Source: Spirosoma endbachense
GTDB taxonomy: Bacteria; Bacteroidota; Bacteroidia; Cytophagales; Spirosomataceae
Direction: 5' to 3'
Assembly: GCF_010233585.1 (NCBI RefSeq)
Contig: NZ_CP045997.1
Location: 4,369,332-4,433,331, forward strand
DNA: 64,000 bases
Shown: positions 1 through 64,000 of the stretch, piece after piece
How positions within the stretch are numbered: position 1 is the stretch's first letter
Layout of the letters: every line of letters begins with the position of its first letter
Notes under the pieces: generated by a model
Told to the model about the DNA's origin: nothing
What the model saw: only the letters and a program-made list of their open reading frames with translations
Databases searched by the model: none
Translations under genes and position numbers: made by a program

Positions 1-98
1 TTGCTGTGAAGGTGCATTGGAGTTTTACCGCAGTTACAGCGGAAACCAAACTCAAGCGGTGGTATGAGCAGGTGAATCCGGCTTGTAATCCAAGTTGA
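1..98 (+). CDS. C-terminal fragment of an unidentified protein
   Basis: The third frame is open from the window edge to a TGA at 96-98 and encodes about 31 residues ending in ETKLKRWYEQVNPACNPS. The residue mix looks like real protein, and a strong hairpin follows 85 bases downstream, as at other gene ends here. The fragment is too short to assign a family. The rest of the gene lies left of the window. Confidence 0.45.
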   Translation, partial: AVKVHWSFTAVTAETKLKRWYEQVNPACNPS

Positions 99-183
99 TG
101 TAAGGATTAAATTGGAAGAGTACTAGTTAGAAACCGGCCCTTTGCTGATTCATCTACTTTACCCTAGGCGTTTTCTGATATAC

Positions 184-233
184 CTCAACAAAAACGATCT
201 GCATCCAGATGGATGCAGATCGTTTTTGTTGAG
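184..233. terminator. 23-bp perfect hairpin, probable bidirectional terminator
   Basis: Bases 184-206 are the exact reverse complement of 211-233 with a 4-nt AGAT loop. Each arm carries an A5 or T5 run inside the stem, so a U-rich 3' arm is made in either direction. It lies downstream of the partial + strand gene. Confidence 0.6.
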
Positions 234-392
234 ATGCAAACCTTGGATGTTGGGTTACAATGACATTGGCGAAACCAATAGTTTCAGGTTGTGTGCATAG
301 TCGTAGCCACCACCCTATGGAGAGGGAATTGCCATCATGATGCGGCTTAACGAAATTAGTAAGAGTTGAAACGCTATTGCAATAGCCTAAAA

Positions 393-437
393 TATTAATG
401 CGTAATACGCTTATTTACAGCATATTACGCATTAATA
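393..437 (-). terminator. Hairpin downstream of tRNA-Ser
   Basis: A 15-bp perfect inverted repeat (393-407 with 423-437) surrounds a 15-nt loop just beyond the 3' end of the minus-strand tRNA-Ser. On the minus strand the stem is followed by TTTT, which fits a weak intrinsic terminator for the tRNA transcript. Confidence 0.45.
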
Positions 438-440
438 AAG

Positions 441-527
441 CAGAGAGCGAGGGATTCGAACCCCCGGTACCCTTGCGAGTACTTCTGATTTCGAATCAGA
501 CCCGTTCGACCACTCCGGCAGCTCTCT
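441..527 (-). tRNA. tRNA-Ser (anticodon CGA)
   Basis: The minus strand folds as a class II tRNA. The acceptor stem AGAGAGC pairs with GCTCTCT, the anticodon stem-loop has CGA between CTGATT and AATCAG, there is a long serine-type variable arm, and the T arm reads GGTTCGAATCC. It decodes UCG. The discriminator base is G and CCA is not encoded. Confidence 0.93.
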
Positions 528-598
528 TTTTCGTTTGGGAGTGCAAATATGCACGATTGTAATCTATAACGCAATACGATTCAACAAAAAAATAGCGC

Positions 599-1669
599 TC
601 ATTCGCTTATTTCGCCACTAAGTGATCGGGCAAGTAGCAATCGAACCTGAGCCGGATCACTTTCCTGACCCAGCAAAACCATCAGTTTAGTAATGGCCGC
701 TTCGGTCGTACTATCTGCCCCGCTCACTACACCGATCTGCTCAAGCATCTTACTTGTCTGATAACGTCCCTGTGTCACTCGTCCTCCATTACACTGCGAT
801 ACATTGTAAAGTACAACGCCCCGATCTGTTGCCTCTTTCAGGGTATCCAAAAACCAGCTATCGGTTGGGGCGTTGCCAGCACCGAACGTTTCGAGCACAA
901 CACCCCGCAAATTCCGGATGTTTACAATTGATTCGACAACCGGTTGGGTGATCCCAGGGAATAGTTTCAGAATCGTTACATTGGGGTCCAGTTCAGTTCG
1001 TATCCGTAGCGACCAATTCGATTGATATGGGCGGATAAAGGGTCTGTTATAGTCAATGCTAACGCCAGCCGTAGCCAGATGGGGGTAGTTCTCAGATGTG
1101 AACGCATTGAACTGCACACTCTCATGCTTGGTCGATCGATTCCCCCGCAACAGGAATGAGTTAAAATAAATGCAAACTTCCGGGACGACCGGACGCCCAT
1201 CTTCCTGTGCAGCAGCAATTTCCAGTGCCGTGATAAAATTTTCACGGGCGTCAGTTCGTGCGATACCGATCGGTAACTGCGCTCCCGTCAGAATAACTGG
1301 CTTATTTAACCCGATGAGCATGAAACTCAACGCCGAGGCCGTGTAAGCCATTGTGTCAGTGCCATGAAGGATGACGAAACTATCATATTGATCGTAATTT
1401 TCTTCAATTATTCGGGCCAGTTCAACCCAGACGGCGGGTTTCATATTCGACGAATCGATGATCTCATGAAGCGTTAATATAGTAATCTCAATATCGAGTC
1501 GGTTTAACTCCGGAACACGATCCAGCACCTGTTCAAAATCAAAGGGGATCAGCTGACTTGCTTTGGGGTCATAGACCATCCCAAATGTCCCCCCGGTATA
1601 AATGACTAAAACCGACGAGCGGGGCTGCTTCGGTAGAACTGGATTTATGCGAACTGTTTTATATGGCAT
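599..1669 (-). CDS. ansA: Type I L-asparaginase
   Basis: Hydrolyses L-asparagine to aspartate and ammonia, probably in the cytoplasm because no signal peptide is seen. Both family signatures are present: YTGGT at residues 24-28 with the nucleophilic threonine, and HGTDTM at 102-107 with the second catalytic Thr/Asp pair. The length (356 aa) and the absence of a leader fit the cytoplasmic type I enzyme rather than the periplasmic type II. It is the last gene of a minus-strand run, 45 bases after tatD, so it may be co-transcribed. The stop lies about 70 bases from tRNA-Ser. Confidence 0.92.
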   Translation of the reverse strand: MPYKTVRINPVLPKQPRSSVLVIYTGGTFGMVYDPKASQLIPFDFEQVLDRVPELNRLDIEITILTLHEIIDSSNMKPAVWVELARIIEENYDQYDSFVILHGTDTMAYTASALSFMLIGLNKPVILTGAQLPIGIARTDARENFITALEIAAAQEDGRPVVPEVCIYFNSFLLRGNRSTKHESVQFNAFTSENYPHLATAGVSIDYNRPFIRPYQSNWSLRIRTELDPNVTILKLFPGITQPVVESIVNIRNLRGVVLETFGAGNAPTDSWFLDTLKEATDRGVVLYNVSQCNGGRVTQGRYQTSKMLEQIGVVSGADSTTEAAITKLMVLLGQESDPAQVRLLLARSLSGEISE

Positions 1670-1714
1670 CCGGTAAGTGCATTGAATAGGACTAAATTCT
1701 TTTATTCGGATTGA

Positions 1715-2542
1715 TCACTGTGGAAGCAAATTGGCGTAGAGCGTTGGAAGAAGTGATAATGCATTCGCCGTTGTGTGACGAGCCACGTCGTCTACACTAA
1801 TTTGCTTAAGATCGGCTACACGCTGCGCAATAATCCGGATGTAGGATGGCTCGTTACGCTTGCCCCTGTAAGGAACCGGTGCCAGATACGGGGCATCCGT
1901 TTCCAGTACGATATGTGCCAAATCAACATGAGGCAGTACTTTGTCCAATCCTCCATTCTTGAACGTACTAACACCCCCAATGCCGAGCTTAAATCCCATC
2001 TCTATGGCGCGGTTCGCTTCATCGAGCGTGCCAACAAAGCAGTGAAAAATGCCGGTCAGTCCGGGAAGGGCAAGCTTCTCAATGACATCAGCAGCCTCCA
2101 TAAACGCATTCCGATCATGACCGGAACGAGTATGCATGGAAACGGGGAGATTTTGTTCGGCCGCCCACCTGAGCTGGGTTTCGAAGGCAACAAACTGTTG
2201 GTCGACATACGTCGTATCCCAATAGAAATCCAGGCCAATTTCACCAACAGCCATGAAGGCGTTCCGGCTCAGGTATTCCTCAACAGCAGCCAGCTCATCT
2301 TCAACTGTTTCATTTACATAGGCCGGGTGCAGCCCCATCATGGGTAAGCACCGATCGGGATATTGTTCGGCCAAAGCCATCATACCCGGAACGGTTTCAC
2401 GGGCGCAATTGGGCATCCATATCTGGCTGATTTGCTGCGATTCGGCCCGTTTTAGCATGGCATCCCGACCTCCCTGTGCAATGTCTTCATCAAACAGAGG
2501 GTCGTAAATATGGGCGTGGGTGTCGATAAGTATCATAGTCAA
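1715..2542 (-). CDS. tatD: TatD-family metal-dependent hydrolase
   Basis: TIM-barrel amidohydrolase-fold enzyme. TatD and YcfH relatives are metal-dependent DNases or D-aminoacyl-tRNA deacylase-like enzymes. Metal ligands are visible in order: DTHAHI near residues 7-12, GEIGLDFYW, HTRSGHD, GIFHCF and LETDAPYLAP. At 275 aa it matches the family. It starts about 60 bases downstream of the glycosyltransferase gene on the same strand. A second ATG two codons in is equally possible as the start. Confidence 0.9.
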   Translation of the reverse strand: MTMILIDTHAHIYDPLFDEDIAQGGRDAMLKRAESQQISQIWMPNCARETVPGMMALAEQYPDRCLPMMGLHPAYVNETVEDELAAVEEYLSRNAFMAVGEIGLDFYWDTTYVDQQFVAFETQLRWAAEQNLPVSMHTRSGHDRNAFMEAADVIEKLALPGLTGIFHCFVGTLDEANRAIEMGFKLGIGGVSTFKNGGLDKVLPHVDLAHIVLETDAPYLAPVPYRGKRNEPSYIRIIAQRVADLKQISVDDVARHTTANALSLLPTLYANLLPQ

Positions 2543-2603
2543 TCGTGAGTGAGCCGTTTTCAGCAGCCAGCGCGGTCATTTGCGGTAATGTGTCTACCGA
2601 AGG

Positions 2604-3623
2604 CTACCTATAACTTCTTCCTTTCCAGGTAATTTTTGTTGGTAACCAGTAAAATAAGACCGCAATTGGGCCTATGATTAGTTGGTATACCTCAAAGAGC
2701 AACATATAGTGCCACAACTTGGTTTGACGCAGTCGGTTTAAACCGAACGAAATCACAAGTGTTTGAACGAATAATTTTGCGATATACAACCCAACTGCCA
2801 GTATTGGACTGATAAAAACAAGTATCAGCAATAGCGGCAAAATCATGTATTGAACGTAAAGTGAGCTGACAATCCAAACGGGGAGTTGAACTGCTCCGCG
2901 CATCCAGCGTTTGCGCTGGTGTAAAAACTGTTGAAAAGTATCGATCGTTTTTGTCCGGGCCAATACCTCCTCGTTCAGGACTGTCCGGAAGTCAAACCCC
3001 TGTTGAACAATGGCCCTGAACAGCGTATAATCTTCGACTACCGAAAAGGGCAATGATTCATACCCACCAACAGAGTCATAGGCGGTTCGGCTCACGGCCA
3101 TATTGTTTCCCATGGCCGTAACCGGAATGCCCATAGTACTGACCAGGTATGTCAGCGTCAGATTATACAGCCAATCTATGGTTTGAAGTTTATCAACCAG
3201 TTTTGGGCCTTCCGGGAGGGTAACGCCAGTTACAATACCCACTTTACCGGTCAGACTCCGACGCAGTTCAGTTACCCATTCCGGAGAAACCTGCGTATCG
3301 GCATCGGTAAAAAAAAGATACGTCCCCTTCGCTTGCCGGGCCAGTTGCGCCAGCACATTTGCTTTCCCGCCTAGCCCGGTAAGCGTCTCCGTGATAGCTA
3401 GCAGACGGAACTGTGGTTTTTCGGCAATGAAAGCTGCAACGACTGAGCTGGTTTGATCTGTCGATTGATCATTACCGATAAGTACCTCCAGTTTATCGGC
3501 CGGAAAATTAAGCCGGGCAATAGCTTCCAGGCAACTCAGGATGGTCGTTTCTTCGTTACGGGCAGCAATCAGGATACTGACAGATGGATTTGCGCTGATG
3601 AGCTGTCGATCAGTATCCGGCAT
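2604..3623 (-). CDS. Membrane glycosyltransferase, family GT2 (second of two)
   Basis: Processive-type GT2 enzyme that would transfer a sugar from a nucleotide donor at the cytoplasmic face. SVSILIAARNEE opens the GT-A domain, FTDADT supplies the metal-binding aspartates and HQRKRW is the QxxRW acceptor motif. Two or three hydrophobic segments follow. The ATG at 3623 is chosen because the protein then begins MPDTDRQLIS just before the GT-A fold and overlaps the stop of the deacetylase gene by 14 bases. A longer upstream reading would run inside the deacetylase gene. Its C-terminus (TWKGRSYR) resembles that of the other GT2 in this operon (RWKGRELS), suggesting paralogy. Confidence 0.85.
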   Translation of the reverse strand: MPDTDRQLISANPSVSILIAARNEETTILSCLEAIARLNFPADKLEVLIGNDQSTDQTSSVVAAFIAEKPQFRLLAITETLTGLGGKANVLAQLARQAKGTYLFFTDADTQVSPEWVTELRRSLTGKVGIVTGVTLPEGPKLVDKLQTIDWLYNLTLTYLVSTMGIPVTAMGNNMAVSRTAYDSVGGYESLPFSVVEDYTLFRAIVQQGFDFRTVLNEEVLARTKTIDTFQQFLHQRKRWMRGAVQLPVWIVSSLYVQYMILPLLLILVFISPILAVGLYIAKLFVQTLVISFGLNRLRQTKLWHYMLLFEVYQLIIGPIAVLFYWLPTKITWKGRSYR

Positions 3624-4257
3624 AAACGGGTTGTGGAACAGCGCGGAAGGAATAATCCCGCTCGGCAAAATGCGCCAGCATGCGCGGCAAAACATAGCGC
3701 ATTGTCGGCCATGCTTTCAGACTGTCATGAAAAACAACGATGGAACCGGGTTCGGTATACTGAATTGTTTTACGCAGGCAGACCTCCGGGTGCAAACGCT
3801 GGTCGAAATCGCCACTCAGCACATCCCACATCACCACGGAATAATTTTCCATCACTTCGGCTGCCTGGGTCTTCTTGATCCGTCCATAAGGTGGTCGAAA
3901 CAGGGATGTTTCAACGCCTAATTGCTGCTGGCATTTTTGGATATTTTTCAGATAGTTCTCATCCTCTGTTTTCCAGCCATTCAGGTGATTAAACGTATGA
4001 TTACCGACCATATGTCCTGCTTCGAGAACTTTATAGAGCATATCGCGGTGTTTTCTGACATTGTCGCCAATGCAGAAAAACGTCGCCTGAGCCGCATAAC
4101 GATCCAGTTGTTCCAGAACAAATTCTGTCACTTCCGGAATAGGCCCATCGTCGAACGTCAGATAAATGGTCGGTTCGGTACTATCCTCAATCTTCCACCA
4201 GAACTCGGGATAAACCGTCCGGAGCAAAAAGTTAGACTTATGCAGAAAGAAAGACAA
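3610..4257 (-). CDS. NodB-type polysaccharide deacetylase
   Basis: Carbohydrate esterase family 4 protein that removes N- or O-acetyl groups from a sugar. The NodB motifs are intact: TFDDGP at 34-39 (catalytic and metal Asp), HTFNH at 87-91 (metal His pair), RPPYG at 121-125, and a late VFHDS. At 215 aa it is little more than the catalytic domain. There is no signal peptide or lipobox, so it may act on the cytoplasmic side, unlike the secreted chitin or peptidoglycan deacetylases. It sits between two GT2 genes and overlaps the second by 14 bases, which implies translational coupling and a shared substrate. Confidence 0.88.
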   Translation of the reverse strand: MSFFLHKSNFLLRTVYPEFWWKIEDSTEPTIYLTFDDGPIPEVTEFVLEQLDRYAAQATFFCIGDNVRKHRDMLYKVLEAGHMVGNHTFNHLNGWKTEDENYLKNIQKCQQQLGVETSLFRPPYGRIKKTQAAEVMENYSVVMWDVLSGDFDQRLHPEVCLRKTIQYTEPGSIVVFHDSLKAWPTMRYVLPRMLAHFAERDYSFRAVPQPVYAGY

Positions 4258-4363
4258 ATTAGTTTATTGTTTGTGGCTTTCGGTCTCTAGTTTTTAGAAG
4301 CAGGACTGGCTAACTTTTCTTCGTGCCAATCGTATTCTAAAGCTTGTAAACGGAAAAACCTGT

Positions 4364-5485
4364 TCAACTGAGTTCCCGCCCCTTCCAGCGATACCCTTTG
4401 CCCTGCGCAACCAGTCCAAAGAACACGACGTAGAATGGGTAAATCAATTGCGTCAGTGGTATGGTGATCACTGACGATTTTTTTTGTAAAAAAACAAGAA
4501 CCAGACGTAAAAACAAAAACTCCGGCAGAACCTTCAGTCCAACAACGAAAAGAGTTGTGTTTCCGGTAAAAAAACCAGCCATCCAGCCTGCCAACGCTAC
4601 TACGGGTGCCGCATTGCTCAGGAAAATAAATACAGCCAGTATTGTCGGGCTCCAACTCTGATACATACGCCATTTACTGGCCCAACGTTTCCTTTGGTTA
4701 TAAAATGCCGACCACGAATGATGTGGAACTGTTCTGACAAGGGCATCAGCACTTTTAAGAAAGCCGACACCGGCCGGGTATCGAGCCGCAATCTTGTGCA
4801 TCAGGAACTCATCATCACCCGACGCAAGCTGGTCGACACCCGCGAATCCGCCAACTTCCATAAAAACCTGTTTTTCATAACAAAGGTTAGCGCCATTGCA
4901 CATGGTTGGTCGCCCAATTGTCATTGTAGTAGCCCCCGAACCAATCAGACTAGCGAATTCAACTGTTTGTAGTGAGTCAAAAAGGGTTCGATTGGTTGTA
5001 AAAGTTACTGGACCTGAGATTAGTTTCAAACCCGTTTTCCGGTAAAAAGCAGCAATGGTCAGGAGCCAGTCCGGGCCAACCCGGCAATCGCCATCGGTCG
5101 TGACAATCAACTCACCCCTCGCCCTAGCGATACTCTGGCTAATCGCCCGCTTTTTGGGTGACGCCGTTCGCTCATCGGCCAGCGGCAGCGCATGCAGCAC
5201 AAACGACGCTGTGTGGGCATATTCCTGAACGATAGCTAATGTCTGATCAGTAGACGAATCATCGGCAACGATCACGTCGAAATTGGCATAGGTCTGTCGG
5301 TCCAGATCATCCAGCAAGGCACTAATGTTGTCTGCTTCATTGCGAACTGGAATGATAACCGTAATGAATGGCCCGTCTTTCAGACCGCCAGCAGCGTTAA
5401 AAGTGGGCATCCTGAGCCAGGTCAGCCAGAGCGTGAACGTAAAAAGCGCGTAGAGAAGGCTAACCGCCAGCAGGATAGTTGTCAT
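4364..5485 (-). CDS. Membrane glycosyltransferase, family GT2 (first of two)
   Basis: N-terminal hydrophobic anchor (residues about 3-24), then a GT-A domain with VIIPVRNEAD, DDSSTDQT and TTDGDC (metal-binding Asp). The NQRKRW acceptor motif and at least three C-terminal membrane segments follow. At 373 aa it is typical of bacterial membrane GT2 enzymes that glycosylate a lipid or extend a polysaccharide. Its ATG overlaps the TGA of the flippase-like gene by 4 bases (ATGA), the classic sign of translational coupling. The donor and acceptor cannot be read from sequence. Confidence 0.88.
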   Translation of the reverse strand: MTTILLAVSLLYALFTFTLWLTWLRMPTFNAAGGLKDGPFITVIIPVRNEADNISALLDDLDRQTYANFDVIVADDSSTDQTLAIVQEYAHTASFVLHALPLADERTASPKKRAISQSIARARGELIVTTDGDCRVGPDWLLTIAAFYRKTGLKLISGPVTFTTNRTLFDSLQTVEFASLIGSGATTMTIGRPTMCNGANLCYEKQVFMEVGGFAGVDQLASGDDEFLMHKIAARYPAGVGFLKSADALVRTVPHHSWSAFYNQRKRWASKWRMYQSWSPTILAVFIFLSNAAPVVALAGWMAGFFTGNTTLFVVGLKVLPEFLFLRLVLVFLQKKSSVITIPLTQLIYPFYVVFFGLVAQGKGYRWKGRELS

Positions 5486-6444
5486 TCAGCGGTCAGTTTC
5501 AATTTCCATACCCAGATCAATCCAATCAAAACCGGAGTTAACACATTAGCGAACCATACCGTTAATGTAGCCGTCAATAATACAGGAGCAGGCACGTTGA
5601 ATGGGGCGAAGACCCACAATGATGCGGCTTCCCGAACACCCAGATCACTCAGCAGATTAAACGCTGGTGTAATCGTTTTAGCCAGAAATACTAACCCAAT
5701 ACCTGACGCAGATTCAGCCACTGGCAAAACTATGCCGAGCAATCGAAATGCCAGATAAAACTGGAAGGAAAAGACAAGATACCGAATGGTAGCAACCCCA
5801 AGAGCCAGTGCAATTTCACGATTGCTGTACTGCCCGGCCACCGCCCAATAGTCCGCAAATCGAGCCGCACCTGCTCTATTTTCCAGCCAGTGGATCAGCG
5901 GACGGCGGACTAATCCGAACACGATGCCCCCTCCCGATAATCCAGCCAGAATCAGTAGCAGGAGTTCCCCACCCGAAGAAGCCCGCTCTGGCACAACCGT
6001 CAGGTGGTGCGCCCAGGCAACAGTTCCGAATACCAGAGCGACATAGAACTGCATTCCGCCCGACACCAGCGAAGCTCCCACCGCACCCGTTCGGTTGGTA
6101 CGCAGCGATAGCACCCGGCCAGCCGTATCGCCCAATTGAGCAGGAAGAGCGAACCCCAGCGCGACACCGGCCAATACGCCCTTATAAGCTCCCCAAAAGT
6201 TGACCCCTTCAACCCGACGGAGAAGAATCTGCCATTTAAGCGCTTCAAACCCCCAGTTGACGGGTGTGAGTACGACCAGAGCGACTGCCCAACGTTCGGG
6301 GTAAGCGACCGTTCGGAGCTGATGCTGCACAATGGACCAATCGAACCGCTGCTGTCGCAAAACGTAACCGATATAGGCCACAAGTCCGGCAAAAACGACG
6401 ATTTTAGCCCAAAAGATGATTTTTTTAGATGGTTTCAGCGACAA
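5482..6444 (-). CDS. LPG synthase TM/UPF0104-family membrane protein, flippase-like
   Basis: About eight hydrophobic helices of the lysylphosphatidylglycerol-synthase transmembrane (YbhN/AglD-like) family. Members lacking the soluble synthase domain are commonly found beside glycosyltransferases and are proposed to move lipid-linked intermediates. The start is uncertain. A TTG at 6444 gives MSLKPSKKIIFWAKIV and 320 aa, the usual length. An ATG at 6492 would overlap the first codon of divergent ruvC, and a GTG at 6459 is also possible. It is the first gene of the tightly packed run down to 599. Confidence 0.8.
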   Translation of the reverse strand: MSLKPSKKIIFWAKIVVFAGLVAYIGYVLRQQRFDWSIVQHQLRTVAYPERWAVALVVLTPVNWGFEALKWQILLRRVEGVNFWGAYKGVLAGVALGFALPAQLGDTAGRVLSLRTNRTGAVGASLVSGGMQFYVALVFGTVAWAHHLTVVPERASSGGELLLLILAGLSGGGIVFGLVRRPLIHWLENRAGAARFADYWAVAGQYSNREIALALGVATIRYLVFSFQFYLAFRLLGIVLPVAESASGIGLVFLAKTITPAFNLLSDLGVREAASLWVFAPFNVPAPVLLTATLTVWFANVLTPVLIGLIWVWKLKLTAE

Positions 6445-6490
6445 AACGTATGAGAACACGTTACTTTGCAAAGAGCACAACGCCACGTCC

Positions 6491-7081
6491 ATGATAATTA
6501 CTCCCAAGCCAGCTAATGTTCTCCCGGAAAAAATAATTCTGGGAGTCGATCCGGGCACACAGATTGCCGGTTATGGCATTATTTCGGTAAAAGCGGGGGT
6601 AATGACCATGATTCAGTACGGTGTTGTTCAACTGAGCAAATATAGTACCTACCAGCTGAAGCTCCAGAAACTCTACGAAACCATCCTGCGACTGGTTGAT
6701 GAATACCACCCCGACGAGATGGCTATTGAGGATCCATTTTTCGGCAAGAATGTGCAGGCCATGCTTAAGTTAGGCCGGGCACAGGGAGTTGTTATGGCCG
6801 CTGCTTTATCGCGCAATATACCCATCGTTGAATACGCGCCCCGGCGAATTAAACAGTCGGTGACGGGTAATGGAAACGCCAGCAAGGAGCAGGTTTCACA
6901 AATGGTCAGCCACTTGCTGCGCGAGAATCTGGACCCAAAGTTTTTTGATGCAACTGATGCGCTCGCCATTGCGGTATGCCACCATTTTCACGAAAATGCG
7001 TTGCCAAAAGTATCGGGCAAAAAGACGAAAAAAGGCGCGTGGGGTGGATTTGTCAGTGAAAATTCGGACCGGATACTGTAG
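6491..7081 (+). CDS. ruvC: Crossover junction endodeoxyribonuclease RuvC
   Basis: Resolves Holliday junctions with RuvAB. The catalytic acidic residues are visible: D20 in ILGVDPGT, E80 in AIEDPFFGKN, and D153/D156 in FFDATDALAIAV. The basic, glycine-rich tail (KKTKKGAWGGF) is typical of Bacteroidota RuvC. The ATG at 6491 is preferred over an in-frame upstream start because it leaves a 196-aa protein with the short leader usual for RuvC. A near-match to the Bacteroidota -7 box (TTACTTTG) lies at 6461-6468. It is divergent from the flippase gene and followed by yjbQ. Confidence 0.93.
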   Translation: MIITPKPANVLPEKIILGVDPGTQIAGYGIISVKAGVMTMIQYGVVQLSKYSTYQLKLQKLYETILRLVDEYHPDEMAIEDPFFGKNVQAMLKLGRAQGVVMAAALSRNIPIVEYAPRRIKQSVTGNGNASKEQVSQMVSHLLRENLDPKFFDATDALAIAVCHHFHENALPKVSGKKTKKGAWGGFVSENSDRIL

Positions 7082-7114
7082 TGTTTGTTCGCGCTCGTAT
7101 TGCCTGAACCAGGT

Positions 7115-7540
7115 ATGCCTACCTTCCAGAAAACCATTCATCTCCCCGCCTACCCCCGCGGCTTTCACCTGATTACCCGCCTTGTTGAGCGCGAGTTTAC
7201 GGACATCCTGCAGATTCGGGTTGGGATGCTGCATGTGTTCATTCAGCACACCTCGGCCAGTCTGACCATCAATGAAAATGCTGATCCAACGGTCCGGGGC
7301 GATTTTGAGCGTTTTTTCAATAAGACGGTTCCCGAAAATGCCCCCTATTATCAACACGATTACGAAGGCTCCGACGACATGCCCGCTCACCTGAAAGCGG
7401 CTATGCTGGGCCATTCGGTTTCTATTCCGATCACAAACGGACGGCTAAACCTCGGAACCTGGCAGGGCATATACTTAGGCGAACACCGCAACAATGGCGG
7501 CCGTCGAACACTCGTTCTAACAGCCTGGGGAGAAGGATAA
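7115..7540 (+). CDS. YjbQ/UPF0047 family protein
   Basis: Small beta-sandwich family, named in databases for a secondary thiamine-phosphate synthase activity seen in overexpression work. The physiological role is unsettled. Conserved blocks are present: FIQHTSASLTINENADP, SDDMPAHLKAAMLG and LGTWQGIYLGEHR, with the histidines that bind metal. The ATG at 7115 gives the usual 141 aa. An in-frame TTG at 7085 would only add a non-conserved tail. It begins 33 bases after ruvC and is probably co-transcribed. Confidence 0.88.
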   Translation: MPTFQKTIHLPAYPRGFHLITRLVEREFTDILQIRVGMLHVFIQHTSASLTINENADPTVRGDFERFFNKTVPENAPYYQHDYEGSDDMPAHLKAAMLGHSVSIPITNGRLNLGTWQGIYLGEHRNNGGRRTLVLTAWGEG

Positions 7541-7616
7541 GTGAGCAGTAGGCAGTCTTCAGTTGGCAGTAGAAGGCGTATCTGCTTACTGCCTTCTGAA
7601 GACTGCTCCCTGCCAA
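7541..7616. repeat. Intergenic GCAGTCTTCAG-type inverted repeat, copy 1
   Basis: The gap between the convergent yjbQ and DUF255 genes is filled by AGTAGGCAGTCTTCAG near 7547-7562, answered by inverted CTGAAGACTGC near 7596-7606, with inner GGCAGT and ACTGCC units. Related sequence occurs at 27.5 and 37.1 kb. It is probably transcribed as a folded 3' end. Confidence 0.7.
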
Positions 7617-9644
7617 CTAACGAAGTAACTGCCACACTTCCGCAACACTCGTTACCGGCAACTGGCAGGCACGGTTGTAGCAAACATAAACGGCGGTTTT
7701 GCCATTAATAGCGCCCCGCTGTTGCAACAGGGGAAGATCACTTTTATCAGTTGTGCCACAGAGCACTTTGTTCGGATAAAACTCACCATCCAACTCACTA
7801 CGCAACTGCTCAGCATCAGGCCCAACTATAGCGATTTCAGCCGTTGGCCTGACTCGTAAGGCAAACAGGGAAGCCCAGTTAGTCAGATAATCGGCGTTCT
7901 GCTGAACCAGTGGCTGCACACGACCCAACATCCGGTCGGCCCGCTCAGCATAGGCAGGCCGTTCCAGGAGCAGGCTTAACGCATACAGATTTTCGGCCAT
8001 CATCGAATTCGACGCTGGAATCACATTGTCAAACAGTTCCTTGCGCCGGGCGATGAGTTCTTCGCCGTTCTTATCTGTGAAGAATAACAGATCATCGGCC
8101 GACGGATCTGAGTCAGCAAAGTTTGTCAGTACATATTGTGTTAACCGGTCTGCTTCAGTTAGCCAGCTTTCAGTGAATGTAGCCTGGTAGAGCGCGATTA
8201 GCCCATCGATAACGGCCGCGTAATCGTCAAGAAAACCAGCCTGCCGGGCTCGGCCATTCTTATAGGTATGCCAGAGACGACCATTCCGGCTATCGTGCAT
8301 GTTTTTCAGCAGAAAATACGCCAGGCGTAACGCTAGTGTCAGGAATTCGGGTTCACCAAACACCCGGTACGCCGTAGCCAGTCCTTTCAACATCAGTCCA
8401 TTCCAGGAGCAGAGAATCTTGTCGTCAAGGCCGGGGCGGATGCGCTCATCACGGACGCGCATCAGCCGTGTATGACTGGCATCCAGTCGAACAGTCAAGT
8501 CGGACAGCGACCAGTCCATTCGTTCGGCAAAGGATTCATCAGATTCTGTCCGATGCAGAATATTTCGTCCGTGCTCCCAGTTGCCCTCATCGGAGAGATT
8601 GTATAAATCGGCAAACCAGTCATAGTCATCGCCGAGAATGGCCTGTAGCTCTGGCGTCGTAAACGTATAAAACTTACCTTCTACACCCTCGCTATCGGCA
8701 TCAAGCGCCGAATAAAAGCCCCCTTCCGGGCTTAGTAACTCTCGTTGTGCAAAGGCAATTGTCTGATACACAACATGTCTGTATAGTGGACTTTTGGTCA
8801 GACTATAGCCTTCGGCATACAACGTCAGTAGTTGTCCGTTGTCATAGAGCATTTTCTCGAAATGAGGGGCAAACCAATCGCCATCGGTCGAGTATCGGGC
8901 AAAACCACCGCCCAGTTGATCATAAATACCACCGAGCGCCATTCTGTCGAGGGTTAAACGCACCTTGTGCAAAGCCGCATCATTGCCCGTAACGTCATAA
9001 TAGCGAAGCAGAAACCGCCAGATACTGGGCATCGGAAACTTGGGAGCCCGGCGCATTCCGCCCTTTTCGTCATCGGCTTTAACGGCCACCTTGCGGTAGA
9101 GGACATCGAGCGTTTCGGGCGAATATAACGGATCACTTTGGGTCAGGCCGTAGCGATCGGCATCGGTCAGGTTAAGCTCGCGGGCAAATCCTTCGGCCGA
9201 TTGTTCAAGATCAGGTCGGTGTTCTTCGTAGGCATCGCGGATGCTGCTCAACAGGTTCACCCAGTTTTTCTGGGGCAGATAAGTGACACCGTAGAACGGC
9301 TTGGCATCGGGCATCAGAAACACATTGAGCGGCCAGCCCCCCTGTACACCCATCGCCTGTACGGCATCCATATAAATGGCGTCAACATCCGGTCGTTCTT
9401 CCCGGTCCACTTTTATACAGACAAACTTTTCGTTCATCACTCGTGCAACCTCTTCCTTCTCGAACGATTCACGTTCCATCACATGGCACCAGTGGCAGGC
9501 CGAATAGCCAATACTGACCAGAATGGGTTTATCTTCCGTGATGGCCCGGTTTAATGCTTCCTCGCCCCACGGATACCAATCAACCGGATTATGGGCATGC
9601 TGAAGCAGATAAGGACTTGTTTCGTTTATTAGTTGATTGGGCAT
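7617..9644 (-). CDS. DUF255 thioredoxin-fold / six-hairpin protein (YyaL/SPATA20 family)
   Basis: The N-terminal thioredoxin-like domain contains CHWC at residues 50-53, with the family signature [14 protein letters not shown] before it. An alpha/alpha six-hairpin domain resembling N-acylglucosamine 2-epimerase and glycoside hydrolases follows. The length (675 aa) fits the family. No signal peptide is evident, so it is probably cytoplasmic. The biochemical function is not established for bacterial members; a redox or carbohydrate role has been suggested from the folds. The gene stands alone between convergent and same-strand neighbours. Confidence 0.87.
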
Positions 9645-9704
9645 AACTAAGTGGGCAGTTTACGGCAGGTAATACTTCATCCGCAATTCATACGGACGTT
9701 TACC

Positions 9705-11351
9705 TCAATGGGTTATTAAGATCCGCTGGGAATGGTTTCCTGTGGTGTTTTGTATTCTGAGTATATATAAACCAGCGGGCAATTGTGCAACATTCAACTG
9801 CTCCTTAACACTGTTAACCGCCTTTTTTACGACGCTCTGGCCTTGTATAGTAACTAACTCAAGTTCGGTTGGGGTGTTTGGCAACTGCGGAAATGTTAGG
9901 GTAACTATATTGCTAACGGGATTCGGCGATACCGTCACCAAACCCAGTTTCGGCTCAGTTGCTGTTAGGGCACTCATATCGAATCGGCAGAGATACACCT
10001 CACGTCCAGTCAGTTCGATGGTTCGCTGCCAGTATTTATACCGCACAACAAGGCTGGTTTTCTGCCCTTCTTCGGCGTAGGAGTTCTGAGCCGCAATCAG
10101 GATGTTGTTTTCCTTAACCACTCCACGCCAAACGGGTAGTTTTTTATCCATTAGATCGCGGGCGGGCGTTTCAATGACCAGTTCATACGCTCCCTGAAAC
10201 ATATCGGCAAACCGCGAAAGCCGATAGAGCCCATGCGTGAAGTGTTCATAAGCCGCGTAGGTATCGGTCCGGGTTTGTTCGAGCCCCGGATTTTCCCAAA
10301 GCCACAGACCCGATGCACCCGAAAAAAAAGGGAAAATGGCTGTTGCTTCCGCCATAAACGGCTGTATGAAATTTGGGTAACTACTCGAACTATCATGATA
10401 CCGGAGCCAAACCCAGGGCACAACAGGTTTATTACTCCAGGCCCGATTCACCTCCACCTGAAACAGCAGGTAAGACAGATAATCGCGTGCAAGTGGATTC
10501 GGATAGTCGTAATAATAGTAGGATGATGGCGACAACGCGTCCAGTTGAGTATAATAGGGCCCGCCCACCGCTCGATCGGTCGAATCTTTCACCAGGTAAT
10601 TAACCCGGCTAAGGTTCGTCGTCCAGTCGGTCCAGCTGTTGCCAATCACGTTAAGATAGGTATTCAGGATGGGGGTATCGGCGTAACTGCTGACGATTGT
10701 ATTCGTTAGATCGGTATGCTGACGAACGTATTTAAGCCCTTCGGCATAGAGATTCCGAATGGCATTCTTGTAGGCTATCAGAAAATCGGCATCCGATAAC
10801 TGGCGGTAAACGGCAGGCACTGTCGATTCTTTTTTGAGGGCCAGAATCCGCGTATCGCTTGGCAATATGCGCTCAATGTCGAGTGAGAACCGGTTGAATG
10901 GTATCCTGTATTGCCCGGCCGAATTCGTTTGTCCTCCAGACAGGCCAGCCAGATAGCTGTCCCATTTCGTTCTGTAAGCACTCAGATCATTGTTCCAGGG
11001 GCTGGAGAGCGTCTCCCACGGCTGATTGATCCCGGTCGCAAAGCCATAATAAACAATAGCGCGCTGTTGGGCCGTAACCAATGTGCCAACCTCATTATCC
11101 TTCACCGAAACCAGATGACTGAACCCATGCCGGAGCGGGCTTGCCTGCTGGTCCGTAAATCGGGGACCACCATAAATGACCGGAAACGGCAACGTGAAAT
11201 CTGGAAATTTACTCCATTCGATCTGATTCGGCTGACTTACGGGTGTGAATGTCAACCGGTCGGCACAGACGGTCTGGGCTACCGAATCGGGAGTAAGCAA
11301 TTCCAGTAAACAAACGATATAGCCAGCAACAAGGACAAGCGGAACGCGCAT
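9705..11351 (-). CDS. Secreted protein of unknown function with T9SS sorting domain
   Basis: A signal peptide (about residues 1-26, cleavage near SVAQ-TVC) precedes a roughly 440-residue region that I cannot assign. Its alternating beta/alpha character, aromatic runs and motifs such as PWVWLRYHDSS and SGLWLWENPG recall TIM-barrel glycoside hydrolases, but no catalytic pair can be named with confidence. The last 80 residues are a type A T9SS C-terminal domain: VSPNPVSNIVTLTF, a GLYILRIQ strand and a basic end RILITH. The product is therefore exported through the outer membrane and probably anchored at the surface. It is monocistronic. Confidence 0.75.
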   Translation of the reverse strand: MRVPLVLVAGYIVCLLELLTPDSVAQTVCADRLTFTPVSQPNQIEWSKFPDFTLPFPVIYGGPRFTDQQASPLRHGFSHLVSVKDNEVGTLVTAQQRAIVYYGFATGINQPWETLSSPWNNDLSAYRTKWDSYLAGLSGGQTNSAGQYRIPFNRFSLDIERILPSDTRILALKKESTVPAVYRQLSDADFLIAYKNAIRNLYAEGLKYVRQHTDLTNTIVSSYADTPILNTYLNVIGNSWTDWTTNLSRVNYLVKDSTDRAVGGPYYTQLDALSPSSYYYYDYPNPLARDYLSYLLFQVEVNRAWSNKPVVPWVWLRYHDSSSSYPNFIQPFMAEATAIFPFFSGASGLWLWENPGLEQTRTDTYAAYEHFTHGLYRLSRFADMFQGAYELVIETPARDLMDKKLPVWRGVVKENNILIAAQNSYAEEGQKTSLVVRYKYWQRTIELTGREVYLCRFDMSALTATEPKLGLVTVSPNPVSNIVTLTFPQLPNTPTELELVTIQGQSVVKKAVNSVKEQLNVAQLPAGLYILRIQNTTGNHSQRILITH

Positions 11352-11367
11352 ACTGCATTTTTTTCGC

Positions 11368-11375
11368 CAAAACTA
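11368..11375 (-). promoter_or_regulatory. Possible -7 box TAGTTTTG for the T9SS protein gene
   Basis: The minus strand reads TAGTTTTG, an exact match to the Bacteroidota -7 consensus TAnnTTTG, 17 bases before the ATG at 11351. No clear -33 TTG partner is seen. About 30 matches are expected by chance in 64 kb on both strands, so position is the main support. Confidence 0.35.
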
Positions 11376-11565
11376 TCCTAAAAAACTCGTGAAACGATGG
11401 TTTCCCCTTTTTCTGAGCGTAGAGTGCTTCGTCATGTAACTTCTCTGGCTTTATCGTCTTCATATATCAGACCTAACGCCCAAAGTAGTAAAGTTAACCT
11501 CTACCCTGCCTTTCAGTTAAACAATGTGTTTAACCAAACCATTACGTAAGTAACAACGAACTTCG

Positions 11566-11573
11566 TACATTTG
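11566..11573 (+). promoter_or_regulatory. Possible -7 box TACATTTG, very close to the start codon
   Basis: TACATTTG matches TAnnTTTG and ends 7 bases before the ATG at 11581. If functional, transcription would begin at or next to the start codon, giving a leaderless or nearly leaderless mRNA. No -33 element is obvious. Confidence 0.35.
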
Positions 11574-11580
11574 TCCTTAC

Positions 11581-12345
11581 ATGCTTACGAAAAGCTTTTG
11601 GCAACGATTTATACCATACGCTAAGGCCCCCGACACGAAACAGAATGTTTGTTTCTGGCAGGTTGACCTACATTCACATCTATTGCCCAGTCTGGACGAT
11701 GGCGTTAAAAGTCCCGAAGAAACGTTGATCTGCCTCAGGCAACTAGCCGATTGGGGTATTCAGAAAGTCATTACGACCCCACACGTTAGCCGCGACTGGT
11801 ATCCCAACGGTACGACTGCTATCCGGCAAGGCCTGGCAACGGTCCAGGAACTCATTGCTCAGGAACAGCTTCCTATAACCATCGAGGTTGCCGCCGAGTA
11901 CCTTCTCGATGACTTCTTTCTGGATTTTCTCAACAAGAATGATATTCTTTATTTTGGCAATAAACGCTACATTCTCATCGAAACGGGCTGGTCGTCTCCT
12001 CCCCTTCGCCTGAATGATATGCTGTTTCGCATCCAGACCCACGGCTACATCCCCGTGCTAGCCCATCCGGAACGTTACGCCTATTATCACACCGACAAAG
12101 CGGTTTTAATGCGGTTACGGGATATTGGCTGTTTGTTTCAGCTAAACTGGATGTCGCTTTGCGGACGTTATGGCTCCCATGTTGAGAAACAGGCGCGATA
12201 TTTACTCAATCAGCACTGTATCGACTTTATTGGTAGTGATCTGCACCGACCCGGCGACCTGAAAACCATGGAACGGTTGTTCAAACCAGCTGACCTCAAG
12301 CTGCTGGAAGAACAACCGCTGCTCAATGCGTCGTTAATGATCTGA
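11581..12345 (+). CDS. CpsB/YwqE-type PHP-domain tyrosine phosphatase
   Basis: PHP-fold metal-dependent phosphatase of the CpsB/CapC group, which dephosphorylates tyrosine autokinases that control capsule and exopolysaccharide export. Metal-binding motifs are visible: VDLHSHLLPSLDDG (residues 28-41), TTPH, a central EVAAEY, LAHPERY and GSDLHRP. At 254 aa with a basic N-terminus it matches the Bacteroidota branch. No tyrosine kinase or export gene lies beside it, so its partner must be elsewhere. The nearest glycan genes are the GT2 cluster 5 kb to the left. Confidence 0.85.
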   Translation: MLTKSFWQRFIPYAKAPDTKQNVCFWQVDLHSHLLPSLDDGVKSPEETLICLRQLADWGIQKVITTPHVSRDWYPNGTTAIRQGLATVQELIAQEQLPITIEVAAEYLLDDFFLDFLNKNDILYFGNKRYILIETGWSSPPLRLNDMLFRIQTHGYIPVLAHPERYAYYHTDKAVLMRLRDIGCLFQLNWMSLCGRYGSHVEKQARYLLNQHCIDFIGSDLHRPGDLKTMERLFKPADLKLLEEQPLLNASLMI

Positions 12346-12531
12346 TTTCCTGCATCGAAAAAACGCGTAATTAATGGATTGCCAATCAAAATAGAATCAG
12401 GTGAGCGTAATCAGGTATAGTTCGGGCCGGGATTATGCCGAAGTACACCAAAACCAGTAGAACAAAATAAGTAGAACGATATGAGTAAAAATCTTATATT
12501 GACTGACAGATAGCATTGTCAATCAGCACGA

Positions 12532-15500
12532 ATGCCAAACGAATACCACCGGCCTAACCTAACCTTACGAAACGATTTTCTAACTTTTACGGGGTTCTTA
12601 CGTCTGTTTGTGCGTAGAATGAGCTTCGTTGATGAATGGAGAATTGATAGGAATCAACGTGTATGGTTTTTAACTCATCGTGTTTGGCTACTACTCGCGC
12701 TTACACTGGTTTTAGTGTGTCCGGTTGCATTGGCCCAGACAACCGGCATTCGCTTTAACCACCTGTCGATTAAAGATGGGCTTTCTCACAATTCGGTCAA
12801 CTCCATTCTTCAGGATAGTGATGGGTTCATGTGGTTCGGCACGAACGATGGACTCAATAAGTACGACGGCTATACTTTCACGGTATTTCAGCCCAATTCG
12901 GCAACGCTAACCACGAGCTTCCATAGTAATCGGGTGTCGGGGCTCTGTGAAGATAAAGCGCACCGATTATGGGCCGTGACGGAAGGAAGCGGTCTGTATG
13001 AGGTTGATCGAAAAACCGGCCGTATGATCCCCCATACGATTCGGGGCCAGAATGCTCATCGATGGAATAACCAATTATCGGTTTTTGCTGATAGTCAGGG
13101 CCTTCTTTGGCTCAGTACCTATAATGGCCTTGCCCGGTATGATCCTGACCGGCACTACTTCAGGCTATATCCGTCACCACATCGGGAGATGCCCATTAAA
13201 AGCGTTTTTGAAGACCCCCAACATCGTTTGTGGGTAGCTACGTTTAAAGGTCTGTATGCATTCAGTCGGGAAACCGGGTCATACAAACAGCTAACCTGGC
13301 CCGCAAAAAATGGGCAGCAGCCAGTCTTTAATTCATTCTACCTGGATGCCAGTCAGACGCTCTGGCTCGGTACTGCCGGGGATGGGCTGTTTCAACTGAA
13401 CCTACGCAGCCCTTCCCTACAGTTGATAGCCTATAATCCGAATGGCAGCATAAATCGATACATCTGTTTGAATGCTGTCCGTAGTGATGCACAGGGCAGG
13501 ATATGGGTCGGTACAACCGATGGTTTACAGTGCGTTCATCCGGCGCTTCACCAGGTTGTGACGTATAGGCCAGAGGGTAATCAACCCAATGGACTGAGTA
13601 GTACGAATATTCAGACCGTTTATTGCGATCGAAGCGGCACAATATGGGCAGGCACGGATAATGGAATTGATCAGCAGGCTTCGAATCGAAAACCATTCGG
13701 TGTCTATCAGGTGAAATTGAGTATTGGTTCAGCCAACCTCCTGGAGAATAAAGTCAATACCCTGCTGATCGATCAAAAAAATCAACTCTGGCTCAGCAAT
13801 CAGCATACGGTTTATCGAACAGATGCCGCTCAGAAACGGCCTATGGCGATTCCTGCCTCGGCTTTTGGTACAACGAATCAGCACACGAACTATATTTTTT
13901 CGATGTTGCCCGACTCATCGGCAGGCATCTGGTTTAGCACCTGGGATGGTTTATACCATTATCACCAGCCATCAAATCGATACGAAGGTTACCCAGCTGA
14001 GGTTCCTGGTCAATTAATCAGCCGAGCCCCAAACGGCAATATCTGGATCGGGGGCGAAGGCGGTATCGCGTCTTTTAATCCCAGAACCCATCAGTACTCT
14101 TATTTCAAACATGAGCCAGGCAAAAAAACGGGCCTCCCCGACAAGTTCGTCTATGCACTGCTGGCCAGCCAGACGGGCGATATCTGGGTGGGCATAAATG
14201 GCAAGGGGATTAGTCGATTAGATCCAGAGACATCGCACTTTACGCACTATGAGGCCGGATTAACAGCTGGCCAGTTAAACAACAATGAAGTGCTCACCTT
14301 TTATGAAGACACGAAAGGCATAGTCTGGGCGGGTACGAATCAGGGTGGATTGAACCGTTTCGATCCCAGAACGGGCTTATTTTCCCATTTTACGACTCAG
14401 GATGGCCTTCCCAGTAACCGTGTTGTTGGTATTACGGGCGATAAAGCAGGTTATTTATGGGTAAGCACCAACAAAGGCCTCTGTCGGTTTGACCCCCGCA
14501 CTAAAACGATCAGAACCTACGACAATAATGTTGGACTTGCCAGCAATGAGTTCCTGGAAAATGCCGTCTTTAGTCACCAGAATCGACTTTATTTCGGCAG
14601 TTTGAACGGGCTCGTTTCGTTTAGTCCAGATAGCATTCGGGAAAATAGCAACACGTTTCCAGTGGTCCTCACCGATTTTAAAGTGATGAATCAGAGCAGG
14701 CCGCTGACAGATACGATCATCAGCCTGAATCATAATGAGAATTTCCTGTCTTTTGAGTTTGCCGCTTTAACGTATACCCTTCCCCAGCAAAGCCGGTACG
14801 CCTATAGGCTCGTTGGGCTTGACGAAAACTGGATTCAAAGTGGTACCCGCCATTTTGCCAACTACACGAACCTGACTCCCGGAGACTATACATTCCAGGT
14901 AAAAGCCTCGACCAGTGATGGACTCTGGAATGATAAAAAAGCCGTTGTTCATCTGACTATTCGTTCGCCCTGGTGGGCAACCTACTGGGCTTATTTTGGG
15001 TATACACTCCTGGCTGGTGGCTTCATTCTGGGTTACCTGCGTTTCCAGACAGAACGAATTCGCCAACGGCAGGAGATCGAACTTCAACGACGGGAAGCCG
15101 AGCAGCTAAAGACCGTCGATGAACTAAAAAACAGGTTCTTTGCCAACATCACCCACGAGTTTCGTACACCGTTGTCATTGATCATTTCACCCGTTGAAAA
15201 ACTTCTTCAGGAAACAGGCATCAATCCATTAATTCGACAGACCTTATCGCTGGTGAACCGGAATGCCCAGCAATTACTGGGACTTATCAACCAACTCCTG
15301 GATCTAGCCAAGCTTGAAGCCGCCAGCATGCCCATTGTGCTGATGCATGGTAAAGTAGAGGATTTCGTTCAGCAACTTGTCGATTCTTTTCAGCCCGCTG
15401 CTGACCAAAAAGGGCTACTACTAACCTATACGGCTGACAGTCTGCTGGACGAACAACAGTTTGATGCCGACAAGTGGAGTAAAATAGTGCTCAACCTGCT

Positions 15501-16701
15501 ATCGAATGCGATAAAATTTACGCCATCAGGTGGGCACATTACGGTTTCGCTCAAGCCGTTAGCTGATTCTATTTCGAAAGACCAAACCACGACCTTACAA
15601 TTCATCGTTTCAGACACTGGTACGGGAATTTCTGCCGAAGCCCTTCCCTATATTTTCGACCGTTTTTATCAGGTCGATACGTCACATACCCGAGCCTATG
15701 AAGGCACTGGCATTGGCCTGGCTTTAGTCAAAGAATTAACGGAGCTGATAGGCGGCACCATTGATGTCGAAAGTCAACCCGGAAACGGCACTACGTTTAC
15801 ACTGCTTTTACCGGTGCAACAAGCGACACTTGAGGATGGAGTTCCTGTATCTACCTTACCCTCCTCCCACTCGCTCCTCACGGATCGAAGCCCCGAGTTA
15901 CTGACCAGTTCATCGGACGATGCCGTTGAAACTGCATTGATCGATCTTACGTCGGCACCGTTACTCCTTCTGGTGGAAGATAACCAGGATCTGAGTGGAT
16001 TTCTGGTTAATGAACTAGCAACTTCCTACCGGATCATTACCGCATCGAATGGCGAAGAAGGCTGGCAGTTAACGCAGGCTGAGCTCCCCGACATCGTGAT
16101 ATCGGATGTAATGATGCCCGTTATGGACGGTTATGAACTCACGCGCCGTATCAAAAGCGACCCATCAACCGACCATATTGCCGTACTTCTGCTAACGGCG
16201 AAAGCATCGCAGCCCAATCGTATGATGGGTTTAGGGGAAGGTGCCGATGATTACCTGAGTAAACCGTTCCATTTGGGTGAACTTCAGTTGCGTTTACGCA
16301 ATCAGATCAGGCGTCAGGAGAAACTGCGCGAACAGTATCATCAGCAACTCATCCAGCCCGATGCCGTCTCATTGTCCGCACCAGCGCAGAACCTGTTTCT
16401 TGATCGCATCTATAAGTTACTGGAAGAAAATCTTAGCGACAACTCACTAACGGTTGACTGGCTGGCCGATGAAATGGCGATGAGCCGTAAAACACTTTAT
16501 CGCAAAATTGACAGCCTGACTCATCTGGCGCCAAACGAACTGATCCGTCATTACCGGCTTCGGAAAGCCGTCGATTTATTAAAGTCTGGCCATAATGCTA
16601 CGGAAACGGCTTACCTCGTTGGCTTTAAAACGCCATCGCATTTCTCTACCGTTTTCAAGGAATACTACAAAAAAACACCTTCCGATTTCCTGTCAAATTA
16701 A
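12532..16701 (+). CDS. Hybrid two-component sensor / AraC-type regulator (HTCS)
   Basis: One-protein phosphorelay spanning the inner membrane. In order: a signal anchor (about 43-68, ending PVALAQ); a long periplasmic two-component-regulator propeller with repeated WxGTxxG units; a Y_Y_Y domain (about 738-803); a membrane helix (about 811-836); HisKA with ITHEFRTPLS and the phospho-accepting H875; HATPase with DTGTGIS and GTGIGLALV; a receiver domain with D1192 in ISDVMMPVMDG; and an AraC HTH pair (about 1290-1389). At 1389 aa it is typical. Such proteins usually sense oligosaccharides and control adjacent polysaccharide utilisation genes, but no SusC/SusD pair or glycoside hydrolase operon lies next to it. 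A start at residue 30 is also possible. Confidence 0.93.
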   Translation: MPNEYHRPNLTLRNDFLTFTGFLRLFVRRMSFVDEWRIDRNQRVWFLTHRVWLLLALTLVLVCPVALAQTTGIRFNHLSIKDGLSHNSVNSILQDSDGFMWFGTNDGLNKYDGYTFTVFQPNSATLTTSFHSNRVSGLCEDKAHRLWAVTEGSGLYEVDRKTGRMIPHTIRGQNAHRWNNQLSVFADSQGLLWLSTYNGLARYDPDRHYFRLYPSPHREMPIKSVFEDPQHRLWVATFKGLYAFSRETGSYKQLTWPAKNGQQPVFNSFYLDASQTLWLGTAGDGLFQLNLRSPSLQLIAYNPNGSINRYICLNAVRSDAQGRIWVGTTDGLQCVHPALHQVVTYRPEGNQPNGLSSTNIQTVYCDRSGTIWAGTDNGIDQQASNRKPFGVYQVKLSIGSANLLENKVNTLLIDQKNQLWLSNQHTVYRTDAAQKRPMAIPASAFGTTNQHTNYIFSMLPDSSAGIWFSTWDGLYHYHQPSNRYEGYPAEVPGQLISRAPNGNIWIGGEGGIASFNPRTHQYSYFKHEPGKKTGLPDKFVYALLASQTGDIWVGINGKGISRLDPETSHFTHYEAGLTAGQLNNNEVLTFYEDTKGIVWAGTNQGGLNRFDPRTGLFSHFTTQDGLPSNRVVGITGDKAGYLWVSTNKGLCRFDPRTKTIRTYDNNVGLASNEFLENAVFSHQNRLYFGSLNGLVSFSPDSIRENSNTFPVVLTDFKVMNQSRPLTDTIISLNHNENFLSFEFAALTYTLPQQSRYAYRLVGLDENWIQSGTRHFANYTNLTPGDYTFQVKASTSDGLWNDKKAVVHLTIRSPWWATYWAYFGYTLLAGGFILGYLRFQTERIRQRQEIELQRREAEQLKTVDELKNRFFANITHEFRTPLSLIISPVEKLLQETGINPLIRQTLSLVNRNAQQLLGLINQLLDLAKLEAASMPIVLMHGKVEDFVQQLVDSFQPAADQKGLLLTYTADSLLDEQQFDADKWSKIVLNLLSNAIKFTPSGGHITVSLKPLADSISKDQTTTLQFIVSDTGTGISAEALPYIFDRFYQVDTSHTRAYEGTGIGLALVKELTELIGGTIDVESQPGNGTTFTLLLPVQQATLEDGVPVSTLPSSHSLLTDRSPELLTSSSDDAVETALIDLTSAPLLLLVEDNQDLSGFLVNELATSYRIITASNGEEGWQLTQAELPDIVISDVMMPVMDGYELTRRIKSDPSTDHIAVLLLTAKASQPNRMMGLGEGADDYLSKPFHLGELQLRLRNQIRRQEKLREQYHQQLIQPDAVSLSAPAQNLFLDRIYKLLEENLSDNSLTVDWLADEMAMSRKTLYRKIDSLTHLAPNELIRHYRLRKAVDLLKSGHNATETAYLVGFKTPSHFSTVFKEYYKKTPSDFLSN

Positions 16702-16815
16702 TCAAGCTCCAGCCTCGATCATTACCCAACCCAGCTCATCCCGCTGATTTTCCATTTTTTATTCGTCCTGTAATTTTACCATAGATGCTTTAAATAAAGC
16801 AAATAAAGAGGGGCA

Positions 16816-16851
16816 TGTCCCAAATTTGATAGAAACTGTCCCAAATTGATA
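16816..16851 (+). promoter_or_regulatory. Direct repeat TGTCCCAAATTTGAT, two copies 21 bp apart
   Basis: TGTCCCAAATTTGAT at 16816-16830 is repeated as TGTCCCAAATTGATA at 16837-16851. The 21-bp start-to-start spacing is two helical turns, the arrangement bound by LytTR dimers of the AgrA/ComE type. It ends 23 bp upstream of the TActTTTG box. That the LytTR products bind here is inference. Confidence 0.5.
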
Positions 16852-16874
16852 AGTGCATTTCTATAGTCTCTGGA

Positions 16875-16882
16875 TACTTTTG
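16875..16882 (+). promoter_or_regulatory. Possible -7 box TACTTTTG
   Basis: Exact TAnnTTTG match placed downstream of the direct repeat. A start near 16889 would put the repeats at about -73 to -38, a usual place for activator sites. The leader to the first LytTR gene would then be about 270 nt. Confidence 0.4.
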
Positions 16883-17158
16883 GGTTGTTAAAGAGGGGAT
16901 TTCCCCATGCAACCGTAGAGCCCTGTTCAGTTGACAAAGCCAACGAACAATTTACTTCGCTTTCTGCCTATATCCACACGTTTACTTCCCCGGCTGGGTT
17001 TACTCTGAGCAGGCTCTCTATCTCTTTCAATCCAACCCTGGCCAACAAAAAACGCATCCGAACGGAAAAATACAATTTACAAAACAAACTGTTTACAACC
17101 CGTTTCTTAGTCAGATTGGCTACTACTCACTAAATATTCACACGATCCTATATTGATT

Positions 17159-17488
17159 ATGCAAGCAAGACCGGGTGCAGGCGTACGCCACCAGATTGAG
17201 CCAGACAGTGTGATCGCAATCACCGCTGATGGGAATTATAGTTATATACACCTGATCAATGGCGAGCGTTTATACGTTAGCCGAACGCTTAGCTGGTTTA
17301 CACAGCGATGGCCTGAATTGCTTCGGATTCATAAGCATGCCCTGATCAATCCAGGATTTATTAATCAATATCAGCTAAAAATGGGCAAACGGCCAATTGG
17401 CCACGTTGTTATGAAAACCAATTTACGGCTTGAGGTATCCCGTCGGCGTATCAGGGAACTTGAAACTTTCCTGGGGCATCAATCCTGA
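17159..17488 (+). CDS. Stand-alone LytTR DNA-binding regulator 1
   Basis: 109-residue protein consisting of a LytTR domain only. The core TADGNYSYIHLINGERLYVSRTL, then LRIHKHALINPGFI and the C-terminal LEVSRRRIRELETFL, match the beta-sheet DNA-binding fold. No receiver domain precedes it, so control must come from levels, ligand or partner proteins. The ATG at 17159 is preferred to a TTG two codons upstream. A second LytTR-only gene follows 215 bases later, and a candidate direct-repeat binding site lies upstream. Confidence 0.85.
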   Translation: MQARPGAGVRHQIEPDSVIAITADGNYSYIHLINGERLYVSRTLSWFTQRWPELLRIHKHALINPGFINQYQLKMGKRPIGHVVMKTNLRLEVSRRRIRELETFLGHQS

Positions 17489-17703
17489 ACCGGAATGACC
17501 CGTAATCGCAAACTACGTAACTCCCGCAAAAGTCACCATTAATTAATTTATTGTATATATGAAATTAGCTATTTATTTTGCACCTATAAGCTGGATATGA
17601 ACTAAATAAAACTCGATTGCAACTGAAACGAAAGTTCATGCCTCTATATCAACGACCTATCTGTTGATTCGCAAAAAAATAAGCCATAATAAACACTACT
17701 TAT

Positions 17704-18069
17704 TTGTCTACACTTACTAATCCATCCAGCCTTTACCGCGTTGAAGTTCCATCCTTTACGCATTTAAGACCAAATACCCAGATTGTTTATCTCCGGGGTT
17801 CTGTTCAGTACACGTATATTTACTATGAGGATGGCCAGGTTGATCTGATGAGCTATTCGATTAAGCGGTTATCGGCATTACGTCCAAATCTACTGAGGGT
17901 TCATAAAGGGTATGCGGTTAACCCGGCCTACATTGTCAATATCCGACATGCAAATCTTCGCGATACCGACTTGACGGTACAGCTAAACAACAAACAGATT
18001 ATTATACCCGTATCCCGTCGACAGGCCAAAGTGGTCATTTCGGCTTTACGATTATCCTGGGCCAATTGA
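17704..18069 (+). CDS. Stand-alone LytTR DNA-binding regulator 2
   Basis: 121-residue LytTR-only protein: RGSVQYTYIYYEDGQVDLMS, LLRVHKGYAVNPAYIVNI and IIIPVSRRQAKVVISALRL. It is clearly related to the preceding gene in layout but divergent in sequence, so it is an old tandem duplicate or a paralogue acquired later. The start appears to be TTG at 17704, since no ATG occurs before the domain core. The 215-bp AT-rich spacer upstream suggests its own promoter; I see no copy of the TGTCCCAAATT repeat in it. Confidence 0.82.
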   Translation: MSTLTNPSSLYRVEVPSFTHLRPNTQIVYLRGSVQYTYIYYEDGQVDLMSYSIKRLSALRPNLLRVHKGYAVNPAYIVNIRHANLRDTDLTVQLNNKQIIIPVSRRQAKVVISALRLSWAN

Positions 18070-18362
18070 TGCGATAATCCGACTTAGTCTCTCTAGTGCT
18101 GAGGATTCTCTTTTTGCTTTACTTCTTTCGTTCGGCGGTGAGCGAAAGGACTTTGTTTTTTACAGCTCAGCCATCAACTGGATTTACGCTCTATTTTTAT
18201 TTCGCATTCGAGATTCTCCAGTTCTTTCTTCGTACAATAGCTATGTTTTTTCCCTAAAACTAGTGAATTTTAGGGCGGCTGATCGATTAGCGGTAAACGA
18301 ATAGTATGGTTACGTTCGTTTTATCCATCAGTAAAATCATGTACATCCGCTATTACTCTACT

Positions 18363-18818
18363 ATGAAGCACTTTCGCAATGTTATCCTCTTGATGTCATT
18401 AATGGTCGGTCTGTTGAACTGCAAAAATGATGACGGCAATAACCCGGCACCCACAGCTGCCTCGCAAACTGAACTGTTGGTTTCTAATAAATGGCTGCTT
18501 CAGCGAGTGGCAACCAGCGATGACAAGACCATTGGCAAGAACCAGATGAATACAACGACTTTCCTGCTTTTTGAGCTGGATATGCAGTTTTATGCCGACA
18601 ATACAGTTAAAGCCATCAATCATTTGACGGGTAATATTCCGAACGGTGGCACCTGGAAACTGGCTGCCGACAACAAGTCAATTGATGTGGACGTAATTGG
18701 TTTCAAAGGTAATTTTCCAATTCTGGTGCTGAATCGGACCAAGCTTACACTCCGCCAGCGGGCTCCTGTTAGTGGCGTAGAATCAGACATTAATCTGGAA
18801 TTCGCGCCTTCGCTGTGA
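18363..18818 (+). CDS. Lipocalin-like small lipoprotein
   Basis: Signal peptide with lipid-attachment cysteine at residue 20 (GLLNC), followed by KNDDGNN, which resembles the acidic/basic export signal that sends Bacteroidota lipoproteins to the outer leaflet. The mature part begins with LLVSNKWLLQRV and has alternating strands, FYADNTVKAINH and GGTWKLAADNKSIDVD, typical of the lipocalin-like small lipoproteins of this phylum. The function is unknown. The ATG at 18363 is chosen because it starts a proper signal peptide. About 290 bases without a gene separate it from the LytTR pair. Confidence 0.75.
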   Translation: MKHFRNVILLMSLMVGLLNCKNDDGNNPAPTAASQTELLVSNKWLLQRVATSDDKTIGKNQMNTTTFLLFELDMQFYADNTVKAINHLTGNIPNGGTWKLAADNKSIDVDVIGFKGNFPILVLNRTKLTLRQRAPVSGVESDINLEFAPSL

Positions 18819-18938
18819 TTTTGTATATTGTCAGCTTTGTATGTCAGATCTGCCATTGAAACCCATTTCCAATGGTTCTAGTATTTGCCTGACGAACGAA
18901 GTTTCACAAACATACAATCTATTTACAGTCAATAGGAT

Positions 18939-19805
18939 ATGCCACTTCTCCGATTTGAAACAGAGCCGGGTTTCTTTGTCACAGCCGACGCTGAAGGTGA
19001 CTCCGCCCACCCGCCTGTGCTACTGCTCCATGGGGGTGGCCAAACACGCCATTCGTGGGGTGATACCGCCCGTTTTCTGGCCGATGCCGGCTGGTATGCG
19101 ATCGCGCTCGATGCGCGTGGCCACGGTGACAGCGATTGGTCGGCCGAGGGGCATTATGAGATTGACTACTTAGCCCGTGATTTACGAGCGGTGATTGCTC
19201 AACTCGACCAGAAACCTGCCCTGGTAGGTGCATCGATGGGGGGCATGACGGCACTCATCGCCGAAGGTGAACGACCAGCCGGTACTGACCCTATCTGTTC
19301 GGCTATTGTTCTCGTCGATATTGCCCCGCGCGCTGAGCAGAAGGGTATCGAGCGCATTTTTGCGTTCATGAGTCGCAATTTGAGCGGGTTTGCCAGTCTG
19401 GACGAAGCTGCGGAAGCTGTAGCCTCCTATCTTCCCCATCGTCCCCGGCCGTCGGATCATAGTCGCCTTGAGAAAAATCTTCGCTTTCGCCAGGGGAGGT
19501 ATTATTGGCATTGGGACCCCAGCATGCTCAATTTATGGCGCCAGCATACGGGGCCTGCTCACAATACCCGAAACGAAGAACGACTCTACCGGGCTGCCCA
19601 CTCGTTAACGGTTCCGACGTTGATTGTGCGGGGTGGAATCAGTGATGTTGTGAGCGAAAAGGTGATGATCGAATTTTTAGATACCGTGCCTCATGTTCAG
19701 AGCGTCAGTGTAGCCGATGCTGGCCATATGGTTGCCGGAGATTCTAATCATGCCTTTACGCGGGCCGTAATCAATTTTTTAACGAGTGAATTAGCGGCTA
19801 AGTAA
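18939..19805 (+). CDS. Alpha/beta hydrolase
   Basis: Alpha/beta-fold hydrolase of 288 aa with an oxyanion motif HGGGQTRHSW (31-40), the nucleophile elbow GASMGG with S99, an acid in RGGISDVV, and the catalytic histidine in DAGHMVAGD. No signal peptide is seen, so it is cytoplasmic. The substrate is unknown; relatives include esterases and haloperoxidase-like proteins. AGGAT just before the ATG is a rare clear Shine-Dalgarno-like site here. The next gene, a UMF1 transporter, starts 14 bases after the stop, so the two form an operon. Confidence 0.85.
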   Translation: MPLLRFETEPGFFVTADAEGDSAHPPVLLLHGGGQTRHSWGDTARFLADAGWYAIALDARGHGDSDWSAEGHYEIDYLARDLRAVIAQLDQKPALVGASMGGMTALIAEGERPAGTDPICSAIVLVDIAPRAEQKGIERIFAFMSRNLSGFASLDEAAEAVASYLPHRPRPSDHSRLEKNLRFRQGRYYWHWDPSMLNLWRQHTGPAHNTRNEERLYRAAHSLTVPTLIVRGGISDVVSEKVMIEFLDTVPHVQSVSVADAGHMVAGDSNHAFTRAVINFLTSELAAK

Positions 19806-19819
19806 TTGACTTATTAAAA

Positions 19820-21130
19820 ATGAAAAACGTCCCCCGTATCCTGACAGCCTGGACCATTTACGACTGGGCTAATTCGGTACATTCACTGGTCATCGTATCC
19901 AGTATTTTCCCCGTTTATTTTTCGGCCACCGCCCTCAACGAGGCTGGTGGCCCGATGATTGATTTTCTAGGGCTTTCGATCAAAAATTCGGTCCTCTTTT
20001 CGTATACAGTCTCGGCGGCTTTCCTGTTTACAGCCCTGCTGTCGCCTGTTTGCTCGGCCATTGCCGATTATAGCGGGCGCAAAAAAACGTTCATGAAGTT
20101 TTTTTGCTATATGGGGGCCATCAGTTGTAGTCTACTCTATTTTTTCACGAAGGAAACGACCACATTCGCCGTTATCTGCTTCTGGCTTAGCCTGATTGGC
20201 TGGAGTGGCAGTATCGTTTTCTACAATTCGTACCTTCCCGACATCGCCACCGAGGACCAGTTCGACCGGGTAAGCGCGCGCGGTTTTTCGATGGGCTACA
20301 TTGGCAGCGTTGCACTGATGATCCTGAATCTGCTCGTGATCCTTAAACGCGAGTGGTTTGGTAATATCTCCGAAGGGATGGCCTCTCGAATCGCTTTCCT
20401 GACGGTCGGGCTATGGTGGATCGGTTTTGCGCAGATTCCGTTCAGCCGACTGCCCGACGGCACAAGGAAGGCAAAAAAAGCGGGCAATTACATTCTGAAC
20501 GGATTTAAAGAACTGCGCCACGTCTGGGCTGAACTACAGGACCGACCACTGGCCAAGCGGTTTCTGGTTTCGTTTTTTGTCTACAACATGGGTGTTCAAA
20601 CGGTCATGTACGTAGCAACCATTTTCGGGAGCGACGAGCTTAAACTACCGGGTCAAAGCTTGATTATTACGATTTTGCTCATCCAGCTGGTTGCCATTCC
20701 TGGTGCCTATGGTTTCTCCCGATTATCGGAACGATTGGGAAACACCTACGCCCTGATGACGGCCGTAGTCATTTGGATTGCGATCTGTACCTGTGCCTAT
20801 TTTGTACAAACCGAATCACAGTTTTTTGCCCTTGCCGCCGTTGTTGGGCTGGTTATGGGCGGTATTCAATCACTCTCCCGTTCGACCTATTCCAAACTGA
20901 TTCCGGCATCGAATGATACCGCTTCGTATTTCAGTTTCTACGACGTGACCGAAAAATTATCCATCGTATTTGGCACCCTGGTTTACGGCCTGATCGAGCA
21001 GGTAACGGGCAGTATGCGCAACAGTGTTCTGGCCCTGTTAGTCCTGTTTGTGATCGGGTTTGTGCTTTTAATGCGAATTCCATCACAAAAAATTTACGGT
21101 GTACGTTTGGAGAACGCAGAAGTTTTGTAA
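19820..21130 (+). CDS. UMF1-family (Atg22-like) MFS transporter
   Basis: About twelve membrane helices in 436 aa. The opening TAWTIYDWANSVHSLVI is the UMF1 signature (YDWANSxY), and the inter-helix ADYSGRKKTF loop is typical of MFS carriers. Yeast Atg22 exports amino acids from the vacuole, but bacterial members are uncharacterised. It is co-transcribed with the alpha/beta hydrolase, which hints that the transporter takes up or exports the hydrolase substrate or product. The tRNA-Val gene begins 56 bases after the stop. Confidence 0.85.
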   Translation: MKNVPRILTAWTIYDWANSVHSLVIVSSIFPVYFSATALNEAGGPMIDFLGLSIKNSVLFSYTVSAAFLFTALLSPVCSAIADYSGRKKTFMKFFCYMGAISCSLLYFFTKETTTFAVICFWLSLIGWSGSIVFYNSYLPDIATEDQFDRVSARGFSMGYIGSVALMILNLLVILKREWFGNISEGMASRIAFLTVGLWWIGFAQIPFSRLPDGTRKAKKAGNYILNGFKELRHVWAELQDRPLAKRFLVSFFVYNMGVQTVMYVATIFGSDELKLPGQSLIITILLIQLVAIPGAYGFSRLSERLGNTYALMTAVVIWIAICTCAYFVQTESQFFALAAVVGLVMGGIQSLSRSTYSKLIPASNDTASYFSFYDVTEKLSIVFGTLVYGLIEQVTGSMRNSVLALLVLFVIGFVLLMRIPSQKIYGVRLENAEVL

Positions 21131-21186
21131 GTTTGCAGCCCCGGAAGCAAGTAATAAGTCGTTAGCCGGGACTTACTCATTCGCAA

Positions 21187-21261
21187 AGGAGGTTAGCTCA
21201 GTTGGTTCAGAGCGCTGCTTTGACAGAGCAGAGGTCAGCGGTTCGAGCCCGCTACTTCCTA
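21187..21261 (+). tRNA. tRNA-Val (anticodon GAC)
   Basis: Acceptor AGGAGGT pairs with ACTTCCT (one G-U pair), the D arm reads TAGCTCAGTTGG, the anticodon loop TTTGACA gives GAC, and the T arm is GGTTCGAGCC. The discriminator is A and CCA is not encoded. It decodes GUC and GUU. Confidence 0.94.
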
Positions 21262-21265
21262 CACA

Positions 21266-21308
21266 GAGGGCTGGTCACGTAAATTCGTGACCAGCCCTTC
21301 TTTTTTTA
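21266..21308 (+). terminator. Intrinsic terminator of tRNA-Val
   Basis: A 13-bp perfect stem (21267-21279 with 21286-21298, loop TAAATT) is followed by TCTTTTTTT. It begins 5 bases after the tRNA. Confidence 0.85.
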
Positions 21309-21753
21309 TCACTGTCTTCCCAATTGGCTCCGTTTTCTACATCGGCAGAACGAGTTACACTCGCCAACAACATGCAGGTGTAAATCAGCACTGGTTGCCA
21401 TGTTCTCTCCTTATCACGGTTTTTCTCTGGCAATTCCTCTGCCTACAACCGTTAATTATGTTCAAATAGTCACCTGTTGTTCTGTCAAATCCTCCCCTTA
21501 TACATCGTCGGTAACGGATCAGAAACTCCCCAACTACTTTTGTGAAGGGAGTTAGCTGGTTCTAAACGCATCGCAAGGACGTACTTTATTACAACGCATG
21601 CACTGCGACAACGAACTTTCTCTTTAAATTGATGCGGCAAGGCAGGCGGGCATAGCATTTCTTTCTGTTAATACCTATTGCCTGCATCCAGATTACCCAG
21701 ATACCTATGGATGGCGATCCTAATCAAGTATAATTTAAAAATCACTTACCACG
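21309..21753 (+). other. Intergenic region with one possible promoter
   Basis: No convincing protein is present; short frames lack family features or a plausible start. An exact TAnnTTTG box (TACTTTTG) lies at 21535-21542. It would give the ELWxxDGT gene a leader of about 200 nt. Nothing else is recognised. Confidence 0.4.
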
Positions 21754-23991
21754 ATGAATGTGTTCTACAAGCAGCTATTTATCCCATTACTGGTATTATT
21801 ACTCGCAGCCAACTTCGCTGGCCACGCCCAAACCCGCATCAAAGACATAAGGCCAGGAGCTAGCTCGTCTTCTCCTGAACAACTCACCAGCATTAACGGT
21901 ACCCTGTATTTTGTCGCTGATGATGGTATACATGGCAAAGAACTCTGGAAATCGGACGGCACGGAGCAGGGCACTGTGCTGGTTAAGGACATTACAATAG
22001 GTGTAGAAGACGGGCAGGTTCAACACCTGACAAATGTAAATGGGACATTATTTTTCAGCGCTAAAATTGTCAGCGCGTTCGGGCCAGCCAATGAGCTTTA
22101 TAAATCGGATGGTACATCCAATGGCACCGTCGAATTGTTAGACGGACAAAGCAATAAGGCTGAAAGTAAAAATCCGGACAATCTGACAAATATGGGTGGT
22201 ATACTCTACTACACCAATACACTATCATTGGGAGGCTATGGCTACACCAATCTACTGAAATCCAATGGAACCAATGCGCCTGGTACTGGACGAATTAACT
22301 ATCTGCCCAGCGATCCGCCTAACTTTTTCAAAATCTCGCAACTGACAGTTCTGAACAGTATCCTTTATTTCACCTATGGCGGAGCCCTCTGGCAATCAGA
22401 CGGTTCGCAAATGGGAACAGTCAAAGTAAAAACGATTGCTCCAGGCCCCGGAAATATCGAAATCCAGAACATCATTAACGTCAACAATACACTGTTCTTT
22501 ACGGCCGACGATGGTCAAAGTTCAGGGGTAAGACGGCTCTGGAAATCGGATGGCACAGCCAACGGTACGGTAAAACTCAAGGACGGGATCGGGAATCCGG
22601 CCGAAGCCCCAAATCCTGCCAACCTCACAAATGGCAACGGGACCTTATACTATACAAGCTCAATCGCAAAAGGGGGCTATGGCTACTGGGGGCTCTTTAA
22701 ATCCGACGGTACGGATTCTCCCGGAACCGGCTTTGTTGGGACTTTTATTAAATCGACGGCAGATACGCCACTCAACGATACGAACATTCCATATGAAGCG
22801 ACCGCAAACCAGGCCTCTTCGCCTTCCAGTCTTATCGAGGTGGGCGGAACACTATATTTCGTTTTCGCCGGTAATCTCTGGAAATCGAACGGCACTCCGT
22901 CGGGCACGACAAAAGTAGCGAATGCGGTTAACCCCAGTTTGCTGACAAATGTCAATGGAACCCTTTATTTTCTAAGTGGGCCAGGTTCAATTTATAAAAC
23001 AGATCCGTCGGCCAATTCAGCGGTAGCTGTTTTTACATCGTCAGACCCTACCTATAACCTGACGAACGTAAACGGAACCCTTTTCTTTACCCATTCTGAT
23101 CCGGCAAGTTCGGGTGTAGAACTTTATAAACTGGATTCGGCTTCTCCTCCGTCTGACTTTTCAATTACAGGCGTAACGAACGTGAACTGCTCTTTGCTGA
23201 CGGCTGGTCTGCGTTCACTGACATTCACCCCGACCTATGCCGGTATCAATGGTCAACCCGTAAGCTTCTCGGTCGTTAATGAATTATCGCCAACACTCAA
23301 CTCCGGGCCTTATACCCTTAGCTTGTATACTGATAATCCGGTCATTACCTTAAAAGCGACTCAGGCTGGAACGGCTACCGAAGCCAGTTATGTATACAAC
23401 TGGCTGGCAGCCTGCGGGTCAAATCCTCCACCTTCATCAGACTTTGCCATTTCGGGGGTAACATCCGTCAATTGTGCTACCGTATCAGCAGGTCTGCGTT
23501 CGCTGACATTCACCCCGACTTATACCGGTACCAATGGTCAACCCGTAAGTTTCTCGGTCGTTAATGAACTATCGCCCACGCTCAACTCCGGACCTTATAC
23601 GCTTAGCTTGTATACTGATAACCCAGTCATTACCTTAAAAGCGACCCAGGCTGGAACGGCCACCGAAGCCAGCTACGTCTACAACTGGCTGGCAGCCTGC
23701 GGGCAGGGAGCACGAATTGGCATAGAATCTACGGCTACGCTTCAGGTAAAGCTGCTGGGAAACCCGGTGCAACATACGGTGACGGTTGAAGTGTCAGGTG
23801 CAGAAGGGGTATCCTTAAACCTATCCTTGACCGATATGCAGGGTAACCTGATTGGCCAGAGCAGGACCGAACAGGCACAGCTGACCGAGCGGTTTCGCTT
23901 TTCGGTATCCGACCAGTCGGCTGGAGTCTTACTGCTTCGGGTTAGTACCAATCGTGAAACAAAAACGGTACGAATCGTAAAAGCAAATTGA
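21754..23991 (+). CDS. ELWxxDGT-repeat surface protein with T9SS sorting domain
   Basis: A signal peptide (about 1-25, ending GHAQ) is followed by seven or more units of the form NGTLYFxAxDGxxGxELWKSDGTxxGT, the ELWxxDGT beta-propeller repeat of secreted Bacteroidota and myxobacterial proteins. Next come two almost identical 95-residue modules (residues 467 onward), each ending NWLAACG, and then a T9SS type A domain (about 660-745) with VKLLGNPVQHTVTVEV, LLLRVST and a basic end VRIVKAN. The product should be a large surface or released protein. Its ligand and role are unknown; related proteins have been discussed as adhesins. It is transcribed toward a strong bidirectional hairpin. Confidence 0.85.
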   Translation: MNVFYKQLFIPLLVLLLAANFAGHAQTRIKDIRPGASSSSPEQLTSINGTLYFVADDGIHGKELWKSDGTEQGTVLVKDITIGVEDGQVQHLTNVNGTLFFSAKIVSAFGPANELYKSDGTSNGTVELLDGQSNKAESKNPDNLTNMGGILYYTNTLSLGGYGYTNLLKSNGTNAPGTGRINYLPSDPPNFFKISQLTVLNSILYFTYGGALWQSDGSQMGTVKVKTIAPGPGNIEIQNIINVNNTLFFTADDGQSSGVRRLWKSDGTANGTVKLKDGIGNPAEAPNPANLTNGNGTLYYTSSIAKGGYGYWGLFKSDGTDSPGTGFVGTFIKSTADTPLNDTNIPYEATANQASSPSSLIEVGGTLYFVFAGNLWKSNGTPSGTTKVANAVNPSLLTNVNGTLYFLSGPGSIYKTDPSANSAVAVFTSSDPTYNLTNVNGTLFFTHSDPASSGVELYKLDSASPPSDFSITGVTNVNCSLLTAGLRSLTFTPTYAGINGQPVSFSVVNELSPTLNSGPYTLSLYTDNPVITLKATQAGTATEASYVYNWLAACGSNPPPSSDFAISGVTSVNCATVSAGLRSLTFTPTYTGTNGQPVSFSVVNELSPTLNSGPYTLSLYTDNPVITLKATQAGTATEASYVYNWLAACGQGARIGIESTATLQVKLLGNPVQHTVTVEVSGAEGVSLNLSLTDMQGNLIGQSRTEQAQLTERFRFSVSDQSAGVLLLRVSTNRETKTVRIVKAN
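23152..23703 (+). repeat. Tandem 285-bp coding duplication
   Basis: Codons from 23152 (SDFSITGV...) recur from 23437 (SDFAISGV...) with a period of exactly 285 bp. The second half of each unit is nearly identical at the nucleotide level as well, for example GTTAATGAA.TATCGCC and the GGCTGGCAGCCTGCGGG ends. This points to a recent duplication or ongoing gene conversion. Confidence 0.9.
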
Positions 23992-24003
23992 CACGCTAAC
24001 AGG

Positions 24004-24058
24004 AAAATACGCGGGAGGCCCGAAAATTGAGGTAATTTTCGGGCCTCCCGCGTATTTT
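24004..24058. terminator. 25-bp perfect hairpin between convergent genes
   Basis: 24004-24028 pairs exactly with 24034-24058 around a 5-nt loop. Both arms begin and end with A4 or T4-5 runs, suiting termination in both directions, between the ELWxxDGT gene and the MFS gene. Confidence 0.75.
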
Positions 24059-24098
24059 TCCAGGTAAATCAGTTGGCAACTCTTTCGTATTGGACTAC

Positions 24099-25421
24099 TC
24101 AGTTCGGTATTTCTGCTTTTGTATTCTCCCGGACAACCACCCGTTCTATTTTTCCAACCAGAAATATGTAAGAACAAGCTCCTACCAATCCTAAGGCGCC
24201 GATAAAGACGAGAGCGGGTTTAAAATTGCCCCCTTTTGCGAGATAACCAATAACGATTGGAACCACGATAGACGCCAGATTTCCCATGAAATTAAAGACG
24301 CCACCCGTCAAGCCGATTAGGTGTTTCGGCGACAGGATTGACACAAATACCCATGAAATCAAGGCCATGCCTGAACCAAAGAATGCCAGCGCCATGAAGA
24401 AAATGATCATGGCGGTATCGTTGGTATAATTGGCTCCGATTATGCTTATCGACAGCAGAAGACCAGCAATAATCGGGGCCTTACGGGCGACACTGACCGA
24501 GGTTCCGGTTTTAACCAAATAATCGGATACAAATCCAGACAGGAGTAAACCGGCGCAGGCAGCCAGAAACGGTACTGAAGCCAGATACCCGGATTTAATA
24601 AAGTCCAGACCCCGATATTGCACCAGATACGTCGGAAACCAGGTAAGAAAAAACCAGAGTGTGGCATTAACGGCAAACTGGCCAATGTAAACACCCCATA
24701 AGGTTCGGCTGGAAAAGACCTGACGCAAATTTGCCCAACTCCACACGGTTTGTGACGTTCCGGATTTCTTCCCCCTGAACAGACCTCCACCTTCTTCAAT
24801 ATAAGCTAATTCAGCCTCATTAACCCCCGAATGCTTCAGCGGGTCACGGTATAACAGATACCAGATCACTCCCCACACGATACCGACCAGGCCGGTGCCA
24901 ATAAACAAACCTTTCCAGCCCGCATACGCTTGAACGGTCACGAGAACTGGCGTCAGAAATGCGAGTCCGATGAACTGCCCGGAAACATACATGGAGATAG
25001 CCGATGCCCGCTCATGATCGGGGAACCAGCTGGTTACGATCCGGTTGTTGATGGGGTACGATGGAGCCTCAAATGCACCGGTTGCCAGCCGAAGGGAGAA
25101 CAAACTGGCGAAGCCTTTGACAAAGCCCTGACACAGTGTTGCTATAGACCAGGTAATCAGGCAGAACGCATAGAGTATACGAGGCCCAAAACGGTCAGCA
25201 ACCAGCCCACCCGGAATTTGCAGCAACGCATAGGTCCACCCGAATGCCGAAAAAACATACCCTAACTGCTCGGGAGCCAGTTGTAAATCTTTGCTTAACG
25301 CAGAAGCGGCTACCGAGAGGTTACTCCGATCCAGGTAGTTGATCACAACATTGACGAATACGAGCGCCAGCATCCCATAACGTGCCCGTGTTTTAGGGAA
25401 GGATATACCTTGCTGTTTCAT
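24099..25421 (-). CDS. MFS transporter, anion:cation symporter (ACS) type
   Basis: About twelve helices. Markers of the ACS branch, which imports hexuronates, glucarate and similar sugar acids, are VNVVINYLDRSNLSVAA in helix 1, GWTYALLQIPGGLVADRFGPR between helices 2 and 3, and the ERASAISMY segment. The ATG at 25421 gives MKQQGISFPKTRARYGM and 440 aa, the usual length; upstream residues look like intergenic translation. It is the last gene of a four-gene minus-strand cluster with an SDR, a TIM-barrel isomerase and a cytochrome-c protein, supporting uptake of a sugar acid or keto-sugar. Confidence 0.87.
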   Translation of the reverse strand: MKQQGISFPKTRARYGMLALVFVNVVINYLDRSNLSVAASALSKDLQLAPEQLGYVFSAFGWTYALLQIPGGLVADRFGPRILYAFCLITWSIATLCQGFVKGFASLFSLRLATGAFEAPSYPINNRIVTSWFPDHERASAISMYVSGQFIGLAFLTPVLVTVQAYAGWKGLFIGTGLVGIVWGVIWYLLYRDPLKHSGVNEAELAYIEEGGGLFRGKKSGTSQTVWSWANLRQVFSSRTLWGVYIGQFAVNATLWFFLTWFPTYLVQYRGLDFIKSGYLASVPFLAACAGLLLSGFVSDYLVKTGTSVSVARKAPIIAGLLLSISIIGANYTNDTAMIIFFMALAFFGSGMALISWVFVSILSPKHLIGLTGGVFNFMGNLASIVVPIVIGYLAKGGNFKPALVFIGALGLVGACSYIFLVGKIERVVVRENTKAEIPN

Positions 25422-25525
25422 TGGTTTGAACGGTTGGTTTAGGTACGTTGACGTGAATTCGGGGATGATGCCACTAGCGAATTTACATTCTGGCAAAGAG
25501 GGCAATTGGCTGATCGAAAAACGCG

Positions 25526-26311
25526 CTATTTAGCTGTCCAGCCGCCATCGACCGTGATCATGGAGCCGACCATGTAGGTTGCGGCATCACTGGCCAGGAA
25601 GATGGCAGCCCCCTGAATTTCACGCAAAAGACCCCACCGGCCAAGCGCAGTGGCGCCTACAACAAAATTTTTGGCTTCGTCGGTATGGGCAATGGGTTCA
25701 TTCATCTCGGTCAGGAAAGGGCCGGGACAGATAGCATTCACGTTGATATTGAACGGGCACAATTCTAAAGCAAGCGCACGGGTCATCTGCACAACGGCAC
25801 CTTTACTGGCGGTGTAGGGCGTCCGGTTGGCAAGCCCGACCAGGCCGAGTGTACTGGCCAGATTGATGATTTTACCGCTCCCCTGCTGCTTCATATAAGG
25901 TGTCACAGCTCTGGAGCAAAGCCAGGTGCCATTCACATTGATCTGCATCACTTTTGAAAAATCCTCCGGAGTTACTTCATCGATTGCACCCCGGATATTG
26001 ATACCAGCACTGTTGATCAGAATATCGATTTTTCCGAACGCGTCTACGGCCGCTTTGGCCATCCCTACCGTCTGTTTAACATCCGTGATGTCGGCGCTGT
26101 ATGCGATGGCGTTGATGCCAAAATCGCTCGCTAGTTGATTGGCCGCATCAATTCCCTCCTGCGCATTCCGGTTAACCACCATGATGTTGGCTCCTGCCGA
26201 AGCTAATCCAGCTGCCATGGCCAGACCAAGTCCTTTGGAGCCTCCCGTAATAATGGCCGATTTTCCACTCAGGTCAAATTGTTTTATTCCTGGAAGTACT
26301 TCTTTACTCAT
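25526..26311 (-). CDS. SDR oxidoreductase, gluconate 5-dehydrogenase-like
   Basis: Classical short-chain dehydrogenase of 261 aa: nucleotide-binding TGGSKGLG (about 22-29), NSAGI, a catalytic serine in NLASTLG, YTASKG with the Tyr/Lys pair, and the CPGPFLTEM loop. The C-terminus SDAATYMVGSMITVDGGWTAK is standard. Overall it resembles gluconate 5-dehydrogenase and 2-deoxygluconate 3-dehydrogenase enzymes. It lies between the MFS and isomerase genes on the same strand. The exact substrate is not readable. Confidence 0.88.
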   Translation of the reverse strand: MSKEVLPGIKQFDLSGKSAIITGGSKGLGLAMAAGLASAGANIMVVNRNAQEGIDAANQLASDFGINAIAYSADITDVKQTVGMAKAAVDAFGKIDILINSAGINIRGAIDEVTPEDFSKVMQINVNGTWLCSRAVTPYMKQQGSGKIINLASTLGLVGLANRTPYTASKGAVVQMTRALALELCPFNINVNAICPGPFLTEMNEPIAHTDEAKNFVVGATALGRWGLLREIQGAAIFLASDAATYMVGSMITVDGGWTAK

Positions 26312-26387
26312 CTGGTTGATTCAGGTTGTTTTTATAGCAGAAAAGTCTCGCCGATGCACCCGATTGGCTGCTCATTGAGATCAATTA

Positions 26388-27446
26388 TTATTTTAGCCCA
26401 ATATGGTCCTTGCTATAGGAAAGACAGGCGACAATATTGCCTTCTTCGGCCGCAAGCCGGTTATCAGCCGACAATTGCGAGATTCTTGGCAGGGCCGTTT
26501 TTGGCTTGTGCTCCCGGACCATGCGAAGCGTTCGGGCCAGGTCGGACCCCGGTACGCTGTCAAACGTAGCCCAGTAATCTGGTTTCAGGCAGGGAATTTC
26601 CAGCGGATCACGCGTGATCATTTCCAGATTGAACGTGACAGCCGGATTGTGTTTTTTACAGAGTTCAATGATCGTCGGCAAATCCAGGAGCCCCTGCCCC
26701 AATGGCACTTCAGAAAGCAGGAAACCATCGGCATACTCCTCTACGGCCATGTCTTTCACGTGTGTTGTAAACACATACGGCACCAACGTCTGAATGACTT
26801 CCATTGGGTCTTCAAGTAGCGCAATGCTGTTGCCGAAGTCCAGCGTAACGCCTATCCATTCGCTGTTCATCTGCTTGATGAGAGCGACCAGTTCTTTGGC
26901 TCGCCAGTCCTTGTGATTTTCGACACCGAGTTTGACTTTGTGCTTCCGAAGAACCGGCTCAGACAGTTGCAGGGAAACCAGCGCATTCTTTTTTAACTCC
27001 TGAAAAGCCTCGGCGGAATGGTAGGTTTCATAGCGTCGACCCGATGAACATACAGTGCGTAAGATCTGCGCTCCGGCTTCTTTCGCATTGACAACTTCCT
27101 GCTCAAATTTTGCGACATCGCCCGGCTTTTTGGGTAAGCCAATCGAGCCTTCCAGATACAGGCCAAGCTTCTCCCGCTTTTCGCGGACCTTTTTGGCAAA
27201 CTCTGCCGACCAGTCGTTAACCACAACCTGCGCTCCTCCAGCTCCGATCTCATGACAATGGTCGAGGAGATCCAGGGCATTCGCAAAGCCGGGATAGGCA
27301 GTGCTGGGTGTTTTTGGGTTCCAGCGACTGGCGTAGGAATGAACCACAATACCCATGCCGGTCGTCTTGAAAAAATCGGGCATCTGGGGCATCGAAAGAG
27401 CCACTGCTCCGACACCTGCCTTTTGCAAAAATTCGCGTCTATACAT
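26388..27446 (-). CDS. Tat-exported sugar isomerase/epimerase-like TIM-barrel protein
   Basis: The N-terminus MYRREFLQKAGVGAVALSM has a twin-arginine RRxFL motif and hydrophobic core, so the folded protein is probably exported to the periplasm. The rest is an AP-endonuclease-2/xylose-isomerase-like barrel. Metal-ligand candidates are E in LGVENHKDW, D in VTLDFGNS, H in TTHVKDMAVE and E in FNLEMITRD. The length (352 aa) fits. Together with the SDR, the MFS carrier and the cytochrome-c protein it suggests a periplasmic step in oxidative sugar metabolism. The substrate is unknown. Confidence 0.82.
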   Translation of the reverse strand: MYRREFLQKAGVGAVALSMPQMPDFFKTTGMGIVVHSYASRWNPKTPSTAYPGFANALDLLDHCHEIGAGGAQVVVNDWSAEFAKKVREKREKLGLYLEGSIGLPKKPGDVAKFEQEVVNAKEAGAQILRTVCSSGRRYETYHSAEAFQELKKNALVSLQLSEPVLRKHKVKLGVENHKDWRAKELVALIKQMNSEWIGVTLDFGNSIALLEDPMEVIQTLVPYVFTTHVKDMAVEEYADGFLLSEVPLGQGLLDLPTIIELCKKHNPAVTFNLEMITRDPLEIPCLKPDYWATFDSVPGSDLARTLRMVREHKPKTALPRISQLSADNRLAAEEGNIVACLSYSKDHIGLK

Positions 27447-27478
27447 CAGATTACAAAATGGAATATTGAGAACAGTCT

Positions 27479-27578
27479 TTAGTAAGCAGTTTTCAGCAGG
27501 AGGTGGGCAGTCTTTAGTAGGCAGTAGGCAGTTTGCGGTGGGCGATTGACTGCCTACTGGAGTCTGCTCACTGCAAAC
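27479..27578. repeat. Intergenic GCAGTCTTTAGTAGGCAGT-type repeat, copy 2
   Basis: Between the isomerase and the large cytochrome-c gene lie stacked units GCAGTTTTCAGCAGG, GCAGTCTTTAGTAGGCAGT and AGGCAGTTTGCGGTGGGC, then inverted ACTGCCTACTGGAGTCTGC. It is the same family as 7541-7616 and 37103-37175. Confidence 0.75.
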
Positions 27579-30137
27579 TTATTTCCCGTTGGCAGAACTG
27601 GCTTCAAGCACATACTTATTGAGTTCTTTAGCCGTCCAGGGAACAACCCGGCCCTGTGAGGTAACGCGTGTCATACCCACCACCCGTTTGCCAATTGGTC
27701 CGGCCTGATTTCCCCATTCGTTTCTGATATAGGTCAGGATGGCAGTAATAGCCCCATCGTCCATCGTCGAATGAGCGGGCATTACGGGTAAAACATCCGG
27801 AACATCATACACTTTACCCGCTACGTCTACCGGCCCTTCCATACCGTGTAAGATGATCAGTGACAGGCGTTTCTCATCGCCCAACACCCAATCAGACCCA
27901 ATCAATGGAGGAGCAAATCGGTTTAAGCCAGCGCCATCTGTCCCGTGACAACCCGCGCATGTGCTCAGGTAATGCTGCCTTCCCAGTGCAAATTGTTTCT
28001 GTTCCTCATCACTTAACAGGCTCTTCTTCACGGAAGCCGTTTTAGCCGCCACATGACCCGGCCACTCGAACATAGCCGATAAGGCACTAAGGCGTGATGG
28101 ATCAATGCCCGAATTGGCAGTGGTCAGAATTGCGGGCGCCGAAGCCAGTTTTACCGGTTTCAGCTTGCCCGCCGAACCCGCTATCGACATGCCGGTAAGT
28201 ACCGTTTTATCCTGCCAGCTCAGCGATCCTTTTTTAGCATTCAGTCCCGCCAAAAGTGCTGTGAGTTCAGCCGTGTTTCGCTTCCGAACGACCGATGTCG
28301 TCAGCATTTCCAGAAAAATTTCCTTCGATGGATTCTGCGTCTGCCATTGGGGTGATTTCAACAGGGTTTGTAAAAAGGCAAACTCCTGATTAGGCAAGCT
28401 ACTGATTACGGCATCCCGTATCAAAGCTGTTTCTCCATACCGGTCAACAATGCCCGCCAGCAACGGCTGAGCGGTTTTGGAATCGAGTGCCCTGGCCGAA
28501 AGTGCAATCTGTAGAATCTGCTCAATCGGGGCTTTTTCCCATTGGCTTAGGAGTTGCTTACCCAGTTTTTCCTGAATTAGTTTATCTGCTTTCGCAAATG
28601 GTTCCAGAAGCCGCAAAGCGGTTGTACTGACGAGTGCATCCGGATCAGAAACCAGTGCCAACAGCAAATCGGGGCTGCTCAGTTTCAGCCCGTCCAGCGT
28701 CCATAAAGCCTGAAAACGGCCCAGATTCGATGCCCCCTGCCGCGCCACACTGGCTAATGCATCACGTACGCTTTTGTCGTTGCGTTCAACCAGCAGTCGT
28801 TGGGCCATATCCCGATACCAACCATCGGGGTTCGATAGCTGAGCGACCAATTCGGCGGGTGAAGCTGCAGACAATTTTGTTGGTTTGGAGGCCGTCCAGT
28901 TCTCTGGAACGATTCGCCAGATTCGCCCACTATGAACAGGCTGAACCAAATGACGAGCCAGCGTCTGTTCTTTCAGGTATGGGGTTACGTAGGCTCCGTG
29001 CTGAATAAGGCCCCGGTACATATCGGCCACGTATAAGGCGCCATCTGGCCCGGTAGCGAGATTTACCGGCCGAAATCGCTCATCGGTTGATGCCAGAAAC
29101 TCTTTTCCCGGATGCGGGTCATGGGCACTGATTAGCAAGCCTTTATCTTCAACAATATTTCGTTTGATCAGATTACCGGCGGGTTCGCAGACGAACACAT
29201 TGCCGTAAAATGCAGTCGGCAGGGCTTTGCCGCGATAAAAAAGTGGGGAACAGGCGGCAGTAAACTCCTGCAAACGCCCTTCTTTATCCAGGGTTCCGGG
29301 TATATAGCCGCGATTAACGGCTGGTGTCGGCCGAATTGGATAGACGCGACGGTCGATCGTCAATCCATAATCGATACCGGTCGTTGGTGTGTGGTTTTTA
29401 TTGCGTGCCAGATAATTGGGGGGAACCAGATCGGCGTGTAGCTGCGACCAGTTGTAGTTGTAATACAGTCGGCCTCTGTCATCATGACTCATGCCCCACT
29501 GCCCACGAAATTCCGTCGAATCTCGCTGCAATTTTCCGTCCATCAGCCGATAGCGAAAGCGGGATTTGGCGTTGTAATACCAGTTATCCATGCTGCGCCA
29601 GAGCCCATTTCCCGAATGTTCGGGCAGGCCACCCCCGGCATAATCCTTATCGATTAGTATTTTCGTATCTGCCTTCAGATCACCATTCAGATCTTTGGTC
29701 ATCCATAAGGCTTTGTTTTCAACGACCAGCGCCCCTCCCGGAACCAAAGCTAAAGCCCTGGGCATGATCAGACTGTCGAGGTAAACTTTACTAACATCCA
29801 TCTGGCCGTCGCCGTTGGTATCTTCAAGAACCGTTACGCGGCCGGTTGGCTTATTTTCGTCTTCACCATCTATTGTGGTCATAAAACCACGCATTTCTAC
29901 CACCCAGAGCCTGCCATCTTCATCAAAGGTCATCACCACGGGAGACTGAACCAGTGGCTCAGCCGCGACAAGCTGAATTTTCAGGCCTGGTTCGAGCTGA
30001 AAAGTGGTCAGTTCTTCCGCTGGCGTTCGTGCCGGTGACGGTTCGTCGCCCAACAGGCTTCCAAGCTTCGAGGTAAAGCTTACCAGGCAAATAAGGCCAG
30101 CACCCAGCAACGAGATATAATAAGCAGGCTTAACCAT
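27579..30137 (-). CDS. PVC-type membrane-bound dehydrogenase with HEAT region and cytochrome c
   Basis: 852 aa. An N-terminal hydrophobic export segment (about 5-24) is followed by a PQQ/glucose-dehydrogenase-like beta-propeller (about 50-430) with GRLWVVEMRGF, EDTNGDGQMD and RFRPVNLATGPDGALYVADMYRG. A helical repeat region follows (about 435-640), and a cytochrome c domain ends the protein with CAGCH at 727-731 and a likely distal Met near 786 (PVMPAH). Such proteins oxidise sugars or alcohols in the periplasm and pass electrons to the respiratory chain. It is the first gene of the catabolic cluster. The propeller substrate is unknown. Confidence 0.87.
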   Translation of the reverse strand: MVKPAYYISLLGAGLICLVSFTSKLGSLLGDEPSPARTPAEELTTFQLEPGLKIQLVAAEPLVQSPVVMTFDEDGRLWVVEMRGFMTTIDGEDENKPTGRVTVLEDTNGDGQMDVSKVYLDSLIMPRALALVPGGALVVENKALWMTKDLNGDLKADTKILIDKDYAGGGLPEHSGNGLWRSMDNWYYNAKSRFRYRLMDGKLQRDSTEFRGQWGMSHDDRGRLYYNYNWSQLHADLVPPNYLARNKNHTPTTGIDYGLTIDRRVYPIRPTPAVNRGYIPGTLDKEGRLQEFTAACSPLFYRGKALPTAFYGNVFVCEPAGNLIKRNIVEDKGLLISAHDPHPGKEFLASTDERFRPVNLATGPDGALYVADMYRGLIQHGAYVTPYLKEQTLARHLVQPVHSGRIWRIVPENWTASKPTKLSAASPAELVAQLSNPDGWYRDMAQRLLVERNDKSVRDALASVARQGASNLGRFQALWTLDGLKLSSPDLLLALVSDPDALVSTTALRLLEPFAKADKLIQEKLGKQLLSQWEKAPIEQILQIALSARALDSKTAQPLLAGIVDRYGETALIRDAVISSLPNQEFAFLQTLLKSPQWQTQNPSKEIFLEMLTTSVVRKRNTAELTALLAGLNAKKGSLSWQDKTVLTGMSIAGSAGKLKPVKLASAPAILTTANSGIDPSRLSALSAMFEWPGHVAAKTASVKKSLLSDEEQKQFALGRQHYLSTCAGCHGTDGAGLNRFAPPLIGSDWVLGDEKRLSLIILHGMEGPVDVAGKVYDVPDVLPVMPAHSTMDDGAITAILTYIRNEWGNQAGPIGKRVVGMTRVTSQGRVVPWTAKELNKYVLEASSANGK

Positions 30138-30436
30138 GCAATAAAGACGACTTTACAAGTTTTCAAAAACGTTCGTTTCACTAGCAATCACTAGGTACAT
30201 AAAGCTTATAGGGCTTAACAAATACTTCAACTGTTTCTATAAATTTTCCTACAGATCCGTTCATCAAACGAATAGTCATCCTTCATTGATAAAGAAGAGT
30301 AGACACGAATCCATCCGGCTTTTACCCAGTAAATGGGTGATTATGGAATTTAGAGGCAGCTAAGTGGCCAAAGTAAGCTCGATAAACCAGTTACCTCAAG
30401 GAGCATTGTTGTTCAATTACAAAGGATTAGTTAATC
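30138..30436. other. Divergent intergenic region
   Basis: About 300 bases separate the divergent cytochrome-c and SDR genes. The region is AT-rich and presumably holds both promoters. I see no exact TAnnTTTG box well placed for either gene, no clear operator and no hairpin. Confidence 0.4.
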
Positions 30437-31192
30437 ATGTCGAATCGATTTACAAACCAGACAGCCATCGTTACGGGTGGAGCCGAGGGAATAGGTAAAG
30501 GCATTGCCAAACGCCTTGCTTCTGAAGGAGCAACCGTCATTTTGTTCGATAAAAACGCGGCTTTACTGGAACGTACCGTAGATGAATGTACCGGACAGGG
30601 GTATACCGTAAGCGGACACGCTGTCGATATTTCCCAGGAAAATGACGTTGACGAAGCTGTTCGAACTGTCGGTGAAACGTTTGGTCAACTCCACATCATG
30701 GTTAACTCTGCGGGTATTGTGGGACCGACGAACACCAAAATCACCGATTATGACGTAGCTGAGTATGACAAGGTCTACAGCATTAATTTGCGGGGCGCTT
30801 TTCTGATGACCAAATATGCGGTGAAAGTCATGGAGGCAGCCAACTATGGCCGGATTCTGCACATGGCTTCTATTGCGGGCAAGGAGGGAAATCCGTTGAT
30901 GGCAGGTTATTCTTCCATGAAAGCCGGACTGATCGGGCTGGTAAAGGGAGTCGGTAAAGAATACGCCGAAACAGGAATTACCATCAATGGGCTGGCTCCG
31001 GCCGTAATCAGAACGGCCATGAACGAGAACACAGCCCCGGAACAACTGGCTTACATGACCGCCAAAATCCCAATGAAACGCCTGGGAACTGTCGATGAGG
31101 TAGCTTCTCTGGCAGCCTGGGTCGTTTCCAGAGAAGCCAGCTTCACCACCGGGTTTATTTTCGATCTTTCGGGTGGTAGGGCAACGTATTAA
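30437..31192 (+). CDS. SDR family oxidoreductase
   Basis: 251-aa classical SDR: TGGAEGIGKG (nucleotide binding), NSAGIVG, a serine in HMASIAG, YSSMKAG with catalytic Tyr and Lys, and the C-terminal GFIFDLSGGRATY. It resembles 3-oxoacyl-ACP reductase-like and sugar dehydrogenases. It is divergent from the catabolic cluster, so it probably works with it, for example by reducing or oxidising a keto-sugar intermediate, but this is inference from position. It ends in front of the hairpin at 31208. Confidence 0.85.
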   Translation: MSNRFTNQTAIVTGGAEGIGKGIAKRLASEGATVILFDKNAALLERTVDECTGQGYTVSGHAVDISQENDVDEAVRTVGETFGQLHIMVNSAGIVGPTNTKITDYDVAEYDKVYSINLRGAFLMTKYAVKVMEAANYGRILHMASIAGKEGNPLMAGYSSMKAGLIGLVKGVGKEYAETGITINGLAPAVIRTAMNENTAPEQLAYMTAKIPMKRLGTVDEVASLAAWVVSREASFTTGFIFDLSGGRATY

Positions 31193-31207
31193 ACCTTTCC
31201 TGTAAGA

Positions 31208-31254
31208 GCTGGGGTGCGGTGCCACGGTTCAAAACCGTGGCACCGCACCCCAGC
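31208..31254. repeat. 22-bp perfect hairpin with GGTGCCAC...GTGGCACC tip
   Basis: 31208-31229 pairs exactly with 31233-31254 around loop CAA. It lies between convergent genes and can terminate both. The inner part GGTGCCACGG/CCGTGGCACC is shared with hairpins at 40.4, 52.4 and 63.3 kb, while the outer GCTGGGGTGC arm is unique. Confidence 0.75.
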
Positions 31255-31277
31255 CGCACAAGCTGGCACTATGGAGC

Positions 31278-32006
31278 TTATTCAGCGACCTCGACGTTTA
31301 ATTTATAACGTCCCTGGGCACCTGAATAAGCAGGATCGAAGCTAGCCGTTAACGATGAACCATAGGCTCGATCAGAGTCAAGGATACGGAGTCTCAATGG
31401 CTTACGGTCAGCGCCATAGCGTGCCGTTATGGTGTATTTCCCTAACGGCACATCATCGATATACATTCGATCGGGTTTTGCCGTAAGCGATTTGCCAGTC
31501 ATCCCATCCATCAGGGCACCTACTGGCTGTAGTGTCAACTCAACGGCCTCCGTATCGATCCCCAGGCCAACCACCTCAATTTGTCCGCCATAGTAGCCCA
31601 CATCCCCAAATTCTCCGGTGCGTTCACCGGCAATTTTCAAGCTTAGATTACGAACGGCTCCCTCCGTCCCCGAGAAAGCCACATCGGTCTCTGAATAAAG
31701 ATCAAGCACATACCGTTTATTGTCGAACTTAATCTCGGTGGTTCCCCGAATGTACCAGGAGCCGGGCGTCAATTCGAGTTTGTAGCGCCCGGATGCGTCG
31801 GTTCTGCCCAGGATATTGTGATTATAGTACTGCGTGTTGTTGACGACAATACTGGCATTCGCAATGGGATTGCCCTGCGTATCGACCACCCGGCCACTGA
31901 CAAAACCCTGTTGTGGGGTTAGATTATCGTTCCCGGCAACTTCTTTTTTACAGGCAGTACCTATCAGGGCAAGGGTGGTTATCAGCAGGAATATTCGTAT
32001 TTTCAT
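31278..32006 (-). CDS. Lipoprotein with carboxypeptidase regulatory-like (Ig-like) domain
   Basis: Signal peptide MKIRIFLLITTLALIGTAC with the lipid cysteine at about residue 19, followed by KKEVAGNDN. A carboxypeptidase regulatory-like beta-sandwich follows (GFVSGRVVDTQGNPIANASIVVN ... RTDASGRYKLELTPGSWYI), then a DUF3823-like second half. In Bacteroidota such surface lipoproteins often accompany TonB receptors, but none is adjacent here. The ATG at 32006 is preferred over one two codons upstream because it gives a cleaner signal peptide. Confidence 0.75.
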   Translation of the reverse strand: MKIRIFLLITTLALIGTACKKEVAGNDNLTPQQGFVSGRVVDTQGNPIANASIVVNNTQYYNHNILGRTDASGRYKLELTPGSWYIRGTTEIKFDNKRYVLDLYSETDVAFSGTEGAVRNLSLKIAGERTGEFGDVGYYGGQIEVVGLGIDTEAVELTLQPVGALMDGMTGKSLTAKPDRMYIDDVPLGKYTITARYGADRKPLRLRILDSDRAYGSSLTASFDPAYSGAQGRYKLNVEVAE

Positions 32007-32305
32007 GAGCATTGACTAGCTTGTTTACGGATCAATCGGCAGGATCAACTGTTCCCGTTCGACAAGGCAAAACTGTTTTTTTGTTGCTCTGAAAACCAGC
32101 CAATTCATCGTGAAGTGATGAATAATAGGGCCCAATCGAACAAAAACTCCCATGAAACTGCACCTCAGCTTCTCACAAACGGGCTGGATTTTCGCTAAAC
32201 TGGCAGAAAATAAATGGCTTTTTTTTCCTGCTTTTCCAACCAGCACCTAACCGCCTGACTCTATAGTATAGTTGAAACGTAGTAGCTCACTAAACCGAAA
32301 CAACT

Positions 32306-32815
32306 ATGATTATGCTAAAAGCAACACGGCATTTCCTTCTCGCAGTACTTGTTGGCCTGTGCTCGTTTAGCTGTACCAAAACTCCTGTTGATTCTGACAA
32401 TCCGACCCCATCAGCCGGTTTGCAGGCGATGCGGGCAAGTTTTGGTTCGTTAGCTGGCGAATGGGTACTGACTAATTATAAGAACCAACCACTGGCCCCT
32501 ACTCTACAAAATCGGGCAACTCTCGTACTCAAGAAACAGACAGATGAAACCCTGGAAGCGGGTGGTCGTAGTTTTGTTAACTATTATGGTGGTTCCTTCA
32601 GTCTGGACGAGTCGAAAGGGCTGGTCATTTCCACAAACGGCCTGATTTCGACCAAGATGGCGGGTTCAGCCGAAGACATGCAGGCTGAAACGACCTACTA
32701 TAACAATCTGGAAAAAGCCATCTATTTTGAACTAGCCAATACTGGCCAGCTTCTGTTGTATATTGGTCCCAAGGGTGACGCCAGCACTGAAGTCCTCTAT
32801 TTCAGCAAGAAGTAA
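32306..32815 (+). CDS. META/HslJ-like domain lipoprotein
   Basis: Signal peptide with a lipobox cysteine near residue 23 (FSCTK) and then TPVDSDNPTP. The mature part matches the META/HslJ layout: SLAGEWVLTNYKNQPLAP, ATLVLKK, FVNYYGGSFSLDESKGLVIST and a late MAGSAEDMQAETTYYNNLEKA. E. coli HslJ is linked to novobiocin resistance and heat shock, but most members have no known role. An alternative ATG lies at 32312. Confidence 0.75.
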   Translation: MIMLKATRHFLLAVLVGLCSFSCTKTPVDSDNPTPSAGLQAMRASFGSLAGEWVLTNYKNQPLAPTLQNRATLVLKKQTDETLEAGGRSFVNYYGGSFSLDESKGLVISTNGLISTKMAGSAEDMQAETTYYNNLEKAIYFELANTGQLLLYIGPKGDASTEVLYFSKK

Positions 32816-32821
32816 TGCAGG

Positions 32822-32882
32822 CAGTGCGGGAAAAGACAGCGGCCTTATCTCCAGGATAAGGCCGCTGTCTTTTCCCGCACTG
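32822..32882. terminator. 28-bp perfect hairpin between convergent genes
   Basis: 32822-32849 pairs exactly with 32855-32882 around TCCAG. It is the longest perfect stem in the window, with internal A4 and T4 runs, lying between the convergent META lipoprotein and DUF1801 genes. Confidence 0.75.
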
Positions 32883-32902
32883 TTAATTTTGGCAAACCAC
32901 GC

Positions 32903-33286
32903 TTACCGATTCGCTCTTTTCTTTTGCTCCGGTTTTTCCAGACTCTTCATTACTCTGAACTTCACAATTCTGGCAATCAGGTTTAAGGGCATTGGTTTGT
33001 CAAGCGGGAATTGGACTGATCCTTTCGCACCTTTATACAGAGAAAGTTCTTCTTTGAATGCCTCAATTCCAGTTGGTGTTGGATAAAGTCCGATGTGGTT
33101 TTTAAAGGCGGCAAAGTGAATCAGGTTCCCGTTCAGTGTGTAAGTCGGCATTGCATACTTGATCGTTTCTTCGGCTTCCGGCGCTGCGCTTTTTATTGTC
33201 TCACGAATTTGTTCCAGACTTTTTTGAATGTCGGCTGGAAACCCTGCGATATACTCGTCAATGTTGCTGGGCTTATCGGTTGTCAT
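32903..33286 (-). CDS. YdhG-like DUF1801 protein
   Basis: 127-aa cytoplasmic protein of the DUF1801/YdhG fold, whose Bacillus FrataxinB-like member has been described as an iron chaperone. Family features are NIDEYIAGFPADIQKSLEQIR, EETIKYAMPTYTLNGNLIHFAAFKNHIGLYPTP and a terminal basic LEKPEQKKRANR. A second, divergent DUF1801 protein is at 47267. No iron genes are adjacent. Confidence 0.82.
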   Translation of the reverse strand: MTTDKPSNIDEYIAGFPADIQKSLEQIRETIKSAAPEAEETIKYAMPTYTLNGNLIHFAAFKNHIGLYPTPTGIEAFKEELSLYKGAKGSVQFPLDKPMPLNLIARIVKFRVMKSLEKPEQKKRANR

Positions 33287-33353
33287 ACGGTTCTATGGTT
33301 TAGTGCAATTTTTACATCCACTCGGCAACTATGAACTGCTCGTGTTTTTCCGG

Positions 33354-34589
33354 TCAATGCGGCTCCGGATGTTCCAGCACAATGGTCGCTGTTCCTGTAC
33401 GTGCCCCTTTCAGCTTACGGGCCCGATCATAAGCACGAAAAACAAACGGTATAATGTCCGTTCCATCGGTCGATGGGAAAAAACCGGTCTGGCTATTCAG
33501 CGCATTGGTGAATAACACGACCGTCAGATTGCCAGGCAATTTCATCCAGGTAGTCCGCAAGCCAAAATAAGGCACTTTACTGTCATAATACCACCATCCA
33601 TCATGGTAAGCCAGATCGCCCAGCGAAGTTGACGCCCGAAAACAGCCTAAATTATTCAGCAACAGCGTATCTTTATACGCAGTCGGCAGTATTGATTGGT
33701 CGGAGGAGGACAGTACACTCGCATAGAGTTTCCCTGCTTCCTGAGGTGTCAGATACCAGCCATAAGCGCCCAGCGTATTGTAAAAACTGCCGGGGTCCCA
33801 GCCTTTCCGGCCCGAATACGGGTAGTCGTAATTATAGGTAGGTCCACTCACGGGCTGACTGGGCTGAATATCGGTCAACCCGATTTTTTCAAAGATATTT
33901 TTTTGAACAAACGTTAAATAAAGCAGCTGCGTCTGTCGATCATCGGTGTCGTCGTTGCCCGTAAACACATAGCCCGTTAAGGCCGGAATCAGCAGCCTGA
34001 ACAAGCCAACATTGGCGTTCTGATAGCAATACTGCCCACGATTAGCGGTCTTGACTCCCTTCGCGATCAGTTGTTTCAAACCCGAATAAATATTTTCGGT
34101 ATAGCTACCATTGCGACAATCGCCCCCGAGGCCAATGATACCACTCCGGTGGTTGAACAGTTCCCGAAATGTAATCTGGTCTATGTTCTCCCCTTTCGGC
34201 CAGGATTGCGGGAGGTATTTCACAATTTTATCCGTCGTTTTAATGCCTTTCTGAGCGGCCAACTGCGTAAAAGCCATAGCCGCAATTGTTTTGCTCATGC
34301 TGGCAATGTGCATTTTCGTATCGATCGTATACGGCTTCTCGCCCTGGGCATCAACTGTGCGTGACTTTAGGCCGCCACTACCTGACGCTTTAAATTCGTT
34401 GCCTTCGTAGATAACGAAGCCATACCCCAGATTCCGGTTCTGGAGCGAATCGGTTAAGGTGCGGGCAAACAAGTCGGTCAGTACTACAGGGGCCGGTACG
34501 GGGTCAGCATTACGTTTACAGCCATAAGCAACCAGCACGATTAAAATCATGCTTATGAAAACGCGGGGCACTAAATAGTAAACTCTCAT
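33354..34589 (-). CDS. Beta-lactamase-family serine hydrolase lipoprotein
   Basis: Lipoprotein signal peptide with cysteine at residue 24 (VAYGCKRN), then a class C beta-lactamase/DD-peptidase-like domain. It has the SxxK nucleophile S97-M-S-K100 and the YxN triad Y189-Q-N191. The third motif may be the late YHDGWWYYDSK. At 411 aa it is a stand-alone periplasmic or surface hydrolase. The substrate is unknown (peptidoglycan, D-peptides or esters). It follows a GH43-like gene on the same strand by 49 bases, so the two may be co-transcribed. Confidence 0.84.
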   Translation of the reverse strand: MRVYYLVPRVFISMILIVLVAYGCKRNADPVPAPVVLTDLFARTLTDSLQNRNLGYGFVIYEGNEFKASGSGGLKSRTVDAQGEKPYTIDTKMHIASMSKTIAAMAFTQLAAQKGIKTTDKIVKYLPQSWPKGENIDQITFRELFNHRSGIIGLGGDCRNGSYTENIYSGLKQLIAKGVKTANRGQYCYQNANVGLFRLLIPALTGYVFTGNDDTDDRQTQLLYLTFVQKNIFEKIGLTDIQPSQPVSGPTYNYDYPYSGRKGWDPGSFYNTLGAYGWYLTPQEAGKLYASVLSSSDQSILPTAYKDTLLLNNLGCFRASTSLGDLAYHDGWWYYDSKVPYFGLRTTWMKLPGNLTVVLFTNALNSQTGFFPSTDGTDIIPFVFRAYDRARKLKGARTGTATIVLEHPEPH

Positions 34590-34638
34590 TGCGTTTCAGA
34601 TATGTTTCGATACACCATCTGTGTTTTCGGAAACGACT

Positions 34639-35577
34639 CTATTTGGGCAGGAAAACATTCACGGCTGGATGCATGGTGTAGAGTCGGTATCGCTGGCCGT
34701 CATTGACCAGAATTCCGCTCGATTTATTGCCGCCGACCAGTGGGTTCCCCGAATATTTTTTCCAGTGAATCAGATCTTTCGACACTGCAACATTAGTCGT
34801 CCATTCGCGCCAGTCCGCAAACGCCGATGCATGGTAATAAGCATAATACAATCCTTTATGGCGAATTACCTGATTCATGGCAACCGCATATCGATCATAG
34901 TCGCCGGGGCCTTTCGCCAATACGGGCTCATCCTGCACATTCGTCCAAACCTTCAGATCTTTTGACGTGGCCAGCCAAACTGCCTGATCTTTCCGTTCGT
35001 AAAACAGGTACCACACATCGCCTTCTTTCCAGGCCGCTGGGGTTCCATAAGGGCCTTTACTCAGCGGCTGGCCATTGGTGTTTCGAATGTTGAGCGGCCC
35101 TTGCTCTTTCCAGTTGACGCGATCTGTTGATGTCAGTAAATGCGCAATGTCATCCTTACCTTCAGCAAACATATAGTATGTTTCACCAGCTTTGACCACC
35201 ATCATATCTTCGACCCAATCTGACTTAAAAATTGGGTTATTCTTCGATCGTACCCAGGTCAGACCATCCGCCGAAGTCGCATAGCCGAGGTATTTCGTTT
35301 TATCGCCATTTTCCCGGTAGCCCGTATACCACAGATGATAGGTATCTCCCTCATGCAGAATATACCCGCGTTCGCGAATTTTCTGATCCCAGGTATCTTC
35401 GCCCGTGCCCGCAAAAATTGGATTGCTTTTATAAGGCATGAATGAAACCAGTTCTGCCGGGAACTCGTCGTCGGCATGCGTGCCGGATTGATTCTGATCA
35501 GAAGCTATCCACCCACAGAACAGGAATACCAAAAAAAGCAGGAGTATCAGTCTAGTGTCAGGTAGTCGTTTTTGCAT
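34639..35577 (-). CDS. Exported GH43/GH130-like five-bladed propeller protein
   Basis: An N-terminal hydrophobic export segment (about 9-25) is followed by repeated blades of the form LWYTGYRENGDKTKYLGYATSADGLTWV, VWYLFYERKDQAVWLATSKDLKVW and YYAYYHASAFADWREWTTNVAVSKDLIHW. This is the hallmark of GH43/GH32/GH130-type sugar-acting propellers. Candidate catalytic acids lie in DDEFPAE/EDTWDQK and in WVEDMMVV, but I cannot assign them firmly. It probably acts on plant or microbial glycans in the periplasm. Confidence 0.75.
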   Translation of the reverse strand: MQKRLPDTRLILLLFLVFLFCGWIASDQNQSGTHADDEFPAELVSFMPYKSNPIFAGTGEDTWDQKIRERGYILHEGDTYHLWYTGYRENGDKTKYLGYATSADGLTWVRSKNNPIFKSDWVEDMMVVKAGETYYMFAEGKDDIAHLLTSTDRVNWKEQGPLNIRNTNGQPLSKGPYGTPAAWKEGDVWYLFYERKDQAVWLATSKDLKVWTNVQDEPVLAKGPGDYDRYAVAMNQVIRHKGLYYAYYHASAFADWREWTTNVAVSKDLIHWKKYSGNPLVGGNKSSGILVNDGQRYRLYTMHPAVNVFLPK

Positions 35578-35591
35578 GAGTTGTTGCGCAT

Positions 35592-35810
35592 TTATCGATT
35601 CAGGTTCAGATAAAGTTCTTCTACTTTCTGACGCGCCCAGGGCGTTTTGCGCAAAAAAGTCAGGCTGGATTTCACACTTGGGTTATCGGTAAAGCAGCGG
35701 ATGTTAATCCGGTCGCCCAGCCGCTGCCAGCCATAATAATCCACCAGTTCATTGAGGATTGTTTCGAGCGTTTTGCCGTGCAACGGGTTGTTGGGCTGGG
35801 TGTCTTGCAT
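35592..35810 (-). CDS. VF530/DUF2132 family small protein
   Basis: 72-aa protein: [56 protein letters not shown]. It matches the VF530 DNA-binding-like family of small helical proteins with no defined function. It starts the small minus-strand run that continues with the GH43-like and serine-hydrolase genes, 14 bases upstream of the first. Confidence 0.88.
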
Positions 35811-35833
35811 ACTTGTTCGATTGATGGTTTTGG

Positions 35834-35860
35834 CGTCTTTAGTCGGCAGTAAACAGTATG
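35834..35860. repeat. Remnant of the GCAGTCTTTAGT repeat
   Basis: GTCTTTAGTCGGCAGTAAACAG in the divergent region before the aldo/keto reductase resembles one half of the repeat at 27479 and 37103. No inverted partner remains. Confidence 0.4.
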
Positions 35861-36029
35861 TTCGCCAGACAATGTCAATAAATTGTCAACTCAGGACTAC
35901 CTGTTTTGCTTACGGCAAGTTATTGATTTTAGGCTTAGAAACGGTAGTGTTTGAGCTTATCTTGGTTTCATGATACCCGATCAATTCACACTTAACGTAA
36001 AATCCTGAATCACGTTTTTATTAGTGAAC

Positions 36030-36037
36030 TATATTTG
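36030..36037 (+). promoter_or_regulatory. Possible -7 box TATATTTG for the aldo/keto reductase
   Basis: Exact TAnnTTTG match 29 bases before the ATG at 36067. A T-rich stretch (GTTTTTATTAG) lies at the -33 distance. A leader of about 23 nt would result. Confidence 0.45.
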
Positions 36038-36066
36038 AGACTTCCAATCAATAATCAACGTAATTC

Positions 36067-37098
36067 ATGGAGTATAGGCAATTAGGGGCTTCTGGTTTAA
36101 GAGTACCCGTTTTAAGCTTTGGCACTGGCACGTTTGGGGGTGGTACAAAATTTTTCAAAGCCTGGGGCAGCACACAGGTTGAGGAGGCAAGTCGAATGGT
36201 CAATCTCTGCCTCGATGCTGGTGTGAACCTGTTCGATACCGCCGATGTCTATTCCAACGGTATATCGGAGGAAATTCTGGGAAAAGCCCTCACGGGTCTG
36301 CGTGACAAGGTGATTCTTTCGACCAAGGCAACGTTCCCGATGAGTGCCGAAACGAACAATATGGGTTCGTCACGCTACCATCTTATCAAATCCTGCGAAG
36401 ACAGCCTTCGTCGGTTAAATACCGATCACATCGATATCTACCACATGCACGGCTTCGACGGGCTCACTCCGGTTGAAGAAACGCTGCATACTTTGAATAC
36501 CCTGGTTCAAAGCGGAAAGGTGCGCTACATTGCCTGCTCTAATTTTTCGGGCTGGCATTTGATGAAGTCGCTGGCGATCTCCGAAAAATATGGCTGGGCA
36601 CGCTATATAGGCCACCAGGCTTACTATTCGCTCGTTAGCCGTGAATATGAATGGGAGCTTATGCCACTAGCCCTCGATCAAAACGTGGGTACGCTTGTCT
36701 GGAGCCCCCTATCGGCGGGTCGGTTAAGTGGTAAATATCGCCGGAATCAGCCAATACCCGAAGATGCCCGCATTGCTCAGGGTGGTGGTGAAGGCCCTCC
36801 GATTCCAGACGATTTTTTTTATGGGATCATTGATACACTGGACGAACTTGCGGCTGAAACCGAAAAATCAGTAACCCAGGTAGCATTGAACTGGCTCTTG
36901 CAGCGCCCTACGGTTTCAACCCTGGTTGTCGGTGCCCGGAATGAGGAACAACTGACTCAGAACCTGGGGGCAATAGGCTGGCATTTAACGAAAGAACAGG
37001 TTGCCCGACTCGATGCTGCCAGCCACCGGGACCCTATTTATCCATACTGGCATCAACGCGCCGTATCCTCGCAAATTAATCCGCCACCTGTCTGGTAA
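36067..37098 (+). CDS. Aldo/keto reductase
   Basis: NAD(P)H-dependent reductase of 343 aa. The AKR tetrad is visible: D57 and Y62 in FDTADVYSNG, K87 in LSTKATF and H128 in YHMHGFD. C-terminal VGARNEEQLTQNLGAIGW binds the cofactor. It is cytoplasmic. The sequence resembles the AKR11/13 YajO-like group that reduces small aldehydes and ketones. It is monocistronic, with a good -7 box upstream and a folded repeat downstream. Confidence 0.9.
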   Translation: MEYRQLGASGLRVPVLSFGTGTFGGGTKFFKAWGSTQVEEASRMVNLCLDAGVNLFDTADVYSNGISEEILGKALTGLRDKVILSTKATFPMSAETNNMGSSRYHLIKSCEDSLRRLNTDHIDIYHMHGFDGLTPVEETLHTLNTLVQSGKVRYIACSNFSGWHLMKSLAISEKYGWARYIGHQAYYSLVSREYEWELMPLALDQNVGTLVWSPLSAGRLSGKYRRNQPIPEDARIAQGGGEGPPIPDDFFYGIIDTLDELAAETEKSVTQVALNWLLQRPTVSTLVVGARNEEQLTQNLGAIGWHLTKEQVARLDAASHRDPIYPYWHQRAVSSQINPPPVW

Positions 37099-37102
37099 AT
37101 TC

Positions 37103-37175
37103 AGTTTGCAGTCTTCAGTAGGCAGTGGGCAGTGCCTACTGAAGACCGCAAACTGCTTACTGAAGACTGCAAACT
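37103..37175. repeat. Intergenic GCAGTCTTCAGTAGGCAGT repeat, copy 3 (best palindrome)
   Basis: An outer 18-bp perfect inverted repeat (37103-37120 with 37158-37175) encloses a second one in which GTCTTCAGTAGGCA at 37111-37124 also matches TGCCTACTGAAGAC at 37133-37146. The arm therefore has two alternative partners. It lies between the aldo/keto reductase and MpaB-like genes on the same strand. Confidence 0.8.
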
Positions 37176-37184
37176 AAAAAAAAC

Positions 37185-38078
37185 ATGCCGGTTGTTTATA
37201 AAAAACGTTTGGGCTTATTCCGCGACCCGGCGGTTCAGCAGGAATTGCAAACGTTAGACCCAGTCCGCGACCACCAGCGCATGGTTCATCTGCTGACGGC
37301 TTATGAATTTCCGTTCGACATTACCCGCGCGCTCGAACTGGCGCTTTTTCATACCTATGCCAGTCCGCGCGTATCGGGCTTGCTGGCTCGCACGGGCGAA
37401 TTCGAGCGGCATGGACAAAAACGGTACGACGACACGAGTCGCCTGATTTCGGAATTTATGGAGTCGGGTTATGGGAGCGAAAAAGGGCAACGAGCCATTG
37501 CCCACATGAACCTGATTCATGGGCATTACCGCATCGACAACGCTGACTTTTTGTTTGTGCTGGCCACGTTTGTTTTTTATCCGATTGACTGGCTCAATCA
37601 ATATGGCTGGCGAAAACTGACCGCCACCGAGGAACTGGCTCTGTTCTATTTTTTCCGGGAGGTTGGCCGCCAGATGAATCTGAATAACCTACCCGAAACA
37701 CCAGCCGAGATGAGGGCGTTTACCGATGCCTACGAAGCTCAGTATTTTCGATACACGGAAAGTAACCGACGGATTGCCGACTCGACCGTGAAGATTGTGC
37801 AGGGGTGGTTTCCCGGTCTTTTACATGCCCTGGTACAGCCAACCTTTTCGGCCTTGATTAACGACAAATTACGACTGGCTTTTGGCTATAAACAACCCTC
37901 TGGCTGGTTTACCGGCTTAATCAGGGGGGCTTTATGGATTCGTAAATTGCCCTTACGATGGATTACATTCAAACCTTACCCATCGCTGATCGAGAAAACG
38001 TCGTTTCGCTACTACCCCGCTGGACCGCCAGAGATCGAAGCCGTCGGACCAGAAGAGATTATCAGGAAAATCAAGTAA
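37185..38078 (+). CDS. MpaB-like oxygenase family protein (DUF2236)
   Basis: 297 aa. Central family blocks are ALFHTYASPRVSGLLARTGEFERHGQKRYDDTSRLISEF, MNLIHGHYRIDNADFLFVLATFVF and a later YFFREVGRQMNL. These histidines and aspartates are the conserved positions of the ER-bound oxygenase MpaB/latex-clearing-protein superfamily, some of which bind heme. No signal peptide or heme CxxCH is present. Its substrate is unknown. It starts 10 bases after the palindromic repeat, so its promoter either lies in the repeat or it is transcribed with the aldo/keto reductase. Confidence 0.8.
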   Translation: MPVVYKKRLGLFRDPAVQQELQTLDPVRDHQRMVHLLTAYEFPFDITRALELALFHTYASPRVSGLLARTGEFERHGQKRYDDTSRLISEFMESGYGSEKGQRAIAHMNLIHGHYRIDNADFLFVLATFVFYPIDWLNQYGWRKLTATEELALFYFFREVGRQMNLNNLPETPAEMRAFTDAYEAQYFRYTESNRRIADSTVKIVQGWFPGLLHALVQPTFSALINDKLRLAFGYKQPSGWFTGLIRGALWIRKLPLRWITFKPYPSLIEKTSFRYYPAGPPEIEAVGPEEIIRKIK

Positions 38079-38181
38079 TGTAGCCGTTTCATCGTAATCG
38101 CCGGATACTGCTATTTTTCGAGATAACCATTCTGCATTATTTAGAAACGGCTTCGTTTCTTTGCTGAAAGCTTTGCCTTAT

Positions 38182-39087
38182 ATGCTCTCGTTACAACACG
38201 AAATTTTTCTGGAAGTCGCCCGCCTGCTTAGCTTTACCAAAGCCAGCCAGATCTTATTTTTGAGCCAATCGGCCATTAGTAAACACATAAAAGCCCTGGA
38301 AGCGTTTTATAAAACGGCATTATTCGAACGCCATGGCAACACCATCAGTCTTACGCAGGCGGGTCAGCTATTATACCAGAAAGGACTGGAAGCCAGTCAG
38401 TTAAAAACTGAATTACACCAGCAACTACAGCAACTCAGCGCTAGTTTTTTACCCACAACCCGGCTGGCTGTAGGGTCCAGCACCACTATTAGCCTGTATG
38501 TATTGCCTCCTGTTCTGTCGGCCTATCTGCGTCAGCATCCCAACATGCAGATTCAGGTGCTGAACCGCAATTCAAGCAATATCCAGAAAGCATTGCTCGA
38601 TCATGAAATCGATGTTGGTATCGTTGAAACCTTAACGCAGGTTAACACACTGACGTACACCCCTTTTATCACCGATCAGGTGCTTGCCGTCTGCTCCCGA
38701 AACAGCCCACTTCGTAACAGAACGCTACGCATTGACGAAATTCCTCAGCTTCCCTTAGCCGTTCGTGAGCAAGGTTCAGGTACGCTGGCCGTCGTTGAAG
38801 ACACATTGCAGAAACAGGGAATTCGACCTGCCGATTTACGGATTCTCATACGACTTGGCGGCACCGAAGCCCTTAAAAATTTCGTACTGGCCGACACCTG
38901 CCTGGCTTTTCTGCCGAAGCGGGCCATTCTGAAAGAACTGGCTTCCGGCGAGTTAGTTGAGGTGCCTGTTGAGAACCTGTCCATTGAGCGTACGTTCCAG
39001 TTTATCCAGCGCAAGGGTACCGAAAACAATCAGTTAGTGAACGCATTCATTCGGTATACCCGACGCTACTATTCAGAAATGGAATAA
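38182..39087 (+). CDS. LysR-family transcriptional regulator
   Basis: An N-terminal winged helix-turn-helix (residues 1-62) with FLEVARLLSFTKASQILFLSQSAISKHIKALEAF is followed by a periplasmic-binding-like effector domain from about 90. 301 aa is standard. The ATG at 38182 is used; a TTG at 38161 is less likely. It is followed 66 bases later by a threonine-synthase-like gene on the same strand, which may be its target, although LysR targets are usually divergent. Confidence 0.9.
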   Translation: MLSLQHEIFLEVARLLSFTKASQILFLSQSAISKHIKALEAFYKTALFERHGNTISLTQAGQLLYQKGLEASQLKTELHQQLQQLSASFLPTTRLAVGSSTTISLYVLPPVLSAYLRQHPNMQIQVLNRNSSNIQKALLDHEIDVGIVETLTQVNTLTYTPFITDQVLAVCSRNSPLRNRTLRIDEIPQLPLAVREQGSGTLAVVEDTLQKQGIRPADLRILIRLGGTEALKNFVLADTCLAFLPKRAILKELASGELVEVPVENLSIERTFQFIQRKGTENNQLVNAFIRYTRRYYSEME

Positions 39088-39153
39088 CTCATATCAAAAC
39101 GTCGTTTGCGCTAAACGCTTCGGTCGGACAACTTGCAAAAAAGTTAACCGGCC

Positions 39154-40362
39154 ATGGATACAGCCATCTCTTCATCACTACTTCAATCGCTGCACTGTTC
39201 GCAATGTGGACAGAGCTATTCGCCATTCACCCGGCAAACGGTGTCGGTTTGCTGCCAGATGCCCCTGCTGGCAAGTTACCAACTCAATCAGGGTCTCGAC
39301 AAAGCAGAACTGCTATTCCGAGAAAAATCGCTCTGGCGCTATGCCGAACTCCTTCCGGTTCTGGACCCCAAAAACCGCGTTAGTTTAGGCGAAGGTTTTA
39401 CGCCACTGCTTGCACTTCCCCGGCTGGCTAATACGTATTCGATGCGTCAGCTTACGCTTAAAGACGAAGGGCTTAACCCAACCGGGTCGTTTAAAGCGCG
39501 TGGTCTGAGTCTGGCCATTTCAAAAGCTAAGGAGAATGGCGAAACGGCATGCATCGTGCCAACGGCCGGTAATGCCGGGGTTGCCATGGCAGCCTATTGT
39601 GCCAGGGCTGGGCTTGACGCTGTCGTGGTTATGCCTCGGCACACTCCGGAAGCATTTCGGGAAGAATGCCTCGCGTATGGCGCTACTGTTATCCTAATCG
39701 ACGGTCTGATCAATGACTGCGCGGCTAAAGTGCAGGACATGAATCGTTATGGCGATTATTTCGACGTTTCTACTCTGAAAGAACCGTATCGACTGGAAGG
39801 TAAAAAGACAATGGGGTATGAAATTGCCGAACAATTAAACTGGCAGCTACCCGATGTGATCATGTATCCTACGGGCGGTGGAACGGGGCTTATTGGCCTT
39901 TGGAAAGCGTTTCAGGAAATGAAAGAATTAGGCTGGCTCCCGGCAGACCAGCCAATGCCCAGACTGGTGGCGGTTCAGGCCGAAAACTGTTGTCCTGTTG
40001 TTGAAACGTTCTGGGGGAGGCAGGCCAACTGTAAACAATACATTGGTCGCCCCACGCTCGCCAATGGGCTGGCCGTTCCCCGGCCTATTGGAGAACCACT
40101 GATGCTGAAGGTATTACAGGAATCGGGTGGTACGGCTATTGCTGTCTCTGAAGAACAAATGCTGGAGGGCGTTCGTGAACTAGGTCGTCATGAAGGCCTT
40201 TTTGTAGCCCCCGAAGGCGGTGCGATCTGGGCCGCTACGAAGCAATTGCTACACGATGGCTGGTTACGTTCTGACGAACACATTTTGCTGCTCAATACAG
40301 GATCTGGCCAGAAATATCTGGATAATCTGAAAGGAATCTGGCAGACTCAGGAACATACTTGA
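39154..40362 (+). CDS. thrC: Threonine synthase-like PLP enzyme
   Basis: Fold-type II PLP enzyme of 402 aa that would convert O-phosphohomoserine to threonine. An N-terminal zinc-ribbon-like CSQCG ... CC (residues 15-34), as in class II threonine synthases, precedes the PLP lysine K114 in NPTGSFKARG. A phosphate-binding TAGNAG and a glycine-rich PTGGGTGLIG follow. The reaction assignment rests on family resemblance; related enzymes such as threonine dehydratase or diaminopropionate lyase cannot be ruled out. Its upstream LysR gene is a candidate regulator, which is unusual for thrC. Confidence 0.8.
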   Translation: MDTAISSSLLQSLHCSQCGQSYSPFTRQTVSVCCQMPLLASYQLNQGLDKAELLFREKSLWRYAELLPVLDPKNRVSLGEGFTPLLALPRLANTYSMRQLTLKDEGLNPTGSFKARGLSLAISKAKENGETACIVPTAGNAGVAMAAYCARAGLDAVVVMPRHTPEAFREECLAYGATVILIDGLINDCAAKVQDMNRYGDYFDVSTLKEPYRLEGKKTMGYEIAEQLNWQLPDVIMYPTGGGTGLIGLWKAFQEMKELGWLPADQPMPRLVAVQAENCCPVVETFWGRQANCKQYIGRPTLANGLAVPRPIGEPLMLKVLQESGGTAIAVSEEQMLEGVRELGRHEGLFVAPEGGAIWAATKQLLHDGWLRSDEHILLLNTGSGQKYLDNLKGIWQTQEHT

Positions 40363-40405
40363 CTGATCGATCTATAACCTAAATCTGGGGTTTCCCCCAG
40401 TGACA

Positions 40406-40497
40406 GGACTTTTGCAAAACCCCGTGCCACCGCAGCCGCGGACGGTGGTTTGTATGCTCATCATTAGTAACCGTGGCACGGGGTTTTGCAAAAGTCC
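40406..40497. repeat. Nested hairpin with GTGCCAC element at its tip (long form)
   Basis: 25-bp perfect arms (40406-40430 and 40473-40497) enclose 42 nt. The outer arm GGACTTTTGCAAAACC is unique, and the inner CCGTGCCAC/GTGGCACGG plus interior CGCAGCCG..GTGGTTTGT..TTAGTAACC are homologous to the hairpin at 63323-63428. The interior CGGTGG can also pair with CCACCG of the left arm. A small CTGGGG/CCCCAG hairpin precedes it at 40385-40400. Confidence 0.85.
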
Positions 40498-40507
40498 CGA
40501 TTGAGTG

Positions 40508-40547
40508 AAATTCAGCGGATATTTACGGCACTTTATCCGCTGAATTT
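40508..40547. repeat. 14-bp inverted repeat upstream of alkA
   Basis: AAATTCAGCGGATA at 40508-40521 pairs with 40534-40547 around a 12-nt loop. It sits 41 bases before the AlkA start codon, directly after the nested hairpin. It could be an operator, a leader fold or another terminator arm. Confidence 0.5.
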
Positions 40548-40588
40548 ACACCAAAAATGGGTAACTTAGTCGGCACAATTATTCATTC

Positions 40589-41218
40589 ATGCAGCCCGCT
40601 ACAGCCCTCATTTCTCCCCTGGATCATCTTGCTCAGGACGCCGTCATGGCCCGTTTGATACAGGAAACACCCTCACCAAAAATCTTCAATGACTACGCCG
40701 GTGATGTCTATCTGGCCCTGCTCGAAAGCATCGTTTCCCAACAGATTTCGGTGAAGGCAGCCGATGCCATTTTTTCCCGATTCCGGCAACTGTTCGCCGA
40801 CAGTTACCCCGACCCCAACGAGTTGCTTCTGAAGTCAACCGACGAGTTGCGAAGCGCCGGTTTGTCGTTCCAGAAAATCAAGTACCTGCAAAGTGTTGCC
40901 GGGTTTTCGCTGGCCAATCCAATGGACCGGGCTCATCTAGATCCGATGACGGACGAAGAAATCGTGCAATACCTGCTTCCGATTAAAGGAGTTGGCCGCT
41001 GGACGGTTGAGATGCTGCTTATGTTCGTGCTGGATCGTCCTGACGTTTTCCCGATCGACGATCTGGTCATTCGTCAGCGGATGTTGCTGGCGTATCCAGA
41101 GCAAACCAATGGACTTACGGGTAAAGCACTCTACAAAGTCCTGCATCAGATTGCCGACCCCTGGAGACCCTATCGCACAACAGCTAGTCGGTATTTATGG
41201 CGCTGGAAGCCGCTCTAA
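40589..41218 (+). CDS. alkA: DNA-3-methyladenine glycosylase II (HhH-GPD)
   Basis: Base-excision repair glycosylase that removes alkylated purines. It has a helix-hairpin-helix LLPIKGVGRWTVEM (about 129-142) and the catalytic aspartate in FPIDDLVIR (D157/D158, aligning with D238 of E. coli AlkA). It has no N-terminal beta domain and no iron-sulfur cluster, so at 209 aa it is the short form common outside enterobacteria. It converges on DUF4403 with only 15 bases between the stops and no hairpin. Confidence 0.9.
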   Translation: MQPATALISPLDHLAQDAVMARLIQETPSPKIFNDYAGDVYLALLESIVSQQISVKAADAIFSRFRQLFADSYPDPNELLLKSTDELRSAGLSFQKIKYLQSVAGFSLANPMDRAHLDPMTDEEIVQYLLPIKGVGRWTVEMLLMFVLDRPDVFPIDDLVIRQRMLLAYPEQTNGLTGKALYKVLHQIADPWRPYRTTASRYLWRWKPL

Positions 41219-41233
41219 GCGACAATTGTAGCG

Positions 41234-42622
41234 CTATAACTTTTTCACTCTCACGGCCACTTTCGACTCTACTTTAATGAGAACCTGAACGCCGTCGGGT
41301 CGAACCACAACACGCTGCGGCACCAATCGGAACGAATCGATATTCAGTGTTGTCTTTCGCCCGGCTCCACCGCGGGCAAACGCCGTTTCAATCTTTTCGG
41401 GTAGTTCAGAAATCTGATGCCGTAAGGGAATAACCATCACGGATTGAAGTGAATCACGAAAATGGTCGTGCAGTAACCAGTCGGCGGTAGCAAACAGGCG
41501 CTCCTTGGTATCGACGTCAAAATCCAGCGATTTGATTTCCAGCGTGTTGTTTAATGTATCGTAGCTAGGCTGCCCATGAAAGTATAAAGTGCCATTGACA
41601 GCACCAGTCACTTCTGTTTTCACAATCAACGAGCGTCCTCCTCCATAAACGGTAGCATTCTTAATTTTCACTTTTCCACCCGCCAGCTTGATCTTTTGTT
41701 CATCCAACGCTTTGGCTAACACCCGGTTAGCATCTTCAAAGGGAATAAAAGCTCTCACCTCCAGACGCGATGCTTCCGGTGTTTTTGCTCGTCTTAGTAG
41801 ACGCGGAAGCCGTTCAAGCTCCGTAACGATTGGTTTGGGGCCTACTTTTGTATCGACCCGAAATGCAATTTGCAGTGGAACCGTAATGCGTTTTTCATCC
41901 CCAAAAACAGGGGCGGCCGCAATACTGAATGGTTTAGGAATAATCCAGATTTCTTCAGGCTTTTTAGCGATGCGCAATGGCTTCTGGATATCGCGCCAAA
42001 CTTTTCTTACATGACGATCCAGCCGTAATTCAGTATGCACGGCCTTATCGATCGCGGCTTCTATTTCAGCTTTCCGTTTATCAAGAATACTTTCGGCCAG
42101 TTTAGTGACGCCAATTTTTACCCCTAACATCTGAACCGTTGGCCGATGAATCCAGTGGTAGTTTTCAAACCTCGACCGGGTTGCCAATCGCCAGTTGGAA
42201 CCAATAGAAAGAGGGCTCACAAAATTAACCGCCAAGGCACAAAGCGGACGCCGTTTCCGAATCTTGCGCAGCCCAATCGGATTGGTGTACCACACTTGCA
42301 GGGGAGCCGAGAAAGAAACCTTTCGGTTAGCATATTGAATACGAACTGGGCCTGTTCGCTCGACGCGAATGTGCCAGGCTTCGCCTTTCTTTCCTTCAAA
42401 GGTTTCTTCAGGAACCAGCACGACACCCAGCGATTTATTGATCTTCCGTTCAAGATCCGCGATCTTAAACGTTATATCGCCTGCCACATACGATATTGGG
42501 TCCGGGATAGCCGGCTCAAAATCCTGCGCTGCCGGCGGCTTTGACCGGACACGATTACAACTTACGGAAGCCAGAAGGGCCGCAAATACTATAAAAAATC
42601 CGATGATACGTTGAGTGTTCAC
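41234..42622 (-). CDS. DUF4403 family lipoprotein
   Basis: 462 aa. A signal peptide with a lipobox cysteine at residue 22 (SVSCNR) precedes an extended, strand-rich body with repeated segments such as ISYVAGDITFKIADLERKINKSLG and VPLQIAFRVDTKV, characteristic of DUF4403. The repeats look like tandem lipid-binding (BPI/SMP-type) modules, but no function is established. It is monocistronic and upstream of convergent alkA. A near-match to the -7 box precedes it on the minus strand (CAACAAAAACTAT in + orientation). Confidence 0.82.
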   Translation of the reverse strand: MNTQRIIGFFIVFAALLASVSCNRVRSKPPAAQDFEPAIPDPISYVAGDITFKIADLERKINKSLGVVLVPEETFEGKKGEAWHIRVERTGPVRIQYANRKVSFSAPLQVWYTNPIGLRKIRKRRPLCALAVNFVSPLSIGSNWRLATRSRFENYHWIHRPTVQMLGVKIGVTKLAESILDKRKAEIEAAIDKAVHTELRLDRHVRKVWRDIQKPLRIAKKPEEIWIIPKPFSIAAAPVFGDEKRITVPLQIAFRVDTKVGPKPIVTELERLPRLLRRAKTPEASRLEVRAFIPFEDANRVLAKALDEQKIKLAGGKVKIKNATVYGGGRSLIVKTEVTGAVNGTLYFHGQPSYDTLNNTLEIKSLDFDVDTKERLFATADWLLHDHFRDSLQSVMVIPLRHQISELPEKIETAFARGGAGRKTTLNIDSFRLVPQRVVVRPDGVQVLIKVESKVAVRVKKL

Positions 42623-42672
42623 TGCAACAAAAACTATCGGATCAGGAAAATGTTAATTAAGTAAACGGATAT

Positions 42673-42828
42673 TCATTTCGCGGTAGTTATCGCCGACGTT
42701 TTTGCGTCGGTTTCACAACCGCATCCTTTGCCACAGCCTGCCTGCTTTTTGAAGAAACTTCGGTAGGCCCGATTACCCATATACCCCACGGCAAAAGCAA
42801 AGATCAGAAAGATGATGAACTCCTGCAT
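42673..42828 (-). CDS. FeoB-associated Cys-rich membrane protein
   Basis: A short gene of 51 codons: MQEFIIFLIFAFAVGYMGNR forms a single membrane helix, RSFFKKQ is a basic juxtamembrane stretch, and GCGKGCGC is a cysteine cluster. This is the standard plan of FeoB-associated Cys-rich proteins, thought to help ferrous iron transport or bind metal. AGGAG occurs within the first codons rather than upstream. No feoA or feoB lies nearby, so the protein is orphaned or serves another metal system. Confidence 0.82.
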   Translation of the reverse strand: MQEFIIFLIFAFAVGYMGNRAYRSFFKKQAGCGKGCGCETDAKTSAITTAK

Positions 42829-42921
42829 GATTTGATTTTCTATCGGTTAGCTATTTTCGGTTGGATGCTTACGTCTGAAGTCCAAAACCGGAGTGCCAAC
42901 GGTCAATTGCCCAACATTTTT

Positions 42922-43464
42922 TCATACCCAACCGTTCCGAACGGCCAGTTGATAAATGTGCTGATAGTGATGTTCGCCGTGCCACGCATAGATTCCCATT
43001 ACCTCCGATATGGGAAAAGAACGCTGACTTCCAGGATGGAAATACGTGCGCTGCCGTTGATCTTCAGTAAGCGATTTCAGTACTGTTACCCAGCGCAGAT
43101 GTAAATTACATAGGATTACCAGTGATGGGGCAACATCAAGTGTATAGTCAGCTAGTTTAGCCCAATCGCCTTCCTCGTAGGGTGAAATGGTTGGATTGTT
43201 TTCCGTAAGAGCCAGTTTAACCCGCACATACGCATTAATATGGCTGTCAACGACGTGGTGTACGACCTGCCGAACAGTCCAGCCATCGGGGCGGTAGGGC
43301 GTATCAAGGCGATCATCGCCCCACCTGCCTACGAGTTCGGTCAGTTTCCTGGGCATCCCGGCAATAACCGCGATGTGTTCGTGATTCTGCTCAGTTGTAA
43401 AAATACTCCCATAAGCAAAATCGCCTATGGGGTAACGGAGTTTATATAGGTCTTGCTCCTGCAT
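42922..43464 (-). CDS. YfiT-type bacillithiol transferase (DinB superfamily)
   Basis: 180-aa four-helix DinB-fold metalloenzyme: LYKLRYPIGDF at the start, GWTVRQVVHHVVDSH with one metal His, and IYAWHGEHHYQHIYQL with two more. In Firmicutes the BstA/YfiT proteins conjugate bacillithiol to electrophiles. The sequence implies a bacillithiol-using cell, which fits Bacteroidota of this group. It is the upstream neighbour of the small Cys-rich gene on the same strand. Confidence 0.88.
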   Translation of the reverse strand: MQEQDLYKLRYPIGDFAYGSIFTTEQNHEHIAVIAGMPRKLTELVGRWGDDRLDTPYRPDGWTVRQVVHHVVDSHINAYVRVKLALTENNPTISPYEEGDWAKLADYTLDVAPSLVILCNLHLRWVTVLKSLTEDQRQRTYFHPGSQRSFPISEVMGIYAWHGEHHYQHIYQLAVRNGWV

Positions 43465-43539
43465 AGTCTGTAACTTATTCGATTTAGGGTTTACTTGATT
43501 TGGCGTTTAGCTTGCTGTACTCGATAAACCGGAAACCAG

Positions 43540-44364
43540 TTATTGCCAGTATTCCTGTATCGCTTTTAGTAATTCCGGCTGCATGCCAGACCCCGCAATG
43601 ACATCGCCCCGGAACAGGAATGCATCACCACCGTCAAAATCAGTGACAATTCCCCCCGCTTCGTGCACGAGCAGTACGCCCGCTGCCATATCCCAGGAGT
43701 GGAGATTGTATTCATAAAAAGCCTCGAATCGCCCGCAGGCCACATAAGCCAGATCGATGGCTGCTGAGCCCAACCGACGCAGTCCGTGCGTTTGCTTCAT
43801 CAACGACTCCAGAATCTGAAGGTACTTCGGCATCTTGTCGAAGGTATAATACGGAAAACCCGTTGCAATCAGGCTCTCACCCAGTTGAGTTGCCGGAGAA
43901 ACCGAAATTTTAGTACCATTGCAGTAGGCTCCTCCCCCTTTCCAGGCCGAAAAACATTCGTCACGGTTAGGATCATAGACAACACCGGCAAGGGGTGTAC
44001 TGCCCTGAGCCAGTCCGATACTGACCGAAAACACGGGTAGATCATGGATAAAATTGGCCGTACCATCGAGCGGATCGATAATCCAGTTGAGCGCAGTCGG
44101 GTCAGCCTCCTGACCAGTGGTTCCCTCTTCCGTAATAAATCCGGCTTGCGGCAACAACTGACTCAGGCGAACAACCAGTTGTTTTTCCGTTTCTTTATCG
44201 ACATAGGATACTAAATTATTCAAGCCTTTGTATTCAATGGCTTCTCGCTGAAATTTGCTTCGCTCCTGAAGCAGAAATTCACCGGCATCGGTGGCAATTG
44301 TACAAATGTCGCGGGTGATGGCGGCTAAATCGAGGGAAGATTGGGCTGAAACGTTAGTGGTCAT
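43540..44364 (-). CDS. Inositol monophosphatase family protein
   Basis: 274-aa Mg-dependent sugar phosphatase fold. Metal-site motifs are ITEEG (E79/E80), IIDPLDGTANF (about 96-105) and SWDMAAG near 223. Substrates of bacterial members include inositol phosphate, 3'-phosphoadenosine 5'-phosphate and fructose bisphosphate, and the sequence does not decide between them. It is divergent from threonine aldolase with about 97 bases between the starts. Confidence 0.9.
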   Translation of the reverse strand: MTTNVSAQSSLDLAAITRDICTIATDAGEFLLQERSKFQREAIEYKGLNNLVSYVDKETEKQLVVRLSQLLPQAGFITEEGTTGQEADPTALNWIIDPLDGTANFIHDLPVFSVSIGLAQGSTPLAGVVYDPNRDECFSAWKGGGAYCNGTKISVSPATQLGESLIATGFPYYTFDKMPKYLQILESLMKQTHGLRRLGSAAIDLAYVACGRFEAFYEYNLHSWDMAAGVLLVHEAGGIVTDFDGGDAFLFRGDVIAGSGMQPELLKAIQEYWQ

Positions 44365-44461
44365 TCGTTAGATAGGCCGATTTTGAAAGGCCAAGATATA
44401 AAAAAGCGGAAACAAGGGCTGTCAGGTTGCCCGTAATTCCATTCTGTGCGACCTTTGTTTT

Positions 44462-45490
44462 ATGACGATTGACCTGCGTAGCGATACAATTACTCAACCC
44501 ACGCCCGCCATGCGCGAGGCTATGTTTACGGCCCAACTGGGCGACGATGTTCTCGGCGATGATCCTACGGTCAATGCCCTCGAAGCAAAAGCGGCCGCTA
44601 TGTTCGGCATGGAAGCGGCTTTGTTCTGTGCCTCCGGTACGATGACGAACCAGCTGGCGATACGCACTCACACCCGCCCCGGCGACGATGTCATCTGCGA
44701 TTACCTGTCGCACGTGTATCAGTACGAAGGAGGTGGTATTTCGGTGAATGCACTGGCGTCTGCCAGTCTGGCCCACGGCGAACGCGGTAAGCTCACTCCT
44801 GATCTTATCCGCGATTACATTTACAGCCCATCAGATTCGCACAAACCGCTGTCACGGTTGGTCGTACTCGAAAATACGGTGAATAAAGGCGGGGGGTGTT
44901 ACTATACCGTTCCCGAAATTGCGGCCATCCGGCATGTCTGTGACGAACACGGCTTACTCCTTCATCTCGATGGGGCACGGCTTTTTAATGCCCTGGTCGA
45001 AACGGGCGAACCGACTGAAGCATACGGTCAGTTGTTCGACTCGATCAGTATCTGTTTATCGAAAGGTTTAGGTTGTCCGGTAGGGTCGCTCCTGCTTGGC
45101 AAAGCAGCTATGGTTCGCCAGGCCCGGCGCTACCGTAAGCTGATGGGGGGCGGCTGGCGACAGGCGGGGTTCCTGGCCGCAGCGGGCATCTACGCACTTG
45201 ATCACCATATCGACCGGTTGAAAATTGATCATGCCCGCGCCCGAAAAATTGGCGCTATTCTCGAAAAGCTGCCCGAAGTCGAAGAAATTCTCCCGATTGA
45301 CACGAACATCGTGATTTTTAGGCTCCCGGCAAACCTCTTAGCCGCCGATTACGTTGCACAATTAGACTCCAAAGGCATTCGTGGCGTTCAGTTTGGCAAG
45401 CACCTGGTGCGCTTTGTCACGCATCTGGATTTGACAGATGAGATGATCACGGAAATGGAGAAAAAGATGACGCTGGATAGCAATCGTTAG
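44462..45490 (+). CDS. ltaE: Low-specificity L-threonine aldolase
   Basis: PLP enzyme that cleaves L-threonine or allo-threonine to glycine and acetaldehyde. The opening [19 protein letters not shown] is the family signature, D170 in HLDGARLFN binds the PLP ring nitrogen and K201 in [12 protein letters not shown] forms the Schiff base. 342 aa is standard. A CCTTTG stretch ends a few bases before the ATG, so the transcript leader may be very short. Confidence 0.93.
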
Positions 45491-45577
45491 GTATGGGATA
45501 CTGACCATTGGAATGAACGTCCCAAATCCAGTTTCCAATGGCTATTCGCTACTGTCCAACAGCCCAACACGCTAAAA

Positions 45578-47176
45578 ATGCATATACAAACCAGAACACT
45601 GCAAAAAGAAGATTATCACGACCTCAAAGAAACCATGATTGAGGTCTATAGTGGTATTGGGGGTGATTACTGGCCAAAAAGCTCGATCACGAAACTGCTG
45701 TCTATTTTTCCGGAAGGGCAGTTCTGCGTCGAAGTAGATGGTAAAGTGGTAGCCAGTGCCCTGGCAATTCGGGTTAAATACGATCAGTTTGGCGATAATC
45801 ACACATACTACGAAATAACGGGGGGATACACATTCAAAACGCACAGCGATGAGGGCGATTACCTCTATGGCATTGAGGTTTTTGTGCACCCTGATTACCG
45901 CGACCTTCGGCTCGGTCGTCGACTATATGACGCCCGCAAGGAACTCTGCGAACAACTGAATCTGAAAGGTATTCTGGCAGGAGGACGCATTCCGAATTAC
46001 AACAAATTTGCGGATGACCTGACTCCGCGTGAATACATCGCCAAAGTAAAGCAAAAAGAAATTTATGACCCGACGCTGACCTTTCAGCTCTCCAACGATT
46101 TCCACGTCCGGAAAGTCCTTCGTGGCTACCTGCCCGGCGATACCGAGTCGAAGGAATACGCTACGTTGCTGGAATGGATCAACATCTATTACGTTGTTGA
46201 GAAGGACAAAAAACCGCATACCGATTCAATCATTCGGCTGGGTGTGATCCAGTGGCAGATGCGGCTGTTCAAAAATCTGGATTCATTTCTGGATCAGATC
46301 GAGTTCTTCGTCAATGCGGTCAGTGATTACCGGGCTGATTTCATGGTACTGCCGGAGTTCTTCAACACGCCCTTAATGGCCGATTTCAACGATCTGCCAG
46401 AGCCGGTAGCTATTCGCAAACTGGCCGATTTTACGGAGCCTGTGCGCGAAAAACTCTGTGAACTGGCTATTTCCTACAATGTCAATATTGTGGGAGGAAG
46501 CATGCCCCTCGTAGACGATGATGGGAAGTTGTATAATGTGGCCTACCTCTGCCGTCGCGATGGCTCCTGGGAAGAATACAGGAAAATTCACATTACACCC
46601 AATGAAGTAAGGCATTACGGCATGGTGGGTGGTTATGAAATTCGGGCATTCGACACCGACTGTGGTAAAATTGGTATGCTGATCTGTTACGATGTCGAAT
46701 TCCCCGAACTCGGCCGGATTCTGGCTCAGCAGGGCATGCAGATTCTGTTTGTACCGTTCCTGACCGATACCCAGAATGGCTACTCCCGAGTGCGACACTG
46801 CGCTCAGGCACGCGCCATCGAGAATGAATGTTATGTGGCGATATCGGGATGCGTCGGGAATCTCCCTAAAGTCCATAACATGGATATCAATTACGCACAG
46901 TCGGCCGTATTTACGCCTTCCGACTTTCAGTTCCCGACCAACGCGGTGAAGGCCGAAGCAACGACCAATACCGAGATGGTGCTCATTGCCGACGTAGACC
47001 TGAGTCTGCTGAAAGAGCTTCATGAACATGGCTCCGTACAGGTACTCAAAGACCGCCGGACAGACCTTTATGACGTGACGCTGAAAAAAGCCGCCAGAAA
47101 GGCCCTTAAGCAGAAGAAAGCATCGTCGGATAACGATCCTGAAGAAGTTGCTCCAATCATCACAGTTGCAGAATGA
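45578..47176 (+). CDS. GNAT acetyltransferase fused to nitrilase-type C-N hydrolase
   Basis: One 532-aa polypeptide. An N-terminal GNAT domain (about 1-170) contains YGIEVFVHPDYRDLRLGRRLYDAR, the acetyl-CoA-binding turn. After a linker, a C-N hydrolase domain (about 215-505) carries the complete Glu-Lys-Cys triad: E260 in VLPEFFNTP, K336 in YRKIHITP and C370 in LICYDVEFPE. The tail is lysine-rich. Fusion implies that amide hydrolysis and acetyl transfer act on one metabolite, but the substrate is unknown. It is monocistronic and followed by a bidirectional hairpin. Confidence 0.92.
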   Translation: MHIQTRTLQKEDYHDLKETMIEVYSGIGGDYWPKSSITKLLSIFPEGQFCVEVDGKVVASALAIRVKYDQFGDNHTYYEITGGYTFKTHSDEGDYLYGIEVFVHPDYRDLRLGRRLYDARKELCEQLNLKGILAGGRIPNYNKFADDLTPREYIAKVKQKEIYDPTLTFQLSNDFHVRKVLRGYLPGDTESKEYATLLEWINIYYVVEKDKKPHTDSIIRLGVIQWQMRLFKNLDSFLDQIEFFVNAVSDYRADFMVLPEFFNTPLMADFNDLPEPVAIRKLADFTEPVREKLCELAISYNVNIVGGSMPLVDDDGKLYNVAYLCRRDGSWEEYRKIHITPNEVRHYGMVGGYEIRAFDTDCGKIGMLICYDVEFPELGRILAQQGMQILFVPFLTDTQNGYSRVRHCAQARAIENECYVAISGCVGNLPKVHNMDINYAQSAVFTPSDFQFPTNAVKAEATTNTEMVLIADVDLSLLKELHEHGSVQVLKDRRTDLYDVTLKKAARKALKQKKASSDNDPEEVAPIITVAE

Positions 47177-47199
47177 TGCGCTAGGATTTCTTACTGAAT

Positions 47200-47243
47200 A
47201 AAACAGGAAACGCCACTTATAGCAGAGTGGCGTTTCCTGTTTT
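47200..47243. terminator. 18-bp perfect hairpin between convergent genes
   Basis: 47200-47217 pairs exactly with 47226-47243, loop TATAGCAG. A4 and T4 runs at the stem ends suit termination from both sides. It lies between the GNAT-nitrilase and DUF1801 genes. Confidence 0.75.
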
Positions 47244-47266
47244 TAGGGAATCTCAAACGGAGACAT

Positions 47267-47698
47267 TCAATTTTCATTCGTAACCTCGACCCCATATCGT
47301 ATTGCTGCTTCAAGTATGTCGATATTTATATCTTTCAGATTTTTGAATCTAATGCAATACCCGGTTACGCTCGCTTTGCCTATTTCTTTCCCAAACGTTT
47401 GGGCTAAGTATGCCTTATCGTTGATACCGAGGATATAGACAGAGATTCCGGTTTTGTTCGCGCTCAAACCAATTTGAAAAAAATCCCGGATCTTTCCATC
47501 AGCATATTTTATGGTTTGAAATCCGTAGCCTATAGTAGGGTTAGCAACTGTTTTATTTTCGCTGTTTTTACCAGTGTCGAACCATAATTTACAACCTGGT
47601 AAAACTTGAAGGACGAGCCTGTGCAACTCTTCCATATCAATACGTTTGGGTTCAGGTTGGCTGGTAATATACTCGTTGATTTGCTCCTGTTCGTTCAT
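47267..47698 (-). CDS. DUF1801 domain protein
   Basis: 143 aa. The layout QINEYITSQPEPKRIDMEELHRLVLQVLPG, WFDTGKN, PTIGYGFQTIKYADGKIRDFFQIGLSANKTGISVYI and a C-terminal IRFKNLKDINIDILEAAIRYG matches DUF1801. It is more distant from YdhG than the copy at 32903. It appears soluble and cytoplasmic. Function unknown. Confidence 0.75.
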   Translation of the reverse strand: MNEQEQINEYITSQPEPKRIDMEELHRLVLQVLPGCKLWFDTGKNSENKTVANPTIGYGFQTIKYADGKIRDFFQIGLSANKTGISVYILGINDKAYLAQTFGKEIGKASVTGYCIRFKNLKDINIDILEAAIRYGVEVTNEN

Positions 47699-47985
47699 AT
47701 CAACTATTGAATTATGGGTTACTTACTTTGCCTTTTCAAATCTCGTTTATTTTTAGTCATACACTAATTCTTTTCGTTCACCTTTCTTCGAAAGTACTGT
47801 CCTCTTTTATCTGGCTTATCATTCAAATTTCAAATTGATATACCGTCTTTTTTAAATCTTTACAAATATTATTTCAACAATCACAGAAACATCAATATTA
47901 TAAACTCAATATTATCTTTTCAATAAAACGTTAATACTGTATTCATTTTATATAAATTCGACCATAGACCATATCCTATTCAATT
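47699..47985 (+). promoter_or_regulatory. AT-rich leader upstream of the TonB receptor gene
   Basis: These 287 bases are strikingly AT-rich compared with the roughly 50 percent GC around them. A one-mismatch -7 box (TAAATTCG, 47953-47960) lies 26 bases before the ATG at 47986. The region probably contains the receptor promoter and possibly nucleoid-protein sites. Confidence 0.4.
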
Positions 47986-50900
47986 ATGCGCTACTTATTT
48001 TTATTCGTTTTACTCACCTGTTTTGGCTATTATGCTACACAGGCTCAAGTGACTACCTCTTCCATTGCGGGAGTCATCAGCGATGAAAGCGGTAACGGCT
48101 TACCCGGTGCAACGGTACAGGCCATTCACCTGCCAACGGGCACTCCATACGGCGTTACAACCCGGACCGAAGGTCAATTTAACATTCCCAATATGCGAAT
48201 AGGCGGTCCTTACCGCATCACCATCTCTTTCGTTGGTTATCAGTCAGAAACCGTTGAAAACATTTCGCTGAGCCTGGGGCAGAAATTACCGCTGAATCTC
48301 ACGCTGAAAAGTAGCTCGAATCAACTCAGTGAGGTTGTCGTTCGGTCAACTGCCAACGACGTGCTGAATAACACTCGAACCGGCCCACAAACCAATATCA
48401 GCAGTGAGCAATTACGCAACCTGCCCACGATTAAGCGTTCGGTATTCGACTATACGCGATTAAACCCAATGGCCGGGGGAGATGGATCGTTTGGCGGACG
48501 CAATAGCCGCTTCAACAACTTCGCATTGAACGGGGCCATTTTCAATAATCCCTTTGGTCTGGATGCGTCGACACCGGGCGGTCAGTCGGATGCGCAACCC
48601 GTTTCACTCGATGCGATCGAACAGATCCAGGTGGCGCTGTCGCCCTATGACGTGACGCAGTCGGGTTTCACGGGCGCGGGCGTGAATGCGGTTACAAAGT
48701 CAGGCACGAACCAGTTTCATGGAACCGCGTTTGGCTTCTACCGCAACCAGGACCTGACCGGGAAAAAGGTAAAAGGAACCGACATCATTGTTCCGGAGTC
48801 GAATCAAACACAATATGGGTTTAGCGTCGGTGGCCCAATCATCAAAAACAAGCTGTTCTTTTTTGTCAATGCTGAATTCGACCGTCGCTCAGACCTTGGA
48901 ACGGCCGGTTGGGTAGCCGCCCGACCGGGTCTGACGGGTGCCAACGTCTCGCGGGTTTCGGCATCGGACCTCGACCTGGTGTCGAGTACGTTAAAAACGC
49001 TTTATAACTATGATACAGGCCCTTACGAGAATTTCACGCACAAGACCCAAAACTCGAAAGGGATTGCCAAACTCGATTGGAACATCAACCAGACGCACAA
49101 ACTATCGGTGATTTATAACTTTCTGGATGCCTTTCAGGACAAACCGGCAAACCCTTCGGCCCTGGGTCGGCGTGGGCCGGATTTTCTGACGTTGCAGTAT
49201 TACAGTTCAGGCTACCGGATTAACAATAAGCTGAACGGCGGCATTGTTGAACTCAACTCTAACTTCAATGGTAAGTATGCCAATAAGTTACAGGTCGGTT
49301 ATACGGCTTTCCGCGACACGCGTGATCCATTTTCAGCCCCCTTTCCAACGGTCAATATTGGCAAAGACGGCGTTCGGTATATCGTGGCCGGACATGAACC
49401 CTTTTCGATCAACAACCGATTAACGCAGGATGTATTTCAACTAACTGACAACTTCAACATCTACGCGGGCAGACATACCGTTACACTTGGAGGCAGTTTC
49501 GAGAAATTCAGCTTCGACAATTCCTTTAATTTGGGCGCTTACGACGGTGCTTTCTCCGATTTCACGTCTGTTCAGGATTTCATAACGGCGGCCTCCGGCA
49601 ATGTATTCAAAACATCCGTGAGCAATGCCCGTAACAACTTCCAAACTGGCAACTGGGCACTGGCCCAAACGCGCGTTGGGCAGTTAGGACTTTATGCACA
49701 GGACGAATTTGCCGTGTCGCCAAAATTTATCCTGACTTACGGCCTGAAAGTCGATTTCCCCATGTATTTCGATACCAAACAGAAAATTCAGGAGAATATC
49801 GACCGCAACAAAGCCAATTATCAGCCTGATAACCAGTATTATGATGCCAATGGCAATCCCATTAAGCTGAATTCACTGGATTTGCCGAAGCAAACGCCCC
49901 TGTTTTCGCCAAGAGTTGGTTTCAACTACGACATCAAGGGCGATGGAACACAGAAGCTGCGCGGAGGGACGGGCATTTTCACCGGACGCTTTCCCTTCGT
50001 CTGGATTGGTAACCAGGTGGCAAACCCCAACTTCTTTTTCTATTGTACCACCGATCCGAACTTCAAATTTCCACAAGTCTGGAAGAGTAGTCTTGGATAC
50101 GACCATAAGTTTAAAAACGGCTGGATCACGTCTGTGGATATTCTTTACAATAAAGACATCAACGCCATGCTTGTCCGGAATTATGGCCTAAAAACGCCGA
50201 CCGGACGCCTTCAGGACCCAAGTAGTCGTCCCATTTATCAAGTATCGGATCGGGCGGTCAATGCCTTTGGTGGTCAAACTGATGCGTTCGTTTTCACCAA
50301 TACGAGCTTAGGTAATTCGTTCAATACGAGTCTTCAGGTGCAACGGACATGGGCCAATGGTTTCTACGTAAGTGTTGGCTATAATTTCCTGGCAGCGAAG
50401 GAAGTATCATCACTTAGTGCCGAGATTTCGTCGGATGCCTACGACCGCAATCCAACCTATGGAAATTCGAATGTGGCCATGCTTGGGCAGGCTTCTTATG
50501 GTAGCCGCCAGCGCATAGTGGCCTCGGCTTCCAAACGATTTATCTATGGCAAAGGCTGGGCAACTACCTTATCGGCCGTAACTGAATATACGGAAGGAAG
50601 CCGATTCAGCTTCACGTATGCGGGCGACATCAACAACGACGGCGCATTCGACAACGACCTGCTGTTTATTCCAACCAGCAGCCAGTTAGGGCAGATGAAA
50701 TTTACGGGTACAGATGCCCAGCAGACCGCTCAACGGGCAGGCTTTGAATCGTATATTCAACAGGATAAATACCTCAGTTCACATCGGGGTCAGGTTGCGG
50801 AGAAATTCACCAGTTTTACCCCCTGGTTCTCCACTCTCGATATCCGCGTGTTGCAGGAGTTGATGCTGGCCAACAAACATACCATCCAGTTGAGCCTGGA

Positions 50901-51111
50901 TATTCTAAATTTTGGCAATCTGCTCAATAGTAACTGGGGAGTTCGTCAGTTTGCCTCCTATACGGGTCTGGCACAACCGCTGGGCGTTACAACTGATGGC
51001 ACCGGGGTGCCGACCTACAGCTTCGATACGAGCCAGAAATCGACGTTCTTCAACGATTCTCAACTGACGTCTCGCTGGCGGATGCAGTTGGGCTTGCGGT
51101 ACTCGTTCTAA
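47986..51111 (+). CDS. Oar-like TonB-dependent outer membrane receptor
   Basis: 1041 aa. A signal peptide (1-20, ending TQAQ) is followed by a carboxypeptidase-like domain (about 25-110, SIAGVISDESGNGLPGATVQ), a plug with LRNLPTIKRSVFDYTRLNPMAGGDGSFGGRNSRFNNFALNG, and a beta-barrel ending in RWRMQLGLRYSF with a terminal aromatic residue. The plug is of the Oar type, as in Myxococcus Oar, rather than SusC, and no SusD follows. The imported substrate is unknown; Oar-like receptors have been linked to peptide or signal uptake and to protease secretion. Confidence 0.9.
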   Translation: MRYLFLFVLLTCFGYYATQAQVTTSSIAGVISDESGNGLPGATVQAIHLPTGTPYGVTTRTEGQFNIPNMRIGGPYRITISFVGYQSETVENISLSLGQKLPLNLTLKSSSNQLSEVVVRSTANDVLNNTRTGPQTNISSEQLRNLPTIKRSVFDYTRLNPMAGGDGSFGGRNSRFNNFALNGAIFNNPFGLDASTPGGQSDAQPVSLDAIEQIQVALSPYDVTQSGFTGAGVNAVTKSGTNQFHGTAFGFYRNQDLTGKKVKGTDIIVPESNQTQYGFSVGGPIIKNKLFFFVNAEFDRRSDLGTAGWVAARPGLTGANVSRVSASDLDLVSSTLKTLYNYDTGPYENFTHKTQNSKGIAKLDWNINQTHKLSVIYNFLDAFQDKPANPSALGRRGPDFLTLQYYSSGYRINNKLNGGIVELNSNFNGKYANKLQVGYTAFRDTRDPFSAPFPTVNIGKDGVRYIVAGHEPFSINNRLTQDVFQLTDNFNIYAGRHTVTLGGSFEKFSFDNSFNLGAYDGAFSDFTSVQDFITAASGNVFKTSVSNARNNFQTGNWALAQTRVGQLGLYAQDEFAVSPKFILTYGLKVDFPMYFDTKQKIQENIDRNKANYQPDNQYYDANGNPIKLNSLDLPKQTPLFSPRVGFNYDIKGDGTQKLRGGTGIFTGRFPFVWIGNQVANPNFFFYCTTDPNFKFPQVWKSSLGYDHKFKNGWITSVDILYNKDINAMLVRNYGLKTPTGRLQDPSSRPIYQVSDRAVNAFGGQTDAFVFTNTSLGNSFNTSLQVQRTWANGFYVSVGYNFLAAKEVSSLSAEISSDAYDRNPTYGNSNVAMLGQASYGSRQRIVASASKRFIYGKGWATTLSAVTEYTEGSRFSFTYAGDINNDGAFDNDLLFIPTSSQLGQMKFTGTDAQQTAQRAGFESYIQQDKYLSSHRGQVAEKFTSFTPWFSTLDIRVLQELMLANKHTIQLSLDILNFGNLLNSNWGVRQFASYTGLAQPLGVTTDGTGVPTYSFDTSQKSTFFNDSQLTSRWRMQLGLRYSF

Positions 51112-51122
51112 GTGGAATACTG

Positions 51123-51172
51123 GATTAAGGTTTTTCGGTGGGCTGACGTCAGCTCCCCGAAAAACCTTAATC
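51123..51172. terminator. Long hairpin between convergent genes
   Basis: 16-bp perfect arms (51123-51138 and 51157-51172) with T5 and A5 runs enclose a perfect inner palindrome GCTGACGTCAGC at 51142-51153, so the stem nearly closes on itself. It lies between the TonB receptor and the DUF819 gene. Confidence 0.75.
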
Positions 51173-51177
51173 GTTTT

Positions 51178-52329
51178 TCACCTCAGCATTTCTGCAACAA
51201 AAATGCCCAGATAGGTGCCAATCGCATTGCCAAGGGTGCCAACCAAAACAGCTGGGAGCTGTAAATCCGAACGGTTCAGACTCCTCGCCAAAGCCAATGC
51301 CGACGTGGCTCCTCCAATATTAGCCTGCGATGCGATCCCGAGTACAGCCCAATCCTGACGAAAGAGGGCTCCAAGGCCAAAAACAAAAACGGCATGAATC
51401 AGAACCAATAAAAGGATCATGCCAAACAGAACAAAAGCGAGTTGCCCATCGTCGATCAGAGCGGCAACATCGCAGTAAGCCCCAATAACAGCCAGAAAAA
51501 TATAGACGCCAAACATGCCCAGCAATCGACTCCCGCGAAGGTTATTGATTATCCGGAATTGCGCCAATAGCAGCGCCAGAGTCGTCAGGATCAACACGAA
51601 TGGAGCCTCAGGAATAAAAAACGCTAGTAGTTTTGACAGAGAAATAGCGCCAAACCCCAGGGCCAGCAATAAGGCCAGATCATTGGGAGTCATCGTTTCA
51701 GTATCCGAAAAAGGATCATCGATCATATCGTTTGCCGTTGTTGGCTGCGTGGCGATCTGACTGGCTGTTTTCTGATGCGGAAAACGCTGTTGCAAAAACC
51801 GGGGTATCAGTAAGGTTGCCACCATCCAGAGCGCTGTCATGATATTATCGGCAGCTGTAGCGGCAACAAACAGATTACCCGCTTTAGAGACATTATAATG
51901 CAGGGCAACCGCATTAAAGTTAATTCCTCCCCCGATATAGGTTCCCGTAAACATACCAGCCAGGGCATAAAATAGCTTCCCGACAGTTTGTGGAGCTGAA
52001 AACGCCCAAACACTGACCAAAACGCCGGTTATTGTCCCTACAGATCCAATAAGAAACATAGTCAGCATCGGCAAGCCAGCCTGTCGCAAATCTTTCAGAT
52101 TTACACTTAGGAGTAGCAAAAACAGGGCAAAAGGCGCAACGTAACTAAAGATACCTTCATAAACGGGCGTTTCGGTCGTGGGAATTATTTTGAGATTCGA
52201 CTCGATAGCGGTCAGGATAATCACCAGTAAAGCCGTTCCGATATGGCGAAAACCAGGCTTTTTAATGAGCCATTCACAGATAATAACATTCAGGGAAAGT
52301 ACGAAGAGGATAAAAATAGAGTCAGCCAC
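51178..52329 (-). CDS. DUF819 family membrane protein
   Basis: 383 aa with about ten helices. The family signature FTGTYIGGGINFNAVALHYNV and the C-terminal ASQANIGGATSALALARSL recall inverted-repeat carriers of the sodium symporter superfamily, but no substrate is known. The start appears to be GTG at 52329. A 25-bp hairpin with the GTGCCAC tip ends only 22 bases upstream of this codon. Confidence 0.85.
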   Translation of the reverse strand: MADSIFILFVLSLNVIICEWLIKKPGFRHIGTALLVIILTAIESNLKIIPTTETPVYEGIFSYVAPFALFLLLLSVNLKDLRQAGLPMLTMFLIGSVGTITGVLVSVWAFSAPQTVGKLFYALAGMFTGTYIGGGINFNAVALHYNVSKAGNLFVAATAADNIMTALWMVATLLIPRFLQQRFPHQKTASQIATQPTTANDMIDDPFSDTETMTPNDLALLLALGFGAISLSKLLAFFIPEAPFVLILTTLALLLAQFRIINNLRGSRLLGMFGVYIFLAVIGAYCDVAALIDDGQLAFVLFGMILLLVLIHAVFVFGLGALFRQDWAVLGIASQANIGGATSALALARSLNRSDLQLPAVLVGTLGNAIGTYLGIFVAEMLR

Positions 52330-52350
52330 GAGCAGGGAAAGTAAATGGAT

Positions 52351-52411
52351 TAGGCTTTTTGCTCAGAAGCGTGCCACCGCAACGGCGGCACGCTTCTGAG
52401 CAAAAAGCCTA
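52351..52411. repeat. Nested hairpin with CGTGCC...GGCACG tip (short form)
   Basis: 25-bp perfect arms (52351-52375 and 52387-52411) with an 11-nt centre ACCGCAACGGC that can pair further as CCG/CGG. The core GTGCCACCGCAACGG matches parts of the 63-kb element. It lies between the end of the DoxX gene and the start of DUF819 on the same strand. Confidence 0.8.
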
Positions 52412-52588
52412 CTGAGAAAAGGCCATAGTGCGAAATTTATCCACAAAAGCAATCAGCACAATATACGGCGATTCTTACTTTATGAAAAACAGTTAATCGA
52501 CAATTTCCCGTTTCTCAGCATAAATTCATAGCTATATGCTTATTGTGCTAAATCAAATCAAAAGATACTAACCCGTTTGATCGCTCGG

Positions 52589-53071
52589 TTACTGCCCAAA
52601 AACCGCGTACCAGATCCAGATAATATAGGCAGGTTGAAACAACAGCCTCGACCAAACATACCATGGTTTGGCGGGCAAACCACCCGGCGGAGGGAGCTTA
52701 TTGACAGCTACATTTATATTGGCGGGAAACATGGCAATCAACAAGAGAATCAGCCCCCCGGCGGCCCAGATACGGGTTTCGGAAAACACCAGACCAATAC
52801 CGACCACAACTTCGGCAACGCCCGATAGCAACACGAGCAACCGTGCATTAGGCATAAAGTTGGCAATCATGTACGTAAGCTGATCCGGGTTGCGCAAATG
52901 CATCAGCCCAATCAGCACAAACATCGTGGTAGTGGCCCATAGCATGTCATTGGGGATAGTCAGCAAATAGTCGTTCTGCGCGATCCAGCCGATTCCGTAT
53001 AGTAAAGCGGCAATCGATACTAATCCAAGGAAGAAAGCCATAATGAATGCGTCGTTTAATTCGTATGGCAA
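52589..53071 (-). CDS. DoxX-like small membrane protein
   Basis: 160 aa with four helices: FLGLVSIAALLYGIGW, MLWATTTMFVLIGLMHL, LLVLLSGVAEVVVGIGLVF and WAAGGLILLLIAMFPANINVAVN. The GVAEVVVGIGL turn and the FPANI motif match the DoxX/DUF-type group. The role is unclear; members are linked to redox and electrophile resistance. It lies 45 bases after the Crp gene in a probable operon with the NTF2-like gene. The start could also be the ATG ten codons in. Confidence 0.82.
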   Translation of the reverse strand: MPYELNDAFIMAFFLGLVSIAALLYGIGWIAQNDYLLTIPNDMLWATTTMFVLIGLMHLRNPDQLTYMIANFMPNARLLVLLSGVAEVVVGIGLVFSETRIWAAGGLILLLIAMFPANINVAVNKLPPPGGLPAKPWYVWSRLLFQPAYIIWIWYAVFGQ

Positions 53072-53116
53072 AATTCCGACGCAGATCTCCCCTATCCACT
53101 AACATTTGTTAGGAAA

Positions 53117-53689
53117 TCAACGCTCTCTACGAATACGACTTAGACTTTCGGGTTCTATGCCAAGGTATGAAGCGAGATGACGCACGGAAATCGTCTGAAC
53201 CAGAACCGGATTCTGATCAACCAACTGAGCATAACGCTGCCTGGCCGTACTGGTCAAAAACTGAACCTCGCGGCTTGTTTTCCGCAAAAAAGCCTGCTCA
53301 GCAATCAGCCGGCCTATGCGTTCGGCTGGGTGAGACTCATCATACAAGTGATGGAGATTCGTGCGACTGAACCGCAATGCCTGCACATCCGTTAGCGCCT
53401 GTACACTAAACTCACTGGGTTGCTCCGTCAGAAAGGACGAATAGGCCGAAACAAAATTGTGTTTGAACACAAAATCAATCGAAATGTCTTTCCCGTCATG
53501 ATTGAACGATAAACGTACCATTCCGTCAGCGATGTAATAAATGTAGCACTCAACCTGACCAGCCTCGATCAGAAACTCATTTTTGTCATAATCAACCGAC
53601 TCAACGATCGGAACGAAACGGAGCCATTGTTCATCCGTTAACGGGACTAACTCATTCAATCGCTGGTGTAGTCGGTCGTGCTCGTTCAT
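53117..53689 (-). CDS. Crp/Fnr-family transcriptional regulator
   Basis: 190 aa. A cyclic-nucleotide-binding-like domain (about 20-115, GQVECYIYYIADGMVRLSF, FVSAYSSFLTEQPSEFSVQAL) is followed by a compact HTH (SVRHLASYLGIEPESLSRIRRER). This short form is typical of Bacteroidota. No iron-sulfur cysteines are present, so it is not an oxygen-sensing Fnr. It lies between the NTF2-like and DoxX genes, with gaps of 15 and 45 bases. Confidence 0.9.
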   Translation of the reverse strand: MNEHDRLHQRLNELVPLTDEQWLRFVPIVESVDYDKNEFLIEAGQVECYIYYIADGMVRLSFNHDGKDISIDFVFKHNFVSAYSSFLTEQPSEFSVQALTDVQALRFSRTNLHHLYDESHPAERIGRLIAEQAFLRKTSREVQFLTSTARQRYAQLVDQNPVLVQTISVRHLASYLGIEPESLSRIRRER

Positions 53690-53704
53690 CGTATTTATAA
53701 ACTG

Positions 53705-54106
53705 TTAATCGCCATAAACGGCTTGAAAGAATGCATCCACCTTGTGCTGATCTTCAGGAAAATTATACACGTCAACAATCTTACCTTCGTCAATTTTCCA
53801 GAGCAGGCACGACATTGAATTCAGGTTATGGTCGCCCTCCAGCGAACTCCAGTTCTGGTGACAGTCAATGACAAAGTGATCATTTACCCCCATCACAATG
53901 GGGCTGGCCTGAAAAGCAGCCTTACTTAATTGAGAAAAATAGGCCATAACCTCGGCAATGCCGTTTTTCACACCGCTTAACGGGTGATTTCCAGGAATAT
54001 GCCACCGAATAGCAGGCGAAAGAATTTGTTCAATGGCTGGCTGATCGTTGGTTGCGTAAGCCTGAAAAAATGTATGAATAAGGTCGAGATTAGGATGGTT
54101 TGCCAT
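53705..54106 (-). CDS. NTF2-like (SnoaL) protein
   Basis: 133 aa, cone-shaped NTF2 fold: LIHTFFQAYATNDQPAIEQILSPAIRWHIPGNHPLSGVKNGIAEVMAYF, and a late WKIDEGKIVDVYNFPEDQHKVDAFF. SnoaL-like enzymes and ligand-binding proteins share this fold; the function is not defined. It is the first gene of the run continuing with Crp and DoxX and is divergent from an AraC regulator, its likely controller. Confidence 0.85.
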   Translation of the reverse strand: MANHPNLDLIHTFFQAYATNDQPAIEQILSPAIRWHIPGNHPLSGVKNGIAEVMAYFSQLSKAAFQASPIVMGVNDHFVIDCHQNWSSLEGDHNLNSMSCLLWKIDEGKIVDVYNFPEDQHKVDAFFQAVYGD

Positions 54107-54137
54107 GATCGATTGACTAGCGTGATAAATCTGGCTG

Positions 54138-54145
54138 CAAAGCTA
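54138..54145 (-). promoter_or_regulatory. Possible -7 box TAGCTTTG for the NTF2-Crp-DoxX operon
   Basis: Exact TAnnTTTG on the minus strand, 31 bases before the ATG at 54106, leaving a leader of about 25 nt. Its place between divergent regulator and target genes supports it. Confidence 0.45.
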
Positions 54146-54202
54146 GGTGCATCAACGGCAGGAAAATTATGAAAAAAGGACTAAGTTTTGTTTGTTTAGG
54201 CC

Positions 54203-55000
54203 ATGAGTAGACAATTTGTAAGCTGTTCCTCAATTATTGACCAGACAACCAGCCCGTTCGTTATCTATCATCAGCAACTGGGTTGTTTTCATTCCGATTG
54301 GCATCAGCATGCCTGGGGCCAACTGATCTATGCCGAAAAGGGTTGTGTCCACCTAACCTGCGTGGGAAAAACCATATTACTTCCTGGCTGGTATGGCGCC
54401 TGGATTCCGGCCGATACGTACCATAAAATCTGGTCGGACAGTGTTCAGCTACACATGCGGGCGATCTGCTTCCCGGTATCGCCTGTCAATAATTCGCTGA
54501 ACAATCAGCTTTCCGTGTTTCCTGTTTCGGCTTTGCTTCGGGAAATGATCCGTTATACCGAAAAATGGAGCCAGAGCGATCAGGAGGAGCTGCCAGTCAA
54601 TACGTTTTTGCAGGCGATTCAGAATCTGCTGCCGGAAGAGATCAAGAAGGCAATACCTGTTTGTTTGCCTTCTACCCAGCATGAGAAGCTAGCTCAGGTC
54701 ATCGACTACCTACAGTTGCATCTGTCCGAAAAAGTCAGCATCCAGCAGATAGCCAGGCATTTTGGGTTATCGGTCCGCACGTTAACCCGGCTATTTACGC
54801 AGCAACTGGGTACTTCCTTTTCGAGCTTCTGCAAAATAGCCCGAATCATGAAAGCATTGGAGTTGATTGAAACGGGTCATGACAACGTTTCGCAATTAGC
54901 CGATCTTGTCGGGTACGAAAGCCTGTCTACCTTTAGCAACAATTTTCTGGAAATTTGCGGCAACCGCCCTTTGCATTTCATTCAGGCAAAAAAACGTTAA
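54203..55000 (+). CDS. AraC-family transcriptional regulator
   Basis: 265 aa. An N-terminal cupin (about 1-130, HSDWHQHAWGQLIYAEKGCVHL) is followed by a two-HTH AraC domain (about 165-262) with VSIQQIARHFGLSVRTLTRLFTQQLGTSFSSF and the second helix in NVSQLADLVGYESLSTFSNNFLEICGNRP. It is divergent from the NTF2-Crp-DoxX operon. The cupin suggests control by a small ligand. A one-mismatch -7 box (TAAGTTTT) lies just upstream. Confidence 0.9.
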   Translation: MSRQFVSCSSIIDQTTSPFVIYHQQLGCFHSDWHQHAWGQLIYAEKGCVHLTCVGKTILLPGWYGAWIPADTYHKIWSDSVQLHMRAICFPVSPVNNSLNNQLSVFPVSALLREMIRYTEKWSQSDQEELPVNTFLQAIQNLLPEEIKKAIPVCLPSTQHEKLAQVIDYLQLHLSEKVSIQQIARHFGLSVRTLTRLFTQQLGTSFSSFCKIARIMKALELIETGHDNVSQLADLVGYESLSTFSNNFLEICGNRPLHFIQAKKR

Positions 55001-55014
55001 TTCCAGCTACTTTT

Positions 55015-56208
55015 TTATTCTCCCGCCATTGGATCGGGGGTTCCATCCGGATCGCCCTGAACAGTGCCGTGCGTTGGCAGATTATTTCCCCGAATAAATA
55101 ATAACCCTGCTACGTGAGGGGCCGCCATCGACGTACCACTCAACGTTGCGTACTTTCCATCTTTATAGGTCGATGTGATCCGTACACCATAGGCGCAGAC
55201 ATCTACGCTGTTGCCAAAATTGGAAAACGAAGCGAACTGGTTCGTCTGACTCATTGCCGATACAGTAAAGACATTGGCATGATTGACACGTGCCGGCGAA
55301 TAATTGTCGCTGTTTTTACTGTCATTGCCAGCAGCAATCGCAAACAGAATACCGGCATTAGCTGCCTTCAGAATGGCGTTTTCCAGCGTAGTCGAAATCC
55401 CCTCACCTCCCAGGCTCATATTGACCACATCGCCTGCCTTGCCGTTTTGCGTCACATAGTTCACCGCCTGAATGATCCCCGATAAACGGCCTTCTCCATC
55501 ATCGTCAAGAACCCGCAGCGCAACCAGACGCGCGCCGGAAGCCACGCCCGTTATACCAACGTTATTGTTCTTCGCACCAATGATCCCGGCAACATGCGTG
55601 CCGTGGCCGTTCTCATCATCGGCCGATGTTTGTCCGCTCACAAATGATCTACTACGCTCCGTATCGACATTCAGATCCGGATGATCCAGATCAATGCCGG
55701 TATCGATAATCCAGGCTGTTTTGGTCGTTTGCAGATCACCACGCCCATAGCCGGTCTGCCGAATGTTCCAGAGCAGTGTCGACGTTGTCTGCACATCCAC
55801 ACAATTGCAAATAGACATGATCCGGTCTTGCTCAATCGACGCTACCGTCGGGTCCAGTCGTACCCGTTCCAGTTCGCTGGTCGTCAGATGGGCCAGAAAA
55901 CTAGTCTGTTCGCCCGATCCCAGCACATCGACCTGAGCATCGGCTACCTGATAGTGAGTCAGGAATTGTTCGGCTGAGGCTTCGGCGGCTGCGATTCGAG
56001 CACCGGGTGCCGTGGGCAGTGATTCTGTCGGCTGATATGTAACAATGTAAGAACCGGCAATTGCCACCCCATTATTCGAAGAAGCTTTAACCAGACAGTC
56101 GGCCGAAAAGCCGGTCGGTTCCAGTGTACTATCAGTCTGGCAACCGAATAAACTAACGCCAACAAGAGCGACATTGATGAGTGTCGCAAACGGGAGTAAA
56201 CGTCGCAT
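55015..56208 (-). CDS. S8 subtilisin-like serine protease, lipoprotein
   Basis: 397 aa. A lipoprotein signal peptide with cysteine at about residue 23 (LFGCQTD) is followed by an I9-type propeptide (about 50-130, SYIVTYQPTE ... TVASIEQDRIM) and a subtilase domain. The triad is D169 (IIDTGIDLDHPD), H202 (NGHGTHVAG) and S359 (SGTSMAAPHVAG). The catalytic domain stops about 35 residues after the serine with THGTVQGDPDGTPDPMAGE, shorter than subtilisin but a recurring ending in Bacteroidota. It would act at the cell surface or periplasm. The cysteines SICNC may form a disulfide. It converges with the AraC gene. Confidence 0.9.
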   Translation of the reverse strand: MRRLLPFATLINVALVGVSLFGCQTDSTLEPTGFSADCLVKASSNNGVAIAGSYIVTYQPTESLPTAPGARIAAAEASAEQFLTHYQVADAQVDVLGSGEQTSFLAHLTTSELERVRLDPTVASIEQDRIMSICNCVDVQTTSTLLWNIRQTGYGRGDLQTTKTAWIIDTGIDLDHPDLNVDTERSRSFVSGQTSADDENGHGTHVAGIIGAKNNNVGITGVASGARLVALRVLDDDGEGRLSGIIQAVNYVTQNGKAGDVVNMSLGGEGISTTLENAILKAANAGILFAIAAGNDSKNSDNYSPARVNHANVFTVSAMSQTNQFASFSNFGNSVDVCAYGVRITSTYKDGKYATLSGTSMAAPHVAGLLFIRGNNLPTHGTVQGDPDGTPDPMAGE

Positions 56209-56344
56209 GAGTCTGTACGAAAGTGAAGAAAGAAGGAAATAATAAAAGCGTACAAATCACTTCATGCTCAGTCGATATTCATTCGTTTAGGTAGATATAC
56301 GCAGAAAACGGAAAAGTCGTTGCGTACCTTGTTGACGCTATCAA

Positions 56345-58111
56345 TTATTTTCCGGAGAGGGGAATAAACACGACCCGACCGGCGGCCGGAAACCGGGTTT
56401 CTGCGATAGGATGGCCATATCGCCGGTAGAATGCCATTGCCTGGTCGGGCGTCAATAAATCGGGATACAGGTTGATGCCAGCGAAATTATTGGTATGCAA
56501 AAACGTATCGAGAAATTGCCAGTCCTGATCTGTAAACGAATAACCGGGCTTTAGAAGTCGAGGCCAGCCATCGCGCAGAAAGGGTTGAATCTGATCGGGA
56601 TGCAATCGCCCGAAATATTGCCCGACACCATTTTTGTCGTAAAACCGGCGGAACGTAAAAACAGCATTTTGCTGGTCGTAATACGGGCAAAGGCCTTCTT
56701 TGGCCCCTACGCCATCGGCTCCAATCGTACAGAATGGCCAGTCGAGAACTGCTATACCAGGCTGTTTCTTCACCACAGCGCAGTATTGAATCAGACTTTC
56801 GGAAGCCAGATTGGCAGGAACAAATAAGCGCATGTGATAACCCGTGAACCACTCCAATCCCATGAGAATGAGCACGAACACGCCAACTGTCCGGGCCGGT
56901 TTCTGTTGTGGCCATTGAACGGGTAATGCCAGCAAACCCAGTAAAACAGGATAAACCAGGCTGGACCGTCCACCATGGCGGTTAAAACTAAACCACGGAA
57001 ATAGTTTTAGCGTGGGCAATAACACCGGATGATAGAGCAGGCACAATACGAGCATACCGACTACTGGCAGCCACAAAGCCACTCGCTGACGGATTTGCCA
57101 CCAGCCAATTCCGGCCAGAACGACTAAATACAAGCCGGGGCTTCCCTGACCATAACTCTCGAAGGTATCATGTAACCACCGTTCGTAGGAAATGGCATAA
57201 CTATGAATACCCAGCAAATGGGGAATGAATAATCGCAAGGGATGCGACCATGCCCGCAATTCGGGAACAATACCAAAATCGAACTCCCAGGCCGTCATAG
57301 CAATCTGCAATGTCAGCGGCAAATACAGCCAGGCGCTTAAAGCGATGAGCATCAGGTAACCCATAAGGCGTACTGACTGGTGGCTCCATTGGTCGCGTAT
57401 ATAGTCCCGGACCAGCGACGGCCATCGACCCGGTTTCCGAAACCGCCGAAAAAGCACCCCGACCAAAACAGGCATCGTCAGTGTTGTTAAGGTCAGCGCA
57501 AATCCTGCCACATAGCCCAACTCCTGCCCCAGAACCTGAAGATGCAGCCATACCCAAAGCAGCCAAAACGAAAGGGGAACAGTCCGCTGATCCAAGACAT
57601 CCAGCAATAGCCGGAATGTCGCCACCATGCACAGAACCGTCCAGTGATCGACACAGACGTTCATGTGCACAGGAAACTTCCAGATTGCATAGAAATTGAA
57701 TACCGATACGATCAGGCCAAAAACAAATGCCTTTACCCGACCAAAACGAGGTTCGATCAGCGCAAACGTCCCAACGGCGGCAACGAGTAAACTATATACG
57801 TAATAGAACTGAAGGAATGGACCTGGCCCGTCAAACAGCCGATAGCACAAGGCGTACCAATAGTCGCGCTCGAACCCCCAGTCCAGAAAAACCTGATTGA
57901 TACCGTACGGGTAAAACGTTTGGGTGTTGAACAGTGTCAGCTGAGGCAGCGGCCAGAGGGTCAGGTTTTTGCTGAAGAAATAACCGACATATTCATATTG
58001 GTCGGTATCGCTTCCGTCGGACAGCGGTAAACTGAAATCACCAACGGCCAGGCTTCCCAGCCCGGCCGTCAGACTAATTAATGCTATATACCAAAGCGTG
58101 TTTTTGCGCAT
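56345..58111 (-). CDS. Large polytopic membrane protein, GT-C-like
   Basis: 588 aa with about ten or eleven hydrophobic segments and a periplasmic C-terminal part from about 420. LPLSDGSDTDQYEY in the first extracytoplasmic loop, with acidic residues after helix 1, resembles the catalytic loop of GT-C glycosyltransferases that use polyprenyl-phosphate sugars. I cannot assign a family. Its ATG follows the stop of the FabH-like gene with no gap, so translation is probably coupled and the two products likely share a pathway, perhaps modification of a lipid or surface glycan. Confidence 0.65.
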   Translation of the reverse strand: MRKNTLWYIALISLTAGLGSLAVGDFSLPLSDGSDTDQYEYVGYFFSKNLTLWPLPQLTLFNTQTFYPYGINQVFLDWGFERDYWYALCYRLFDGPGPFLQFYYVYSLLVAAVGTFALIEPRFGRVKAFVFGLIVSVFNFYAIWKFPVHMNVCVDHWTVLCMVATFRLLLDVLDQRTVPLSFWLLWVWLHLQVLGQELGYVAGFALTLTTLTMPVLVGVLFRRFRKPGRWPSLVRDYIRDQWSHQSVRLMGYLMLIALSAWLYLPLTLQIAMTAWEFDFGIVPELRAWSHPLRLFIPHLLGIHSYAISYERWLHDTFESYGQGSPGLYLVVLAGIGWWQIRQRVALWLPVVGMLVLCLLYHPVLLPTLKLFPWFSFNRHGGRSSLVYPVLLGLLALPVQWPQQKPARTVGVFVLILMGLEWFTGYHMRLFVPANLASESLIQYCAVVKKQPGIAVLDWPFCTIGADGVGAKEGLCPYYDQQNAVFTFRRFYDKNGVGQYFGRLHPDQIQPFLRDGWPRLLKPGYSFTDQDWQFLDTFLHTNNFAGINLYPDLLTPDQAMAFYRRYGHPIAETRFPAAGRVVFIPLSGK

Positions 58112-59158
58112 CTACCACCGAATCAGGGCCGAACCCCACGTAAAGCCACTCCCAAACGCGGCTACGCAAAGTAAAGAACCATCTTCGATTTTTCCTTGCT
58201 CCCAGGCTTCGCATAACGCAATCGGAATGGATGCAGCCGTGGTATTCCCAAATTTATGAATGTTGTTGAACACTTTTTCGTCGGTTAGGCCCAGGCGTTT
58301 CTGAACCAGTTGCGCAATGCGAAGATTAGCCTGGTGCGGTACCAGCAGATCGATGTCCTTCGGCGACAGGTTCATTTCATCCAGCGCTTCCAGGATAACC
58401 TCCGGAAAACGCGTCACCGCATGGCGCAGAACCGTCTGGCCATTCATGTGCGGAATACTGGTATGGTCGTCGTGCAGCGAAATAAACTCTATTTCCTCCT
58501 CCGTAAACTTAAAATGGTCTTTTTCAAAGTAATAACCCGCATGGGCACCCGGATTGAAACACGCCAGTTCTTCGGCGTAGGTTCCATCAGCATGGAGGTG
58601 AGTCGTTAGAATACCCCTCCCAGGCTCATCACAGGGTTGAATGACAGCGGCCCCTGCTCCATCGCCAAACAGGATCGTCACATCACGCCCAGAAGGTGAA
58701 AAGTCCAGATTCCTCGAATGCGTTTCGGCCCCTACCACAAGCACATTTTTAAATTTCCCGGTTTTCACGTATTGGTCGGCAATCGAGAGGGCATAAATAA
58801 AACCCGAGCATTGATTCCGAATGTCCAGCGCGCCCATAGTCTGGTGCGTAATGCCAAGCTCACGCTGAAGCAATACGCCATTGCCAGGGAAATAATAGTC
58901 GGGGCTAAGCGTGGCAAAAATGATAAAATCAACGTCGGAGGGTAAAATACCCGCCCGGTCGATGGCGATGCGGGCAGCTGCGGCTCCCATCGTAGTAGTC
59001 GTTTCGCCATGTTTCTTTCGGTAATGACGTTGCTCGATACCCGTTCGTCCCTGTATCCAGTCTTCGGAAACATTGACCAGCGGTGCCAGCTCAACATTGG
59101 GCACCACCCGATCCGGAACATAATAGCCTAATCCGGCAATTCTCGCATTTTTCATCAT
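58112..59158 (-). CDS. 3-oxoacyl-ACP synthase III (FabH-like)
   Basis: 348 aa condensing enzyme. The nucleophilic C117 lies in [13 protein letters not shown], the histidine in VPHQANLRI and the asparagine in [11 protein letters not shown] complete the thiolase-fold triad. FabH starts fatty-acid elongation with acetyl-CoA, but divergent copies work in specialised lipid or pigment synthesis. Its coupling to a membrane protein rather than to fab genes supports a dedicated role. A second ATG one codon in is possible as the start. Confidence 0.88.
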
Positions 59159-59218
59159 ATGTGTAAACAGACAGTGGGCACTTCTTCATCTCGAACAGCC
59201 AAAACGGTCAAAATTTGG

Positions 59219-59226
59219 TATCTTTG
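59219..59226 (+). promoter_or_regulatory. Possible -7 box TATCTTTG for leuS
   Basis: Exact TAnnTTTG located 32 bases before the leuS ATG at 59259, giving a leader of about 26 nt. No -33 TTG at the usual distance is evident. Confidence 0.45.
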
Positions 59227-59258
59227 TGCATTATTTCGCAGTTATTTTATCCGTTCAT

Positions 59259-62114
59259 ATGGATTACAATCACCGCCAGACCGAACAGAAATGGCAACGG
59301 TTCTGGGACGATAACCATACCTACAAACCAGAAACTCATACGGTTCGTCCGAAGTACTACGTACTCGACATGTTTCCGTATCCATCGGGCGCGGGCCTGC
59401 ACGTTGGGCACCCACTCGGCTACATTGCATCCGACATCGTGTCGCGCTACAAACGGCTGAAAGGCTTTAATGTGCTGCATCCCATGGGTTTCGACTCATT
59501 TGGTCTACCAGCCGAACAGTATGCCATCCAAACAGGACAGCATCCGGCCGTAACGACTGAGCAGAACCTGACCCGCTATATCGAACAACTCAAAAACATC
59601 GGTTTCAGTTATGACTGGACCCGCGAAGTTCGTACGTCCGATCCAGCGTTCTATAAATGGACGCAGTGGATCTTCATGGAGTTGTTCCGCAGTTGGTACA
59701 ACAAGGACACGGACCGGGCCGAACCGATTGAGACCCTGACGGATAAGTTTGCCACCAACGGCACAACTGATGTCAATGCGGTTTGCGACGATGACGTTCC
59801 AACATTCACTGCCGCCGAATGGAATGCCATGTCGACGCGGGAGTCCTACGAGATAACCTTAAAATATCGCCTGACCTATCTGGCGGAAGCCGTTGTAAAC
59901 TGGTGCCCGGCATTAGGTACCGTTCTGGCAAACGACGAAGTAAAAGACGGTGTATCGGAGCGGGGTGGCTACCCGGTCGAGCAGAAGCTGATGCGCCAGT
60001 GGATGATGCGGATCACGGCCTATGCCGATCGATTGCTGACGGGTCTGGACACCATCGACTGGACCGAATCCCTGAAAGAACAGCAACGCAACTGGATCGG
60101 CAAATCAGTCGGGGCCAGTGTAAAATTCCCGGTTCGCTCGAAACAGCGCATTGGTGGCGAAGACGTATCCGTGCCTTCATCCTTCATTGAAGTCTTTACA
60201 ACCCGTGTCGACACGATCTATGGCGTTTCGTTCATGGTGCTGGCTCCGGAGCATGAGTTGGTCGCTGACCTGACCACTCCCCAACAACAGGAAGCCGTTA
60301 AAGCCTATGTAGACGCGGCTAAACTCCGCTCCGAACGTGATCGTATGGCTGACACAAAAGCCGTTTCGGGTGTGTTTACGGGCAGTTATTGCATAAATCC
60401 GCTTAATGGCGAAGAGGTCCCGATCTATCTGGCCGATTATGTGCTGGCTGGTTATGGCACCGGTGCGGTCATGGCCGTTCCGTCGGGTGATCAGCGTGAC
60501 TGGAACTTTGCGACTCATTTCGGATTGCCGATTATCCAGATTCTGGATGCGCAGAAGGACATCGACCAACAGGCTGATAACACAAAAGAAGGCCACTACA
60601 TCAACTCGGGGATCATCAACGGACTGACCTACAAAGAAGCCACTTCCAGGCTGGTTGCCTGGCTGGAAGAACGAGGGCTCGGTCGGGGAAAGATTAATTT
60701 TCGGATGCGCGATGCGGTATTCAGCCGTCAGCGCTACTGGGGTGAACCGGTGCCCATATACTTCAAGGATGGCGGTTCGACGGGTCGATTACCCTATCTG
60801 ATCGACGAAAGCGATTTGCCGTTGGAGTTGCCTGCTGTTGATAAGTACCTGCCTACCGAAACGGGCGAACCACCACTGGGCCGCGCTGAAGGCTGGAAAT
60901 ACAAGGGCGAGTATGACTACGAACTGAGCACGATGCCGGGCTGGGCGGGCTCGTCCTGGTACTGGTATCGCTACATGGACCCGCAGAACGATTCGGTTTT
61001 CGCCAGCAAAGAAGCCATTAATTACTGGCAGAACGTTGATCTTTACATCGGTGGAACCGAACACGCGACTGGCCACCTGCTTTACAGCCGTTTCTGGAAC
61101 AAATTCCTGAAAGACCGTGGCTATGTCCCTCAGGAAGAGCCGTTCAGGAAGCTGATCAACCAGGGCATGATTCAGGGGCGGTCAAACTTTGTGTATCGTT
61201 TGAAAGGTACAGGGGTAGAAGGATCTCCACCCATTTTCATTTCTCTGGGCCAGGTTGGTAATCGCGAGGTTACTCCGTTGCATGTCGATGTAAATATCGT
61301 TGAAAACGATGTGCTCGACATTGACGCATTCAGGAAGTCCCGCCCGGATTTGACCGAGAATGCGGAGTTCATTCTGGAAGAGGATGGTCGCTATCTTGTT
61401 GGCGCAGAGGTTGAAAAGATGTCGAAATCGAAGTTCAACGTCGTCAATCCCGATATGATCGTGGAGAAATACGGCGCTGACGTATTGCGGTTATATGAAA
61501 TGTTCCTCGGCCCGCTGGAGCAGGCTAAACCCTGGAATACCAACGGTATTGACGGTGTATATCGCTTCATCCGCAAGTTCTGGCGGCTATTTTATAAAGA
61601 CAACGCTACCGGAGAAAGTCAATGGATTGTCACCGATGAGCAGCCGACACCCGCTGAGTTGAAAATCCTGCACAAGACAATTCAGAAAGCGGAAAGCGAT
61701 ATAGATGCGTACTCATTCAACACGTCGGTCAGTTCGTTCATGATCTGCGTGAATGAACTGGCAACGTTAAATTGCCACAAACGCGCCATTTTGCAGGATC
61801 TGGTGTTAATTCTATCACCTTATGCTCCCCACATTACGGAGGAGTTATGGGCCGCCTTGGGCAACGAACCGGGAACGATTTCTAAAGCAACGTTCCCAGC
61901 TTTCAACCCAAATTTTCTGGTTGAGGATGCGTTCGAATACCCGATCCAGATCAACGGCAAAGTTCGTACTACGATCAGTTTCGCCATCGACCGAGCGCCG
62001 ACCGAAATCGAACGCGAAGTGCTGGCCGACGAAATCGTCCAGAAATGGCTGGAAGGCAAATCGCCGAAGAAAGTCGTTGTCGTACCGAAACGAATTGTTA
62101 ACGTCGTAATCTAG
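59259..62114 (+). CDS. leuS: Leucyl-tRNA synthetase
   Basis: Class I synthetase of 951 aa from the ATG at 59259. It has HVGHPLGY (HIGH motif, residues 48-55), a CP1 editing insertion with the threonine-rich TTPQQ-like region, the [11 protein letters not shown] block, and KMSKSKFN near residue 720. An insertion of about 65 residues before KMSKS ([20 protein letters not shown]...) is typical of Bacteroidota LeuRS. An upstream in-frame GTG at 59226 overlaps the promoter box and is not used as the start. Confidence 0.96.
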
Positions 62115-62117
62115 ATG

Positions 62118-62176
62118 AAGCGGGGTGATTTCGTAGGTCATAATGGTAAGCTATGACCTACGAAATCACCCCGCTT
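62118..62176. terminator. 25-bp perfect hairpin after leuS
   Basis: 62118-62142 pairs exactly with 62152-62176 around ATGGTAAGC. It starts 4 bases after the leuS stop and faces the convergent LLM oxidoreductase. T4 follows the stem on the + strand. Confidence 0.75.
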
Positions 62177-62289
62177 TTACTGATTCAGGGATTCGGATTT
62201 GATAACCCGAATCCCTTTTTGTTTAGTACCTTCACTCATTGGTGTGCTACGGTTTCTAATAATAGCACCCCAATGAGCGAAAGACCAAT

Positions 62290-63306
62290 TTACAATGCTG
62301 CCAATTTTTTATCCCCTTTGGTCAGTTCATCACGAACCTGTGCCGCAATTTCGACCGAGTGCCGCCGTGCCTGATGATCATAAATTGGTACCGAAATAAT
62401 CAATTCATCCGCTTTGGTCTGTTCAATCAGGTTTGCCAGTCCGCGCTGAACCGTTTCGGGCGAACCAACTGCCGAGCAGCTAAGTACCTGTTCGATACCC
62501 GCCAGCTCATAATCCGGCCAAAGGGCGGTCAGGTCATCAACTGGAGGTTGCATCTGACGGGCTTTCCCGCGACGAATGTGCAGAAACTGTTGTTGAACCG
62601 ATGTGAACAGGCGTTCTGCTTCCTGATCCGTATCAGCCGCAACCACATTCACCGCGACCATTGCATAGGGTTCTTTCAGGTACTCAGATGGTTTAAATCG
62701 CGATCGATATACTTCCAGCGCCCGCATTAACTGCGTTGGTGAGAAATGAGAAGCAAACGCATAGGGCAAACCGAGCATGGCGGCCAGTTGTGCTCCAAAT
62801 AAGCTCGAACCCAAAATCCAGACAGGAATAGCCAGCCCTACGCCCGGTATGGCCTGCACAAACTGATTCGATTCATCGGGTTGAAAATAGTGCATCAATT
62901 CAACAACATCCTGCGGAAACGTATCGACATCAGTAGCCTCACGGCGCAGCGCCCTCGCGGTTACCTGATCAGCACCGGGAGCACGGCCCAATCCGAGATC
63001 GATCCGTCCCGGATAAAGAGACTCCAGCGTACCAAACTGCTCGGCAATCACCAGGGGCGAATGGTTGGGTAACATGATACCGCCCGCTCCTACCCGGATC
63101 GTTGTTGTGCCACCGGCGATATAACCGATAACAACCGAAGTTGCCGCGCTGGCTATTCCCGGCATGTTATGGTGTTCGGCGACCCAGTAGCGATTAAAGC
63201 CCAGTTGCTCGGCATGCAGGGCAAGGTCCAGTGAATTATGCAAAGCCTGCGTAGGTGTGCTACCGGCTACTATGGGTGAAAGATCCAGAATTGAAAAGGG
63301 AATCAT
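62290..63306 (-). CDS. LLM-class flavin-dependent oxidoreductase
   Basis: 338-aa TIM-barrel FMN/F420 enzyme of the luciferase-like group, MsnO8 type: [57 protein letters not shown] at the start, then [37 protein letters not shown]. The substrate is unknown. It is a single minus-strand gene, with the nested GTGCCAC hairpin only 17 bases upstream of its ATG. Confidence 0.9.
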
Positions 63307-63322
63307 ACTTCGTTGATGTTAT

Positions 63323-63428
63323 CAGGGCATTCGCCCGAAGCCGTGCCACCGCAGCCGGTCGCAACGGCGGACCGTGGTTTGTGTATGCGATCTAGTTAAC
63401 CGTGGCACGGCTCCGGGCGAATGCCCTG
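63323..63428. repeat. Nested hairpin with GTGCCAC element at its tip (long form)
   Basis: The outer arms CAGGGCATTCGCCCG (63323-63337) and 63414-63428 pair perfectly. After one mismatch the inner arms AGCCGTGCCAC (63339-63349) and 63402-63412 also pair perfectly. The 52-nt interior aligns with the 40-kb copy: CGCAGCCG, CGGACxGTGGTTTGT, ATGC, TAGT..AACC, with a 10-nt insertion. It lies between the divergent LLM and GDPD genes, so it is not simply a terminator. Confidence 0.85.
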
Positions 63429-63676
63429 GTTATTAAATTCATTAAAAGAATAGCCCATAAAAATGGAGATGGTCAATTCTTGCAGCGTGGCAACCGGAAA
63501 CGGTTATGAATTCTGGCGCTGACGCTCTATTTTCACGGCGTTTATAGGATTAGATACACCCTGTATTCATCAATTAATCGTTAAATCACTGCTTCAGCAA
63601 CAATACCACTTATCAGAACGGTTCCTTGGTTTATAGAGCGCCATAGCGCTTTCCGGGAAATCCTGCTGCTTTTTTT

Positions 63677-64000
63677 ATGCGCATGACTATAAAATACGTC
63701 CTACTCTTTGGCTTAGGATACAGCCTGGCGACCTGTTCACCAGCAACTTACACTAAAATTCCAACGGGAGGTGGCCCGGCGTTTTTCAGCTATAAACCCA
63801 ACAACGGCCCGGCCAAAATTTCGGCCCACCGGGGCGGAGGTGATTTGACAGGCTACCCCGAAAACTGCATTGAATCGTTCGCGTTTCTGGCTAAAAAGTT
63901 ACCCGTCATTATTGAGTGTGATATTGACCTGACCAAAGACAGCGTCATGGTGATGATGCACGATGCCACACTCGACCGTACAACGACCGCTACGGGCAAA
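63677..64000 (+). CDS. Glycerophosphodiester phosphodiesterase lipoprotein (5' part)
   Basis: The gene runs off the window after 108 codons. A signal peptide ends in SLATC with a lipid cysteine at about residue 20. The GDPD domain begins with ISAHRGG (catalytic His), followed by YPENCIESF (Glu), IIECDIDLTKDSVMVMMHDATLDRTT (metal acidic residues and second His). It would cleave glycerophosphodiesters to glycerol-3-phosphate in the periplasm. The 246 bases between the hairpin and this start show a small AGCGC/GCGCT inverted repeat but no exact -7 box. Confidence 0.9.
   Translation, partial: MRMTIKYVLLFGLGYSLATCSPATYTKIPTGGGPAFFSYKPNNGPAKISAHRGGGDLTGYPENCIESFAFLAKKLPVIIECDIDLTKDSVMVMMHDATLDRTTTATGK

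Follow-up and report, generated by a model that had tools for sequence, protein, structure and literature searches.

A RAYT-linked repeat core in Spirosoma occupies dispersed hairpins whose two arms change in concert, one class of which moves as whole units

The window analyzed here is a 64,000-nt stretch of the Spirosoma endbachense genome (G000), which we compared with a sister genome (G001). It contains four hairpins with an inner GTGCCAC/GTGGCAC core, each found at the position given in an initial annotation of the sequence. The hairpin at 31208-31254 lies between convergent genes and has an ortholog in G001. Its arms (22 nt) are 100% complementary, and its 25-nt core (31219-31243, GTGCCACGGTTcaaAACCGTGGCAC) is enclosed by 11-nt outer arms, GCTGGGGTGCG, that match no family consensus. 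The hairpin at 40406-40497 (arms of 25 nt, 100% complementary) is a long-core copy, with the core at 40424-40479 and arms GGACTTTTGCAAAACCCC. Its G001 ortholog has GCTTCGAGCC on both sides and an identical loop, and it lacks a one-sided 16-nt insert (CGCAGCCGCGGACGGT, 40431-40446, + strand) that lies between GTGCCAC and GGTT in G000. At 52351-52411, arms of the long-core type (TAGGCTTTTTGCTCAGAAGC; 29 nt, 97% complementary) surround a collapsed 21-nt core (52371-52391); this copy is absent in G001 and has no clean target duplication. The fourth hairpin, at 63323-63428, is a long-core copy (core 63343-63408, arms CAGGGCATTCGCCCGAAGCC; 27 nt, 96% complementary) with a 26-nt one-sided insert in the same place (CGCAGCCGGTCGCAACGGCGGACCGT, 63350-63375, + strand), again absent in the G001 ortholog. 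It is bordered by a 5-bp target duplication, GTTAT, at 63318-63322 and 63429-63433 (+ strand). As annotated, two copies, those at 52 and 63 kb, are near the 5' ends of predicted genes.

The initial annotation described the arms as perfectly self-complementary and unrelated to one another. Perfect complementarity was found for the 31- and 40-kb copies, while the values for the 52- and 63-kb hairpins make these nearly, not perfectly, self-complementary. The 31-kb arm is indeed unlike the others; the 40-, 52-, and 63-kb arms, however, fit one degenerate consensus (YAGGnCTTTCGC...AGCC) and are not unrelated, because all are forms of a derived palindrome with the consensus YAGGnCTTTCGCTTCGAGCC. The interior said to be common to the 40- and 63-kb copies was confirmed, with the two one-sided inserts in addition. 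The 31- and 52-kb copies had been taken for shortened forms; the core at 52 kb is collapsed, and the 31-kb copy is of a short-core class.

The sequence CCGTGGCAC has four occurrences in the window, where 0.48 are expected, and 0 of 100 shuffles reached this number. GTGGCAC alone gave weak evidence (12 occurrences against 7.0; 3 of 100 shuffles reached 12). Genome-wide, GTGCCAC followed within 0 to 60 nt by GTGGCAC gave 139 matches compared to 2 for the reversed control. This 10.3-Mb genome therefore carries about 139 copies of a family that includes the four hairpins, and the annotators' proposal of a small, non-coding mobile family is supported. The core is 25 nt long and reads GTGCCACGGTT-N3-AACCGTGGCAC. 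Among 63 strict copies, arms paired at 92.6% with their own partners and at 54.1% with the arms of other copies, and at arm positions 6, 7, 11, and 16 the consensus reaches only 43-52%. Inner inserts between GTGCCAC and GGTT were present in 18 of 108 G000 copies.

The initial annotation proposed that the core inserts into the tips of existing hairpins. For the long-core class (40, 52, and 63 kb) the data refute this. Counting the 80 of 170 copies that have a clear AGG/CCT edge, we found exact 5-bp target duplications at 18 as compared to 0.55; the counts by class were 19 among 65 long-core copies and none among 15 short-core copies. No exact duplication was seen in 61 of the 80 edged copies, nor at the 40- and 52-kb window copies. 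Orthologous sites without the element exist in the sister genome, and two of them, L089:10201 and L118, are clean empty sites at which hairpins with arms of at least 8 nt are absent. The arm consensus, the duplications, and these hairpin-free empty sites show that the arms arrive with the element. Long-core copies thus move as whole hairpins with a 5-bp target duplication, and most of the window copies are of this type.

Terminal inverted repeats (YAGG...CCTR) together with a duplication of fixed length (5 bp) are what is expected of a miniature element (MITE) moved in trans by a DDE transposase, and the elements are likewise small and non-coding. They differ from such MITEs in that the whole element is one hairpin with matched arms particular to each copy. 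In 1.37 Mb of fetched G000 and G001 DNA, nine end matches had no GTGCCAC nearby, and none of these was parent-like. Ten DDE_Tnp_1 loci included one with similar ends but no transposase combining matching ends with a 5-bp duplication, and about 1 kb of extra DNA beside the copy at L038 had no evident transposase frame in its list of open reading frames. An ISAs1-family insertion sequence at L277 has ends that begin with CAGGGCTTTC, resembling YAGGnCTTTC, but the likeness stops after about 10 nt and the L277 flanks are masked. Members of the ISAs1 family make target duplications of 8-10 bp; the duplications here are 5 bp, which does not fit an ISAs1-derived MITE.

In G000 two cores stand 686 bp apart, and this spacing led to a RAYT frame between them (L138:3892-4557). 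The frame matched NCBIfam NF047646 with an E value of 7.9e-14 and 51.8 bits, below the curated cut-off of 80 bits. Its PF01797 score was below the gathering score, and a search of the whole G000 genome with that family returned nothing at the threshold used. The best fold match of the protein was the TnpA-REP structure 4er8 (E 1.4e-07). The HUH and Y motifs of the TnpA-REP group are present as NHFH and YIHQNP, and their histidines and tyrosine are invariant across 14 sequences. Of 80 further loci read, 5 also have a RAYT-like frame no more than 1 kb from a core; at the Persicitalea locus L291, cores flank the RAYT-like gene on both sides. The transposase whose presence the annotation had suspected is thus in the genome, flanked by copies of a repeat that occurs elsewhere in it. 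Linkage, sequence, and fold show that GTGCCACGGTT-N3-AACCGTGGCAC is a REP-like repeat of a Bacteroidota RAYT. The enzyme presumably moves the core palindrome through a putative cutting and joining activity.

Of the described RAYT/REP systems, subclass 2.6 of the Bacteroidetes TnpA-Y1 proteins, noted for "atypical secondary structures", is similar in its HUH and YIHQNP motifs, its TnpA-REP fold, its gene between two repeats with more copies in the genome, and its lack of a GT[AG]G foot (PMC6006769). The hairpin base here is likewise locus-specific or YAGG and not GT[AG]G. On the other hand, the subclass motifs are NH[LIV]H, WQ, and YIH[QN]NP, while the G000 protein has NHFH and no W between the HUH and Y motifs, and we did not file it in subclass 2.6. 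Further differences from known RAYT/REP systems (PMC6006769) are the symmetric 25-nt core, its position in Spirosoma inside long locus-specific arms, and a derivative that leaves 5-bp duplications. These Bacteroidota RAYTs thereby gain a defined repeat that is conserved at the tip of the hairpin and, in Spirosoma, has a stem specific to the locus; the spread of a RAYT repeat can therefore be tested in a simple system.

Comparison of G000 and G001 showed that the arms change together. Of 694 stem pairs, 72 differed on both arms and 11 on a single arm, compared to about 2 and about 118 predicted for independent arms; divergence was 9.4%, and pairing was used to set the stem limits, a choice that favors paired positions in these counts. 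The 29 comparisons used were drawn from 58 named ones by removing 4 double-counted pairs by name, 6 repeats, 3 whose first copy failed the arm test (the 52-kb window copy, L141, and L386), and 16 with no recognized partner. Among these 16, L139 does have a counterpart, displaced by one base; altered partners exist for L385, L387, L388, L389, and L391; two, L089:10201 and L118, are the clean empty sites; and the remainder are absent or ambiguous. The loop was inverted at 3 of 27 distinct loci (31 rows); L022/L091, a pair counted twice and also flagged as inverted, was excluded because an insert confounds it. Core-less hairpins showed 8 concerted changes and no single ones. The annotation's alternative of arms diverging by gene conversion comes close to this pattern.

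Homogenized arms and inverted spacers are both known effects of template switching between inverted repeats (PMC8604942). Such switching is also described as creating and maintaining stems, and it can give a perfect stem in one event (PMC8794818). Multibase compensatory change is a further likeness to these accounts; the present case differs in concerning a dispersed family of bacterial mobile hairpins plus ordinary hairpins nearby. Since core-less hairpins also change in concert, replication template switching, a known process, is the likely cause. The hairpins are a natural replicated set for counting events of arm copying and loop inversion in comparisons of sister species, and they warn that covariation of stem pairs alone is no proof of selection on RNA.

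The explanation that we consider probable combines these observations. In the lineage of this Spirosoma genome, a RAYT-type core palindrome would have become a longer palindrome consisting of the consensus arms, the 11-nt arm of the core, and a loop about 18 nt long. This inserts into intergenic DNA as a whole hairpin and leaves the 5-bp duplications observed; a DDE transposase supplied in trans presumably carries out the insertion. Afterwards the arms keep their complementarity even as their sequence changes, and the loop can become inverted, as seen between the two genomes; judging from the mutation pattern and the published mechanisms, the polymerase probably switches template inside the hairpin at replication. 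Paired arm changes could also come from selection on an RNA stem, which counts against this explanation, as do the RAYT family scores below cut-off, the search that found no transposase with matching ends and a 5-bp duplication, and the edged copies with no exact duplication. A rival reading makes the elements bidirectional terminators only, with stems kept by selection on RNA pairing. Strong stem pairing and short distances to gene 3' ends (30 nt or less for 46 of 106) are in its favor; however, divergent genes flank 20 of 104 intergenic copies, a share close to that among other gaps (79 of 373), and the 5-bp duplications, the inverted loops, and the excess of double over single changes at this divergence make it very improbable. 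A REPIN reading of the long-core palindrome, with the RAYT as its mover and some other cause for the duplications, is also unlikely. IS200/IS605-type single-strand transposition is not known to leave a target duplication, and the duplications at 18 of 80 edged copies speak against this reading. The RAYT frame is intact, and, as REPINs are described in PMC3116915, two inverted conserved blocks around a spacer form one hairpin, the unit appears mobile, and stem changes are compensatory. In that description, however, the invariant blocks are at both ends, while here GTGCCACGGTT is internal, the outer arms vary, and there is a 5-bp target duplication.

For the short-core class, the origin of the arms is a separate question. 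One possibility, which we offer tentatively, is that these copies make their own arms, the palindrome triggering inverted copying of 18-37 nt from one flank onto the opposite side, through snap-back synthesis or template switching, at insertion or later. In a second core family, all 19 copies that were read have perfect, unrelated arms without a mismatch, and a hairpin is missing from 18 of the 24 orthologous sites in other species that could be aligned (26 loci, two unalignable; six of the 24 with one alignable flank only), the sites being too diverged to tell which arm is older. A perfect stem from a single event, as described in PMC8794818, would fit. At L141 and L145 the orthologs share the inner part of the stem but not its length, a difference that loss of an arm would explain too, and outside Spirosoma, where the core is found at gene 3' ends, short-core copies grew no arms (1-8 nt in nearly all copies read). 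A fuller version, in which the RAYT-linked core primes this copying at or shortly after insertion ("inverted target duplication") and the arms are thereafter held in match by template switching throughout the life of the copy, is somewhat doubtful. It is also possible, if far from established, that in this class alone the 25-nt core inserts into the tips of existing terminator-like hairpins, because a RAYT would act on single-stranded hairpin DNA. The hairpin-free orthologous sites and the short arms outside Spirosoma argue against this, and no clean short-core empty site that would reveal the order of events was found when nine further G001 copies were compared with G000; L384 has no counterpart in the G000 alignment, which leaves its edges unresolved. 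On the other hand, short-core copies follow closely behind gene 3' ends (within 60 nt for 19 of 19 copies of the second core family), and a RAYT-flanking hairpin has the same arms but no core in G001, a comparison that fits gain or loss. At L147/L225 the tip differs while the arms are kept, and hairpins that lack the core but have long, perfect, unique arms are common, with 5 in the window and 29 in 518 kb of G000.

The four hairpins of the initial annotation were borne out on re-examination of the window (31208-31254, 40406-40497, 52351-52411 and 63323-63428). The window spans positions 4369332-4433331 of a single contig of 10,326,072 bases. When the core was sought genome-wide, as the annotation had advised, the pattern GTGCCAC-N0-60-GTGGCAC gave 139 matches as compared to 2 for the reversed control. 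Our verdict is that these hairpins form a new variant of a RAYT (REP-associated tyrosine transposase) repeat family, together with a derived mobile element that moves as a whole hairpin, and that their arms evolve in a concerted, template-switch-like manner.

Two classes were distinguished. The long-core class, which includes the 40-, 52- and 63-kb copies of the window, has a core of ~40 nt (longer where it holds inserts), and most of its outer arms match YAGGnCTTTCGCTTCGAGCC. The short-core class, which includes the 31-kb copy, has a core of 25 nt, and its arms are for the most part specific to the locus; some of its members (for example at loci L063, L065, L143, L146 and L147:3918) carry arms of the long-core type. 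The strict long-loop pattern, GTGCCACGGTT-N4-30-AACCGTGGCAC, occurred in 12 of 59 genomes, S. endbachense counted and all of the same genus, with 75 copies in S. endbachense, 46 in its sister species (G001), 18 in G034, 9 each in G032 and G035, and 0-2 elsewhere. The strict short form (N2-3) was present in 10 of 36 genomes of the genus, with 16 copies in S. endbachense and 22 in the sister species.

The core is a RAYT repeat. A 221-aa frame (L138:3892-4557) bracketed by two short cores 686 bp apart answers to the Y1/RAYT transposase that the initial annotation proposed to look for. It matched NCBIfam REP_Tyr_transpos (7.9e-14) and PF01797 (4.3e-4), reaching the curated cut-off of neither. Its AlphaFold2 model had a mean pLDDT of 83.5, with values below 50 for residues 1-22, which would be encoded by the left hairpin. 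The top PDB match was 4er8, a TnpA-REP with bound REP hairpin (E = 1.4e-07), followed by the TnpA proteins of ISDra2 and IS608 (E > 0.001). An alignment of 14 sequences showed no variation at the histidines of HUH or at the tyrosine of YIHQNP.

The association of a RAYT with such structures is already known in outline, since the available text of Quentin et al. 2018 (PMC6006769) describes, for TnpA-Y1 subclass 2.6 of Bacteroidetes, flanking “atypical secondary structures” that lack GT[AG]G and have further genomic copies. The S. endbachense protein is not assigned to this subclass because it carries NHFH in place of NH[LIV]H, with no W between the HUH and Y motifs. The text consulted on RAYTs and REP sequences of Bacteroidetes, figures and supplements aside, does not mention a palindromic core within locus-specific arms, a derivative making 5-bp duplications, or loop inversion.

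Among GTDB representatives, GTGCCACGGTT-N2-26-AACCGTGGCAC matched 104 stretches, and the 80 loci returned comprised 26 from Spirosoma, 21 from Niastella, 7 from Telluribacter, 6 from a Persicitalea bin, 15 from other Bacteroidota and 5 from Arthrobacter, Pseudarthrobacter or a planctomycete. The cores of these last five were 29-31 nt long and may be unrelated to the family. A RAYT-like frame lay within 1 kb of the core at 5 of the 80 loci (in S. arboris, in Telluribacter, in two metagenome bins and in Persicitalea, where a core lies on either side). Outside Spirosoma the arms are short: 58 cores at the loci returned measured at most 26 nt, and 8 of these had arms of at least 12 nt. Seven of the 8 were from Spirosoma, where five other cores had arms of 4-9 nt.

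RAYTs of other Spirosoma genomes had the same architecture on their flanks with a different core, ACGCCRTATCT-N3-AGATAYGGCGT (34 copies in G022, 19 in G023, 14 in G014 and 10 in G006). The 19 distinct copies examined among those 77 all had arms of 18-37 nt with zero mismatch and no likeness between copies; their distance to a predicted gene 3' end ranged from -16 to 60 nt, and none was flanked by a divergent gene pair. Of 26 orthologous loci fetched from other species, 24 were alignable: 18 held no hairpin, and 6 bore another hairpin without this core. A hairpin of S. arboris (L316 2832) carries the second core, ACGCCATATCT, and both core families therefore occur in that genome.

The sister species is colinear with the window at ~91-93% identity along most of its length. 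At 29 shared loci we compared 694 stem pairs, taken from the arms and from the 7-bp stem of the core. Of these, 611 were unchanged, 72 were altered on both arms and paired in both species, and 11 were altered on one. Flanks differed at 192 of 2048 sites (9.4%), and for independent arms one would therefore predict ~118 pairs altered on one arm and ~2 altered compatibly on both. At the 40-kb locus both arms read GCTTCGAGCC in the sister species and GCAAAACCCC in S. endbachense around an identical loop, and at L390/L403 the core itself was altered on both sides (GTGCCAC and GTGACAC). Across 63 strict S. endbachense copies, of which 62 had distinct left arms, own-partner pairing held at 92.6% of 20 arm positions as compared to 54.1% with the partners of other copies.

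Hairpins without the core likewise change in concert, and the process is therefore not specific to the element. In eleven such hairpins 8 pairs had changed in concert and none on a single arm, with 2 classed as other and 154 as unchanged; three without a partner hairpin and one not alignable were left out. The window holds long, perfect core-less hairpins with unique arms at 184-233, 24004-24058, 32822-32882, 47200-47243 and 62118-62176; in all three with a usable ortholog (24004, 32822 and 47200) both arms had changed together. One with 24-nt perfect arms (L136 4521) is present in S. endbachense and absent in the sister species; core-less hairpins are thus gained or lost between the two.

At 3 of 27 loci the loop of one species was better matched by the reverse complement of the other species' loop, while flank orientation was kept: exactly at L116/L100 (100% versus 69%), at L011/L084 (85% versus 65%) and less clearly at L066/L096 (70% versus 57%). 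When template switching occurs between inverted repeats, its published signature is that the arms are homogenised and the spacer is inverted (PMC8604942); the same process can both generate perfect stems and keep them perfect (PMC8794818). Inner inserts of one or more ~16-nt units (CGCAGCCGCGGACGGT and variants) lay between GTGCCAC and GGTT in 18 of 108 S. endbachense copies (17 one-sided, 1 two-sided) and 3 of 50 in the sister species (2 and 1), whose orthologs lack the 40- and 63-kb inserts. At L225 1286 a one-sided tip insert of 80 nt comprised five tandem units; its S. endbachense ortholog was a plain 25-nt core.

The initial annotation proposed a small non-coding element inserting into the tips of existing hairpins. 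A small mobile element is upheld; insertion of the long-core class into a ready-made tip is not, given 5-bp duplications and two empty sites without a hairpin. Of 170 copies from S. endbachense, its sister species and some relatives, 80 had a clear AGG/CCT edge, and identical 5-mers lay directly outside YAGG...CCTR in 18 as compared to 0.55 for shuffled pairings. With neighboring offsets included, 19 of the 65 long-core copies had the duplication, as did none of the 15 short-core ones; a looser initial test gave at least 5 matching bases in 23 of 60 versus ~3.6. GTTAT flanks the 63-kb copy on either side, and no exact duplication was found at the copies of 40 and 52 kb. At two loci the empty site was clean: the sister-species copy L089:10201 is missing in S. 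endbachense, with ~60 identical bases on each side, and the S. endbachense copy L118:3992 is missing in the sister species. These empty stretches, 123 and 126 nt long, contained no hairpin with arms of at least 8 nt. In the long-core class it is the entire hairpin that moves.

Among 84 long-core copies of S. endbachense, 2 lay inside predicted frames; for the rest, the neighboring predicted genes were tandem in 47 cases, convergent in 18 and divergent in 17. In the same order, 104 intergenic copies divided 62, 22 and 20, versus 224, 70 and 79 for other gaps. No enzyme mobilising this class was found among ten DDE_Tnp_1 loci or in 1.37 Mb of DNA from the two species scanned for its ends. An ISAs1-family IS (NF033564, 2.2e-40), present as two adjoining copies at L277 119-2625, has ends starting CAGGGCTTTC, its flanks masked, but this family makes 8-10-bp duplications.

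Other repeats were also observed. Units resembling AGTAGGCAGT / TGCAGTCTTCAGT make up a second inverted repeat, dispersed over window positions 7540-7618, 27503-27571 and 37100-37178, the last being shorter in the sister species. In that species, ~210 nt of the window (62113-62323) are replaced by ~2.5 kb absent from S. endbachense (L072 7821-10341). A further dispersed long hairpin, TTTTTGTCATTCCGACGACAGGAGGAATCTTC-like, is common to genomes G030, G021 and G032 (L247 1338, L253 315 and L256 1283).
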